From positions 1-58,825 of the forward strand of contig JAANBB010000248.1 in assembly GCA_014621425.1 (NCBI GenBank): a stretch of 58,825 bases of DNA, read 5' to 3'. Shown piece after piece: positions 1-58,825 of this stretch. The notes beneath the pieces are model-generated. The model worked only from the letters and a program-made list of their open reading frames with translations. It was not told where the DNA came from and ran no database searches. The translations under genes were made by a program, and so were the position numbers. Source of the DNA: Cylindrodendrum hubeiense. Lineage: Eukaryota > Ascomycota > Sordariomycetes > Hypocreales > Nectriaceae. Positions within the stretch are counted from its first letter, which is position 1, and each line of letters starts with the position of its first letter.

Positions 1-1
1 G

Positions 2-163
2 GCTGCAGCAGGGAATCCAAGGAAAGGCGGAGAGATACTAGCTATTCTACTAGATCGGAGGGGAGATTAGATAACTATTACAGAGGAGGTCATGAAGGCT
101 GCAGCAGGGAATGGGAGGCTAACGGCACTTCTACTAGATCGGAAGGCACAGCAGATTCAATAA
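2..163 (+). pseudogene. Remnant of a tandem-repeat protein, cut by window edge
   Basis: Reading from base 2, a 96-bp (32-codon) unit occurs twice: AAAGN...LLLDRRGD, then an ITITEEVMK linker, then AAAGN...LLLDRK. I recognise this TEEV-KAAAGN/LLLDR pattern from C-terminal repeat arrays of large fungal NACHT or ankyrin-type proteins; that assignment is from memory. The frame holds a TAG at 68-70, where a C-to-T change would explain a lost CAG, and a TAA at 161-163. The second repeat is internally shortened. The gene must extend left of the window. It is probably a decayed fragment. Confidence 0.5.
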
Positions 164-2415
164 CCGATACGAACGTCTAAGGCGAAGTTAGAAGCGAATG
201 AGGAGGATGCTGGGATTAGACATTTTCTGGCATCTAGTTGAAATGGCCACTTCACTTAATCAAGCCCCTGCACTCAAATACTGCTCTTGAAAGCAAAAAT
301 GCGATTGGATCACCTCAGCATCCCCTGATAGACACAGGGCTGGAATCCGATTGGTATATCCTCTACAGCCTATTAATAAAGTTTGTAAACAGTTAGAAGC
401 AACTCAAATCAAGCTTATGGTTGCCAAGAAGACCAATTCAAACTCCAACCGAATCATGCGTAACACAAGACAGTATATAACCTTCTCTGCAGTGGTTGGT
501 GGATCTATATTGTTATTTCAAGGAGATAGATGATGCTCGTTTGACAACCTTTCAGCTACACATGATACAGCCTTTCCCAACTTGTTGCAAAATGACTCTG
601 AAACAAATACCCTCAATCGACCCGCAAAACTCTGTTCAAGTACAAGGACTCAGTTAATTTTCGTGTATATACTTATGCGCGACGGGGGCTATTGGGCTGT
701 TGCCCGAGCCGTTACGAAATGCGTGCTTATATCCTCTAGCCAGTATAAATCCATTGGCTATTTACATCTTTTCATACAAAGGCTATTGAGGCTCTGTCTT
801 CCCAAGTGTTCTAGTTTGTCAGAGGGAATACAGGAAATCTGTTAGACTCACTGTATCGGATCACCAGAACCGCATCCCTTGATGGAACCCGGATCAAGGC
901 TCTCTGGTCCCTATGACACTGATCGGGTTAGATCGGATTCAAAAGTCGGATCCTTAGCTGATCTGATATTCCTTCCAACTCCAGATCTATCTAGACAGAT
1001 GGTTTTAGACGGTCAATCAGATGAAAATCACAAGAACTAACATCCTCATCAATTGCATCACATCATCCAGTCTGTCTGATCTCGTTGGGTGCTCTCATGA
1101 GCGGAGCTAGTGTGAGTACCTGAAGTAAGTCGTTCACATCAATGCTGTGCAACTTATTAGAGACCTGTATGATTGCCATGAGACCAGGGAATCATTGGCC
1201 CCTTAATAGTCATCACAGTATCATCTCAGTGAAGCCAAGAAACCCTTACGATAGCATCCCTCTTCTGCTCGATATATTGACGATGCTCTAACGGAGAGTT
1301 GCCACGTTTACAGATCCTGTGATATTAATTTTGATTAAAGGAGCTGTGGGCTGATACCTTTTCCAATCTTATTTGCATGTTACTTGAGCTTGATATATAT
1401 CATAGTAGAATACTATCGGTCCTAATAGGTAATTATGAGAATGCCCTTTTATCCCTGCGGCTTCACGCTTAAAAACTCCAACGATAACAACTCTGGGTAG
1501 TGTGTTGCAAGCTTTGGGACTATGTGGCTAGAAAAGAATGAATCCAATTGGTTCATGTTGGCTGATGCAATCGGCCAATTGCATTAATCCATATGGGTCA
1601 CGTGTGGCACTAATACACAGTAAATGCAGTCAACTAAATCGTGTTGCTCATTATGAAGAAAACTTTTTCTCGTGTCCAGCACCATGTTATAGATGCAATA
1701 TTCTGGTCTGTGGAGATCTTAAGCGCAATCCTGTGCAGAAAAATTAGTTAACACAGTAGTAAAAACAAATACGCCTTGTGGAAAGATTCACTAATGACAA
1801 AACACGGACACGGGCATGAAGTCATATAAGAGCTGCCTACCCTACGTCTCGCACATAAGGACTCAAATACCTGGGATGAGGTCATGCTTTGTTTCCACTT
1901 CCATATTGGCCGTTACTACAATAAAGTAGTTTTGACTGACGCCACCATTCCCGTAGATATTCTTTACATTTGTCCTCACCTGTTTGATGTACTGTTTGAA
2001 CAGATTTGTCATTGTCGGTCGTGTTCGGCAGTCTCGCGCACAACTACAGGACTCGACACCTTCGGCCGTATATGTCCTGATTCGCAGTAGCGTGTCTTCT
2101 AAAATTTGCAACCCTTCCATTTGCACATGGTGTCAGCAGAATGGATCATCGGCACATTCGGGCTTGTGAATAAATACCCCATTCTCAAAAGTAACCCCTC
2201 ATTTTCTGCTGATGAATCCAGATCCAACACCCCGCATATCTCCGATGTCGTGATCGGTATCGACATCTGGCGTCATCATGTTTCCTCTACAATGTTTACT
2301 AATTGCAAGTAAGACGGCTCTTAAATATAATAATACGGTGCCCATTCTCTAGATCATCAGCAAAACTCATCTTCGAATACACAATCCGACAAAGTGACAT
2401 CGAATACACAGCATC
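164..2415. other. Gene-poor stretch
   Basis: About 2.25 kb with only short open frames of under 90 codons. None has recognisable motifs, credible splice structure or family similarity that I can see. Composition is moderately AT-rich, without the extreme stop density of the right end. The last 100 bp must contain the promoter of the FMN monooxygenase, but I see no clear TATA box or cluster palindrome. Confidence 0.5.
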
Positions 2416-3744
2416 ATGGCAAACTCTAAGCAATTGCACCTCACTGCGTTCATGCGGCCAGTGAGTTTGCATACTGGTGCATGGCGGTATCCTGGGTCGT
2501 ATCCAGATGCCAACTTCAATCTGAGCCACCTCCAGTCATTCATCAAGAAGTTGGAGGATGCCAAGTTTGATGCCTTCTTCATGGCGGACCACCTAGCTGT
2601 CTTGAATATGCCGACCGAGGCATTGAAACGCAGCCACACAGTCACATCCTTTGAGCCGTTTACCTTGCTATCAGCACTGTCGGTCGTCACGAGCAAGATT
2701 GGCCTTGCCGCGACAGCCTCGACTACCTACGACGAGCCATACCACATTGCTAGACGTTTCGCCTCTCTGGACCACATCAGCAATGGAAGGGCAGCTTGGA
2801 ACATTGTCACAACCGGGAATCCCGAATCTGCCAAGAACTTTGGCCTCGATGAGCACTTGGAACACAGCGAGCGCTATAAGAGGGCTCGGGAGTTCTACGA
2901 TGTTGTCACTGGCCTCTGGGACAGCTTTGCCGACGATGCCTTTGTCCGGGACCAAGAGAGTGGCATTTTCTTTGACCCGGAGAAGATGCACACCCTAAAC
3001 CACAAGGGCGACGCACTACAAGTCAAAGGACCTCTCAACATTGCGCGCCCCGTCCAGGGCTGGCCCGTCATCGTTCAAGCCGGGCAATCCGAGCCTGGCA
3101 AGCAACTCGCTGCCGAAACGGCTGAAGCGGTCTTCTGCTCGCCCAAAGACCTCGCGGCCGCAAAAGTGCTATATGCAGACATCAAGGGCAGGGCTGTAGT
3201 TGCTGGGCGGGATCCCAATCACCTCAAAATCCTGCCAGCTGCTTTGATTGTCATCGGCGACACTGTCGAAGATGCCCAAGCCAAGCGCCTCAAGCTGGAC
3301 AGCTTGGTGCACTACGACAGCGCCATTGCATCTCTTTCAGTCACTCTCGATATCGATGCATCCAAATTTGATCCCGACGGCCCGCTGCCTACGGATCTCC
3401 CAGAGACCAATGCGAGCAAAACCGGAAGAGCCGGAGTTTTGAAGCTCGCTGAACAGGAAGGACTAACAGTCAGGCAACTTGCGCAGCGCTATGGCGGTTA
3501 TGCCGGGCTTGCCTTTGTCGGCACGCCTGAGACCGTCGCCGAGGCAATGAACACCTGGCTGGTCGAGGAGGGAGCTGACGGCTTCACTGTGGTGTTTCCC
3601 TTCCTACCCCAAGGACTCAATGATATTACTCTCCGCCTAGTACCGGAGTTGCAGCGCCGAGGCATTTTCCGTCGTGACTATGAGGGAACTACTTTGCGAG
3701 AACATCTTGGGCTTCCTCGCCCGAAGAACAAGTTCTTCGAATAA
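2416..3744 (+). CDS. FMN-dependent monooxygenase, NtaA/SnaA/DszA (bacterial luciferase-like) family
   Basis: A 442-residue intronless frame starting at ATG 2416. The N-terminal TAFMRPVSLHTGAWRYPGS stretch, the D-FFMADHLAV strand, the FEPFTLLSALSVVTSKIGLA segment, the RRFASLDHISNGRAAWNIVT block and WPVIVQAGQSEPG are typical of the NtaA/SnaA/DszA group. These flavin monooxygenases use FMNH2 from a separate reductase and oxidise compounds such as nitrilotriacetate, sulfones or alkylated amines. The substrate here cannot be read from sequence. Length is normal for the family. Absence of introns contrasts with every gene from 6 to 34 kb, which suggests acquisition from bacteria or simply a compact gene. 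I see no cluster palindrome upstream, so membership in the adjacent regulon is uncertain. A cytosolic or peroxisomal location is possible; no signal peptide is visible. Confidence 0.85.
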   Translation: MANSKQLHLTAFMRPVSLHTGAWRYPGSYPDANFNLSHLQSFIKKLEDAKFDAFFMADHLAVLNMPTEALKRSHTVTSFEPFTLLSALSVVTSKIGLAATASTTYDEPYHIARRFASLDHISNGRAAWNIVTTGNPESAKNFGLDEHLEHSERYKRAREFYDVVTGLWDSFADDAFVRDQESGIFFDPEKMHTLNHKGDALQVKGPLNIARPVQGWPVIVQAGQSEPGKQLAAETAEAVFCSPKDLAAAKVLYADIKGRAVVAGRDPNHLKILPAALIVIGDTVEDAQAKRLKLDSLVHYDSAIASLSVTLDIDASKFDPDGPLPTDLPETNASKTGRAGVLKLAEQEGLTVRQLAQRYGGYAGLAFVGTPETVAEAMNTWLVEEGADGFTVVFPFLPQGLNDITLRLVPELQRRGIFRRDYEGTTLREHLGLPRPKNKFFE

Positions 3745-4447
3745 ATATTCCTACCTCTTGGAATTTAGCAGATAGGAATATAAATGGTTATCAATTCTTC
3801 CGTCGCGCTTCAACGCCATGCCATGTTGAGCCATGTTTGTCTGCCTACAGGAAAGCCTTACTAGTTATTGAGAAAGCGTACGACTTTTCGTATACAGGGA
3901 TACACAATGATCATATCCATTCCAACCACCAAGCCTCAAGCTAGTAGAACTACCTGCCCATTTTGTAACCTGCACGGCACAGCTTCAACGGTGTCCAATA
4001 GGAAACCATCACAGCTCACATGGGTTAAGCGGTTGAGGCTGGGTAAAAGCCACGCCTAGAGCTTGGACCACTCACAAAGATAAACCCACGACAATAACGT
4101 CTGAAGCATTTTGGCGGCCAGACACAGTCGGCGCATGTCACGATAATTGATGAGAAAAACAGCAGCGCGTTTGTTTCTTCTATCTAGTCATGATTTTAGT
4201 TCTTCATTGCCGGCTAATGCATACTCAAGTGACATTCTACAGCGTGATTTGCGATTGCGGGCCGCAGAGATGCTAATCGAAAGGTAATCTAAGGATTCCT
4301 TGCACAGCCCCGATGTGGATTTCATTATAGGCTCCCCTGGTATTTCCACATAGGAATAGAGCTATAAGTACAGCAAGAAATCTGTAGAATAACCAGCTGC
4401 AGTTCGATAATCTCTTGGCACCCGAGCCACATCAGCTACACTTGGCC
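3745..4447. other. Intergenic region with carboxypeptidase promoter
   Basis: About 700 bp without a supported gene. A TATA-like CTATAAGTA at about 4362 lies roughly 80 bp before the carboxypeptidase ATG. The rest shows no repeats or coding signal that I can identify. Confidence 0.4.
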
Positions 4448-5782
4448 ATGCATATATCTCAGTTTCTCGCCTTTCTTGGCACATTGGCCGCGGTTAATGC
4501 CTGTCTTTTACCGGGCGAGGCCGAAGGAGGTCATCTCCATGCCAAACGCCGAGCAAGTTCTGCACCCACTGTCCCCATCCATGCTGGAGATCGCTTCGAA
4601 GGCGGCGCCGTTGCCCCTCGCGGCCTTGGTTCGCAGCCTGCGGGTACCAAAATCGGTGTCCTTATGAACACGGTGGAAATCAAATCCGCAGTTCGGGGCC
4701 TCGTCAGGCAGTTTGGAATCCAGATGTTCACTACTCCAGACAAGACATCTCAGGGCGCAACCATGTTTGGAGGCAAAGTCGGCAACGGCTTGGATTGCGA
4801 CGATGCCTACCGCGTCTACTTGACAGCAGGAGTTCATGCGCGTGAGCGTGGTGCCTCGGACAATCTTATTTACTTCATCTCCGACCTTCTCTGGGCGCAG
4901 CGTCTCGGCACTGGATTGACCTATGGCAACATGAAGTACACTCACGATGATGTTCTTATTGTCTTGTCCACAGGCATCATCTTTATGCCGCTCGTCAATC
5001 CAGATGGTGTGAAATATGACCAGGCCACAGGTAACTGCTGGCGCAAAAATCGCAACCCGAGCGGCGCCGTCGATCTCAATCGCAACTTCGACTTCCTCTG
5101 GGACTATGAGACAGCCTTTGCGCCTAATCTTGACACCCCACCGGCATCTTCAGATCCCGATGAAGTCATCTACCACGGAACGAGTGCATTTTCAGAGCCA
5201 GAGACGCGCAATGTCAAGTGGGTCATGGACAAGTACCCCAAACTGCGTTGGTACGTCGACTTGCATTCCTACTCTGGCTCGGTGCTCTATCCGTGGGGAG
5301 ACGATACCAACCAGGTTTCTGATCCCAAGCAATCATTTACCAACCCTGACTACGACGGCAAGCGGGGTAAAATCCCAGACACATCCGGACACAAGTACAA
5401 GGAATACATCACCAAGCCTGACTGGGATGCCGCCAAGAACGTGGCAACCAAAGTCGCCAGCGGCATGAAAAGCGCAGCAAAGAGAAAGTACGACGCTCGC
5501 CAATCCGCATACCTTTATCCCAGTTCTGGTACATCTGCAGACTACGCATTTAGCCGAAGCGTAGCCAACGGCAATCTCAACAAGCTCTACGGTTTCACCA
5601 TCGAGTTTGGCTTCGGCGGACCCGACATTTACTGCTCGTTCTACCCAAGTGTTGACCAATTCCACGACAGCATACTAGAGACAGGAGCGGGATTCATGGA
5701 GTTCTTACTCACGGCTTCTCAGGAGGGACTTGGTAGTTCCAGAGAGTGCCCGTCGGAAGGTCCAAGCTGCCCGGCGAGCTGA
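4448..5782 (+). CDS. Secreted zinc carboxypeptidase, peptidase family M14 (carboxypeptidase A-like)
   Basis: Start chosen at ATG 4448 because the open frame extends upstream only through a TTG. The 444-residue product begins with a signal peptide (residues 1 to about 19, hydrophobic core FLAFLGTLAAVNA). Catalytic features are complete. Zinc ligands are H130 and E133 in VHARERG and H273 in DLHSYSG. Substrate-binding segments are NPDG (184-187), RKNRNPSG and DLNRNFD (209-215). The general base is E386 in TIEFGFG. It should hydrolyse C-terminal residues of peptides outside the cell. There is little room for a long autoinhibitory propeptide, unlike classical procarboxypeptidases. The gene is intronless and convergent with the downstream dehydrogenase. 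Its role as a nutrient-scavenging or host-degrading enzyme is inference. Confidence 0.9.
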   Translation: MHISQFLAFLGTLAAVNACLLPGEAEGGHLHAKRRASSAPTVPIHAGDRFEGGAVAPRGLGSQPAGTKIGVLMNTVEIKSAVRGLVRQFGIQMFTTPDKTSQGATMFGGKVGNGLDCDDAYRVYLTAGVHARERGASDNLIYFISDLLWAQRLGTGLTYGNMKYTHDDVLIVLSTGIIFMPLVNPDGVKYDQATGNCWRKNRNPSGAVDLNRNFDFLWDYETAFAPNLDTPPASSDPDEVIYHGTSAFSEPETRNVKWVMDKYPKLRWYVDLHSYSGSVLYPWGDDTNQVSDPKQSFTNPDYDGKRGKIPDTSGHKYKEYITKPDWDAAKNVATKVASGMKSAAKRKYDARQSAYLYPSSGTSADYAFSRSVANGNLNKLYGFTIEFGFGGPDIYCSFYPSVDQFHDSILETGAGFMEFLLTASQEGLGSSRECPSEGPSCPAS

Positions 5783-6112
5783 GTGTCGTGCGAACTAGAG
5801 TAATGTAACCCTCTATGAAACGCCAAGCTTGGGATTACTTCTGCTTCTACCAGGCTGGATATAAAGCCACTAGGGCAGTGGGTGGCTTTACGGGTAACTA
5901 GTACTATGTTACTTGGGAGAACATTGATGGTGACCACTCATCGCGTTTTGGTCAACCCGGACCAGGGCTGTCGGGTTATACGTGGGTATAAAAGGTGCAG
6001 TGGAGTTTTGGTGAAGAACAGTTGTTGGAGAGCGTGATTTTTTTGGAATGCCGCAGGATATGATACCTATATATACTCCTTTAACCTATAATTACCTTTT
6101 TTTCAGGCGCGA
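5783..6112. other. Convergent intergenic region
   Basis: 330 bp between two convergent genes, so it should hold both 3' ends. A TATAAAA at 5988-5994 sits here on the plus strand, but no open frame follows before the dehydrogenase stop codon, so I do not call a promoter. There is an AT-rich stretch at 6060-6105. Confidence 0.4.
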
Positions 6113-7165
6113 CTACTTGGCATCCCGCTCCTTGCATACATCCGAGAAGAAATCCAATCCAGCCTCCTTTCTAATAGCTCCATACATAGAGCTACTATCC
6201 AAAGGCCTGTGAGGCTCGATAACTCTGGCCTCCTGCATATGCTTCAAGGCAAGCTCGCTGACCTCCAGTTTGGTTCCGGCGTCCGCGGCACACTTAAGCG
6301 CATGCTTTGCATCCTTGACCGCAAGCTGCACATCGAAACCTGCCTTGCCAGATTCAGCGGGTGCATATAATCCTGTTGTTAATCGCTTGGAGTAGCTTTC
6401 CAGAGTAGGTCCAAACATGTCGGCAATCATCGTCTCGAGAACCTGAGAGCCCAGGCCAGTCTTTTCGGCAAAGACATGGGCTTCTGAAAGGACCTCCATG
6501 AAGGAGACAACGCAAATGTTGCCAGCGATCTTAAGTAGACTAGATTTGGAAACGTCCGTTCCCATTGAGATGACAGACCGCCCCATTACGCCATTGAGGT
6601 AAGGAGCAATTTTGTCTGTCGCCGAAGTCGGGCCAGCAATCACGAAGATGAGCTTTCCCGCTGCTGCCATGGGCGATGCACCAAAAACGGGAGCTGAAAT
6701 ATGTTAGTTTGGTCTTTCTTAAGTTGGATTAAATCATTTACCTGCGACGAACTCGCCGCCGGCCTCGGTGATCTGATCTGCGACCGCCTTTGAGGTGTCC
6801 GGGTGGACAGTTGAGCAGTCCACATACACCTTGCCTTTCAAGCTCCCAGATGCAACGATAGCGCGTGCTGTGTCTTGCAAAACTTGATCATTGCTGACCT
6901 GGAAGATGCGTTAGCAGCTAATCTCTCTTTTCGAGGGTTTGAGTCGACTGACACAAGAGAAGATAATGTCGGACTTGCTCGCCAGCTCCTCCACCGTCTC
7001 GATAGGAATTCCGCCAGCTTCTTTAAGCGCATCGCCTCGCGCCAGCGTGCGGTTTGTATATAGCAGCGCCGGGGCGCCTGAAGTAGCCAGGTGCGATTGA
7101 AGTTTCTGGGACATGCCAATGCCCATGGAGCCGAGCCCGATCCATCCGAGTTGTGGTTGCGACAT
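6113..7165 (-). CDS. NAD(P)-dependent beta-hydroxyacid dehydrogenase (HIBADH/glyoxylate reductase-like)
   Basis: Three exons on the minus strand: 7165-6953, 6898-6742 and 6693-6113, giving 316 residues. The intron nearest the start carries a GCTAAC branch site. The Rossmann motif is GLGSMG (residues 10-15) after a short beta strand. DCSTVHPDTS matches the family's substrate-binding segment. The catalytic lysine is K178 with N182 (K-x3-N). The family reduces or oxidises short beta-hydroxyacids or aldehyde acids (3-hydroxyisobutyrate, tartronate semialdehyde, glyoxylate, succinate semialdehyde). It is divergent from glutathione transferase 1, with cluster palindromes in the shared promoter. In this context it could reduce an aldehyde acid released by the DapA-type aldolase, as GarR follows GarL in bacteria; that link is inference. 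Confidence 0.88.
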
Positions 7166-7616
7166 GATTGCTGGTTTGGTTGTGTATGAGATCAGAAAGC
7201 TGATCTTGATTGTGGTATTGAATTGCGGGACGAAGATGACTTGTGTTTTGGAGTTCTCATGTAAAGCGACTGCTCAATCACCAGCCTACAGCAGCTCCTC
7301 CGGGTTTATCTACCTGGGGACCGTCCTCTGCGCGACGATGCACTACGAGGGTGTGCTCCACAGACGAGTGTGGTGGAGCTCCATCCAGCTCCATTTCCAT
7401 CCGCCGGCAACGACGCTAGCGCATTCATCTCCGTGGTCGGGTGGAGTCTTGGATCTCATGAGCTCCTCCGAGAGATGTCGCGAAAAGAGGGAGCAGACCC
7501 CGCGCGATGGAACAGGTGCGACTTTATAACCAGAGCTGCTCTTCTAGTCGCTCTCAGAGTATCTCATTCACCTCTATTCCATTACTCATCCCGATCCCAA
7601 CCCGTGCGAATTCACC
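7166..7616. promoter_or_regulatory. Bidirectional promoter, dehydrogenase / glutathione transferase 1
   Basis: 451 bp between divergent start codons. It contains GGTGGAGCTCCATCC (7372-7386) and two half-type sites, GCAGCTCCTCCG (7291-7302) and TGAGCTCCTCCG (7459-7470), all related to the cluster palindrome. TTTATAA at 7523-7529 is a likely TATA box for the transferase. A 13-mer CGACGCTAGCGCA (7411-7423) reappears exactly in the oxoprolinase promoter at 11840. Confidence 0.55.
7372..7386. promoter_or_regulatory. Cluster palindrome copy (GGTGGAGCTCCATCC)
   Basis: Perfect GGAGCTCC core with a partly symmetrical flank. It lies about 207 bp from the dehydrogenase ATG and 231 bp from the transferase ATG, so one site could serve both genes. 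Confidence 0.45.
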
Positions 7617-8568
7617 ATGTCTTTCGGAAAGCTTTACTGGTACCCCAAGGCGCCTCGGGCGACCATGTGCCTGTTCATCGCCGAATACAACAAGTACATT
7701 CCCTCTAGCCACCCTTGCATCTGGCCAAGGCTAACCGCGTCACAGGCTAGATATTGAGTATGTGGAGGCGTGGCCAATCAAGGTCGACGCGAGCAAGGGC
7801 GGAGTGGGGGAGGACTACCGTATGCATCACCACCACCTGCTGCGCTTCTGTGAATCCCGGTGCTGACTATCACGCCAGTATCAAAATTCCCTCCGGGCAA
7901 AGTCCCGGCTCTAGAGCGACCCGATGGATTCAATCTGTATGAGTGTATCCCTGTCTCTATCTACCGTATGTCAACGCTCCCCACAGGTACTTCTACACCA
8001 ATGGCTGCTAATTATTGAACTAGTGGCGAAGCAAGACCCCAACACCAAGCTGCTGGGTTCATCTCTTGAGGAGGAAGCCACAGCTCTGAAGTGAGTACAC
8101 GGCAAGTGTAAATTGGCGATGGCGAACGTTTCTAACCTCACTGCAGGTGGTCATCCTTTGCCAACAGCGAACTCCTCCCCCCGATCATGGCTTGGATCAA
8201 CCCTGTGATTGGCAAATCGCCTTCAACGCCGGAGATCCTTGCTACCGTGGAGAAGAACAGCGAGGCCATGGTCAGCGTCGTCGAGAAGGCCCTAACAGGC
8301 AAGAAGTACCTTGTGGGGGAGACTCTGACCCTTGCCGATCTGTTTGTCGTAGCTGCCATTTCCAGGGGCTACCAGTTCGTGAGTACCCCACACGACGCTC
8401 AGACGTGGACTCACTTGTGCATATTGAAGAGCTTAACTAACGTCCTCTTAGGTATTTACCAAGAAGTGGGCTGCCAGCCACCCCGCTATTCACGAGTGGT
8501 GGTTGAGACTAAAGAGCGATCCCATTTGGGTTAAGATTGATGGCGAGCCTGTGGTCCTAGATGACTGA
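7617..8568 (+). CDS. Glutathione S-transferase 1 (eEF1B-gamma-like class)
   Basis: Six exons: 7617-7693, 7746-7819, 7879-7965, 8024-8090, 8147-8378 and 8452-8568, giving 217 residues. All introns are GT-AG and several have CTAA(C/T) branch sites. The N-terminal thioredoxin-like half reads MSFGKLYWYPKAPRATM and includes FPPGKVPALERPDG, the cis-proline (VPAL) and E/D glutathione-binding region. The all-helical C-terminal half includes LVGETLTLADLFV (the N-capping and hydrophobic-staple region) and the RGYQF|VFTKKWAATHP segment typical of eEF1B-gamma-like fungal transferases. It would conjugate glutathione to, or isomerise, a cytosolic substrate. A paralog on the minus strand at 25.2-26.0 kb shares two intron positions but lacks the other three. 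Confidence 0.88.
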
Positions 8569-8971
8569 GTGGAGGAATATCCTGTGCACGATAGTTAGAA
8601 ACACCATGACTCAAATATGACATGATGAATTTTCACAATTTTAATCTTCCAACACAGTGACCATGACAAGCATATATGGATAAATTTGATTAGACTATGT
8701 GCTTCTTTGAATATTGTTGTCGTATGGCTGATACTAAACGGTCCTACTCTTCACAATGCACAGCCAGGGCGGCGCGTTGTGAGCTCCATCCTCCACTCGG
8801 GCCTCGTTCTTAAAATTCGCTACCCTAGAGCCCCAGAGTGCACGACTGAAATTCATTCAGATAATGGTATGAAAAATAATAGATGAGATAATCTTAGTTT
8901 CTTTATTTCATTTAAATGCTTGAGCTCTATGGCAAATCATTACGATTTGTATTTTATTCTGAACCATCCTT
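8569..8971. other. Convergent intergenic region
   Basis: 403 bp between convergent stop codons, AT-rich, no gene visible. GAGCTCCATCCTCCACTCG at 8781-8799 resembles half of the cluster palindrome, but its position between two 3' ends argues against promoter function. Confidence 0.4.
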
Positions 8972-9960
8972 TTACAAGGAGTTCTCTAGGTCAACCAATC
9001 CCTTCAACACAACATCCTTCTCTCCCTCGAACCTCGCACTGGCCACCAATCCCAAAGGCCTTCTGCTTCGGCCTCCACCATAGCCGTAGTAGCGATCTAA
9101 CGCAGCCTTGAGACCGGCCACGCCCAGCTGCACCAAGACCCAGTCTGCTTGGCTGAGGCGCGTTTGGAGCTCTTGCGCCTCGGCAATCTTGCCCTCATCG
9201 TACAACTTGAGGAGACGGACGTGCACGGCGGGTGCCAAGTTGGCGGCCGCGGCAATGACGCCATTGGAGCCGGCAATAAGACCATGTAGGAAGAAATCCG
9301 ACTTGCCAGCAAAGGCGGCAAACGGCTTCTGCGTTCGCGTGTCGTGGGCGACGCGGTGCAGCTTGCCCAGGTTGCCGCAGGTCAGCTTGCAGCCGACGAT
9401 GTTGGCGTTGGCGGCCGACAGCTCGGCGATGATGTCCGAGTCGAGGTCGATGCCGGACGTGACGGCGGGGAAGTTGTAGAGCAGGATGGGGATCGGGGAC
9501 GCCTTTGCGACGTCGTCGAAGAACTTGAAAATAACGGGCTTTTGCATGGCTCCAGCTGGTGCAGGTGTCAGTTCGGGCCGTGTAGATGAGCATTGAGGGC
9601 AGACTCACTCCAATAGCTGGGGGACAGGACAAGGGCATAGTCAGCTCCAGCCTGCTTCGCTTCCTCGCAGAGCTGGATGGACTCCCTGGTGCTCTGCGCG
9701 CCGCAGCCGGCAATAATGACAGCACCGGGAATGCCACTCTCCTTCAGCACGGAAGAAGCAGTGGCGATGACTTCTTGTCGCTCGGAATGCAGCAGATGGG
9801 GGGCCTCGCCGTTGGAGCCCTGGATCACCAAGCCAGCGACACCGGCCTTGGCGAGGCGAGTGATGTGGGCCTTGAGCGCGCCAAAGTCGAGAGTCTCATC
9901 CTCGTTGAAGAAGGCGACGACGGGAGCGTACACTCCGCGAGGGGGGGAAGAAGGAGCCAT
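8972..9960 (-). CDS. DapA / N-acetylneuraminate lyase family aldolase
   Basis: Two exons, 9960-9609 and 9555-8972, joined in phase (TGG A|CT GGA), 311 residues. It is a TIM-barrel class I aldolase. GSNGEAPHL (48-56) is the GxxGE carboxylate-binding loop. Y144 in LLYNFPA is the proton-relay tyrosine. K174 in GCKLTCG is the Schiff-base lysine. Fungal relatives include L-threo-3-deoxy-hexulosonate aldolase and 4-hydroxy-2-oxoglutarate aldolase, both of which release pyruvate plus an aldehyde; sequence alone does not choose. It is divergent from an aminotransferase only 341 bp away. That pairing would suit transamination of a 4-substituted glutamate followed by retro-aldol cleavage (inference). 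Confidence 0.87.
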
Positions 9961-10301
9961 GGTTGTGTATGTGGAAGCTGAATAAACTAAATGTTCAATT
10001 GCGAGAAACAGTCAACGCATCCAGCAGAGCGTTGTCGCATCTTTTCTATCTCATGGCCTTGGGCGGAGCACGGAAGAGAGCCGACGCCCCCACCGTGACC
10101 AACATGTTCAGAGGCGGCCCCTCAGCCGAATGCCTCTCAATCGTGCATGTGGTGCTCCGCCAAGCGGAGTAATTCAGGCTCAAGACAAATGCGAACCCCA
10201 AGCCATGTTGGCTTCGTCCTGCAGTGTACTCCGAAACGTTCCTTCTCTTCCCGTCCTTGTCGTCCGCTACGATACCTTGCATACCCGATTCGCAACTCAC
10301 A
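9961..10301. promoter_or_regulatory. Bidirectional promoter, aldolase / aminotransferase
   Basis: 341 bp between divergent ATGs. It holds a perfect 10-bp inverted repeat, GGCGGAGCAC (10062-10071) and GTGCTCCGCC (10152-10161), and an imperfect GAGGCGGCCCCTC (10111-10123). Both resemble the GGAG...CTCC palindrome found elsewhere in the cluster, in weaker form. GCTCCGC-CAA-GCGGAGT (10154-10170) forms a short dyad. Confidence 0.45.
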
Positions 10302-11629
10302 ATGACCAGCCAGCCAGTCTCAGCGTTCGCCAAGGGCGTGTTCGTCCCCCCGGACAGCATCTTCGACGTGACGAGGCGATATGTCGGCGATGAGTTTGCA
10401 AACAAGGTCAATCTGGGCCAGGGAACCTACCGCGATGAGAATGGAAAGCCGTGGGTGTTGCCCTCGGTGCGGATGGCGAAGGACATAGTCCTCGACGCAG
10501 GGCACGAGTATCTGCCGATCGCGGGACTCCCGCAATTTCGCGACGCAGCTGTCCGGCTCGTTTTCCACGGCACAAAGGCTCTTGCAGAGAACAGGGTATG
10601 TTATCAATTGATCAGACCAAATTCGTATTATGCTAACGTCCCTGTAGGTGGCTTCTTGCCAATCCGTGTCGGGCACAGGCGCGCTGTTGCTCGCAGGACT
10701 TACAATGAAGAAGGCCGGGGTCAGTGTGAAAACCGTCTACATCACAGATCCCACCTGGTCAAATCACAACCTCCTGTTCAAGGACATTGGATATGAGGTC
10801 AAATCCCTTCCCTACTACAAAGACGGAAAGTTCGACTTCGAGAGCTACGTGGCCGCGCTGGAGGCTGCCAACGAGGAGTCTGCGCTGGTGATGCATGCGT
10901 GCGCGCACAACCCCACCGGCTGCGACCCGACTCACGATCAGTGGAAGAAGATCGCCGCGATAGTGCAGGCGAAGAACATTTTCCCCATCTTCGATTCCGC
11001 ATACCTGGGCTTCAATTCCGGCTCCGTCGACGAGGATGCATGGGCCATCAAGTATTTCGTCGAGGACCTGGGCCTCGAGGCCTGCGTGTGCATGTCCTTT
11101 GCCAAGAGCATGGGGCTGTACGGCGAGCGTACCGGACTTACGGCCATGGTTGCCAACTCTGCAGATACCGCTCGCACCGTCGGGTCTATCCTGGCGAACT
11201 CCCAGCGAGCGACCATTTCCAATCCTCCAGTGTACGGAGCCCGGATTGCTGCGACTGTTCTCAACACGCCGGAAATCGCCGAGCAGTGGAAGAAGGATTT
11301 GGTCACCATGTCGACGCGCATTTTGGCGATGCGCAAGAAGCTCTTCGACGAGCTCCAAAGCCTCAAGACGCCGGGGGACTGGTCTCACATCATCACCCAG
11401 TCGGGCATGTTTGGATTTATGGGCATCAGCCCAGCTCAGATCAGCTATCTCGAAAGTAAGTTTCCTCAAGTCTTGATATCCCAGAACGGCAAGCTAATTG
11501 TACGCGTCCGCAGCCAAGTACCATATTTACATGGCGGATACGTCCCGAATCTCAATTGCGGGGCTGAACGATGGCAATGTGAAGTACGTAGCAAAGGCGT
11601 TGGATGATGCTGTGCGCACAGTTGTTTGA
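10302..11629 (+). CDS. PLP-dependent aminotransferase, class I (aspartate/aromatic type)
   Basis: Three exons: 10302-10595, 10648-11455 and 11514-11629, 405 residues. Start taken at MTSQPVSAF after a CACA context. Fold type I signatures are present: GQGTYRDENG near the N-terminus, HNPTG (N186), FDSAYLGF (D214 and Y217 contacting the PLP ring), and MSFAKSMGLYGERTG with the Schiff-base lysine at K251. The AKSMGLYGER form is typical of aspartate aminotransferases. The C-terminal exon ends ISIAGLNDGNVKYVAKALDDA and carries the substrate-carboxylate arginine region (SRIS). It has no clear mitochondrial leader and is probably cytosolic. Aspartate aminotransferases can act on 4-hydroxyglutamate, which would feed the divergent aldolase; this is inference. 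Confidence 0.9.
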
Positions 11630-12326
11630 TAGGAAATGTAGCGTAATTAATCCATCCAATCGAATATTGCTTATATCAAATGAATGTTCTAATTGTTCCA
11701 TGTTGCTATCCCATGCGCGGAACCCGAATCAGGGCATGTCCTGTCTCGCAAGAGTGACGGAGTAGAGCCGAGAGACCCCTGGATTCCAGTCCAGACGGCC
11801 CCAGATCCCAACCAATTACATCGCCACCTCACACGATACCGACGCTAGCGCAACGCGCTACAGGCTTGATAAGCGGGAGGAGCTCCCTCCACCCATGTGG
11901 AGGTGGATAGGTGGAGGGGCACGCGTAGTATGTGGAGGGTGTGGTGGAGGATCGTGGTGGAGGAGGCGACGGGAGCAAATGCCGAGCATCTCTCTGCCCC
12001 CCGCAACAAGCTATCGAGATCGGCCTCCACCGGGCGGCTTTGCTCCTCCGGTGTAGGCGTCCCTCCGCTGCAGGCGGTCATGTAACATAAGAGGAGGGAG
12101 GAGCACCAGGATCAAGCTCCTCTCTGATTGAGACCTTCTGAATTGTGCCATCCGAGTTCGCGATTGAGACCCAGACGATACGCGGGGCAGCCTCAATATT
12201 ATAATCCCGTGCACCACCTGCCTTTCCTCGACGCAACCCATCATACAGCCTATCCGTCTCGCTCAATTTCCAATCTGGGCAAATTTACAAGCTCGACTTT
12301 ATTTACAGTCGCAAATCTAGATCACA
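11630..12326. promoter_or_regulatory. Promoter region of 5-oxoprolinase with several cluster motifs
   Basis: About 700 bp. Contains CTTGATAAGCGGGAGGAGCT, a GATA site abutting the palindrome GGGAGGAGCTCCCTCC (11875-11890). Further sites are a run of GTGGAGG repeats (11896-11970), GCTCCTCCGG (12042-12051), GGAGGAGCACC (12097-12107) and AGCTCCTCTC (12115-12124). CTATCGAGAT (12011-12020) recurs exactly before the MFS gene (20098). The 13-mer CGACGCTAGCGCA (11840-11852) matches 7411-7423. Confidence 0.55.
11875..11890. promoter_or_regulatory. Cluster palindrome copy (GGGAGGAGCTCCCTCC)
   Basis: 16-bp near-palindrome around GAGCTC, directly after a GATAAG site and about 440 bp before the oxoprolinase ATG. 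Confidence 0.5.
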
Positions 12327-15300
12327 ATGGGTTCTCTCCCTGAACGAACGCATGGGATCCGCATCGCCATTGACAGGGGCGGTACCTTTACTGACGTATG
12401 TCCACCCCACTTCCACCCATGAAGTAAGACCGCTCACATCTACCGCAGTGCGTCGCAACCGTTCCTAGTCGCGATGATATTTTAATCAAGCTTCTTTCCG
12501 TGGACCCCAATAACTATCCCGATGCGCCGGTGGAAGCGATTCGCAGGGTGCTGGAGCAGGCCACTGGCCGGTCCTACCCCAGGGGCGAAAAGATATCCCT
12601 GACGGGCGTTGGTACGTTATCATTTGTCGCACTAAAATCGTGAATTGGAAGCTAAAGTATTCAGAATCCATCCGAATGGGCACAACAGTAGCCACGAATG
12701 CGCTCCTCGAGCGAAAGGGTGAGCGCACCGTGTTTGTCGTCACCAAGGGGTTGAAGGTTAGTTGTTATGGCACCCGCTGCGCGACGGCGTCTAACCAACC
12801 CGACAGGACCTCCTCCATATTGGCAACCAGTCAAGACCAAAGCTATTTGACATGGCAATTAATAAGCCGGATACACTGTACTCCAAGGTCATCGAGGTCA
12901 CTGAACGAGTCACTCTAGAGGCCTGGACCGAGAGCAAGCAGCCTGCACCCATCGATATTGCCTCAGACTCCGCGTTGGTAGAGGGCGTTACTGGCGAAGT
13001 TGTCAGAATTCTCGAGCCCTTAGGTCAGTCGCATCTAAACCCTGCCACTAGTTCTAAACTAACGTGCCCAAGATCTCGAGTCAACCAAACAGTCTCTTCA
13101 GGCTGCCTACGACGAAGGATACCGATCTGTTGCCGTCTGTCTGATGCACAGCTTCACCTTCCGAGACCACGAATTAGCCGTCGGCAAGCTGGCCGAAGCC
13201 ATTGGATTCACCCATGTTTCATTAAGTGCCGAGCTTTCCCCCGTGGTCAAGATCGTCCCCCGAGGCAACTCATCCACGGCGGATGCGTACCTGACCCCGG
13301 AGATCAAGCGCTACATCGCCGGATTTGAGTCTGGTTTCGAGGATCTACGGACCAGCGGCTGCCGCTGCGAGTTTATGCAGAGCGATGGTGGCCTTGTCGA
13401 GTTTTCTGGCCTGTCTGGACTGCGATCTATCCTCTCGGGACCTGCCGGTGGTGTCGTTGGATATGCCAGAACATGCTACGACGAGAAGGATGGAACCCCA
13501 GTCATCGGCTTTGACATGGGCGGCACAAGTACGGATGTTTCAAGGTACGTTGCATCATGAACATCACAAAATTCGCCTTCTAACTTGGTATTTAGATACA
13601 CCGGAGAGTTGGAGCAGGTCTTTGAGACCACTACCGCCGGCGTTATCGTTCAGAGCCCCCAATTAGACATCAACACCGTTGCTGCGGGTGGCGGAAGTAT
13701 CCTCACATGGCAGAGTGGCATGTTCAAGGTCGGGCCAGAAAGCGCTTCTGCGAACCCAGGACCTGCATGCTACCGAAAAGGCGGCCCCTTGACCGTCACC
13801 GATGCCAACCTTATCCTCGGACGACTACGTCCCGAGTACTTCCCCCAGATATTCGGTCCCAACGAGGACCTCCCACTTGATATCGATGCTAGCCGCAGTC
13901 TGTTTGAGAGCCTTACCGCTGAGATTAACAAGGAGGTCGCTGAGAAGCTCTCTGTGGAGGAAGTGGCCATTGGGTATGTTATCCGTACGCCTACATCGGT
14001 TGCACCTACTAACTGCTCTTCAGATTCCTCGACGTTGCCAACGAATCCATGTGCCGACCCATTCGCACCCTTACCGAAGCCAAAGGATTTGATGCTGGCC
14101 TGCACAACCTCGCATCATTTGGTGGTGCCGGAGGACAGCACGCATGTGATATTTCCACCGCACTGGGCATCTCACGCATCCTCATCCACAAATACTCGTC
14201 CGTTCTCTCAGCGCACGGCATGGCCCTTGCCGATGTCGTCCAGGAGGAACGCAGCCCATCTGCAGCCACTTATTCCTCCGAGAACTTTGCCTTATTCGCC
14301 TCTGAGCTGGATAAGCTTGAGGATACCGCCATCGAGGCATTGTTGGCCCAGCGGATTCCCAAGTCGCGCATCGTGTCAGAGAGATATCTCAACATGCGCT
14401 TCCACGGCAGCGACACTGCTCTGATGATCCAGGATAAGCCTGGCAGCGGAGGATATCTGGCCGCATTCGAAAAGGCCCACCAGAGCCAGTTCGGTTTCTT
14501 GCCAACTGGACGCGACGTTATTGTGGACGATTGCCGAGTGCGATCAATCGGCCAGAGCCCCAACGATCCTATCCCGTCGTGGCCTACCGAGCTGGCATCT
14601 TCTGAGGCCATTTGGACCACCAAGGCGCGCATGTCCAAGGACGTCTACTTCAAGGGCTTGGGATGGGGCAAGACGCCTGTGTACGTCTTGGGCGAGCTGA
14701 GCCCCCATTCGAAGATCCGCGGCCCTGCCTTGGTCATCGACGATAAGCAGACGATTGTCATCGTGCCAGAGGCCACTGCCACTATCCTCTCGAACACGGT
14801 CGTCATCGACGTGCATGTTGGCACCAAGGCGACTCTGTCTTCAAAGCAGGCCAATCCTATCCAGCTGTCCATCTTCGGGCATCGGTTCATGGGAGTGGCA
14901 GAGCAGATGGGCCGAGCCCTCCAGAAGACCAGTGTCAGCACCAACATCAAGGAGCGCCTGGACTTCTCCTGCACCGTGTTTTCTCCGGATGGTGGACTTG
15001 TGGCAAATGCGCCCCACGTTCCCGCTATGGTAAGTTCGACTAGTTATGATGTTCACGATGACAGACGCTAACTATTTGACAGATTGGTAGCATGGCCTTT
15101 GCCGTGAAGTGGCAGATCCAGCACTGGGGAGACAGGCTCAACCCTGGCGATGTTATCCTTTCCAATGCCCCTGGTAAGTTTTCCTCAAATCTAGAAGTGA
15201 AACTATCATAGCTAATGCATCATCTCTAGATTGTGGCGGTACTCACTTGCCCGATCTCACAGTTATTACGCCTGTGTTCAACACCGAGGGCACCAAGATC

Positions 15301-16797
15301 ATCTTCTGGACAGCATCCCGAGGTCACCACGCAGATGTAAGCTTTTACCTCACAGGATTTAACGAATGATAAATACTGACCCATTGCAGATTGGTGGTAT
15401 TCTTCCTGGCTCAATGCCCCCGAACTCCAAGGAGTTGTGGGAGGAAGGAGCCGTCATCAAGGCCTTCAAAGTAATTGAGGGCGGAGAGTTCAAGGAGAAG
15501 GAGCTGACCGAGCTGCTCATGGCTCCTGCCAAGTCACCAGGCTGCCAGGGAACTCGCTGTCTGAAGGATAACATCTCGGACATCAAGGCCCAAGCTGCTG
15601 CGAACCACCGTGGCAGTCAGTTGATTCATGGTCTCATCGAGGACTATGGCCTCGAGGTTGTGCAGTTCTACAGTAAGTTCTACAGTCGAAATTTGAGATT
15701 AGAAGCTAACTCGAAGCAGTGGAGGAAATCCAAGGCGCAGCTGAGCGAGCCGTGAGGGACATGCTCAGGACCATCTACAAGTCTACAGATGGCAAGCCTT
15801 TAGAGGCAGTCGACTGCATGGACGATGGTACTCCCATCCAGCTCCGAGTTAGTATCGATGAGGCTTCTGGAGGCGCGATCTTTGACTTCGAGGGCACTGG
15901 ACCCGAAGCTTATGGTAAGATTCCTGGTCATACATATGCCCATCACGATCAACATGCTAACACGTCCCAGGCAACTGGAACGCACCGATCGCAATTTGCC
16001 ATTCGGCAATCATCTTTGCCCTCCGGTGCATGGTCAGCATGGATATTCCTCTGAACCAGGGTGCTATCCGACCTATCGACATCCGCATTCCCGAGGCGTC
16101 GCTACTCCAACCTTCAGAAGACGCCGCGGTTTGCGCCGGCAATGTGTTGACATCGCAGCGTGTCGTGGATGTCATCTTCAAGGCGTTCAAGGCCGTGGCT
16201 GCCAGCCAAGGATGCATGAACAACCTGACTTTCGGTACCGACGACGAGGAGAACGGCTTTGGATACTACGAGACCATCTGCGGCGGTTCCGGAGGTGGCC
16301 CAACTTGGGACGGAACCAGCGGTGTGCACACAAACATGACAAACACCCGAATTACAGATCCCGAGGTCTTGGAGCGCAGATACCCTGTTATTCTCAGGAA
16401 GTTCTGTCTTCGAGAAGGCAGCGGCGGTGCGGGTGCCCACCCCGGAGGCGACGGTATCATCCGCGAGCTGGAGTTCTGCATTCCCACCAAGGTGTCTATT
16501 CTCAGCGAACGACGCACATACGCTCCCTATGGTCTCGAAGGCGGCGAGGAGGGCGGCAAGGGCCAGAACCTTTGGGTGAAGAAGAGCGGAAGAGTGATTA
16601 ACCTGGGCGGCAAGAACACCGCCATGATGGCTTCTGGCGACCGCATCGTCATCAAGTCTCCCGGTGGCGGTGGATGGGGTTCTGTAGATGGTTCAACTAC
16701 AGTTAGCACGAATAATGTGGCCGGAACGAAGCACAAGTTCGTGGGAGTTGCGAACGGAACAGTAGACATGATTCAGTCAATGGGCGAATCGGCTTGA
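12327..16797 (+). CDS. 5-oxoprolinase / hydantoinase (HyuA-HyuB fusion), ATP-dependent
   Basis: Twelve exons: 12327-12395, 12449-12611, 12665-12756, 12807-13023, 13073-13544, 13596-13973, 14024-15029, 15083-15173, 15230-15336, 15390-15672, 15720-15914 and 15971-16797. They sum to 3900 nt with phase preserved throughout, 1299 residues, the normal size of eukaryotic 5-oxoprolinases. Domains in order: HydA N-terminal ([12 protein letters not shown] phosphate-binding strand; [17 protein letters not shown]), hydantoinase A ([38 protein letters not shown]), hydantoinase B ([49 protein letters not shown]). The family opens a lactam or imide ring (5-oxo-L-proline to glutamate, or hydantoins) at the cost of ATP. 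Cytosolic. It lies between the aminotransferase and the Fe(II) oxygenase, so a substituted pyroglutamate is an attractive but unproven substrate. Confidence 0.93.
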
Positions 16798-17771
16798 GGT
16801 TTGGCTGCGGGTTTAGCATAATTGTTTCATTATACATGATAGAGCAAAATACTTATGATCAACTACTTTCTGCATATTTCTCAGTCATTGCAGAAATATC
16901 CCGTTGGATGTGAGCTGCACTCAGGGTTAAGTGACAGGGAACATGTTGCCGGGTCGACTCAGGGAGCACCAACAGATCTATACGGGGCATCCAATTACGG
17001 GAGAAGCTAGCTGCTTCTGTCCTTGCCCGATCCATCACCCCGCAGATCGCTGAAGAGGCCATGTGATGCTTGTGCAGCGTCGCTACGGGCCCCATGCATC
17101 TCCACAACTGCCGACATCTCCACTGGCGCCCGTCGAGATCAGACGGGCCCAGGACATACCCCACAGAGTTCCCAGCGACCTGCGTGAACTCTTAGCCTAG
17201 TGTTATCATGCTTTTAGTATTATCGCCTAAATATAGGGCTCGGCTTTAGTGTACAGGAGATGCAATCTGCATTTTGCAATCCGAGTATCAACAGATATAT
17301 TCATACGGCTGCGATGTTCCATATGAGCTCCCTTTGGGCAGGCTGATGTATCACATTACTGAGTCAGAAATGCATCTCTCGGCGTCCTCGTGATGTTGTG
17401 TTGCGGTTTTGCTTTTCCGGTGGTTGAAAGGAGCACAGCGAGAGGAGCTCCGGTTTTGGTCTGGTGGGAGGAGCTCCACGATTATCACCGTTTTGGGTGG
17501 CGTCCATGCTCCTCCCGCCGTCTTGTGCCCATCATCGGCGCTGGAGAGGCATCTCGCTCCGCCGACAGGGCCTCTCCTCCGCTCTAAATCCGCTGCTTCA
17601 TCAGTAAACACTGCGAAATCGGTCTCGATTCAGACATATAACTATCATTATCGCCAGTGTCATTCCCACCATCAAACAAGCAACTCGCTCACAACGAGAA
17701 ACACTAATCAACCACTCCATCCGACTGAAAAGTCCATTTCCCGTATCCAAACCCCTCATCTTCCATTCATC
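16798..17771. promoter_or_regulatory. Intergenic region with oxygenase promoter
   Basis: 974 bp. The left 400 bp show nothing I recognise. The right part carries a dense cluster of palindrome-type sites: AAGGAGCAC (17428-17436), GAGGAGCTCCGG (17442-17453), GTGGGAGGAGCTCCACG (17464-17480) and ATGCTCCTCCC (17507-17516). A GATTATC (GATA complement) at 17480-17486 touches the best copy. Confidence 0.5.
17464..17480. promoter_or_regulatory. Cluster palindrome copy (GTGGGAGGAGCTCCACG)
   Basis: GGAGCTCC core flanked symmetrically by GTG/CAC-type arms. About 290 bp before the oxygenase ATG, with a second copy 11 bp upstream. Confidence 0.5.
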
Positions 17772-19101
17772 ATGTCCGTCAGTCTCTCTCAGCTCCCGGA
17801 GTACACTCCTCCCACCCCTACCAAGGAGGACTGTAAGTATTATCCCCGATCGTACGTAATAACTACAACTCACCCAACGCCTCCCAGTGGACTACGTGGA
17901 TCTAGTCAACCTTGACCTTTCCAAATTCGATGATCCTGCTGGCCGAAAAGAGCTTGCCAAGCAAATGTTCGAGGCCGCCACGGGATACGGTTTCCTCACG
18001 CTCTCCAACCATGGCATCTCTGACGAGACGTACATGCGCCAAATGAAGATCGCCAACGGCGTCATGACCATGTCACCAGACGACAAGGAGCCTTACGAAG
18101 GTAATTCAGCCGCAATTCTCCCAATTACCGCTGCTAACTCCTCTTCAGTCACCCCCGAGGAAGATGCTCGCGGCCTGTATGTTGGCTTCAAGCCCGCCGG
18201 ACCTCTCGGACACAAGGGAGGTTTCCCCAAGCAACTCGACCACTACAACATTCTTGTCCACGACCCCAAGAACCGCCCGCATCCCGATATCCTGCAACCC
18301 TACATGCCCGAGACCAACGAGGTCATGCACTTTATCCGAACCAACATTCTCATCAAGTTGCTCAAGCTTGTGGCCATGATCCTCGAAGTCCCGGAGGAGG
18401 CTGTGCTCGCCACACATGCGCCCGGCGGCTCCAAGACCGAATATATCCGCTACGTTAGTTCCATAAAATGCGGCCGCTCGCAGTTTCCAGTGACTAATTT
18501 CCTGCTGTAGATGATGTGTGAGCCCCGCTCAAAGGAGGAGAGTGAGAAGTACCGTGACATCTTCCTGTCCGGACACACCGACTGGGGTACCTTCACTCTG
18601 CTCTTCTCTCAGCCTATTGCCGCTCTCCAAGTGCTTTGCCATCACACTGGCAAGTACCGATGGGTCAAGCACCAGCCCCACGGCATTGTGGTCAACTTTG
18701 GTGAGGCCCTCGAGCGCCTGACCGGTGGTCTTTTCAAGGCTACCATCCACCGTGTGGTGCAGCCCCCTGTGGACCAGCGACACCTCCGTCGTATCGGTGT
18801 CATCTACTTTGTGCGACCCGCAGACGAGCGCGAGCTGGTGCCGATTGAAAACTCGCCGCTCCTCGAGCGCATGGGAGCCAACACACCCATGGACGATAGA
18901 ATCTTCTGCATGGCGGACTACCTAGACGCGAGGAAGCATGGCTGGAAGCGATTCGAGTTTGATCTGGACAAGCCCAGAGACGAGTCGAAGCACGCCGATT
19001 TCTTTGCTGGCGAGTATATCGACCCCGAGGGGCACAACAGTCTGGGCAAGTTTGATCACGTCCCTAGGGAGAAGTACACGATCCCCACTGTTCAAACCTG
19101 A
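17772..19101 (+). CDS. 2-oxoglutarate/Fe(II)-dependent oxygenase, isopenicillin N synthase-like
   Basis: Four exons: 17772-17832, 17888-18100, 18149-18453 and 18511-19101, 389 residues. The DIOX_N-type N-terminal region reads YGFLTLSNHGISDE. The jelly-roll core supplies the iron triad H215 and D217 (GHTDWGTFT) and H273 (KATIHRVVQPP). The usual R-x-S motif that binds the 2-oxoglutarate carboxylate reads R287-I-G289, so the serine is replaced by glycine; related fungal proteins may share this, but it leaves the co-substrate open. Such enzymes hydroxylate, desaturate or cyclise small molecules in the cytosol. Position between oxoprolinase and permease, and two strong palindromes upstream, suggest it acts on the imported compound. 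The substrate is unknown. Confidence 0.9.
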
Positions 19102-19837
19102 TTTCTGTCTTTGAACTGCGTAAAATATGGGGCGGATGAATATTCCGACTTGCGAAGCGATAGCTGTATCTAGAGGTTTATGTGGAGGAACAACACTCCT
19201 TGATGTATGAAATACAATCATTACTGAATTAAGAACCTGTGCCAATTATTCCCTCGTGCATCCACGCCCTATTCACCGCCTGTTCCTAGAATGTTAAACC
19301 GTGCATTGGATATTGTGAGCTTTTTCTTCATCCACCTGGCGACGCATGCGAAGGTCCCTGCATTGCCGCCGATGCTACCCTGCGGCCTCCAGTTTTGTAC
19401 CCTCCATTTCATGAGTCGCGACTCGTATCTCACGCCATCTTCGTTGCAGCCTTCGGGACGATTCACCGAGGGAGCATGTTATCAAAACCGAACCAACCAC
19501 TGGTGGCCCTTGTCAGCAGCAATATCGAGTTTGATAGCTTTCTCGGTGAGCACCCTCTCAACCTGACACTGTAGGCTCAAGCTATCCCCGGTCATTGATT
19601 AGCGCTGATTCGCCGCTGTGGCGAGTAGGTTCGGCTAAGTCACCGAAGCCACGCAGCTTATCTTCCCCACCGCTATCTCTCGTATGAGTCGCTGCTAGCA
19701 GAGGGAAACACGCGCAGATAGGCGGCGGGAGGGAGAGTTCGACTGCTGAGACGTGGTGTGATACTAAACATGGCTATCTCCCGTTCCCTGATTCCCAGCC
19801 CAGATAGTCCCGAACTCTCGCTGTACCGTGCACTGAC

Positions 19838-19857
19838 CTGGGAGGAGCGCCTCCCAG
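19838..19857. promoter_or_regulatory. Cluster palindrome, best copy (CTGGGAGGAGCGCCTCCCAG)
   Basis: 20-bp palindrome with perfect 8-bp arms (CTGGGAGG / CCTCCCAG) around an AGCG centre. About 440 bp before the permease ATG. Confidence 0.6.
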
Positions 19858-20050
19858 ATACAACCACCGCCAAGGACGTCTCTCGACTGTACAGGCGGCT
19901 TTATCAGCCGATCTACTGGAGCAGGGACCCTCTTTTGGCCCGTTCTGCATGCCCCGCGTAGCATTGCCCCGGATTCAACCTCCATTGCAGGCGGTGCTAA
20001 CGGCTCGGATCACGTCCCCCGACATTGTCTGGGGTGAAGTACCAAGGAGT

Positions 20051-20070
20051 CGGAGAGGAGCGCCTCCAGC
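20051..20070. promoter_or_regulatory. Cluster palindrome copy (CGGAGAGGAGCGCCTCCAGC)
   Basis: Shares the 12-mer GAGGAGCGCCTC with the copy at 19838. About 230 bp before the permease ATG. Confidence 0.55.
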
Positions 20071-20299
20071 TGTGACGTGGTCTGGAATCCATTATCCCTA
20101 TCGAGATTGAGAATAACCCATGTTCCTTACTCTCTCGGGTCACATAGGAGCATCCGGAACTCGCAGCTACACCGCGTTGATGCAGTTATAAGTACGCAGG
20201 CCCGAGGACACGAAAACGAGAATATCACAACAGCACTCGACATTCAATCGACATTGACCATCACTCACATAGTCAACAGGTCATTTGGACGCCGACAAG

Positions 20300-21957
20300 A
20301 TGTTTGAAAGGGCCCGCGAGTACTTCTGGGGCAACCCTAGGTCCGCGCTGGAGAAGAAGCTGGTGTTCAAGCTTGATGTCTTCATTCTGACATTTTGCTG
20401 TCTGGCATACTTCATGTAAGCATCGGAGAATAATCTGGAATATTCCTAGCTGACTTTCTAGGAACTATCTTGATCGATCCAACATTACGCAGGCCTATGT
20501 CTCGGGAATGAAGGAAGACCTCAACTTCAAGGGAGCTGAGCTCACTGTGATCAACACAGTCTACCAGACTGGATACATGATGTAAGTTGGCTTGCATTTG
20601 CCTAGTTGACGAGAGCCATGGTCCACTAACGCCCATGCAGTGGAATTATCCCTAACAACCTGCTGCTCACCCGCTTCCGACCAAGAATCTTCTTCCCGTT
20701 GATGATTGTCATTTGGGCTGCCTTCACCATGTGCACGGCTCTTGCCAAACGCCCGCAGGACATCATGGTCATCCGCTTCTTCCAGGGATATGCCGAGTCT
20801 TGTGTGTTTGCCGGTACTCACTTCTTGCTTGGATCGTGGTACACGGAAGAGGAGCTGGGCAAGCGCAGTGGTATCTTCACGGGCTCCGGCCTGGCCGGCG
20901 GCATGTTTGGTGGATTTCTCCAGTCGGGAATTCACAAGTCGATGGACGGACTGCACGGTCTGCCCGGTTGGCGATGGCTGTTCATTGTGAGTTGATCCAG
21001 TCTCATCTGATCTGTCGCGTTCTGCTGCTAACTATTTCCAGATTGACGGCATCATCACGCTCCCTGTCGCTGTTTACGGGTATATGCTTTTCCCCGACAC
21101 CCCGGCCACGACCACGGCGCCCTACCTATCCGCTGAGGAAAAGGCCCTGGCGATTGCCCGCGTGCCCATCTCGGAGGATCCCCCGGTTGTGAACAAGGCA
21201 TTCGTCAAGACCATCTTCAACTCATGGTACTTCTATTCATTCGCCGTTCTGTGGATTCTCGGCAACTGCTCCGAGGCATTCAGCTCCCAGTCCCTCCTCA
21301 ACCTGTACATGCAGGCCCACCCCACCATTACGTACACGGTGTACCAGCTGAACAACTACCCGACGGGAGTTCAAGCGGTCGGCATTATGTCGACGTTCCT
21401 GTGGGCTTGCTACACTGATATCTATGGAAGGCGATGGATTACGGGATACTACAATGCCGTCGTCGGAATCGTCACATCGGTCATTATTCTCGTCCCCAGC
21501 ACTACCACCGCCGGTCATTTCGGAGCCTACTACTGGGCGGGCTCCATCTACTGCTGCCAGGCGACCTTCTTTGCATGGGCAAACGACACGCTCCGCAGCA
21601 AGCCCCCTGCCATGAGAGCCGTGGTCATTGGCGCCATGAACTTTTCAGGAAACTTCTTCCAGGCTTGGTGGCCCCTGATCTTCTACCGTGCTGATGCGGC
21701 GCCAAAGTTCACTGTTAGTACCACCCTTCGCTTAGTTCCCCGCTTTGCGATTCAGTTCCAGCTAACTCGTCTAATAGCGCGGCATGTGCTGCATGATTGC
21801 CATTTGCAGCTTGCTCGCCATCTGGGTTACCGTTATGGTCTGGTACGAGAGGCGTGACAAGAAGGAGCAGGCCATACTCGAAGGACAGGCCATTGTTGAG
21901 GCTGCTGACGCGAAGACTGCGGATGTCGAGACGATGGATGTCGACAAGAAGGTCTAG
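20300..21957 (+). CDS. MFS permease, anion:cation symporter group (allantoate/Dal5-like)
   Basis: Five exons: 20300-20415, 20462-20581, 20641-20986, 21042-21713 and 21778-21957, 477 residues. The layout is that of the ACS family: charged N-terminus (EKKLVFKLDVFIL), first helix then NYLDRSNITQAYVSGM, the NTVYQTGYMIGIIPNNLLL pair, RFFQGYAESCVFAGTHFLLGSWYTEEELGKRSG (MFS signature region), and a long central loop beginning PDTPATTTAPYLSAEEKALA. The second half includes TDIYGRRWITGYYN and the NFSGNFFQAWWPLIFY helix, with a charged C-terminal tail (YERRDKKEQ). About 12 membrane helices are expected. Relatives import allantoate, ureidosuccinate, nicotinate, pantothenate or similar organic acids across the plasma membrane. 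It is the likely uptake system of the cluster. Confidence 0.92.
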
Positions 21958-22553
21958 CGCTAACGATGCGCTGAGAGCTCTGACCTCGCGCCCTACAGTC
22001 TCAGGGCGTCTGGCCTTTATCTGTCTTACCGTATCGCAGTCATATTATTCTCTACCTGCTTCCTCTCTGAACGTAGCCTCGTGGCACTCCCGCATTAACG
22101 TAGTAATTTCGACACTATAGTGAACAGGCCCATCCATGCACAGCCTGTCATTGTTTGAGCCACGTCGCCGACTATGCCTCTTATCTTCAACCCTACCCGT
22201 GGTATCGCATCAGCGAGGGAGGAGCCCCTCCCGCCCGCAGGACTGCTCCATCGAGATAGCGCTATCGCCATTGGCTATTGGCCTCGCCCCCTGATAGCAA
22301 TGACACACGCTCCCCCGGTCCATCGAGATAGCCAATGGAAGGGGCAGCTTTGCAATGCCCAATGGCTTCCCCGGCCACCCGCATCGGATATCGGACATGG
22401 AGACTGACAACCCAACGGCGACAAGGGTCCCCGTCGGCAGAGTGCATCCAACGCAGCTTCCCCTCACATCTTGAATCGGATACTGATCCATATGCTGGCA
22501 TGTTCAGATCCAGATAAACACCACGGAAGCAACATATCCAACCCGGTCTCGTC
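21958..22553. promoter_or_regulatory. Promoter region of the C2H2 activator
   Basis: 596 bp. Holds GGGAGGAGCCCCTCCCG (22217-22233). A 14-mer TCCATCGAGATAGC occurs twice (22247-22260 and 22319-22332). The 12-bp perfect palindrome GATAGCGCTATC is at 22255-22266. CCATTGG/CTATTGG and CCAATGG sites are nearby. These look like paired GATA and CCAAT inputs beside the cluster site. Confidence 0.5.
22217..22233. promoter_or_regulatory. Cluster palindrome copy (GGGAGGAGCCCCTCCCG)
   Basis: Perfect GGGAGG/CCTCCC arms. Its complement nearly matches the copy at 27105 before the reductase, including the adjoining GCGGGCGG. About 320 bp before the activator ATG, which would allow autoregulation. Confidence 0.6.
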
Positions 22554-25081
22554 ATGTCATCGACAATCGAGGTTTCCTCGACGCCACCCGTCGCTCCTAA
22601 TGCGGCCCTGCGCCCTTTTGCTTGCCCGGCCTGTTCCAGCCGTTTTACTCGACTAGTATGACGTCGCGTGCGGCATTGCAAAGTGAAGCTGCTGACCCTG
22701 AGAAAAGGAAAATTTGAACCGACATACGCGATCTGGTACATTCAGCGGTGGCATACAATTAACGGACCTCGACTGACGCTTTGACTTTCAGTTCATCGAG
22801 AATCCAACCAGAGGCCGTTTCCATGTCCCCACTGCGATGTCTCATTCTCCAGGAGGTGAGTGCGCCACAAGCCTTCACGCCTACCTCTCAGTTACTGACA
22901 AGCCTTTAAGTGATTTGAGAAAGAGGCACATCAAGAAGTCTCACAAAAGGTCCATCTCGCCAAAGTCACCAGTGGAATCTATTCCTCCTCCACCAAATCC
23001 ACCTGTCGAAGAGGTGAGCATATCGCAACATTATTCATCAATAACGTGTCTAACCTGCATCACCTAGACACCAGAACAAACTCAGGATGCATTTTCTCCT
23101 CACGATGTCTCATGGCTCTTCAAGCTCCCCCAGTATATTGCGGCATATTTCGACAAGTTCCACCCTGCGTTCCCTGCTCTACATAAGCCAAGTATTGACA
23201 TGGCAACCACAAAAGAGCCGCTACTGCAAGCAATCGCTTGCATTGGGGCCGTCTATCATGCTCCAGGTCACAAATTCAGCATGCTGCTCTTCAAAGCTGG
23301 CCTGAAGAGCCTTGATCAATATGTACGGTTGTCCTCGCACTTTGGGCGTAAGCATGAAACTTACAATTCATAGACTCGCGACGATCGCTCTAGATTCCGG
23401 GAGGTCTGGGTCATACAAGCCTATGTCCTCTTCGAGTATTATGCCATCTACTGTTGTCAAGACAGGCTGTTTCCCAGAGCCCTAAAGATCCATCGAAACC
23501 TTGTCGATGCCGCGCGTGAGTATCAAATGCTCCAGGACGGCGCAGCATTGAATAGTGGCAGCCCCGATGCCGCAATGAACATGAATGGTGAATTCGATAC
23601 AGAGGATACTAAATGGAAAACATTCGTTGAAAGCGAATCACAAAAGAGGTTGGTATTGAACCATCATTCTTACCTTTTGATCCGAATTACGACTAATACC
23701 GGGGCAGGATCATGTACTCGATCTACTATCTGGACTCTCAAATGGCCATCACCTGCAACATAAGACCGCTTCTGTCTGCACTGGAGCTGAAATACGAGCT
23801 TCCCTGCCCAGATAACCTCTGGTCTGCACCCAATGCTACTTCGTGGAGTTTGCTTCTCCAAGCTCAGGATTCATCCATGAACATGAACGAAGAGGACGAT
23901 TATGAAGGAAATACCGATCCACGGCCAGCACACGGCGATCTTTACGAGTGCCTATTACATTTGATCCATCCGAATCGCTCTGTGGGACAACCCCTCGGAC
24001 TTCTATGGTACTCGCCATTCGCATCACTCATTTTGATCATGCAGATGCAGATGATGATCCGAGATATGACCATGGCTAGCATCTTTTTCGCAGCAAATGT
24101 TACTCTTGGATCAACAAGACGCAACCTGTTGGTTGTCCGCCTGCAACTTTCTTTCTTCCACTGACATTTCTACAGGTCAATATTATCAGAGGAGAACCGG
24201 ACGCAGATACTTCAAGCTCTTCATAGCTTAGCAGGTGATTTGCCTATTTTCCGCCCAGTGGTAACCATGCTAACGGAACCCACAAGACCTCATACCCAAG
24301 CTTGAAACTCTCAATCTTTTAGACGACACGACCATATTTGGGATTGACGAAAATGCCCAACCCGACCGAGGAAATAAGTCTCTCTGGCATTCTGTCTGGA
24401 TTGCATGGCACTATACCGCCATGACCTTGACGCATCAGGATGCACTTCTTACGACTGGCATAGTAGAACTTGGCTTGCCAACAGCGATCTCAAGTAAGTC
24501 TTCGAAGATGAGACTCGTCAAAGCGATACTAATCCTCTGAATAGCGTGCTGGGAACTTGGAAAACCTCGAGCAAAGGATAATCGGGATGTTTACAATGAC
24601 AGAGATTTTATCCGCATCGTAAGTTCACCTTGAGATTACGGAAGGGGCCACAAAATAACCCAGTATTCAGGTTGACCACTTGGAGCAATTGATTGAGCTC
24701 ATGAACACTCCAACCACGGTGTCTGCAATTCCAGACGGCATATCATTCCAGTGCCAAGAAGACCCCTTCATGACCATGCTAGCATTCAAGGCTTGTATCA
24801 TGGGTTGGCGCGTGGTTCGCTTGATGGCATTAAGCGTAGATCACAAAATCTTGACCGGCGAGCTGCCGATAAAGGAGAGTATATCTACCTCTTTAGCCCG
24901 AGTGGTTTTAGCCAGATTGATGGATGCAGTCGACTCTGGAGGACAAAGCTTCATTATTGGGACCAGTTCGGATTCTCGATATCTGCATTGGGCAGCGAAG
25001 GCATTCTCATTGAGAGATACATGGCCAACTGGATCATGGATGGTAGCTGTCTTTCAAGAAACCCAGCGTGAAGTTGTATAG
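22554..25081 (+). CDS. C2H2 zinc-finger transcription factor with fungal-specific regulatory domain
   Basis: Eleven exons: 22554-22655, 22708-22735, 22792-22855, 22911-23013, 23068-23322, 23374-23648, 23708-24127, 24176-24234, 24287-24493, 24545-24618 and 24671-25081. These total 1998 nt in phase, 665 residues. The first four exons assemble two tandem fingers. Finger 1 is CPAC, SSRFTRLENLNR, then H-TRSV-H. Finger 2 is CPHC, DVSFSRSDLRKR, then H-IKKS-H. Both have the canonical C-x2-C-x12-H-x4-H spacing, and introns interrupt both fingers. After a proline-rich linker, the fungal-specific transcription factor domain starts around PQYIAAYFDKFHPAFPALHKPS. Nuclear DNA-binding protein. The exon 7/8 junction is the least certain. 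Position inside the cluster and a palindrome in its own promoter make it the prime candidate regulator. Confidence 0.82.
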
Positions 25082-25177
25082 AATTAGTATTGGGTATTCT
25101 CCTGGGGCATTACGGTTAGGCATTATTTTTCGGCATTATTGTTAGGTATTCTAATTCAACAACTGCTAATGAACCAT

Positions 25178-25974
25178 CTACAGTCCGTCATAATCAGGAT
25201 ACGTTCCACCAGCTTCGTCACGGATGACATTTTCTCCAAGGATCTTGGTGAATATCGGATCGGACCTAAATCTCATATAATATTCGTGCACGATGGGATG
25301 CTTCGCAGCCCATGCCTTTGTGAAAACCTGGCATGCGAGGTCAGAGGGTTCAGTTGCATCAATCAGGATGGGAAAACTCACAAATTGGTAACCTCTCGCC
25401 AAACCAGAGATGACAAATAGGTCGGCAATGGTGAGGGTGTTGCCGACGAGGAACTTCTTTCCTGCAATCTCCTTCTCGACGGCTCGGACTGTCAACTCGC
25501 AGTTCTCCTCCAGTTGTGCCAAGATCTCAGGACTTGAAGGGGCCCGCCCAATGATCGGGTTAATGAATGCCATAATCGGTGGCAGTAACTCGTAATCCGT
25601 AAAGGATGCCCATCGCAGACAGGTCGTCTCCTCAAGAAGGTTTGAGCCGAGCAAAGTGGTGTTGGGGTCTTGCTTCGCCACTGGGAATTATATCACGTTA
25701 GCAAAATTTACACATGGGAGACAAGTCAATACACACAAAACCAAGAGACAGCTATGTTCTCATAAACACAGAATCCATCTGCCGTTTCGAGCGCAGGTAC
25801 CTTTCCAGGGTGGAATTTGGAAAGATATTCTTCACCCACGCCACCACGGTCGGTGTAGATCTTAATTGGCAGAGCAGTAACGATTTCGACGTCAAGTTTA
25901 AGTAGCTCCGCGATGTACAAGACCATGGTCGAGCGCGGGGCCTTGGGGTAGGTGTAAATCTTTCCGAACGACAT
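25178..25974 (-). CDS. Glutathione S-transferase 2 (eEF1B-gamma-like class)
   Basis: Three exons on the minus strand: 25974-25737, 25680-25382 and 25327-25178, 228 residues. The 54-nt second intron is open in frame and could be mistaken for coding sequence. Its boundaries match the intron position in transferase 1 (GYQF|VFTK). Conserved parts are MSFGKIYTYPKAPRSTM, FHPGKVPALETADG, FLAKQDPNT and LVGNTLTIADLFV. It is the paralog of the gene at 7.6 kb with a longer C-terminal tail (EAGGTYPDYDGL). Convergent with the C2H2 factor and divergent from the reductase. Expected to be a cytosolic glutathione-conjugating enzyme; substrate unknown. Confidence 0.87.
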
Positions 25975-26192
25975 TTTGAAATGCTAGGTTGTCGAGACAA
26001 GGGTGGATGATCTGGAACGAGACAAGGGAGCAGACTTAGCTACATATACATGGGTTTTCTACAAGGATCGATATCTAAGCAGACAGCTTATTAACTACAC
26101 ATAGAGGAGCTCATAGATGTTACCCCGCAAACTAAGAGCTTCCCCGGCATCTGGTTGGATTGCGTTATCGATCTGGAGCTCGATGCAGCAGC

Positions 26193-26203
26193 GGGGCTCC
26201 TCC
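26193..26203. promoter_or_regulatory. Cluster palindrome half-copy (GGGGCTCCTCC)
   Basis: One complete arm with a weaker partner, about 220 bp upstream of transferase 2. Confidence 0.4.
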
Positions 26204-27104
26204 AAGGGTGGGACATTCGTATCGGGTGAAATTGTGCAATACAGGGCAGTCAAAGCTTACCAAATATGGACCAAATGTGGCTCGACAGTTGTGGCTGTGC
26301 GAACCGTAATCACTGAAGTCAAGCCATTTTGGTTGCTGTTTCTTAGGAGGAATCATAGTTGCCCACTCATACACGTACAGTATGCACATGCGTAGAGGCC
26401 ACCTCGGGTAGAAGATTTACCGTACAGAAAGCTGAGCCTGCATTGCACCATGGGGAATACCGATATTTGACTAAAAATGAGTTAAAGGGTTATTACTGTC
26501 ACTGCCACTGTAGGTCACCTCTTGCTACTCTAGATATAAGGTGTCAAACGGAATGTAGGGTAGCCTAGTGTGTGTACTTCTCCGACTACTTTCATATCAT
26601 CCAATACCCCATTCGAATTCTGAACGTACTACTAGTCGTTACTATGACCCTCTCCAACTTCAACATAGACTCCCATCTAATCATGGTGTGTACACGCGAG
26701 CGGGAGGGATAGGGCATTCACTGATGAGTATACAGATGAATGGTGCAGCTCATTTTTGGGTCTAAATTACCGGGTTAGAAGGAGCACCCCCAAACTCATC
26801 TACATAAAGCGCCAAAACGAAAGTATAAAATCGGAGTCAGTTATTAGAGTCAGAAGTGGTGATATTTCTAAAGGTGGGTGGTAAAGACAAGAGTTGCAAC
26901 CCATCAAGGTGAGGTTGGGTGAATCAACATAAGCATTTAGAAGTCGTGCACATAGGGCCACGGCTCTAAATCCTTGCTGATAGCACTACAAGCCAGTGCT
27001 ACGCGTACTGAAGTTAGCGCCAGTGCGCTGAAGATTAGGGGATGCCTGCGCTAAAGACCTTGCCCAATGTGGCTGTACCATGGATGTGATAAGATTGTGA
27101 GGAT

Positions 27105-27119
27105 GGAGGGGCTCCTCCC
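27105..27119. promoter_or_regulatory. Cluster palindrome copy (GGAGGGGCTCCTCCC)
   Basis: Near-perfect GGAGG/CCTCC arms about 220 bp before the reductase ATG. Closest relative is the site before the C2H2 activator. Confidence 0.55.
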
Positions 27120-27336
27120 AGCGGGCGGAGCATCCTCGAGTTATTAGGCACCGTTATCAAGCGCCAACAATGACGTAGGAATCCGATATGTAAGCGTAGC
27201 TTTAGATCGGGTTGATAGTCTTCATATATCCACTCAATTCCCGGCTTTCATTCCAGAACCAGGTAATTATCGACGGCTCCCATCAGTGTCAGCCCATCAA
27301 ACAATACCGAACAACTCTGTAATTGAATCTGCAAAA

Positions 27337-28462
27337 ATGACTATTGAGTAAGCTTCAACTCCGAAATAATCTACCGTATTTTTCTAAATGCGTCAGATAT
27401 GTCCTCGTTACCGGTGCTACTGGGCTGGTGGGTGCCCACGTCGTGGATTGCCTCTTAAAAAAAGAGTTCAAAGTGCGAGCTGTGGTTCGATCAAAGGCAA
27501 AAGCACAGCGCATGCTTGAATCGTGCAAGGAGTTCGCAGACCGATTAGACTTTTACTACATTGATGACCTCACAACACCTGGTGTATTTCAAGATGCCAT
27601 GAAGGACATAGACGGAGTGATCCATCTCGCCAGCGCAAGCTCTCCCGTATCAAGCATTCTGGAAACGACTGACTAACCATCCCGTGCAAAACAGCCTCTG
27701 AACTACCAAGTAGCCGATAAAGAAAATGAGCTCATTGTTCCAGCGATGAAAGGTGTTCGGTCAATAATGGAGGCTAGTAAGGGCACCGAAGTGAGACGAA
27801 TCGTCATGACCTCTTCGTTCGGCGCCGTTCTTGACATGGGAAGAGCTGAAAGCACACCATACACCTACTCTTCGAGTGACTGGAACCCCATCACCTACAG
27901 CGAGGCTGCAGACCCTGCAGCGACCCCTCAAGATGCCTATCGAGGATCCAAAGTCTTTGCTGAACAGGAGGCCTGGAATTTCGTTAAGAATGAAAAGCCA
28001 CAGTTCGACTTGGTGACACTTTGTCCGTCGATGATTTTTGGGCCCATCGCGGGTACCCTGAACTCGCCGCAAGATCTAGGCGAATCCAACAGTATGCTGT
28101 GGAAAGTGGCCACAGGCGGTCCCTCAAATCCCCTGCCCCCTGCGCGGTTCAACTTTTGGATCGATGTTCGCGATTTGGCAGAAATCCACGTGCAAGCGCT
28201 GCTCAATCCTAAAGCTGGAGGAAAGCGTTACATTCCCGTTTCTCCTGAAAAGTTCAACTATCAACTTGTGTCGGAGATAATGGTGCAAGATGTTCCAGAG
28301 ATCCCGAATGATTCTGTGTCGAAGGGACAGCAGGAGATCAAACACCACGTTAACATGAACACGACGGAAATGGAAAGGGATTTTCCCCTGTTGAAATATG
28401 CAACTCTAAAAGAGACCGTGGCTGACTTTATGAATCAGGTGCTACCAGTTCGGGACTCTTAG
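27337..28462 (+). CDS. NAD(P)-dependent extended SDR reductase (Gre2/aldehyde-reductase-like)
   Basis: Three exons: a tiny first exon 27337-27347 (MTI plus two bases), 27397-27646 and 27695-28462, 342 residues. The tiny exon is required because the nucleotide-binding strand YVLVTGATGLVGAHV has no upstream ATG in its own exon. The Rossmann motif is TGATGLVG. The catalytic pair is Y169-x3-K173 (AYRGSKVFAEQ), with the serine in VMTSSFGAV (127-128). FWIDVRDLAEIHVQALL is characteristic of the dihydroflavonol/cinnamoyl-CoA/Gre2 group. It probably reduces an aldehyde or ketone in the cytosol. A strong cluster palindrome upstream ties it to the regulon. Alternative: a reductase acting in detoxification. 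Confidence 0.9.
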
Positions 28463-28642
28463 AGTCTTAGAACAGATAATTGATATCAACGCTTAAACAA
28501 TGTCCAAAAGCTTCAAGGTCTTTAAGACAGATTATACCAGTGCCTAACTCGTGTCTCAACTTACGAGGATGAAATTTCAATTTTGTTCAATCTTCTGCAG
28601 ATCATGAGCCTTGTTTCTTTACATGTATGCAAAGAAGTCGTC

Positions 28643-31075
28643 TCAAGTAAATCTAGAAAATCCATTCCGGCCAGAAAAAGAGTCCCACCATGTCGTAGGG
28701 TCGGATACGACATCTAGGTTGATAGGTATATCCCAAATGCCTCCGTCATCCAAAGCAGAACCAAAAGCACCGCCGCTAAAATCATCTACCATCTGAAATG
28801 ATCCCAGGGCTTGTGCGTCAGCCTCAGGCTGTCCTGTCCCCGAACTCTGTCCAATCGACGTTGGTAAAGAGGCCTGGAGCACAATCCCGAGGAACTTTGA
28901 GAACCGCATTGCCATGTGTGCATCGTCGGCAGATCCTAGGCGAATGGCTTCAATGACGGACCGAAGTAGGTGGATGTCGGGGTCCGACACAGATACATGC
29001 TGACTTTTGGCCAGTATTGCCTAATTAAACTCTCATCAGAACTGCAAAAAGATGACTCGTGTGTGGATAATCATCATACCTTGAGCAGGTGCAGACTTGC
29101 TGCCACAATAAATAGCCAGTACTTTACGGGTAGGTACGCTATTAGCCTAGCAGGCTCCAATATTTCTACGACGACGGAGAGCAATGCGTGGCTCGCCTGA
29201 GCTGCTTGCTCAGCAAAGTTCGATAAGACGGCCGCGTTTCCAGTCGTGGCAGATGTGGAACTCGACTGTAGAGCCTGAGCTGCAGGAGCAAAACAATACA
29301 TGGTGATATAGTGAAACTCCATATCCAGGCATGCGCTCAAGAAGGTGTTCGCATCAAGTTCAAGTTAGCATGACGATCCATATTCTCTCTTTTTCCCAGT
29401 ACTTACTATGTCGGTGATGGTATTGTCGTTCCCAGCGATTCAAAGCCCGCCCTAAACGCTCCAAGTTGGGAACCAAATTTTGGTTAGACAGTGAGGCTCC
29501 GGTCTTTTTCAGCGAGTGGAGAAACTCGCGTCCTTTTCGAGCTTCCACAAACAGCTCGAAGTAGCCTTCCCACAGCATGCTGTCCTGGAGGGAATCGGCA
29601 AAAGTCGTCGAGTATTGATCCCTCACAACTTGTCTTGACTTTTCTGGCAAGAGCGGCTCAAGTCCCAGCCGCGTCGCCAGGCCTTCATCAGTCAAATAAA
29701 TGAAGACGCAAACTAGTCGGCTCCATTCTTGTCGGACTGTTTCAGCCTCGGACATCTTAGTGGTAGCACTAGGAGGCTCATATTCGAAGCAGCAACCCTC
29801 GTGGGCGAGGGCAATTGCGTTGGAAAGAAGAATCCTGAGTAGTTGTTAGCTTTTTGTTCAGAAATTTGATTGACAGTAGATTGCCTAACTGCCGACGTAC
29901 CATGACATTTTGTTGCTACGATATGCCGGGGAAACTATGTTAAGTTTTTCCATCAGGGAAGTCATTCCGTATCGGCGCTGACCAGTGAGCGAATCAGCAT
30001 CGTTTGGCGAGGTTTTGAAGCTTGTGGCCGAGTCATCCACGAAGTTGATAGCCTCCTCTCCTTCCGTAAAGTCCATTGGATTGTTAATTGCTTTAACATG
30101 CCAGTCAATTAAGAGTAGCATTGAAGCTATCGCGCCGATGGATCTCGTAGTATTTGAGCCCCACATGACAGATTGCAAAAACCTCTGGAGGAGTAACCAC
30201 GAGCGCCAGTGGATTCGCTCTGATCTGATCTCGCCGTGCCCCCCTGATAGGTTGAAATACCTTGATGCAAGCGTGACGATACACGTAAGAAGTAGAGGTT
30301 CCTCTAGGGCAAGAAGAGAATAATTGACTTTGTTTCGGTAGTATGATGGTATGACTGGCTTTAGTGGCCAGAGGCACTCGAAGAAAAAGTCCAGATACTC
30401 TACAACTTCTTGCTGCGACACAACGCCCCTCCGAATCAAAACAAAGCCATTCCATGCAGCCGCGATCTTTTTGGCATCGTTTGCAGCGTCGTGAATACTA
30501 GCATCGATAGGCGGGGTGTGACTCTCATCAACATGAGCCGCCGAGTGGTTGTGGTGTCCTTGGCTGCCCGTGGCCGCAAACGTGAGTAAATCAAGGGCGT
30601 CGGAAGTGTTGTGAATATGGGTTGAAACAAGTCTGGTTCTTGCGTCCAATGCAGCGTTTGAGCTGGGTGTCACAATCTCCCCAGAGCCGAATCCTTCGAC
30701 TGTGGCTCCTACGTGATTCGCAGTCGAGACCGAGGAACTCTGATCAATCGGCGACAAAGGGTCCTGGAGCTGACCTGCTTCTTCATGGTGGCTCCAGGAG
30801 TGAGCCTGGCGGGTCTCGGGCTCAGCGCTACCAAACTGTGTCGACGCCTTCCGCTTTACGCTCCTCGATGTGCGGAATTCGCAGGGATGGTTGTCTGTCG
30901 CACACCGCTTGCACACCTGGGGCTGTTCGGGAAGCGGTTCGCAGCGAGACTTGCGCTTCCGACAGCGCTCGCAGGACAAGTACGCACGGCGTTGCTTTGA
31001 CTCCGGGGGCGAGTTTGACTGGTTGACGGGCAGAAAGCCAAGCTGCTGGGAGGCTTGGCCGTCGTGATCATCCAT
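28643..31075 (-). CDS. Zn2Cys6 (C6) fungal transcription factor
   Basis: Minus strand, start at ATG 31075 (the open frame extends upstream only via a TTG). The binuclear cluster uses cysteines 35, 38, 45, 55, 58 and 65, in CERCRKRKSRC...CKRCATDNHPC with spacing C-x2-C-x6-C-x9-C-x2-C-x6-C, followed by a basic RSVKRKAS. The large first exon runs to about 29901. The MSW|ILLSNAIALAHEGC join follows a GTACGT donor. Two more introns lie near 29,340-29,405 (acceptor choice uncertain) and 29,012-29,078 (LLK|AILAKSQ). The C-terminal part is acidic and Trp-rich. Nuclear regulator. Adjacent to the lactate dehydrogenase and without a clear cluster palindrome, so it may control a separate function. Confidence 0.83.
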
Positions 31076-31614
31076 TGCTGGTGGCGGAGTCAAACGACCG
31101 AGTCCGCAATTAGGTGCACAGTAGAAGCCTCAATTGGTACAGCTTGTTTTCGGCCTCGTGGAGATGATATGGTTACGCTTCCGACACTTTCATCCGACGA
31201 GCCGAGTTTTACCTTCGTGTAGGCTGCTGACAGGCCGCCTCCATTCTCGACTCTATTTTCGGCTCCAGTTTCGGGTCCGATTGCCGGGGGCTTGCCTCAG
31301 TTTGCGGGGTCATCACGTGGGGAAGCAGTCAATCTTCTCGTCCTTGGCCACACTAGCCTCGCCCAATCCACGCGGATTGGAGAACGGGGCAAAGCATCGT
31401 GGCAGCAGGATGAGGTGAGTCAAAGCGATAGCGAGTATCCTCAAAGATGACCACGTCTCGAGTTCAAGAAAGGTACTTTAGATCTACTCTATTCTCGGTG
31501 CGACTGATTTATACGGCTAAGAAACTACTCTTCATCAAATACCTTGCCCGGGTTTAATAGCCAGCTAGTAAACATCTCAGTAACATACTCAGTACGATAA
31601 CATCAATAATAAAC
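31076..31614. other. Intergenic region upstream of the C6 factor
   Basis: About 540 bp forming the promoter of the C6 factor and the 3' flank of the dehydrogenase. A CGG-N16-CCG arrangement (31085-31106) lies just before the start codon; it could bind a C6 protein but is weak evidence alone. No strong cluster palindrome seen. Confidence 0.35.
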
Positions 31615-33517
31615 TCACTGTGGATCCAGCTGTTCTTTGAGCGCCTTCATAACACCAATGGTTGCCGGCCCAAGCTCCTTCTTCAGGCAATGCTTGATGG
31701 CTGTTAGGTACGAAACATTGACTTGAGGTTCATCACTCACCTTTTTTCCTAGTCCAATTCCATGCTCTCCCTGGATTAAGAGTCAGACATAACAAAATCC
31801 CAGGACAGTGACAGTTTAAACTTACCGAGACGGTGCCCTCCATCTCTAGTGCCCGATCCACCATGGCGTTGACGCAGTCTCCGACAGCCTTACGTTCTTC
31901 TTCGTTATCCGGCCTGTACATGACGATTTGATGAAAGTTTCCATCACCCACGTGTCCTAGGACACTATTGAAGAGACCCAACTTGCTTGCTCTCTCCTTA
32001 GATATTTCTGTCTGTATTAGCACCGTTTCTACACTTCATCCACATAGACGTACCGATAAGCTCTGCCATTCGCGAGAGGGGTACAGCCACATCTGTCGAC
32101 CAGATCTGAGTACCTTCCGGTCTCGCGGCGAGGCTGGCCCAGACAGCTTGCTTTCGGGCAGACCACAGAGATTGCATCTGCTCTTCAGTGGTGGCCGATT
32201 CGAAGGAATAGCCGCCACTCGACAGCACAATGTCTTGCGCTAGACGGGCACTGTCTTCCACAGACTTCTGCGATCCTGAAAATCTTGTTCAAGTCAGCAA
32301 TACATCTCTCTGTTAATGTTTGAACTCCTCCATCTTACTTTAGAAACAGCGTTGGAGTCTCGTCCCAAATTCTACCACCTGCTCCTCCAGACAAATTGAT
32401 AACCTTCATCTGGACGTCATCCATCAACTCCAAAGCAGCAAGAGGAACTCCGCGACGCATCATCTTGAATGCAGCGTCTGCAGCTTCCTTGACTGTTGAG
32501 AAAGTAGCCATTGCCACGCTGAAGCTCTCGGGAACGATTGCCAGTTTTAGTGTCACCTCGGTGATGATTCCCAGGGTCCCTTCAGACCCAGTAAAAAGGG
32601 CCGTCAGGTTGTAGCCAGCGGATGTCTTGCGAGGTCGTTGTCTGGTCTTTATCACAGTTCCATCTGCTAGAACCACGGTCAGATTTACCACGTAATCCTT
32701 CATCGTGCCGTATCGCATGGCGTTCGTGCCACTGCAGTTTGTAGCCACCATGCCGCCAATGAGAGCGGTTGGGCTCGGGTCGAGAGGCAGGAAAAGACCA
32801 GTGTCTTTGATCTTCTCGTTCAAGTTGACCCAATTGACGCCTGGCTGCACCACAACGTCCATGTCCTCTGGATGGAATGCGACAATCTCATTCATGCTCG
32901 ACACATCGACACAAATGCCGGCATACGGCGAGCTAAAGTTGCCCTCGACGCTGGATCCTGCTCCGTAAGGTACCATGGGAACTTTGTACTTTGTGCAAAT
33001 TTTGGCTATTGCTGAAACGTCTTCAGTCGTCTTCGGGTGAATGATTGCGACAGGGCGCACCTCCGTATTGGAGGTCGACCACTCAGAATGTCCGTGTTCC
33101 TCCAGGTCATCCTTGTCGACGCTGACGCCGTCTTCTCCTAGGAGTTGACGGATCTCATCTACCGCCTTCTAACTATTAGTGAACGTGGCTTATAGATAAA
33201 TATTATGAATGACAGACCTTCAGTGTGATGCCGACGTCAGCATACTTCGCCCGAGCGGGCGGCCCACGACTTTCGTTGTCCACCCACCTCGGAATGGGCT
33301 CTTTCACTACTACGGAAGAGTCTCTAAAATTTCCCACAGACGCTGTGAATATACCACCGATTAGAACTCCAATTGCCACGTAGACAAAAGGGTGCTGGCG
33401 TGGCTGGGTTTTTGATCCAGCTCCCAAGGTTGACAGCCCCCGAATTGGCTGAGCATATCGGATTGACTGGGGCTTGCGCCATCGGATTGGAAACGCGAGC
33501 TTGTGAGATGCCCTCAT
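31615..33517 (-). CDS. Mitochondrial FAD-linked D-lactate dehydrogenase (cytochrome)-like
   Basis: Six exons on the minus strand: 33517-33218, 33168-32339, 32283-32054, 32007-31826, 31770-31741 and 31692-31615, 549 residues. The basic N-terminus (MRASHKLAFPIRWRKPQSIR) looks like a mitochondrial presequence, followed by a membrane segment (VYVAIGVLIGGIFTA) like the inner-membrane sorting signal of D-lactate dehydrogenases. The FAD-binding PCMH domain contains VPYGAGSSVEGNFSSP, DPSPTALIGGMVATNCSGTN and GSEGTLGIITEVTLKLA. The C-terminal oxidase domain has GHVGDGNFH and GEHGIGLGKK. It would oxidise D-lactate or another D-2-hydroxyacid and pass electrons to cytochrome c. Several acceptors were chosen by conserved sequence (LFLK|FSGSQK, ELI|EISK, GKK|HCLKKELG). 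Confidence 0.88.
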
Positions 33518-34233
33518 GGTGATTGTTCCGGCTATCGCAAGGCAGATACGGGACGATATTGAGAAGAGGCTTGTCTTTTTGGATAAGATTCCGGTACGCG
33601 GGATGAGAGCGCTGGCGTACCCTGTGTCGGATATTCCCAGAGTAGCCTAGCGTCGGTGTCTGCTCGGTTCGGATATATGTGGAGCGCCTTAAGCCGGTCT
33701 TGGCCTGATGTGTCCACCTGTCGCTCAAGGTTACCCTAGAGTTTAATTTCGGATCACGTACGGCACACTCGATTAAATGGTCTTCGTGTTCAATAGAGTG
33801 TGTGTGTATCCGGAAGTTGGTGATTGTATTGATTCTCGAGGACCTCCACCCCTTTCTTTTATGAGAGATTTTTTATCTCAATCGCACGTACAGTCTGACT
33901 AAGATTAGGATGTCGACATGTAAAGGCGTCGTATAAATCTGGAAAGGGAAAAGCGGACTCCACTCAGAGGGGACACCAAAAATACCCCACGCCATTCCGT
34001 TACTTCATTGACACAGGTTATAGACATATCCTTCATTCGAGGCCTTAACTCATCGTCTTGATCCACAATTTTTTGCACCGATCATGAATCAAGTTCAGAG
34101 CTGGAGGAGCCACCTGGAGAGCTGCCGGTCAATGATTTTTAACGATGTTGGCGAGCCCGCATGCGTACTCACCACTAGGTATGAACTAAACACGATAGGC
34201 GCAATACGAATTTAATTGCTTTCAGATTGAAGC
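33518..34233. other. Intergenic region
   Basis: 716 bp containing the dehydrogenase promoter and the NACHT gene's 3' flank. No gene, repeat or cluster palindrome recognised. Confidence 0.4.
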
Positions 34234-37200
34234 CTATGCAATTTCTTGAGAAATTTGAAGGATAAGTACACGGCCTGAATGGTAGCATAAGGCAATGGCG
34301 GATTTCGAAAGAGCTGATGCAGATAATCGTTCGTCTTGAGGCAATCGGATGACGTGTTTCCCCTCTTCTACAATCCACTTGTTATCTGGACTCAGTGCGA
34401 AGCTACACTGGCCAAGTCTTTGAGAGCCCATGTCAAGCTGGTTGACAGCGGCCACGAACGCATTCGGCTCCGAGACACCTAGAACTTTTTCGATCCACCG
34501 GCCATCCGGGGTGTAGGTTACCGATGACATCGTCCGCAGGCACGCGCCTGTCTTAGCATCCCAGACGTTGACGGTGCCATCGTACTGCCCTGACAAAAGC
34601 AGTTTGCCATCCGGGGCGAATGCTACTGATGTAACTAAGCCGTCGTGGCCTGTCAGTGTCTGCATGCATGCTCCCGTCTTGGTATTCCAGACTTTGGCGG
34701 TGCGGTCATTTGACCCTGATATTAGCCGCTTACTATCCGGAGCGAATGCTACTGATATAACCCAGTCCTTGTGACCTGTCAGTGTCCGTAGGCATTTCCC
34801 CGTATTGACTTCCCAGATCTTAATGGTATGGTCATATGAGCCCGACGCCAGCCACATGCCATCCAGGCTGAACGCGACTGACACAACCGAGTCCTTGTGA
34901 TTCGTGGGCATCTGCAGGTATCCGCTAATCGTCGCATCCCAGATCTTCACAGTACGGTCATCTGACCCTGACACCAACCTCAGGCCATCGTCTGCAAACG
35001 CGACTGACGCAACCGAGTCTTGATGGCCTGTAAGTGTCTGTACGCACGCGCCCGTTCTAGCATCCCAGACCTTGATAGTATGGTCATGAGATCCTGATAC
35101 TAGCTGTGTGCTAGCCGGGCTCAACGCTACTGATCTGACCCAACCTTCATGGCCCGTAAGTGTCCGCAGACATGATCCTGTTCTAGCGTCCCAGATCTTG
35201 ACAGTCTTATCGTTTGATGCTGATATCAACCACTTGCTATCTGAAGCAGATACCACTGAGTTAATTAAGTTGTTATGGCCTGCAAGTGTCCGCAGGCATG
35301 CGCCAGTCGTAGCAATCCAGATCTTAATAGTCTTATCACCTGATGCTGATACTATCCACTCGCCTTCTAAAGCAAATATCGCTGAGAAAACTGCGCCTTT
35401 ATGACCTGTCAGAGTCCGCAGACAAGTGCCCATCTTAGCATCCCAGATCTTGACAGTGCGGTCATATGATCCTGATAACAGCCATTTGCCATCCGGTGCA
35501 AATGCCACTGCTGAGACTTCGTGTTCATGGCCTCTCATTGTTAATAAAGGTGCGCCCGTTCTGGTATCCCACACCGTAACGGTATTGTCATTCGATCCCG
35601 ACACCAGGCTCCCGCCATCTGGGGCGAGCGCTACTGACCTGACGCCACGGCCTCTGTGGTAATTGAGGGTTTGCAGGCATTCCCCCGTCCTGATGTCCCA
35701 AATCTTGATGGTCTGGTCGTCCGATGCTGACACTAGTCGCCTGCCATCAGGGACCAATGCCATTGACGTGATCCAACCATCATGGCCCGTCAGCGTCTGC
35801 AGGCACGCACCTCTCGTGTAAGATTTGCATGAAATCCATTTCGGTGCTTCGTGCTGGAAAACCTGTTTTATCACGCTCTCCTCTGAATTGAAAACTAGTG
35901 CTGATTCGTAAACTTGTAGTGGGGTAACCACAATGGCACTCTCATGATGTACTATGAATCGATGAGCGTACTCGAGCAACCAGATCAACAGTGCCGTTTT
36001 GTCCTGGGCATATATGAGTTTTCATGTGCGCGGGAAAATGAAGCCACTCGTCACTCACCTGAAGTTTGGATGCCCTGTTCGACGCTGGACATATCGCTAG
36101 CACCCAGCGCCTGATGGACGCTGCCAACGGAGAAGTCGCCTTCGTAGAAGCCACCGACGCAGAAAGCTTCTCCGATATATCAAGGTTTAGAATCCACCAT
36201 TTGAGCTTCTTAATGGCCATGAGACTGGCTGACCATGCCCCGAGGAGGCTGAGAGCCTCCAGCCAATAGAGGAAGCTCCCATGGAGAAAGTTCAAAACCA
36301 AGCTCCCATCCTGACCATTCTGCACCGTCTTTACATAGAAGAAAAAGAGGTGTTCGACCCAATATATGCAAGAATAGCGGACCGCAGCTAATGGGTTCGG
36401 GCTTGGTGGGGAGATTTGATCGACAGTGGCTCCAGGATTGGCGAGTCCATAAATATCGCGTCGGAGTGTCCGCGTCAGAACATCTATAGACTTGGAGAAG
36501 ATGGCGTGGTGCTCGTGTGCCGCACTGGGATGCAGAACCCTGCTCGCGCCTTGGTTGACGAGGAAGTCCTTTGCAGACTGGTGAATAAAAAACACTGACC
36601 CTTCCCGTGTGGTCAGGAATGAACCGCAGTATCCGACAAACTTCTCTAATGTTGCGACGTCATCTCTGTATTCCTCTAGCGACGGGACAAGGGATGCCAA
36701 TTCTGGCAAGGTAACGGGACGGAACACGATAGAAACAGTAGCCAGGATCTTTCTGCAGTCGCTTGCGAATTCCGAATTGAAGACATCCTCGATCATTCGA
36801 CTGTAGAGAACATCGAGCCCAGGGAGAAAAGCCTTCAGCTTCGCATCGACATTTACTTTCGCGATCCCGGGCCTCGCTAGCTCCTGACACACTAGAGCCA
36901 CCCACAGGAAAGTGTTGTTGGCATTGTTGATCAAGTGATCCCGCACTTTGCGCCGCAGCTTGCTGTCGTATTCCTTTCTTCTCGCTAGCACATCCACCTG
37001 GTTTTCGATGTACGCACCTACAGCAGCTGAGATTGCATCTGCGTTTAGCTCGAGACTGAGCGGAAGATTCGAGCTGTGGATAGTCATCTCTTCCTCAATT
37101 ACCCACTTGTTTCGACTAGAAATGATCCATTTGGCTTTACAGGAGACTGATAGTTCGGAGATAAATTGGAGAAGGCGTTGCTGATCCACCGCGCACTCAT

Positions 37201-37840
37201 CCAGAGCATCGACGATGATAATCTGGCCCTCTAAGCCGTCTTGGGATAAGATGGTCTTGAAGATGCGACACAAGGCAAACCAGGCGTTCGTATCCTCAAA
37301 CAGCGACCTTCCTCTATACCTGTGCTCTTCTTGGACATGCGTGATGAGATGGGGTTTCTGCGTAATGAGGGAAAACAGGAGGCCCCGCAGCACTGCTGTC
37401 GCGGTGCTGAGGCTCTCATCGGTAGCCTGGCAGAAGAAGTAAACAGGCTGGCTAATTTGTGTCGCTTCTTTTTCTAGCTGGCTGATAATACCGCAGAGCA
37501 GCATTGTCTTCCCCTTGCCCGGGTCGCCCTTGATCCAGAGCAGTCCGTTCCGGAATTCGTGGCGCCACTTGAGAAAATTGGGGTGGCCGAGGATCCAGCG
37601 ATACGAGTCTTCCAATAGGCCGCCCTTTGTCTCTATAATGCGGCTTCTGGTATCTCGGGGGTCAGTTTGACAGAGGTCCCGGAGACATTGCTGGAAGTCG
37701 TCTTGCGAACCTGCAACAGGGTTAGACCTGTGCGCCAAGGTAGAAAATGGAGCCTTACTGTGATGGTTATGGACATCGCCTTGGTGAATGCGTGCTCCAT
37801 CCCCGAAGGAATTGGAGGAGATGTCGCGATGTTGTGCCAT
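34234..37840 (-). CDS. NACHT-WD40 NOD-like receptor (HET-D/E type) with amyloid-like N-terminal motif
   Basis: Three exons: 37840-37759, 37710-36059 and 36003-34234, 1167 residues. The first intron (48 nt, with TCTAACC branch) is open in frame and would be overlooked by ORF calling. Start set at MAQHRDISS; the frame continues upstream only through a TTG. Residues 10-22 (N-x-FGDGARIHQGD) form a short motif resembling HET-s-related amyloid signalling motifs. The NACHT domain has P-loop GDPGKGKT (89-96) and Walker B IIIVDALDEC (about residue 180). The stretch TPLQVYESALVF...WI precedes the repeats, as in many fungal NLRs. Ten WD40 repeats follow. Expected to act in heterokaryon incompatibility or non-self recognition, probably cytosolic. 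Confidence 0.92.
34535..35815 (-). repeat. Ten tandem WD40 repeats (about 42 codons each)
   Basis: Within the NACHT gene, near-126-bp units encode TGHxxxVxSVAFAPDG...LVSGSxDxTVKIWDxxTGxCLxT. WD dipeptides or variants close each unit (IWD, VWD, IWI, IWE, VWN). The strong similarity between units fits the rapidly evolving HET-D/HET-E repeat class. The region between 34,300 and 34,530 is a degenerate tail. Confidence 0.85.
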
Positions 37841-38200
37841 CTTGCCTCTGCGTGATTGATCGCAAAGTTCAAAGAAATCCGCGAAGCCGCAAATTGGGGA
37901 GGGCCAGCCTTCTCCAGACCACGAGGCCTGCAGCTGTACCAATCACAGCCTTTCTTTTGGCGCCCGCCACTCAGCCTCTCTTGGGACCCCTGCGAAGCGT
38001 TAGCAATCATGTTGGGGGCCGGCGATCACAATGGTCCAGCATCAGTCAAATCCCGGGTTTGTAGTGCAAGTCTCCTACCGGTAATCAACGTGACTAAGAA
38101 AGTCACAGCAACTGATTTAGGACGAACAAATACATGCATGACCTACTGTTGATTTGTGAGACTGTCTGTATTGGTCTGTATTTCCAGCTAACGTGGTTGA
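37841..38200. promoter_or_regulatory. NACHT gene upstream region, bounded by the transposon stack
   Basis: 360 bp of normal composition between the NACHT start codon and the TA target site of the outer pogo-like element. It must contain the remaining native promoter. No specific element recognised. Confidence 0.35.
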
Positions 38201-38392
38201 TAAGTGAGTGGGTCAGACAAGTGAGTGAGTCAAAAATCCCTCAACCTACAATATTTCCATTTGATTAATTGATTCCTCACCAAAAAAGATGTCAAGCTCA
38301 AATACTGAGGCTAGAATCCTTCTTGCCCTTCAGGCCCTTCAAAATAATCTAAAACTAAGCCTCCGACGTGTAGTAACTGTATACCAGGTCCC

Positions 38393-38727
38393 TGTGACGT
38401 TCTAGCTACTATATACTGGTGAAGGTATAGGGTAGGCAGGAATGTGTTGTGGTATGATCTAAGTGGACCAGGACATATACTGAGCAAAGGGGGTCATGGG
38501 GTCTGATAATGTGTAAACGGGAGTGTCTGTGTAATTAAGTCTGTTAATAGTTAAGGAGCTTAAGGCTCTTGTCTAATGTGCTAAATGAATGTATATATAC
38601 TATGTCCATTGTGATGGATCGTGGGCACGATCCTTAGCGGCGCGCTCCATGTGTGATAGGATGGAAAAAGTGGGTATGTCATGGTTCTGCCGGTTGTGAC
38701 CGCCTGGTCTCAACCTGGGCCGTGACA
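38393..38727. mobile_element. Solo LTR (335 bp)
   Basis: Starts TGTGACGTTC and ends GCCGTGACA, flanked by a perfect 5-bp duplication GTCCC (38388-38392 and 38728-38732). Excision restores the transposase frame YQV|PFETLRRRHYGIQSR. It is nearly free of RIP-like decay, consistent with being short or single-copy here. Confidence 0.8.
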
Positions 38728-38928
38728 GTCCCCTTTGAGACCTTACGTCGCCGCCACTATGGTATTCAATCGCGATGCGATACTATCCCAAAGTCACGAA
38801 GACTATCTGATCTAGAGGAACAGATAATAGTCTAATTCTGTTAGATTGGATCATGTATAAAGCATCCGATCGGGTGGTTACGTGGTGACCTCCAGGGTCA
38901 AGACCCCCACTTTTAGTTAACAGACATA

Positions 38929-40790
38929 ACGTACATGATAAGCATGCGACGCATCCAAGTATGCGACGCACTTTTTATCACCCCCTAAGATAGAAACCAT
39001 AATAAAAACACCACAAATCATCTAATCAATTGAAATCACTCACTATACTCTTCTCTAGAGGTCTCAATCACTACCTAATATATCCTTGCATTATGCCCAG
39101 TCTTGCCATACACTCCACAGCGCCTAATACCCGGTCATCCTGACCTTCCTTGACCACTACTTCTTGATGATTTGGCCACTACTTGTATATTAATATCTAT
39201 CTGATTAATTACTTGCCTACTTTCTTCTATTATTATTATCCCTCTTTTCTATAGTCAGGTTCTTTTTACCCTCTAGTATTAATTTAATATCTTATTTATA
39301 TATTAAAGATCCTATATCTTAGCCTTTAATAAGGTATTCTTATATAAGACTATCTTAATACCCTTAATAAGAGACTTTAATATTCTAAGAATTAACTCTA
39401 GGGAATTACTTTAATATCTTTTAATTTATCTCTTAAGATATTTAGATTGAAATCTAGCCTTAAGTATAGTCTTTGGGGTCTTTAAAACCCAAGGGATTAA
39501 GGGTCTAGTCTTCTCCTTAACTAGTATTAGAGTCTATAGCTATATATTAAGCTTTAAGATTACACTTTCTAGGTTAAGAGGGATAAGCCTGGCCTCTCTA
39601 AAAGCTAACCTAATATTTTATTCTATTATAATAGCTTAATAAGTAATATAGAAGGCCAAGAAGAACTTAATCTTTAAAATGTAAATTATAAAATATCTAA
39701 TTAAATACTCTATTTCTTAATTATATATTTTCTTTAATAAGCTAAAATACTTAATATTAAGAAGCTAAAGTAGATAAGATAAATAAGCTAATATATAAAG
39801 TATAATAATTTTATTCTCCTTATAATATCTCTTAAAGTTAATAAAATAATGACTTTTATACCTATTAAGAATTAGAAGATAATAATAACTATTTAATTAC
39901 TTAGTTATAGACTAGTTAAAATACTTTAGCTATTTAAGGCTTATTTTATTATCAGTCTAGCTATTTTAGGAGATTATAATAACCTAATTACCTGGGAGAT
40001 TACTTTCTTAATACTAGTTAATAAGATAATATTAGCTTATACTTATAATAAATAGCTAGATTACCTGACCTTTTATATTAATTACCTAAATTATTATAAT
40101 CTATTCCCAGCTTCTAGATTATACTAATTTTAATTATCTATACCTTTCTATACTTATAATAACTATTCCACTTATAATTATACCTATAAAGAAACTAGTC
40201 TTATTAAAATTCCAGATATTATCTAATTAGATACTATACTTTATAATTATATTTATTATAAACTAAAACCACTTTCAGATTTCCTCTAGATCTTTACACT
40301 TAGCTCTCTAATAATTATATTTACAAAAAAAACATATCTTTAACTTCTCTTATTATCTAATAAAATTAAAAGCCTAGCACTTATTAACAGATAATATATT
40401 ATAATTAGTAAGTAATCAGTTAGCTATTTCTTTAATAGTATATAATTATAGGGGAAATCCTCATAAATCTAGGTTAAGAATAAACTGAACTATAATCTAT
40501 TCCTCTAGATCTGATAGTTAGTATAACTAAGGGATCTAATTATATCATAATTAGATACTATTCCGGTAATAATAGAGCCTAGGCTTAGAGACCTTATAGA
40601 TCTTAATAACACGTTAGACATTTAATTTTAGGTTATTTTAAAGGGCTTAAAGTGCAAGAAGGGTTCTAGCCTTAATATTAGAGTTAGATATTATTTGTGA
40701 TTGAGAAATCAATTAATTAATTGAAAAGTTAGATATAGAAGGGAAAAGTACATCATATACTTGGATACATTACATACTTATTATGTATAT
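38929..40790 (-). mobile_element. Fot1/pogo-like DNA transposon B inside the copia 5' LTR
   Basis: 1862 bp with TA duplication (38927-38928 and 40791-40792). TIRs of about 48 bp (starting ACGTACATGATAAGCATGCG) match over their length except at transition positions. Each TIR contains the subrepeat ATGCGACGCA twice. The minus strand carries a dead transposase whose start codon has become ATA at 40691-40689, followed by an LLAL-x-AL-x-NNLKL stretch like that of element A. The region near 39,000-39,270 is homologous to the 3' end of element A in inverted orientation. Confidence 0.82.
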
Positions 40791-40885
40791 TACACTTAAG
40801 TGATTATAATAGGGATAATGGGGAGAACACGGCGAATACACACACATAATCAAATCATCTAAAATACTATATAAGTTTTGTGATA

Positions 40886-43800
40886 ATTAAGAGTCTTATA
40901 TATATATATATCTATTAATTGAATACCTATCTAAGTATAGATTATAAATGAGCGCTCTCCGATCCCTTACCAAAGAATAATAATAACTACTAATACTAAT
41001 ATAATTAAACTTATTAATAATAAAGACTAGATCTCTTAGTATAAGATCTTAAAGATTATAGTAATAAACAAAGACCTCTAGGACTATATTAACCCCACGA
41101 AGATAGGGAAACCAGAGATAATATTTACTATACTAAATCCCCCGGATATTATATACTTCCATAAAAAATCCTTAGTAAGTATACACTTAGTCACTATTAA
41201 TATCCTATTATTATTAATAGATATAATTATAGCTTAAACGGATAACGAAGACCCTACCTTTCCTATTAGAAGTAATATTACTCTTTAAGCCTAGTAGGAT
41301 ACTAAGTTAATAGAGAAAGGTCTATGAATATATAATATAATATGGACTAATTATAAGCACTTAAGCAAGTATTATAAAGACTTCTAAATAAGATTAAAAA
41401 CTATAAGGAACTAGATCCTAGATATAATAACTAAACCTCTATCTCACATTCATTATATAATAGAGATAATACTACCTTAATAAGTCTAATTAATTTATAA
41501 TAAGTTTACCCTAACTATAAAAGAATACAAATAAAAAGCTCATTAAGTATACTATAAAATACTTAATAAACCACTCTAAGTAAGAATTATAACCTATAAG
41601 ACTATAAGTAACTAGCTTATATATTAGAGGAATATAATTAATAAAACTAAGGATATTAGCTTTCAAGAGATAACAAAACCTGATTAATAGCTCCCAGACT
41701 TAACTAAAGCTCTTAGAGCATTACCTATAAAGTTATAGATTAATATATATAATATAACCCAAATTAACAAAGTCAAAGACAGTATACTAACAATCAGTCC
41801 TATAATAACAGATATTCACTAAATGATTAATAACTAGTAGGAGCTATTAAAGAAGAATAAACTTAACTATAGAGTCTTCCTTAATAGAGAGAGTTTAGAA
41901 GAAGGAGAAAATAATCACTTATTAAGGGATTAATAAGTAAAGAATAAGAAGAGATTTTACTAGAATATTAAAGAGAATAAAGAAACTAAGTGCCCTATCT
42001 ATAACTAACTCTATCTACTCTCACTATACTATTATGTTTTTCCTAAGAAGAAGCTAGACTAGTTTATATATTGTCCTTATATATTTAAGAAGGTTAACTA
42101 GTAGTTTAAGAAGAATGAAAATAATCTAGTTAATTAGATCTAAAAGATTAAGTTAGAAAAGTCCGTATAATTAAGGCCAGTTAGCTCTTATAATATAAAC
42201 ACTATCCTAATAATAGATAACTATTACCTATTATAAGACTATCTTCTCTTAGACTCAGAAATAATATTATATATCTTTTAAGATATAATAAAGATAAAGA
42301 ACCTTTAAACTACCTAACTAGGGGACTTCTTCTAGTCAGACATAGAGTAAATATTAATTAATAGATATAAAGAAGTAATTATTACCCTAATAATTACTAA
42401 CAGCTTACCAAAGAGACTCACACTCTATAACATTATCCTATATATATCCCTTACTATTAATCTTATCTTATTCTCAAAGCTAAGATAGTAAGGCCTATAG
42501 TGAGATACTAGACCAGGTAATAACTATCTAAGGAGATTAGATAGGTCCTTTCTCAGGGCTATTAATAAACAGCTTAGATAACAGATCCTTAAATAGAGAG
42601 AGAAGTCACTAGCCTTACTAATCACTTAATAAGAGTATACAGATCACTTAGTAGCACTCATTACTAATTGGCTATAAAAGAAACCCTATTATATATTATA
42701 GACTCACAGAAAACCTCTACTAGGAGACACCCTAATATAATACTAATAGCTTAGCTATCCAGGTCCTAATTCCCTTTATTACCTTATAATAATCTTAAGG
42801 GATATTAGACTAAAGATAGAAAAGCCCGAGAAACCCCAAAGAATTATAATACTCTATTAAGGTTAAGATAATTAAATGTAATAATAAGATAACTAATATA
42901 TACCTATAAGTAGCCAAGCTACTAAGTGAGCGTGGAATACACACCAAGCCCTCAGCCCTAAATACCCAAGCTCAGAATAAAGGGACAGAGTGTATTATTA
43001 TAGTTATTATATAGAAAAGGGATATAATGCAAGTAGGAGCTAAGTTACTTAAATACCTATAGCTAGAGTCAATTAAGATAGTAACCTACCTCTATAACCA
43101 CACACCCTCTATATATAAGAACTGGAAGACCCTATATAAGCTATTTCACGGCTAATTTCACATTGACCACTCAGTAAAGCCAGACCTTTCCTACCTTCGA
43201 GCCTACAGATATAAAGCTTTTACTCTAACCGCAAATACACAGTTACAAAAAAACTGACTATAAAGGCAGGCTCTAAGGGTATAGATTGGCTTCCTCGTGG
43301 GCTATATATCAAGCAATTCATTTAGGATCTAGAACCCTTTATAAAAGAAAGTCTTTATAACTTGGGATATTATATTTAACAAGTAACAACTATTCAACAA
43401 ACACACAGAGAGCCTTCGGGATAACCTGCGGAAATAGAACCTAGAAGCTATTTAATAACATATTCAGGAACTAATAGCAATACAAGAAGAAGCCAAGTAA
43501 TAATTATCTTAGCCATTAAACAAAGAAATAAATAAAATTCTAAGTGAGGGAGAATATAACTTTTCTAGTAAACACTCATTAAGTGATTAAAAGACTATTA
43601 ATAAAGAGCCTAAAGCTAAAGGGACGAGTAAATATACTATAACTAAGTTTGAAGTCCTTCCTACACTACCCCCATTACCGCTGGCCATATTCTTTCACAT
43701 CTTAACTATTGGTCTCAGTGTGAAGGGATGTGAGGAGGTGGCCAACCACGAGGAGGTTCAGAAAGAGGCTCTAAAAGGGCACGCTGACCGACTCACTGAC

Positions 43801-45516
43801 CAACTTAAGGAAGCTCGGAAAGAGACCTAACAAGAGCACGCCAACTAACCAGCAAAGTAGTAAGTCTCATTTAAGGCCACGTTTCTAGCTAGGAAACTCC
43901 AGTCACCGAAATACCACACAAGCAACCACCAAGTAATCTGCGAAAGCCTGGCCAGCTCTAGCAGGCCACCTGACAGGGAAAGTGAAGTCTGCCCTCAGAT
44001 TATACTAGATATAGGTAAGTGTAAAACCTAAGAGAATAGGGAGAACTCTATAAAGATTATAGGAAAGTAAGAAGCCCCGCGGGATAGGGAGAGCTCTATA
44101 TCTAGGGGGGAAAGATAACCTAAGGTTAATATACCTTAGTATCTATTATAGTTATTTCCTAGCTCATATATAAAGATAGCTAGCTATCTATATAGGGATA
44201 TACTATTTGAAGTGGAAAGACTTCACTTATAGAGTCACGCAGAATTATAATTGTAAATTGAAGTTACTAAGTGTATAGTGAAGGATTACTAAGTACTCAG
44301 CTATCACTAAGTATATATTTACAAGTTTAATAAGTATGGAAGATTCCTAAAGATTAAAGTATATCTTATAATATATAATAACTAGTAAGTGATTAACAGT
44401 CAAGAGATCTATATAATAACTCTAGTTAGTATGTTATTCAAGACCCTTATAATAATAGTGAACTGATTTGACTATAATATATTATAATATAATACAATTA
44501 ATATCTTTATACACATAAAACTTAATAAAGAGATTTATATAAAAATACCTAGAGGCTATTAGAAGCCAGGGATAATCCTAAAGTTATAGAAAGCCCTCTA
44601 TAGTCTTAGATAATTACCTCTTCTATAATAAAAGCACTTTAAGAAGGGCTTACTATTAATAGGCTTTTACTAAGTACCTGGCAAGAACTATTACTAGCTT
44701 CACAGAGATATTATCTTTTTCTTTTATATAAATAACTATATTCTCTACTTTCCTAGGCAGATTAAACCCCAAGTAATAATACTAATAGAAGACTTATAGA
44801 AGACCTATTATCTAGAAGGAAATAAGTTTCTATAATAGTTCCTAGAGATTAAGATAATCTAAGACCGAGGAAACTATTACCTATAATTCTTACAGTCCTC
44901 CTATATTAACAAGATATACTAATTACTTACTAATTACTCACTAAGATTATAAGTGATAACTCTAATAATATAAAAAGAACTATTACCCTATAATAAGATT
45001 ACTAGCCTAGGAAATATTAACCTTTACTAATATAAAGTCAGAATAATTATATACACAGCTATAATAACCTAACTAGATATAGTTTTTATAATAAGTTAGT
45101 TAGCTAGGTTTAACTAGAACCCAGGGCCATAATATTATTAAGTAACTAATTAGGCCCTATAGTATCTTATTAAAATACATAGCCTTTTACTTGAATATAA
45201 TATAATCCCCGGATATAAAGAAGATAGCTTATAAGTGACTTTTAATATGAGTTTCACAGATAATTTAGCAGACTATTAGAACTTATAAGCCTTTATTATA
45301 AAGCTATTTAGAGAGATTATATTATAGAGAGTAAATAAATAAGATATAGTTATAATATCAATTATAGAAGTAAAGCTCCTAGTATTATCCCAAGTAATTA
45401 AAAAAGCTCTCTTTACTAATAGACTTATTTTCACACTAAACATTAACTTATCTTCACTAACTACTTACTAAGTAATTATCTCTCCTATAAGAATTATAAT
45501 TAAATATAATAATAAG
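40886..45516 (+). pseudogene. Copia gag-pol remnant
   Basis: AT-rich internal region of the copia element, left of the gypsy insertion. Recognisable fragments in order: zinc-knuckle-like CPICN (about 41,990-42,110), YLLDS protease-like segment (about 42,230), integrase tail GFLVGYISSNSFRI (about 43,285), copia RT segment and ALYSLRQLPLL (about 44,590), YINNYI in place of the usual YVDDI (about 44,730). Dense stops and no usable frame. Not functional. Confidence 0.7.
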
Positions 45517-45602
45517 CAGACTATTATAGCCCAGATTAGGACCAGATAATCATAACTAACAGAACTATAACATACTCACTTTTTTCCATCCTATTATATA
45601 TA

Positions 45603-46392
45603 GCAATTACTAGAGAGACATAACTTTTTACTATACGGACATAATCTTACACGGGCATGACTTTTTCTACAATCCTTATTAGCTCAAAAAAAAAGGTCTC
45701 CACATATATACACAATCAAAGACAATGAAGCCAGCTTAACTAACAACTATTATACCCATATTAAGTCCATAACTATAATATTTTACTACTATTATATCAA
45801 GATAATATAATTTTAATCTCTCATATTTAAATTCTTAGCTTAACTATAAGCAATCAGAATTATATTATATTATAATAATACCACTAGATTATCTTAGTCA
45901 TATCACGATAATGCCATCAGGTTACCTTAAATCATCAATAGATCAGCATCACACTTAATACAGTGACTTAAAGGGCATAATAGACTCGGTTAGTATAATA
46001 GATTTAATAGGTTAGTATTATACTCCACGTAATAGTACTTTCAAGGGATCAATTAATTGCTAGGACTTGGACTTTAGCTTTGTCTTCGGGATCTAAGATC
46101 CGGTTTGATATTGGTTTGTTAGTAGTGAGGTATATTTAATCTGGGGGGGGGGTAAGGGAAGCTAATCGGGGGTGGGCTCTAAGAGTAATTATTAGGATAT
46201 TTATAATAATTATTCCTAGAGATAAGATTATTTTAATTATGATAGGTTAAATATTAAGGGGTATAAAGAGGAAATATAGTAGAATTCCTATATACTAATA
46301 ATTATTTTTAAGCTAATAAGAATAATAAAAAAATCATACCCGCATAAAATCATACCCGTATAGTAAAAAGTCATACCCCTCTAATAATTACC
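45603..46392. mobile_element. 790-bp long-TIR element, copy 1 (in gypsy 5' LTR)
   Basis: Exactly 790 bp, flanked by the 9-bp duplication TTATATATA (45594-45602 and 46393-46401). TIRs of about 80 bp begin GCAATTACTAGAG. No coding capacity. The centre holds a run of ten or more G residues near 46,143-46,152. Long TIRs with a 9-bp duplication suggest a non-autonomous Mutator-like element. Confidence 0.8.
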
Positions 46393-46973
46393 TTATATAT
46401 AGAGCACACTACTAAGAATTATACCCACAATCCTGAATTATTATAATCTATAGATTACTATAATTCTATATACCTTACAATTTACTATAATAGATATAAT
46501 ATATATATATTTATTTAGTATATTAGATAAGAGTCTTAAGTTCCTTAATTATTAATAGACTTAATTATATAGATACTCCTATTTATATATTATTAGACCT
46601 TATAATCCTTTTATTTAATATATATCCTAGTTCACTTAAATTATATCCTAATATATTCCTACCTATCCTATACCTTTACCTATATATAATAGTTAGAATA
46701 TTATATATTAATAGCTTTTATTTAGTATACTATTATATTAACCTAAATAATATTTTAAATAAGTTAAAATAATAATTTCTAGTATTCCTAGAGATATCTC
46801 TATTATAGATAAATAACTTATTATTTAGTTCTTTATAAAGAATAATAATAATATACTAGACCTTAATAATAATAAAGTCTTAAGAGAAGAACTTAAATAT
46901 ATTAAGAAATAGAATAAACAATTCTTTAATAAAATTAATAAACTATTTATAATAATCAAATATAATAAGAATA

Positions 46974-47763
46974 GCAATTATTAGAGGGGTATAACTTTTT
47001 ACTATACGGGCATAATCTTACACGGGCATAACTTTTTCTATAATCCTTATTAGCTTAAAAAAAAAAAGTCTCCATATATACATATAATCAAAGGCAGTAA
47101 AGCTAGCTTAACTAATAGCTATTATACCTATATTAAGTCTATGATTATAACATTCCACTACTATTATATTAAGATAGTATAATTTCAATCTCTTATATTT
47201 AAATTCTCAGCTTAACTATAAGTAATTAGAATTATATTATATTATAATAATACCACCAGATTATCTTAATTATATCGCGATAGTACTATCAGGTTACCTT
47301 AAATTATTAATAGATTAATATTACACTTAATATAATAACTTAAAGGGCATAATAGACTTAATTAATATAATAGATTTAATAGGTTAGTATTATACTCTAC
47401 ATGATAGTACTTCTAAGAGATCAATTAATTACTAGGACTTAGGCTTTAGCTTTATCTTCAGGATCTAAGATCTAGTTTGATATTAGTTTATTAGTAGTGA
47501 GATATATTTAATCTGGGGGGGGATGGGGGGGACTGATCGGGGATGGGTTCTAAGAATAGCTATTAGGATATTTATAATAATTATTCCTAGAGGTAAGATT
47601 ATTTTAATTGTAATAGGTTAAATACTAAGGGATATAAAGAGGAAATGTGATAGAATTCCCATGCACTAATAATTATTTTTAAGCTAATAAGAATAGTGGA
47701 AAAGTCATGCCCGTGTAAGATCATACCCGCATAACAAAAAGTCATACCCCTCTAGCAATTACT
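46974..47763. mobile_element. 790-bp long-TIR element, copy 2 (in gypsy internal region)
   Basis: Also exactly 790 bp, flanked by ATAAGAATA (46965-46973 and 47764-47772). Same orientation as copy 1. The central GGGGGGGGATGGGGGGG run (about 47,514) is followed by further G tracts. Confidence 0.8.
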
Positions 47764-48599
47764 ATAAGAATACTAGGATTAAGGAATTAAAAACACTAAC
47801 TAATTAAATTATCCTACTTATTAAGTAAAATATAATACTTTATAAAGACTTAATTAAATAGAAAGGTCTTTATTAGGATTATATTATCTAGTTTAACTCT
47901 CTTACTATTTATAGAAAAGATATAGGAGAAATTCTCAAACCTTATAAATTAAATAACTATAATAATTCCACAATAAAGTTATAGAACTTCTTTATATAAC
48001 TCAGGGCATTTTAAAACTATTACCCTATCCAGTTCTTTAAGAACAAAGATAAGATTAAATATATTATAAGATTCCTAAAAGATAAAATTCTTACCTAATT
48101 TAAACTATTTATAAGAGATTTCCTTAATAATCCCTATAATAAACACAAAACCAAAACCAAGATAATCTATAACTTCTATATAATATTTAAAAGAGAACTT
48201 AGAGAAATATTCAGCCTAATTAATAAAAAGAAAACTATAGAAAAAAGATTTAGAAAGCTTAAATAAAAAAACTTAGTATTAAATTATATTACTAACTTCT
48301 AAAATAATATAGCTTACCTTAAAGGATAGGGAGAATAAATCTTTATCTTAATATTCTATATAGGATTTAAGTTAGAAATTAAAGATATAATAATTAGCTA
48401 AAAACTAAATATATTTAATATAATTATCTAATTTATAATAAAACTTAATAACTAATAATTTAAAAGATAATAAGAAAAGAAATCTAATAAAGGAAGTATA
48501 ATAAAGGAAGTACTATATTTAATAATAACTAGAAAGATAAGAAAGCTAATTAGAATAAGAAATAATAAATAAATACCTCCTATAGAATGGACTTAGGAT

Positions 48600-51500
48600 T
48601 TATAGAGATAGGTATAATATAAAAGGATCACTCTAAAGTCTAATATTATAATTATAGAAAGTTTAGATATTTTAAAAATAAGTATACTTATACTAATATT
48701 AATTAGAAGTTTAAGCCTATCCCTAATAATAGATATATTAATATTATAATTAAGAATAATAAACCCTAGATAGCTATCAGAATAATTATAATAATAATTA
48801 AGAATAAGAAGAAAAATCTTAAATAGATCTTAATTTCTATAGATAAGTAAGTATTCCCTATTAATAAAGGTAAATAAATAATTATAATAATTAGAAAAGA
48901 TAGAGATTTCCAAGATAGAAAACCCGAGATTAATATCTTAGATAGATAGTCTAATTCTAAAACTCTATTACCTACTAATAAAGAACTTAATACTAAAATC
49001 ACTAAATAATAAGAGATTAATAACTAAATCTATTAAAACTTCTATACTTGAATAGAAAGAGTACTATACCTATAACTTAGAAAAGAGATTAAGTAAATAT
49101 ATAAGATTAGTCTCCCTATCTCTAATAATAATATTATCATACTAGCTAATAAATACCCTAAATTAGATAATACTATTATAACTAACCCTATTACATATTT
49201 AGACTTAGAAGATAACAGATACTAAACTTATAATAAAGCTAGAATAAGATAATAAGAAAACAACATAGAAATATATAAGGATCTAATAAAAGAATAATAA
49301 AACCTATATAATAACAAGCCTATCTATATCTATACTTATAATATAAAAAAAGGGTAAAACCTAGTTAATATATTATTCTTATTATATTATTTTAATAACC
49401 CTTAAGTATTACTAGACTATAATAATTATAACTTAATCTCTTAGACTAATTATATAATATATATATATAAAACATATAAGAAAGAAAAAATACTAAATAA
49501 ATATTATCTAATACAAGTTTAACTAGAACCTATTACCTGATCTTATCTCTATAGGGAATTAAAATACTATTATATTATCAAGTAGTTTAATAATATTAAT
49601 ATAATTACCCTAGAAGATAAGGGAAAAATATTCCCCCTAATATATATAAAACCTAAAATATTAGTATATAATTATATTATACTTAAATATTAAGTTTATA
49701 AATAAATTAAGATTAGGAAGTAATATAAATATAATATTAAAAATACTTTATATAAATTAGATAAAACCTATTTATATAATAACTAAGACTATAAAACTTA
49801 TATTATAGAAACCTAAATAGAATTCTTATATATTAACTATATAATTTAATATAACTTTAACTTTAAGAATAAGAAAGATATTAATAAGTTTAACTAAACC
49901 TAGAAAATTAAACTAGATTAATAGAACTCCTAAAGATAATAAATCTAGAGAATAAGAAAACTATTATTATTAAACTCAGAATAAGGATTAACTTTTAATC
50001 AGGAAAATAATCACTATTACCTATAGAAGAATAACAGGTATATATAATAATAAAGGAAATAAAACCATTCCCGGAAAAGACTCTAAGTATAATATAAAGA
50101 ATAGGGAAAAGAAAAACTCTAGAAATATTAATATAAGTTCAAGGAGTAAAACTTATTATAATAATAGATAGTAGAGTAGAAGGTAATTATATTAACCTTA
50201 AAATAGTTAATATACTTAAGCTATTATAAAAGAATAAGGAGAAACTATATTTAATATAAAATCTAAAAAGAGATTTCTTTTAGTATAATAATAGATAGAT
50301 TAATTAAATAGTTCTATATCTAAAGGTTTTTATTAATAGAAAGAACTAAGAAATTTCCCTTAATATTTTACTAATTTAATAATACTATCTTATCCTTAGA
50401 TATCCATAACTTAAGAAATATAACCTAAATATTAACTAGAGGATTAGCTAAATATAAATTAATTTTAATAATATACTCTCTAATATTAATAGACATAACT
50501 TAAAAGAAAAAAGATCTTAAACCTTATTTAATAATAATAAAGATTATAAAATAGAAAACAAGAAATCTCTCTCTATATCCCCTAAGAAAACATTATATAA
50601 ACATTATAAAGAGTAGAAATAATAACTCTAACAAGTTATTAACTGAATTTAATAATAATTTATATAATTAAATAAGAATCTTAAAGAAATAAAAAAGATA
50701 TTTAAAGAAGAATACTTAAAAAACATATTAATATAATACTAAATCTATAAAGTACTCTTTAAGGAAAAACTTAAAACCAGATTACTAGAATTCAATTAAT
50801 AGGATTATAAAATTAAACTAAAAGATAGAATAAGCTCTATATTCTATCTTATATTTAACCTAATAATTATATAACTTAATATACTTAAAGAATATATTAA
50901 AGATATACTTAAAAAGGGATTTATATAAATATCTAAATCCTCTACTAGTTATCTAATTATATTTATTTTAAAGAAAAATAATAAGCTTTAACTAATCATG
51001 AATTATAGATAGTTAAATAATATTACCCTAAAAGACTAAATACCACTCCCACTTATCACAGAACTTAAGGATTACCTTTATAATAAGAAGATCTTTATAA
51101 CCCTCAATCTAAAAGGTATATATAACCTTATCCAAATCAAGGAAGAATATAAATAGAAAATTATATTTAGAATAAAGTTTAGACTTTTTAAATACCTTAT
51201 AATACCCTTTAACCTTACTAATACCCTGGTAATATTCTAATAAATAATTAATAATATATTATAAGAGTACCTAGATATCTTTATTATATACTATTTAGAT
51301 AATATCCTTATCTTCTTAGATACCTTAGAAGAATATATAGTATATATTTATATAATATTAAAAGCACTATAAGATACTAAACTCTTAGTTAAATTAAGTA
51401 AGAGTAATTTCCATATTTAAGAAGTCAAATTTCTAGGATATATAATCTCTTATAATCAGATTAAGATAGATCCTAAGAAAATTATAATAATAAGTAAATA

Positions 51501-53830
51501 ACTATAATTAAAATACCTAAAAGATATTTAGTTATTCCTCGGATTTGCAAATTATTATTAATAATTCCTTAAAAACTTTAATAAATATACTATACTATTA
51601 ATATAATTCACGAAAAAAGGAAAACTATTTTAATAGAATACTACCACAGAAAAAGTATTTAATATAATTAAGGAAATAATCCTAAGTAAACTAATTCTAG
51701 TTATATTTAACCCAGATAGACAAGTTAAGTTTAAAACTAATTCCTTAAACTTCACTTAAAACACTCAGATTAGATAAAGAGATAATATAGAAATACTATA
51801 TCCTATTACTTTCTTCTTATATAAATACTATAATACTAAACTTAACTATCCTATTTATAACAAAGAATTCCTTATAATAGTTAAGGTATTTAAGGAATTT
51901 AAATATTACCTCCTCAGAAATAAATATAAAGTTAAGATCTTTATTAACTATAAAAATATTTTATATTTTATTATTATCTAATAACTTAATAGATAATAGC
52001 TTAAATATACTAAATACCTATCTAAGTTTAATTATATTATTATCCATATTAAAAACATAGAGAATAATTATATAGATACTATTAACTAATAACCTGACTT
52101 TAATAAAGATAAGATCTAAACTAATAACTAGATCCTAAACTTTAATATAAAAGGATACCTAGAATAGTAATATATTACTATTATATAAAAGATAAGACTA
52201 AAACTTAAATACCTTTAATAGATTTAAGAAATAGGCCCTATAATAGATTTTATAAATTAATATTAAGAAAGGACAGGAAAAATCAGATACCAGAATAGAT
52301 ATATTATTATTCTAGAAGGATTAGAATATAAGATAGTAAAAGACATTTATAAAGATAGATTATATAATAATAACACTAATACCTTATATAATAAGATTAT
52401 AAAGATATATAATATATATAGTCTTACTAATACTATCAAATACACTATCTAATACTATAATAAATATACACCAAGTAAAATAATTAATATAATATTCTAA
52501 GTCAAACCTAATAATCTATTATACTAATAAATCTAGAAATTCAATAATAAGTTATTACTAGAAGATAAAAGTGAGAAACTCTAAGTACTAGAAGACCTAT
52601 ACCCTAACTTAATATAGGAAATTTATAAACACCCCCTATATAAATATTAAAAAATTAATAAAACCCTTAATAAAGTTAAATTAACATATTAATTTCCTAA
52701 AATAAAGAAAATAATATAGGATATTATCAGTTAATATAACTTATATTATAAGTTCACTATAAAATAATACAAACTATATAAAGAACTATAACCCCTCCCA
52801 ATTACTAAATAATCCTAGGATTCTATTATAATAGACTTTATTACTAAACTATCCCTATTTAAAGACCTAATCACAGATATCTTCTATAATAGTATTCTAG
52901 TTATTATTAACAGATTCACGAAATTTTCCTATTTTATATCCTACTAGNAATTAACAGATACNAAANAATTTANCTATATATTCCTATAGAATATTATTAA
53001 TATTTATAGANTANCTTTAGAAATACTCTCTAATAGAGAACNCCTATTTANATNCAAATTCTAGNAAGNCTTAATATTATATATANGATTAAACNACTAA
53101 CTTACTANTANTTAAAGACCNNAAATAAATANCTAAATANAATAAATAAANTAANTANTAGAATAATACCTTTATTATTATATTAATTATAAATAAGATA
53201 ANTANATTAAAAAGCTCCTAANNATATAGCTAANCTATAATANANNTAAGAATAAAAGNANAAANCTNNNCCTANTATTTACTAATTTTAGATTTAANAT
53301 TAAANCNTATAAANTAAGCTAANCNNGTTTAGTNAATCCNAAANTNATCCTTATATNAGAATAANTNAANGATCTATACTAAGAAATNAAAATAGAGCTT
53401 AAATTTATCAGATCCTAGATAAAAAAATACTATAATCTAAAATAGATAAAGGGACTATTCTTTTTAAAGGGAAATATAGTTTATCTTATTATAAAAAATA
53501 TCATAATAACACATACAAATAAAAAACTAGATTATAAATATATCAGACCCTATAAAATTCTATAAAAAATATTAGAAAATAATTATAAATTAAATCTATT
53601 ACTAAAAGTTAGATTCTATCTAGTTTTCCATATTTTATTACTTAAGATAGTTAAAGATATAATTTATATTAAGTTTAATAATAAATCTAAGATTAAAATT
53701 AATAGCCCAGAAAAACACAAAGTTAAGGAAATCTATAAGATAAGAATTATTAATAGAAAAATAAAATACCTTATTAAATAGAAAAACTACCTAAAAAGTG
53801 AAAATATATAAGAACCCCCTAAAAACCTTA
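48600..53830 (+). pseudogene. Gypsy gag-pol remnant with chromodomain
   Basis: Most of the reverse transcriptase, from KKNNKL through PLPLITELKD, FITLNLKGIYNLI, YYLDNILIF and FLGYIISY, can be followed in one frame near 50,970-51,640, broken by stops at former CAG/CAA/TGG positions. RNase H (YNKEFLIIVKVFKEF) follows, then integrase and chromodomain. Forty-odd ambiguous bases between 52948 and 53388 lie in the integrase. Not functional. Confidence 0.75.
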
Positions 53831-54621
53831 TCTATATATAATATCTCCTAAAGAACTTTTACTAATATTAAAGATAAGAAGTGAAGAGTTAATTAAAGAG
53901 CTTATATTAGCTAACTTATCCCCTAAACCTAGAATAGACTAATTAAATTCATTAGGGATATTAGCAGACTGAATATCCCTAATTACCTACTATTTATAAG
54001 AATCTAATACCCCAAATAACTTATCTTCTTCCTTAAGTTCTTATAAACCACAATATATAGTCTTACTATACCTAATAGATATCTTACTTTAGATTTTCCG
54101 GATTTATAATAATCTTCTAATAGTTATAGCTATCTTAGCCTATAATTTTACTATTTAATTATAAATTTCTAGAAGAATATCACTAATATTCTCCTTATTA
54201 ATTATAAGCTTCTTCTCTTAAGAAAATAATTTATTTACTAAACACAAGATTAACTTAAGAAAATAAGAAATAAAAATAAAATACACTCTTATAGGAAGAA
54301 ACTACACATATCCTATTATAACTTTATTCACAATAAACACACTCACTATAATAAGCAGACTTATTAAATATTATATATAACTTTTTATTATAAAAATAAT
54401 AAGTATATAGCATTTTAGTAAAGGAACTATTAAACTTAATATTTACTATAAGAGATAATTTTTCTTGGGTTTTACAAGAATATTATTTTTCTATATAACT
54501 AGATATCTTATTAATATTATAGCTAGAAAGAATATAGAAGGAAATTACTTACTAAATAAATATAGGGACTTAATCTCTTTATACAGTCTTAAGGATAAGA
54601 ATTAATAGAGGGGAGATATTA

Positions 54622-55006
54622 TATTATAGCCCAGATTACGACTAGGTGATTATAACTAATAGAACTATAATATACTCACTTTTTTCTATCTTATTATATA
54701 TAGAATATACTATTAAGGATTATACCCACGATCCTAGATTATTATAATCTATAGATTACTATAATCTCACATACCTTATAATCCACTATAATAAATATAA
54801 TATATATATATTTATTTAGTATATTAAATAAGAGCCTTAAACTCCTTAACTATTAATAGATTTAATTATATAGATATTCCTATTTGTATATTATTAGACC
54901 TTGTAATCCCTTTACTCAGTATATATCCTAGTCTACTTAGATCATACCCCAATACATTCCTGCCTACCCTATACCTTCACCTGTATATAGTAACTAGAAT
55001 ATCACA
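54622..55006 (+). repeat. 3' LTR of the gypsy element
   Basis: 385 bp from TATTATAGCCC (probably TGTTATAGCCC before RIP) to ATATCACA. Equal in length to the rejoined 5' LTR. Confidence 0.78.
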
Positions 55007-55295
55007 CAGACTATCTGATTAGTCATCACAGAGCTAGTACAGCTACGTACAAAGCTAAGGCATATTAATATTCACAATCACTAGCTTAGGCAGGAGATAT
55101 TAGAAAAAAGGATTAAAGTGATCTATACCCTATTAACATAACTACTCACCGATAGCTTAATAAAAAGCCTACTAGGAGAGGTATTTAGTAAATTCACCTA
55201 ATAACTCAAGCTAGCTAATCTCTCCGATCAATTAGAATAATTAAGGAAGGATAAAGAGCATAGCTTAACGGTAATGCCCTCAAGCTAAAGGGGCG

Positions 55296-55478
55296 TGTTA
55301 GATTGGATTATATATAAAGTATCTAATTAGGTGATTATATAGTGACCTCCAGGATCAAGATCCCCACTTTTAGTCAATAAATATATACTTAAGCGATTAT
55401 AATAGGGATAACAGGAAGAACACAGCGAATACACACACACAATTAAGTTATCTAAAGTGCCATATAAGTTTTGCGACA
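55296..55478 (+). repeat. 3' LTR of the copia-type element
   Basis: 183 bp. It differs from the split 5' LTR almost only by C/T and G/A changes. The 5' LTR's left part (38839-38928) is clearly less decayed than this copy, the reverse of uniform decay. Confidence 0.8.
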
Positions 55479-56248
55479 AATTCATTCTAGACCTAGATTT
55501 ATAAGGATTTCCCTCACAATTACGTTTTGTAAAAGAAATAGCTAATTCTCTGCTAGCTGACTGTAACACATTATCTATCAGTAAGTGCTGGGCTTATAAC
55601 TTCGTGAAGTGATAATCAGAGCTAAAGATATATTTATTTCGCAAATATAATTACTAGAGAGCTAAATGCGAAGATCTATCTATTATTTAAGGCTAGTTCA
55701 AGTTTATATAGAATATAATCATGAAATATAATATCTGATTAGATAATATCTGGAACTTTAATAAGACTAGCTTTATAATAAGTATTATAATAGCTGGAAT
55801 AGTTATTATAGGTTCAGAAAGATATGGAAGACTAAAATCAGTGTAGCCTGGAAATCAGGAATAGATTATAGTTATTTAGGTGATTAATATAGAAGGTCAA
55901 TTAATTGTGCTATTTATTATTAGTGTAGGCTAATATTACCTTATGAATTAATACTAAGATTATAACCTCCCGGATAATTGGGTTATTGTAATTAGCTAAA
56001 ATAGATGGACAGATAACTAGCTAGGTCTCAAGTGGCTAAAGTACTTTGATCAGTCTATAACTAACTAATCAACTAGTCCCTATTGTCTTCTAATCCTTAA
56101 TAGTCATAAAAGCTACTATTCCGCTAATTTTAAAAGATATTATAAGGAGAATAAGATTATCACTCTTTGTATACCAGCTCATACATCTCACCTATTCTAG
56201 TCTCTTAATATTAGGTGCTTTTTAGTACTTAAAAAGGTATATAGTTAA

Positions 56249-56429
56249 AAGGGATTGGTCCTAAAGGGACTAAAGCGGTAGCTAGCACTACAACCTTCCT
56301 GCTCTATTACAGTTCCCTAATGAGGCAAAAGGGAAAGTAATAACTTAACTGGAGGTTAAGTCATCTAGCTACACCTATAGCTTAGACCGGCCACAGTCCG
56401 GATCCGTGATCCAGGCTCAGCCTGTGATA
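56249..56429. mobile_element. 181-bp SINE-like or MITE insertion in transposase A
   Basis: Flanked by the 8-bp direct repeat ATAGTTAA (56241-56248 and 56430-56437). Removing it with one repeat rejoins KKVYS to the IEYLIRYSITHIL segment in frame. It is clearly richer in G+C than the surrounding DNA. No terminal inverted repeats are obvious. It may be tRNA-derived, but I could not identify A and B boxes with confidence. Confidence 0.55.
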
Positions 56430-57214
56430 ATAGTTAATAAATAGAGTATCTAATTAGATACTCTATAACCCACATTTTGAAGATCGAGTTCTTTTCTGCA
56501 TTTTACGTCGCTTTTAAAGCTACTTTCACTGAAAGTAATATCCGGGGAAGGTTTAAAGGTACCAGGCTTACTCCCTTTGACCTGGAAAATATAATCTTGA
56601 AGCTTGATATATAGCTATAGACTCTAATATCTCCCGAGTAGGAGGCTGAACCCTTGACCTTTTAGGTCTTAAAGATCCTAAAGATATCACTTAAGGCCCA
56701 ATATTAATCTGAATACCTCAAAAAGTAAATTAAAAGGTATAAAAGCAGTTCCTTAAAATTAATTATTAAAACTTTAAAATCTAATACTAAAATAATAAAG
56801 ATAGCTATATATAAGGTTACCTTATTAAGGAGTGAGCTTCAAAACATTCAGAAAGTAAATGAGATACTAAACCAGTATTAAAGGGCAAAAAGGACTAGAC
56901 TATAGAAAGGAAGGATAATAACTGTACAGGAAGTATCACAAGTAATTAATTAGATAGATATTAATACGCAAATAATTGCGGAATCGTCGAGAAGTAATGG
57001 TCAAGGAAGGTCAGTCAGACCGGGTGTTCAGCGCTGTGGTGTATACAGTAAGCCCGGGTATAATGCAAGAATATGTCAGGTAGTAATTAAGATGTCTAGG
57101 GAAGAGTATAGTGAATAGTTTTAATTGATTAAATGGTTTGTGGTATTTTTATTGTGATTTTAGTCTGAGAGGTTAAGATTTTTGACTCACTCACTTATCT
57201 AACCCACTTACTTA

Positions 57215-58603
57215 TTAATCATATTATAGGCAGCGAAAATCGTTTCCCTGAAGGGGGTTCCGATATAGGCTACTGCCCTGCAATCTACGCCTGAACATGG
57301 ACAGGGATCCCACTACTAGGGGGGTCTCGTCATTTCACTACAGCTTAACCCCCCGTTCATCCCTCACGGGGGGGTCATTAACTAGATAAATAACTAGCGA
57401 CTTAACAAATCTAGGTACCTTAGTCTACACTAAAATTTTAGTATACACAATATACCTTTATTATAGTGATTTCATGAGCTAAATTGTATCAGTATACTCT
57501 AAACAGTAAGTTAAGATCAGTATAAATAACTGACCATAATACCAAATTAATCATTTCTAGTTATCTATTTTATCTTTAAGGACTAAAAATTCACCCTAAC
57601 TAGCACAAATAATTCCCTCTTTAATAACCTCAATTCTATCTACTTCCAAAGTTAATAGTTCCTTTCTAATAGCCTATTACTATACATTTAAAGTAATAAA
57701 GTTAACAGCTTCTTAGACCACTTCCAGATCATAGTCTCTTAGCTAAGTAACTATTCCTTACTATCTTCCATCAGCTATTCCTAACTGCTAAAGCTAGCGA
57801 TAAAGAGCATATCTATATACAAGCCACTAACTTAAAGTAAGATAGGCATACCAGTCTGACTTATACCACCAGTCACCACATTTTAACTTTAATTATAATA
57901 GTAACTTCCAGGCTCTTATATAGTGTGAATAAATAACTTCTAGCTTCACAGCTATAATACTATTCCTAATATATAACCTGACATCATATATCCAGCGATA
58001 TAAATAGATAACTTTATCCTGACTATCTCTCTTTAAAATTCACTTTCACTTATCACTCTATACTACTAATCTATTATATTTATCCTTTAAAACATAAAAC
58101 CTAATATCACTGATAGTAATTAGCCCGTATTTTACTATAACTCCTATCCATACTTAAAGGACTGTCTATCTTATAGCTTTCTCTTTAAGACAGTATATTT
58201 CCTAAGTTATAATAATACTATTAATAGTAAGAGTATTACTAGTACTAACTACATATTTAAATATATATATTATTAAGGGGATTAGTAGTATTCCTAATAT
58301 TATTAATATATATATCCAAAGTATTATATAATCCTAATATCTCTTAATAACCTTTATTTATAATATTAGCAGACTTATCTCTGCCTAGTTATATATTACT
58401 AATAGTATCTTCTAGGATATTATAGGGATTATAAAGTTATTATAACTACCCTAATATGAGAATATAATTATTAATAAAAAGCTAACTTCTATATAACCTA
58501 GGAGTTTTTTAGAAGAGACATTTACTATTAATAATAATAGTAGATTAGCAAGCTAATTTAGGACCTTAGCTAGATTATAAGAAAATAATCTATATTTTTC
58601 CCA
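57215..58603. other. Flank right of the transposon stack, no gene recognised
   Basis: 57,228-57,375 is a G+C-rich island with C/G runs (for example CCCCCCGTTCATCCCTCACG followed by a G run) that could form a hairpin. It seems to be the original neighbour of the pogo A insertion site. 57,400-58,600 is AT-rich and stop-dense, probably another decayed repeat; I could not assign it. Confidence 0.4.
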
Positions 58604-58825
58604 GGCAATTACTAGAGGGGCATGACTTTTTACTACACGAGCATAATCTTACGCGAGCATAACTTTTCCACTACTCTTATTAGCTTAAAAATAATTATTA
58701 GTACATGGGAATTCTACCACATTTCCTCTTTATACCCCTTAGCATTTAACCCATCACAATCAAAATAATCTTACCTCTAAGAACAATCATTATAAACATC
58801 CCAACAGCCACTCTTAGAACCCACC
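58604..58825. mobile_element. 790-bp long-TIR element, copy 3, inverted and cut by the window end
   Basis: Starts GGCAATTACTAGAGGGG. The 222 bp seen match the complement of the right end of copies 1 and 2, including the TACATGGGAATTCTACCACA stretch. Less decayed than the other two. Confidence 0.75.

Follow-up and report, generated by a model that had tools for sequence, protein, structure and literature searches.

The seven promoter regions of a block of ten neighbouring genes in the soil fungus Cylindrodendrum hubeiense have the element GHGGAGCNCC in common, and these repeated sites are probably (at a rough probability of 0.78) the operator of a C2H2 + Fungal_trans factor encoded within the block. 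This reading of the sequence is supported by shuffled and genome controls, by the recognition helices of the factor and by gene linkage in other fungi, and is in line with a first-pass annotation, which had proposed the operator of a cluster-specific regulator, probably the C2H2 protein. Given a candidate shared site and fingers predicted to read it, the block probably possesses its own built-in switch. The window, i.e., the whole stretch analyzed, comprises 58,825 nt of contig JAANBB010000248.1 (assembly GCA_014621425.1). The unannotated 47.5 Mb genome served as control, with whole-genome word counts and reversed words for comparison. The block promoters, 5.6 kb in all, were delimited by gene models built in this analysis.

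The block contains a beta-HAD dehydrogenase of the 3-hydroxyisobutyrate type (6113..7165, minus strand; gene model and domains, exon joins approximate) and a DHDPS-family aldolase (8972..9960, minus strand; gene model and domains), whose nearest solved relative with known function is the human 4-hydroxy-2-oxoglutarate aldolase. Domain searches identified glutathione S-transferase 1 (GST1; 7617..8568), an aspartate-type aminotransferase (10302..11629), a 2OG-Fe(II) oxygenase (17772..19101), an MFS transporter (20300..21957) and an NAD-dependent epimerase/SDR reductase (27337..28462), all on the plus strand. A 5-oxoprolinase-like protein (12327..16797, plus strand) was recognized by hydantoinase A and B domains detected in exon pieces. 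The regulator gene (22554..25081, plus strand) has 11 exons and encodes 665 aa; glutathione S-transferase 2 (GST2; 25178..25974, minus strand) shares 65% identity with GST1.

The element consists of a strong half-site, GAGGAGC or more rarely GTGGAGC or GCGGAGC, and a partial mirror half. Of the 13 strand-matches to GHGGAGCNCC in the window, 12 lie inside the seven promoters with at least one per promoter; the matches at 17468 and 17470 represent one site read on both strands. All ten genes carry GHGGAGC at least once at a distance of 103-452 bp before the start codon. GAGGAG is the commonest variant (18 copies), and 15 of the 22 GHGGAGC sites are of the GAGGAGC type. As the mirror half is weak, pairing of two molecules on the site is uncertain.

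Between the dehydrogenase and GST1 (7294..7468), GHGGAGC occurs at 7294 (minus), 7355 (minus), 7373 (plus; GTGGAGCTCC) and 7462 (minus). The promoter region shared by aldolase and aminotransferase (10063..10160) holds GCGGAGC at 10063 (plus) and 10154 (minus; GCGGAGCACC); this is its only GHGGAGC form and a weakly enriched variant (36/1000 shuffles). Upstream of the 5-oxoprolinase gene (11875..12122), GAGGAGC is found at 11877 (plus, within GGGAGGAGCTCCCTCC), 12042 (minus), 12098 (plus) and 12116 (minus), together with seven GTGGAG hexamers in that promoter. The oxygenase promoter (17442..17562) carries GHGGAGC at 17442 (plus), 17468 (plus) and 17473 (minus), the latter two forming the inverted pair GTGGGAGGAGCTCCAC, and at 17508 and 17556 (both minus). 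An exact copy of a full 16-base palindrome is located at 19840 in the MFS transporter promoter (19838..20068), with a two-mismatch copy at 20053, and a further exact copy, GGGAGGAGCCCCTCCC, at 22217..22232 in the promoter of the C2H2 factor, which makes self-regulation possible. Between GST2 and the SDR gene (26104..27131), GHGGAGC occurs at 26104 (plus), 26196 (minus), 27111 (minus) and 27125 (plus), with a one-mismatch 16-mer at 27104. Re-reading the sequence confirmed the sequences named in the first-pass annotation at their stated positions, including the one at 17442. The full palindrome, which it took as the shared form, is not common to all the promoters; the form present in all seven is GHGGAGCNCC, and the full 16-mer is exact at two places only.

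The most frequent 8-mer of the promoters is GGAGGAGC, with 11 copies in six of the seven regions. The 300 shuffled sets gave no 8-mer more than 6 times and the 400 genome-piece sets none more than 9 times; in neither control did an 8-mer occur in more than five of the seven regions. The genome pieces were drawn from 18 loci (16 of three kb, plus L020 and L021), which had been chosen for holding motif-like words and hence are not a random sample; masking of the middle 136 bases cleared the three-kb loci of the site but left it in place in L020 and L021. The promoters hold 11 GGAGGAGC, 7 GGAGGAGCNCC and 12 GHGGAGCNCC, the last against 0.16 expected at the genome rate, where the Poisson tails are only descriptive as the patterns were taken from the same sequence. 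NCC directly follows GGAGGAGC in 7 of 11 promoter copies versus 5.1% genome-wide (binomial 2.5e-7). That these sites arose by chance, from base composition or as copies of a dispersed repeat is hardly credible: neither shuffles nor real-genome pieces reproduce the enrichment, the 22 GHGGAGC sites have little in common outside the core, and GGAGGAGC does not occur in the part of the block genes and 3' regions that was scanned (15.8 kb). GGAG-rich words do occur in coding DNA too, as exemplified by an exact GAGGAGCTCCTC within a 2-hydroxyacid dehydrogenase frame on contig C10. The whole-genome counts did not show the motif to be as frequent in the rest of the genome as in the block promoters. 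Genome-wide, the words are rarer than their own reversed controls (GGAGGAGC, 3511 vs 4749; GGAGGAGCNCC, 179 vs 326; GHGGAGCNCC, 1395 vs 2021).

When up to three mismatches are allowed, the 16-mer GGGAGGRGCNCCTCCC occurs at 6 places in the window (12 strand-matches), all within 11875-27119 (100 shuffles: mean 1.43, largest 7). At this threshold it is absent from 7372, 17442, 26193 and the aldolase/aminotransferase pair. The exact palindrome has three strand-matches in the 47.5 Mb genome, at two places that both belong to the block, and its reversed control has none. With up to two mismatches, 221 strand-matches genome-wide face 318 for the reversed control; the 16-mer is thus not rare at this level, and the signal lies in its local clustering. 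Seven places outside the block are within one mismatch of the 16-mer; viewed in loci of 3 kb, each overlaps a stop-to-stop frame of at least 75 codons, which is uninformative either way, and no unlinked target was assigned.

Around the block, GHGGAGC is absent from the 1.2 kb upstream of the FMN monooxygenase, carboxypeptidase and C6 genes, as had been claimed. The same claim for the lactate dehydrogenase, and with it the cluster limit placed there, did not hold: possible outlying sites were found at 33679..34110, namely GTGGAGCGCC (33679) and GGAGGAGC (34103), approximately 160 bp and 590 bp upstream of the gene. The starts used for the C6 and lactate dehydrogenase genes are one base off, so that distances to them are approximate. 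On contigs C712 and C330, which contain close GGAGGAGCNCC pairs, no clear promoter was seen. All 179 genomic GGAGGAGCNCC were located, whereas other whole-genome searches listed up to 100 places each.

Among the 16 GNGGNG hexamers, GAGGAG (4.7-fold) and GTGGAG (4.3-fold) are the most enriched in the promoters (0/1000 shuffles each), followed more mildly by GTGGTG (3.1-fold; 5/1000) and GCGGGG (2.3-fold; 30/1000). GGGGAG is not enriched in the block promoters, nor is the stress element CCCCT; HGATAR and SYGGRG are enriched there. SYGGRG is the consensus of CreA/Cre1, and its 47 copies versus 25.6 in shuffles (0/1000) would suit a general regulator, chiefly CreA/Cre1, owning the sites of a glucose-repressed block that has no switch of its own. 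The GTGGAG and GCGGAG variants fit this consensus and account for 21 of the 47 copies, and CreA/Mig1 resembles the block factor in its pair of C2H2 fingers and in the G-rich nature of its site. However, GAGGAG, the main variant of the block, falls outside SYGGRG, and a general regulator does not explain why 7 of the 179 genomic GGAGGAGCNCC lie within 15.2 kb, so that this explanation is considered unlikely.

The block-encoded factor, the preferred reader of the sites, carries two C2H2 fingers near the N-terminus (CPACSSRFTRLENLNRHTRSVH and CPHCDVSFSRSDLRKRHIKKSH), followed by PF04082 (Pfam zf-C2H2 and Fungal_trans). Its gene is intact according to the gene model, which is confirmed by relatives at 92% and 86% identity. 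A broken gene was considered and rejected: the plain frame meets a stop after the first half of finger 1, and introns of 52 and 56 bp restore a canonical finger. Relatives of the factor carry both fingers of the same kind, with the reading positions of the helices invariant in the 18 relatives showing both. The helix of finger 1, RLENLNR, predicts the triplet GAG, and R-N-R helices are employed for GAG in published modules (PMC5260015). Finger 2, RSDLRKR, predicts GNG, the middle base not being predictable from Leu at position 3, and the joint prediction is GNGGAG. For 25 of 52 relatives, the length of the contig matches that of one bearing an SDR or 2OG homologue, so that in other fungi the gene apparently often lies on one contig with these two block genes.

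The block is adjoined by a Zn2Cys6 factor with a Zn_clus domain (28.6-31.1 kb), and mirrored sites are often bound by the Zn2Cys6 class of Fungal_trans-type factors. It is very unlikely that this factor, or an unlinked one, reads the sites: Zn2Cys6 factors read CGG triplets, and the single CGG pair examined, CGGN6CCG, is not enriched in the promoters (2 vs 2.5), the 1.2 kb upstream of the factor's own gene lack GHGGAGC, and the predicted site of the C2H2 factor fits instead.

With the C2H2 factor as regulator, GAG would be the triplet read by finger 1 (helix residues R, N and R at -1, 3 and 6) and GHG the one read by finger 2 (R, L and R), one molecule thus covering 5'-GHGGAG-3'. A second molecule would occupy the weaker mirror half in head-to-head orientation, and the two may pair via the Fungal_trans domain. 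The factor would control its own gene and the nine others, probably as an activator that responds to a substrate of the pathway.

The closest known system appears to be the HxnR nicotinate regulon of Aspergillus nidulans, in which the site is likewise predicted. HxnR has a C2H2 pair near the N-terminus and PF04082, and its gene lies inside the catabolic cluster that it controls (PMC5746545, PMC8478523); pathway-specific C2H2 regulators are described as unusual in fungi (PMC5746545). Its predicted sites are GHGGGG or relaxed GNGGDG, with binding sites not experimentally determined (PMC8478523). The GHGGAG of the block falls within relaxed GNGGDG (PMC8478523), and its GTGGAG and GCGGAG variants within SYGGRG, at variance with the earlier statement that the site matches no known motif. 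On domains and predicted site the two factors are alike as far as described, and the block factor too is encoded within its own candidate cluster with sites in the cluster promoters. GATA-type sites in promoters and 2OG oxygenase and MFS genes are further similarities. In the hxn cluster these enzyme and carrier roles belong to hxnY, hxnP and hxnZ. HxnR differs in the finger 1 triplet, whose middle base is A for the block factor, and in the mirror half, which is not mentioned for HxnR in the available text. No domain of a molybdenum-cofactor nicotinate hydroxylase (hxnS) was detected in the scanned pieces and models of the ten block genes, unlike hxn; the A. nidulans hxn regulon is itself split into three clusters, so that a split regulon is conceivable for the block as well.

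In Saccharomyces cerevisiae, two molecules of Adr1 bind the palindromic UAS1 of ADH2 (PMC6769490, PMC2527678). Matches to the fingers of the block factor include the Adr1 structure 2adr, and both systems combine a pair of C2H2 fingers with a palindromic site that has GGAG as its core. The UAS1 halves (CTCCAAC...GTTGGAG) face outward and are spaced, whereas the GGAG ends in the block point inward and abut at the centre. Adr1 is a broad regulator whose gene is not known to lie beside its targets.

The block may, tentatively, encode a catabolic pathway: after uptake by the MFS carrier and hydroxylation by the 2OG enzyme, the oxoprolinase would open the ring and a transamination would yield 4-hydroxy-2-oxoglutarate, which would be split by aldol cleavage into pyruvate and glyoxylate, with the dehydrogenase catalysing a final reduction. 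Conceivably, though the odds are against it, an HxnR-like operator can here be read from DNA alone, with two two-finger molecules on abutting GHGGAG halves and Fungal_trans pairing as in Zn2Cys6 factors, controlling a conserved catabolic cluster that runs via 4-hydroxyglutamate to the cleavage of 4-hydroxy-2-oxoglutarate in at least three ascomycete classes. A literature search, judged from its search results, returned no account of the cluster or the site, and the block would point to a catabolic pathway not described in the literature searched. The motif was picked without regard to the fingers, and the agreement of the site seen in the DNA with the predicted finger site provides a testable regulon and cluster.

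Ten genes make up the block, the outermost being a beta-HAD dehydrogenase (6113-7165) and an SDR (27337-28462); its seven promoter regions total 5620 bases. Gene models were built by script and manual inspection, and domains were assigned with Pfam (for several genes on separate exon pieces), with NCBIfam and by matching the sequences to solved structures. All sequences that the first-pass annotation named in these promoters are found in the window, and its claim of a palindrome common to the promoters holds in part. The full palindrome, a 16-mer, clusters in the block but is itself not present in all promoters, whereas GHGGAGCNCC, the strong half-site with a partial mirror half, occurs in all seven. 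The 16-mer has exact copies at two places, 19840 and 22217, and at no other place in the 47.5 Mb genome; with three mismatches allowed it has 6 places in the window, every one inside the block. At two mismatches the genome as a whole holds 221 strand-matches, versus 318 for the reversed control, so the 16-mer is no rarity there. Twelve of the 13 window copies of GHGGAGCNCC lie within the promoters, at least one in each, and the thirteenth is upstream of a lactate dehydrogenase.

Among the 22 promoter copies of the half-site GHGGAGC, the second base is A in 15, C in 4 and T in 3, the base preceding the core is G in 16, column +8 is C in 16 and column +9 is C in 14; the remaining alignment columns carry low information. 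From these counts the site is one strong half plus a partial mirror half. The mirror half is not chance, because NCC directly follows GGAGGAGC, the commonest promoter 8-mer, in 7 of 11 promoter copies versus 5.1% genome-wide (binomial 2.5e-7).

In an unbiased count GGAGGAGC ranks first among all 8-mers of the seven promoters, its 11 copies being spread over 6 of the 7 regions. Across 300 shuffled promoter sets no 8-mer exceeded 6 copies. In 400 length-matched sets of genome pieces, drawn from 18 other loci of the same genome that had been picked for motif-like words, the top 8-mer had no more than 9 copies and covered no more than 5 of the 7 regions. GGAGGAGC itself averaged 0.29 copies over 2000 promoter shuffles and never exceeded 3. 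Genome counts and reversed controls are 3511 versus 4749 for GGAGGAGC, 179 versus 326 for GGAGGAGCNCC and 1395 versus 2021 for GHGGAGCNCC, each less frequent than its control, yet the 5.6 kb of promoters hold 11, 7 and 12 copies, respectively. The Poisson tails for the three in that order (1.1e-12; 2.7e-12 over 20.2 kb; 7e-19) are for patterns derived from the same data that they test, and the 8-mer count is therefore the proper control. Seven of the 179 genome places of GGAGGAGCNCC fall within one 15.2-kb stretch of this contig (C166), and any other contig has at most 3 within 20 kb (C712). Promoter enrichment thus exceeds both shuffles and genome rate, and the promoter element is real and strongly clustered.

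The candidate reader is a C2H2 protein encoded within the block (22554-25081). The possibility that its gene is broken was dropped; an eleven-exon model gives a 665-aa product that carries two canonical fingers as well as a Fungal_trans domain, in agreement with relatives from Ilyonectria (92%) and Dactylonectria (86%). A search returned 57 matches, 5 of them other zinc-finger proteins and 52 relatives. Both finger patterns are seen in 18 relatives, finger 1 alone in 2 and neither in 32, the last group including many short or partial models. In all 18 with both, finger 1 reads FTR[LQP]ENL[NST]RH and finger 2 FSR[SD]DLRKRH. Under the recognition code an R...R helix, as in finger 2, predicts GNG with the middle base open. 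R, N and R at positions -1, 3 and 6, as in finger 1, form the GAG set in published modules (RSDNLVR and RRDNLNR), as given in excerpts of PMC5260015. Since fingers read antiparallel, the predicted site is GNG-GAG. When all 16 GNGGNG hexamers were compared in the promoters, GAGGAG (18 copies, 4.7-fold) and GTGGAG (14, 4.3-fold) were each matched by 0 of 1000 shuffles, followed by GTGGTG (8, 3.1-fold, 5 of 1000), GCGGGG (7, 2.3-fold, 30 of 1000) and GCGGAG (7, 2.2-fold, 36 of 1000); GGGGAG was not enriched in the promoters (1 versus 3.8 in shuffles). The motif was picked from the DNA alone, which makes its agreement with the finger prediction independent, and the C2H2 factor is a convincing candidate reader of the element.

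The nearest known system is HxnR, which in the excerpted descriptions shares the architecture of the block factor and likewise has its gene within the cluster; its sites, GHGGGG or GNGGDG, are predicted and not experimentally determined (PMC5746545, PMC8478523). Domain scans of the ten genes found no molybdenum-hydroxylase domain, and the block is therefore not the hxn cluster that those excerpts describe for A. nidulans. Adr1 is a two-finger protein that binds a palindrome as two molecules, but its halves, as excerpted, point outward and are spaced, unlike those of the block site (PMC6769490, PMC2527678).

Linkage of the factor, SDR and 2OG genes in other fungi was compared by a proxy in which contigs of equal size, the longest per relative, are taken as one shared contig. 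Among the 120 SDR and 120 2OG homologues listed, 22 of 52 factor relatives share a contig size with an SDR homologue and 7 of 52 with a 2OG homologue; among the matches listed, at least 25 of 52 share one with either and at least 4 with both. In 18 of the 22 factor-SDR pairs the same named species stands on both sides, including Ilyonectria, Stylonectria, Annulohypoxylon, Geosmithia, Aspergillus, Exophiala and Scytalidium. Locus tags of factor and SDR are near each other in Stylonectria (g1240/g1238), Xylaria (g335/g337) and Scytalidium (g3964/g3966), as are those of 2OG and SDR in Neonectria ditissima (g4736/g4741). The next factor match within the source genome is 31% identical.

The limits of the cluster are less sharp than first described. 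The 1.2-kb upstream regions of three genes, encoding the FMN monooxygenase, the carboxypeptidase and the C6 factor, indeed lack GHGGAGC, but two copies, which belong to the block-type sites 33679-33688 and 34103-34110, stand before the FAD-linked lactate dehydrogenase-like gene (domain FAD_binding_4), at distances of about 160 and about 590 bp. This gene could be one more target, beyond the ten. Among the best off-block copies of the 16-mer is one with 1 mismatch at 1501-1516 of locus L004 (contig C72, 20188-23203). Some 0.9 kb separate it from a gene piece with a molybdopterin-binding domain (MoCoBD_2), and it seems to lie 3' of that piece. A NACHT/NPHP3_N piece adjoins a WD40-repeat piece on the minus strand at 34234-37942, a combination we take to resemble nucleotide-binding WD-repeat proteins of fungal self-recognition. 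GC content is 51% over 1-38000 versus 26% over 38001-58825, and no frames of 110 codons are listed beyond 38025 in the window; together these suggest a repeat-rich tract with repeat-induced point mutation.

Two GSTs at opposite block ends (7617-8568 and 25178-25974) are 65% identical paralogues, and both their promoters carry block-type sites. The oxoprolinase (12327-16797) belongs to at least 6 related genes in the source genome; relatives of one piece on five other contigs are 44-52% identical (best 52%), so the block copy looks specialised. Among solved structures the aldolase is matched best by 3qfe, a putative DHDPS-family protein, and next by human 4-hydroxy-2-oxoglutarate aldolase; its top NCBIfam family is DapA, below cut-off. 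The aminotransferase best matches solved aspartate aminotransferases and, slightly below cut-off, the aromatic/aspartate NCBIfam family; for the dehydrogenase, tartronate semialdehyde and hydroxyisobutyrate enzymes are the closest families, though it scores far under their cut-offs. In mammalian hydroxyproline breakdown, aspartate aminotransferase, 4-hydroxy-2-oxoglutarate aldolase and glyoxylate reductase catalyze consecutive steps. Given the oxoprolinase and the 2OG hydroxylase, a route via 4-hydroxyglutamate would be plausible, if rather doubtful, and it leaves the two GSTs and the SDR unexplained.

HGATAR occurs 33 times in the seven promoters versus 16.8 in shuffles (about 2-fold, 0 of 1000), and GATA-type sites were noted in the regions 11630-12326, 16798-17771, 19102-20299, 21958-22553 and 25975-27336. 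The recurring word ATCGAGAT, in places lengthened to mirrored GATA boxes, is found at about 12013, 20100, 22250 and 22322 (4 versus 0.33 expected). By analogy with the hxn regulon, these sites possibly place the block under nitrogen control.
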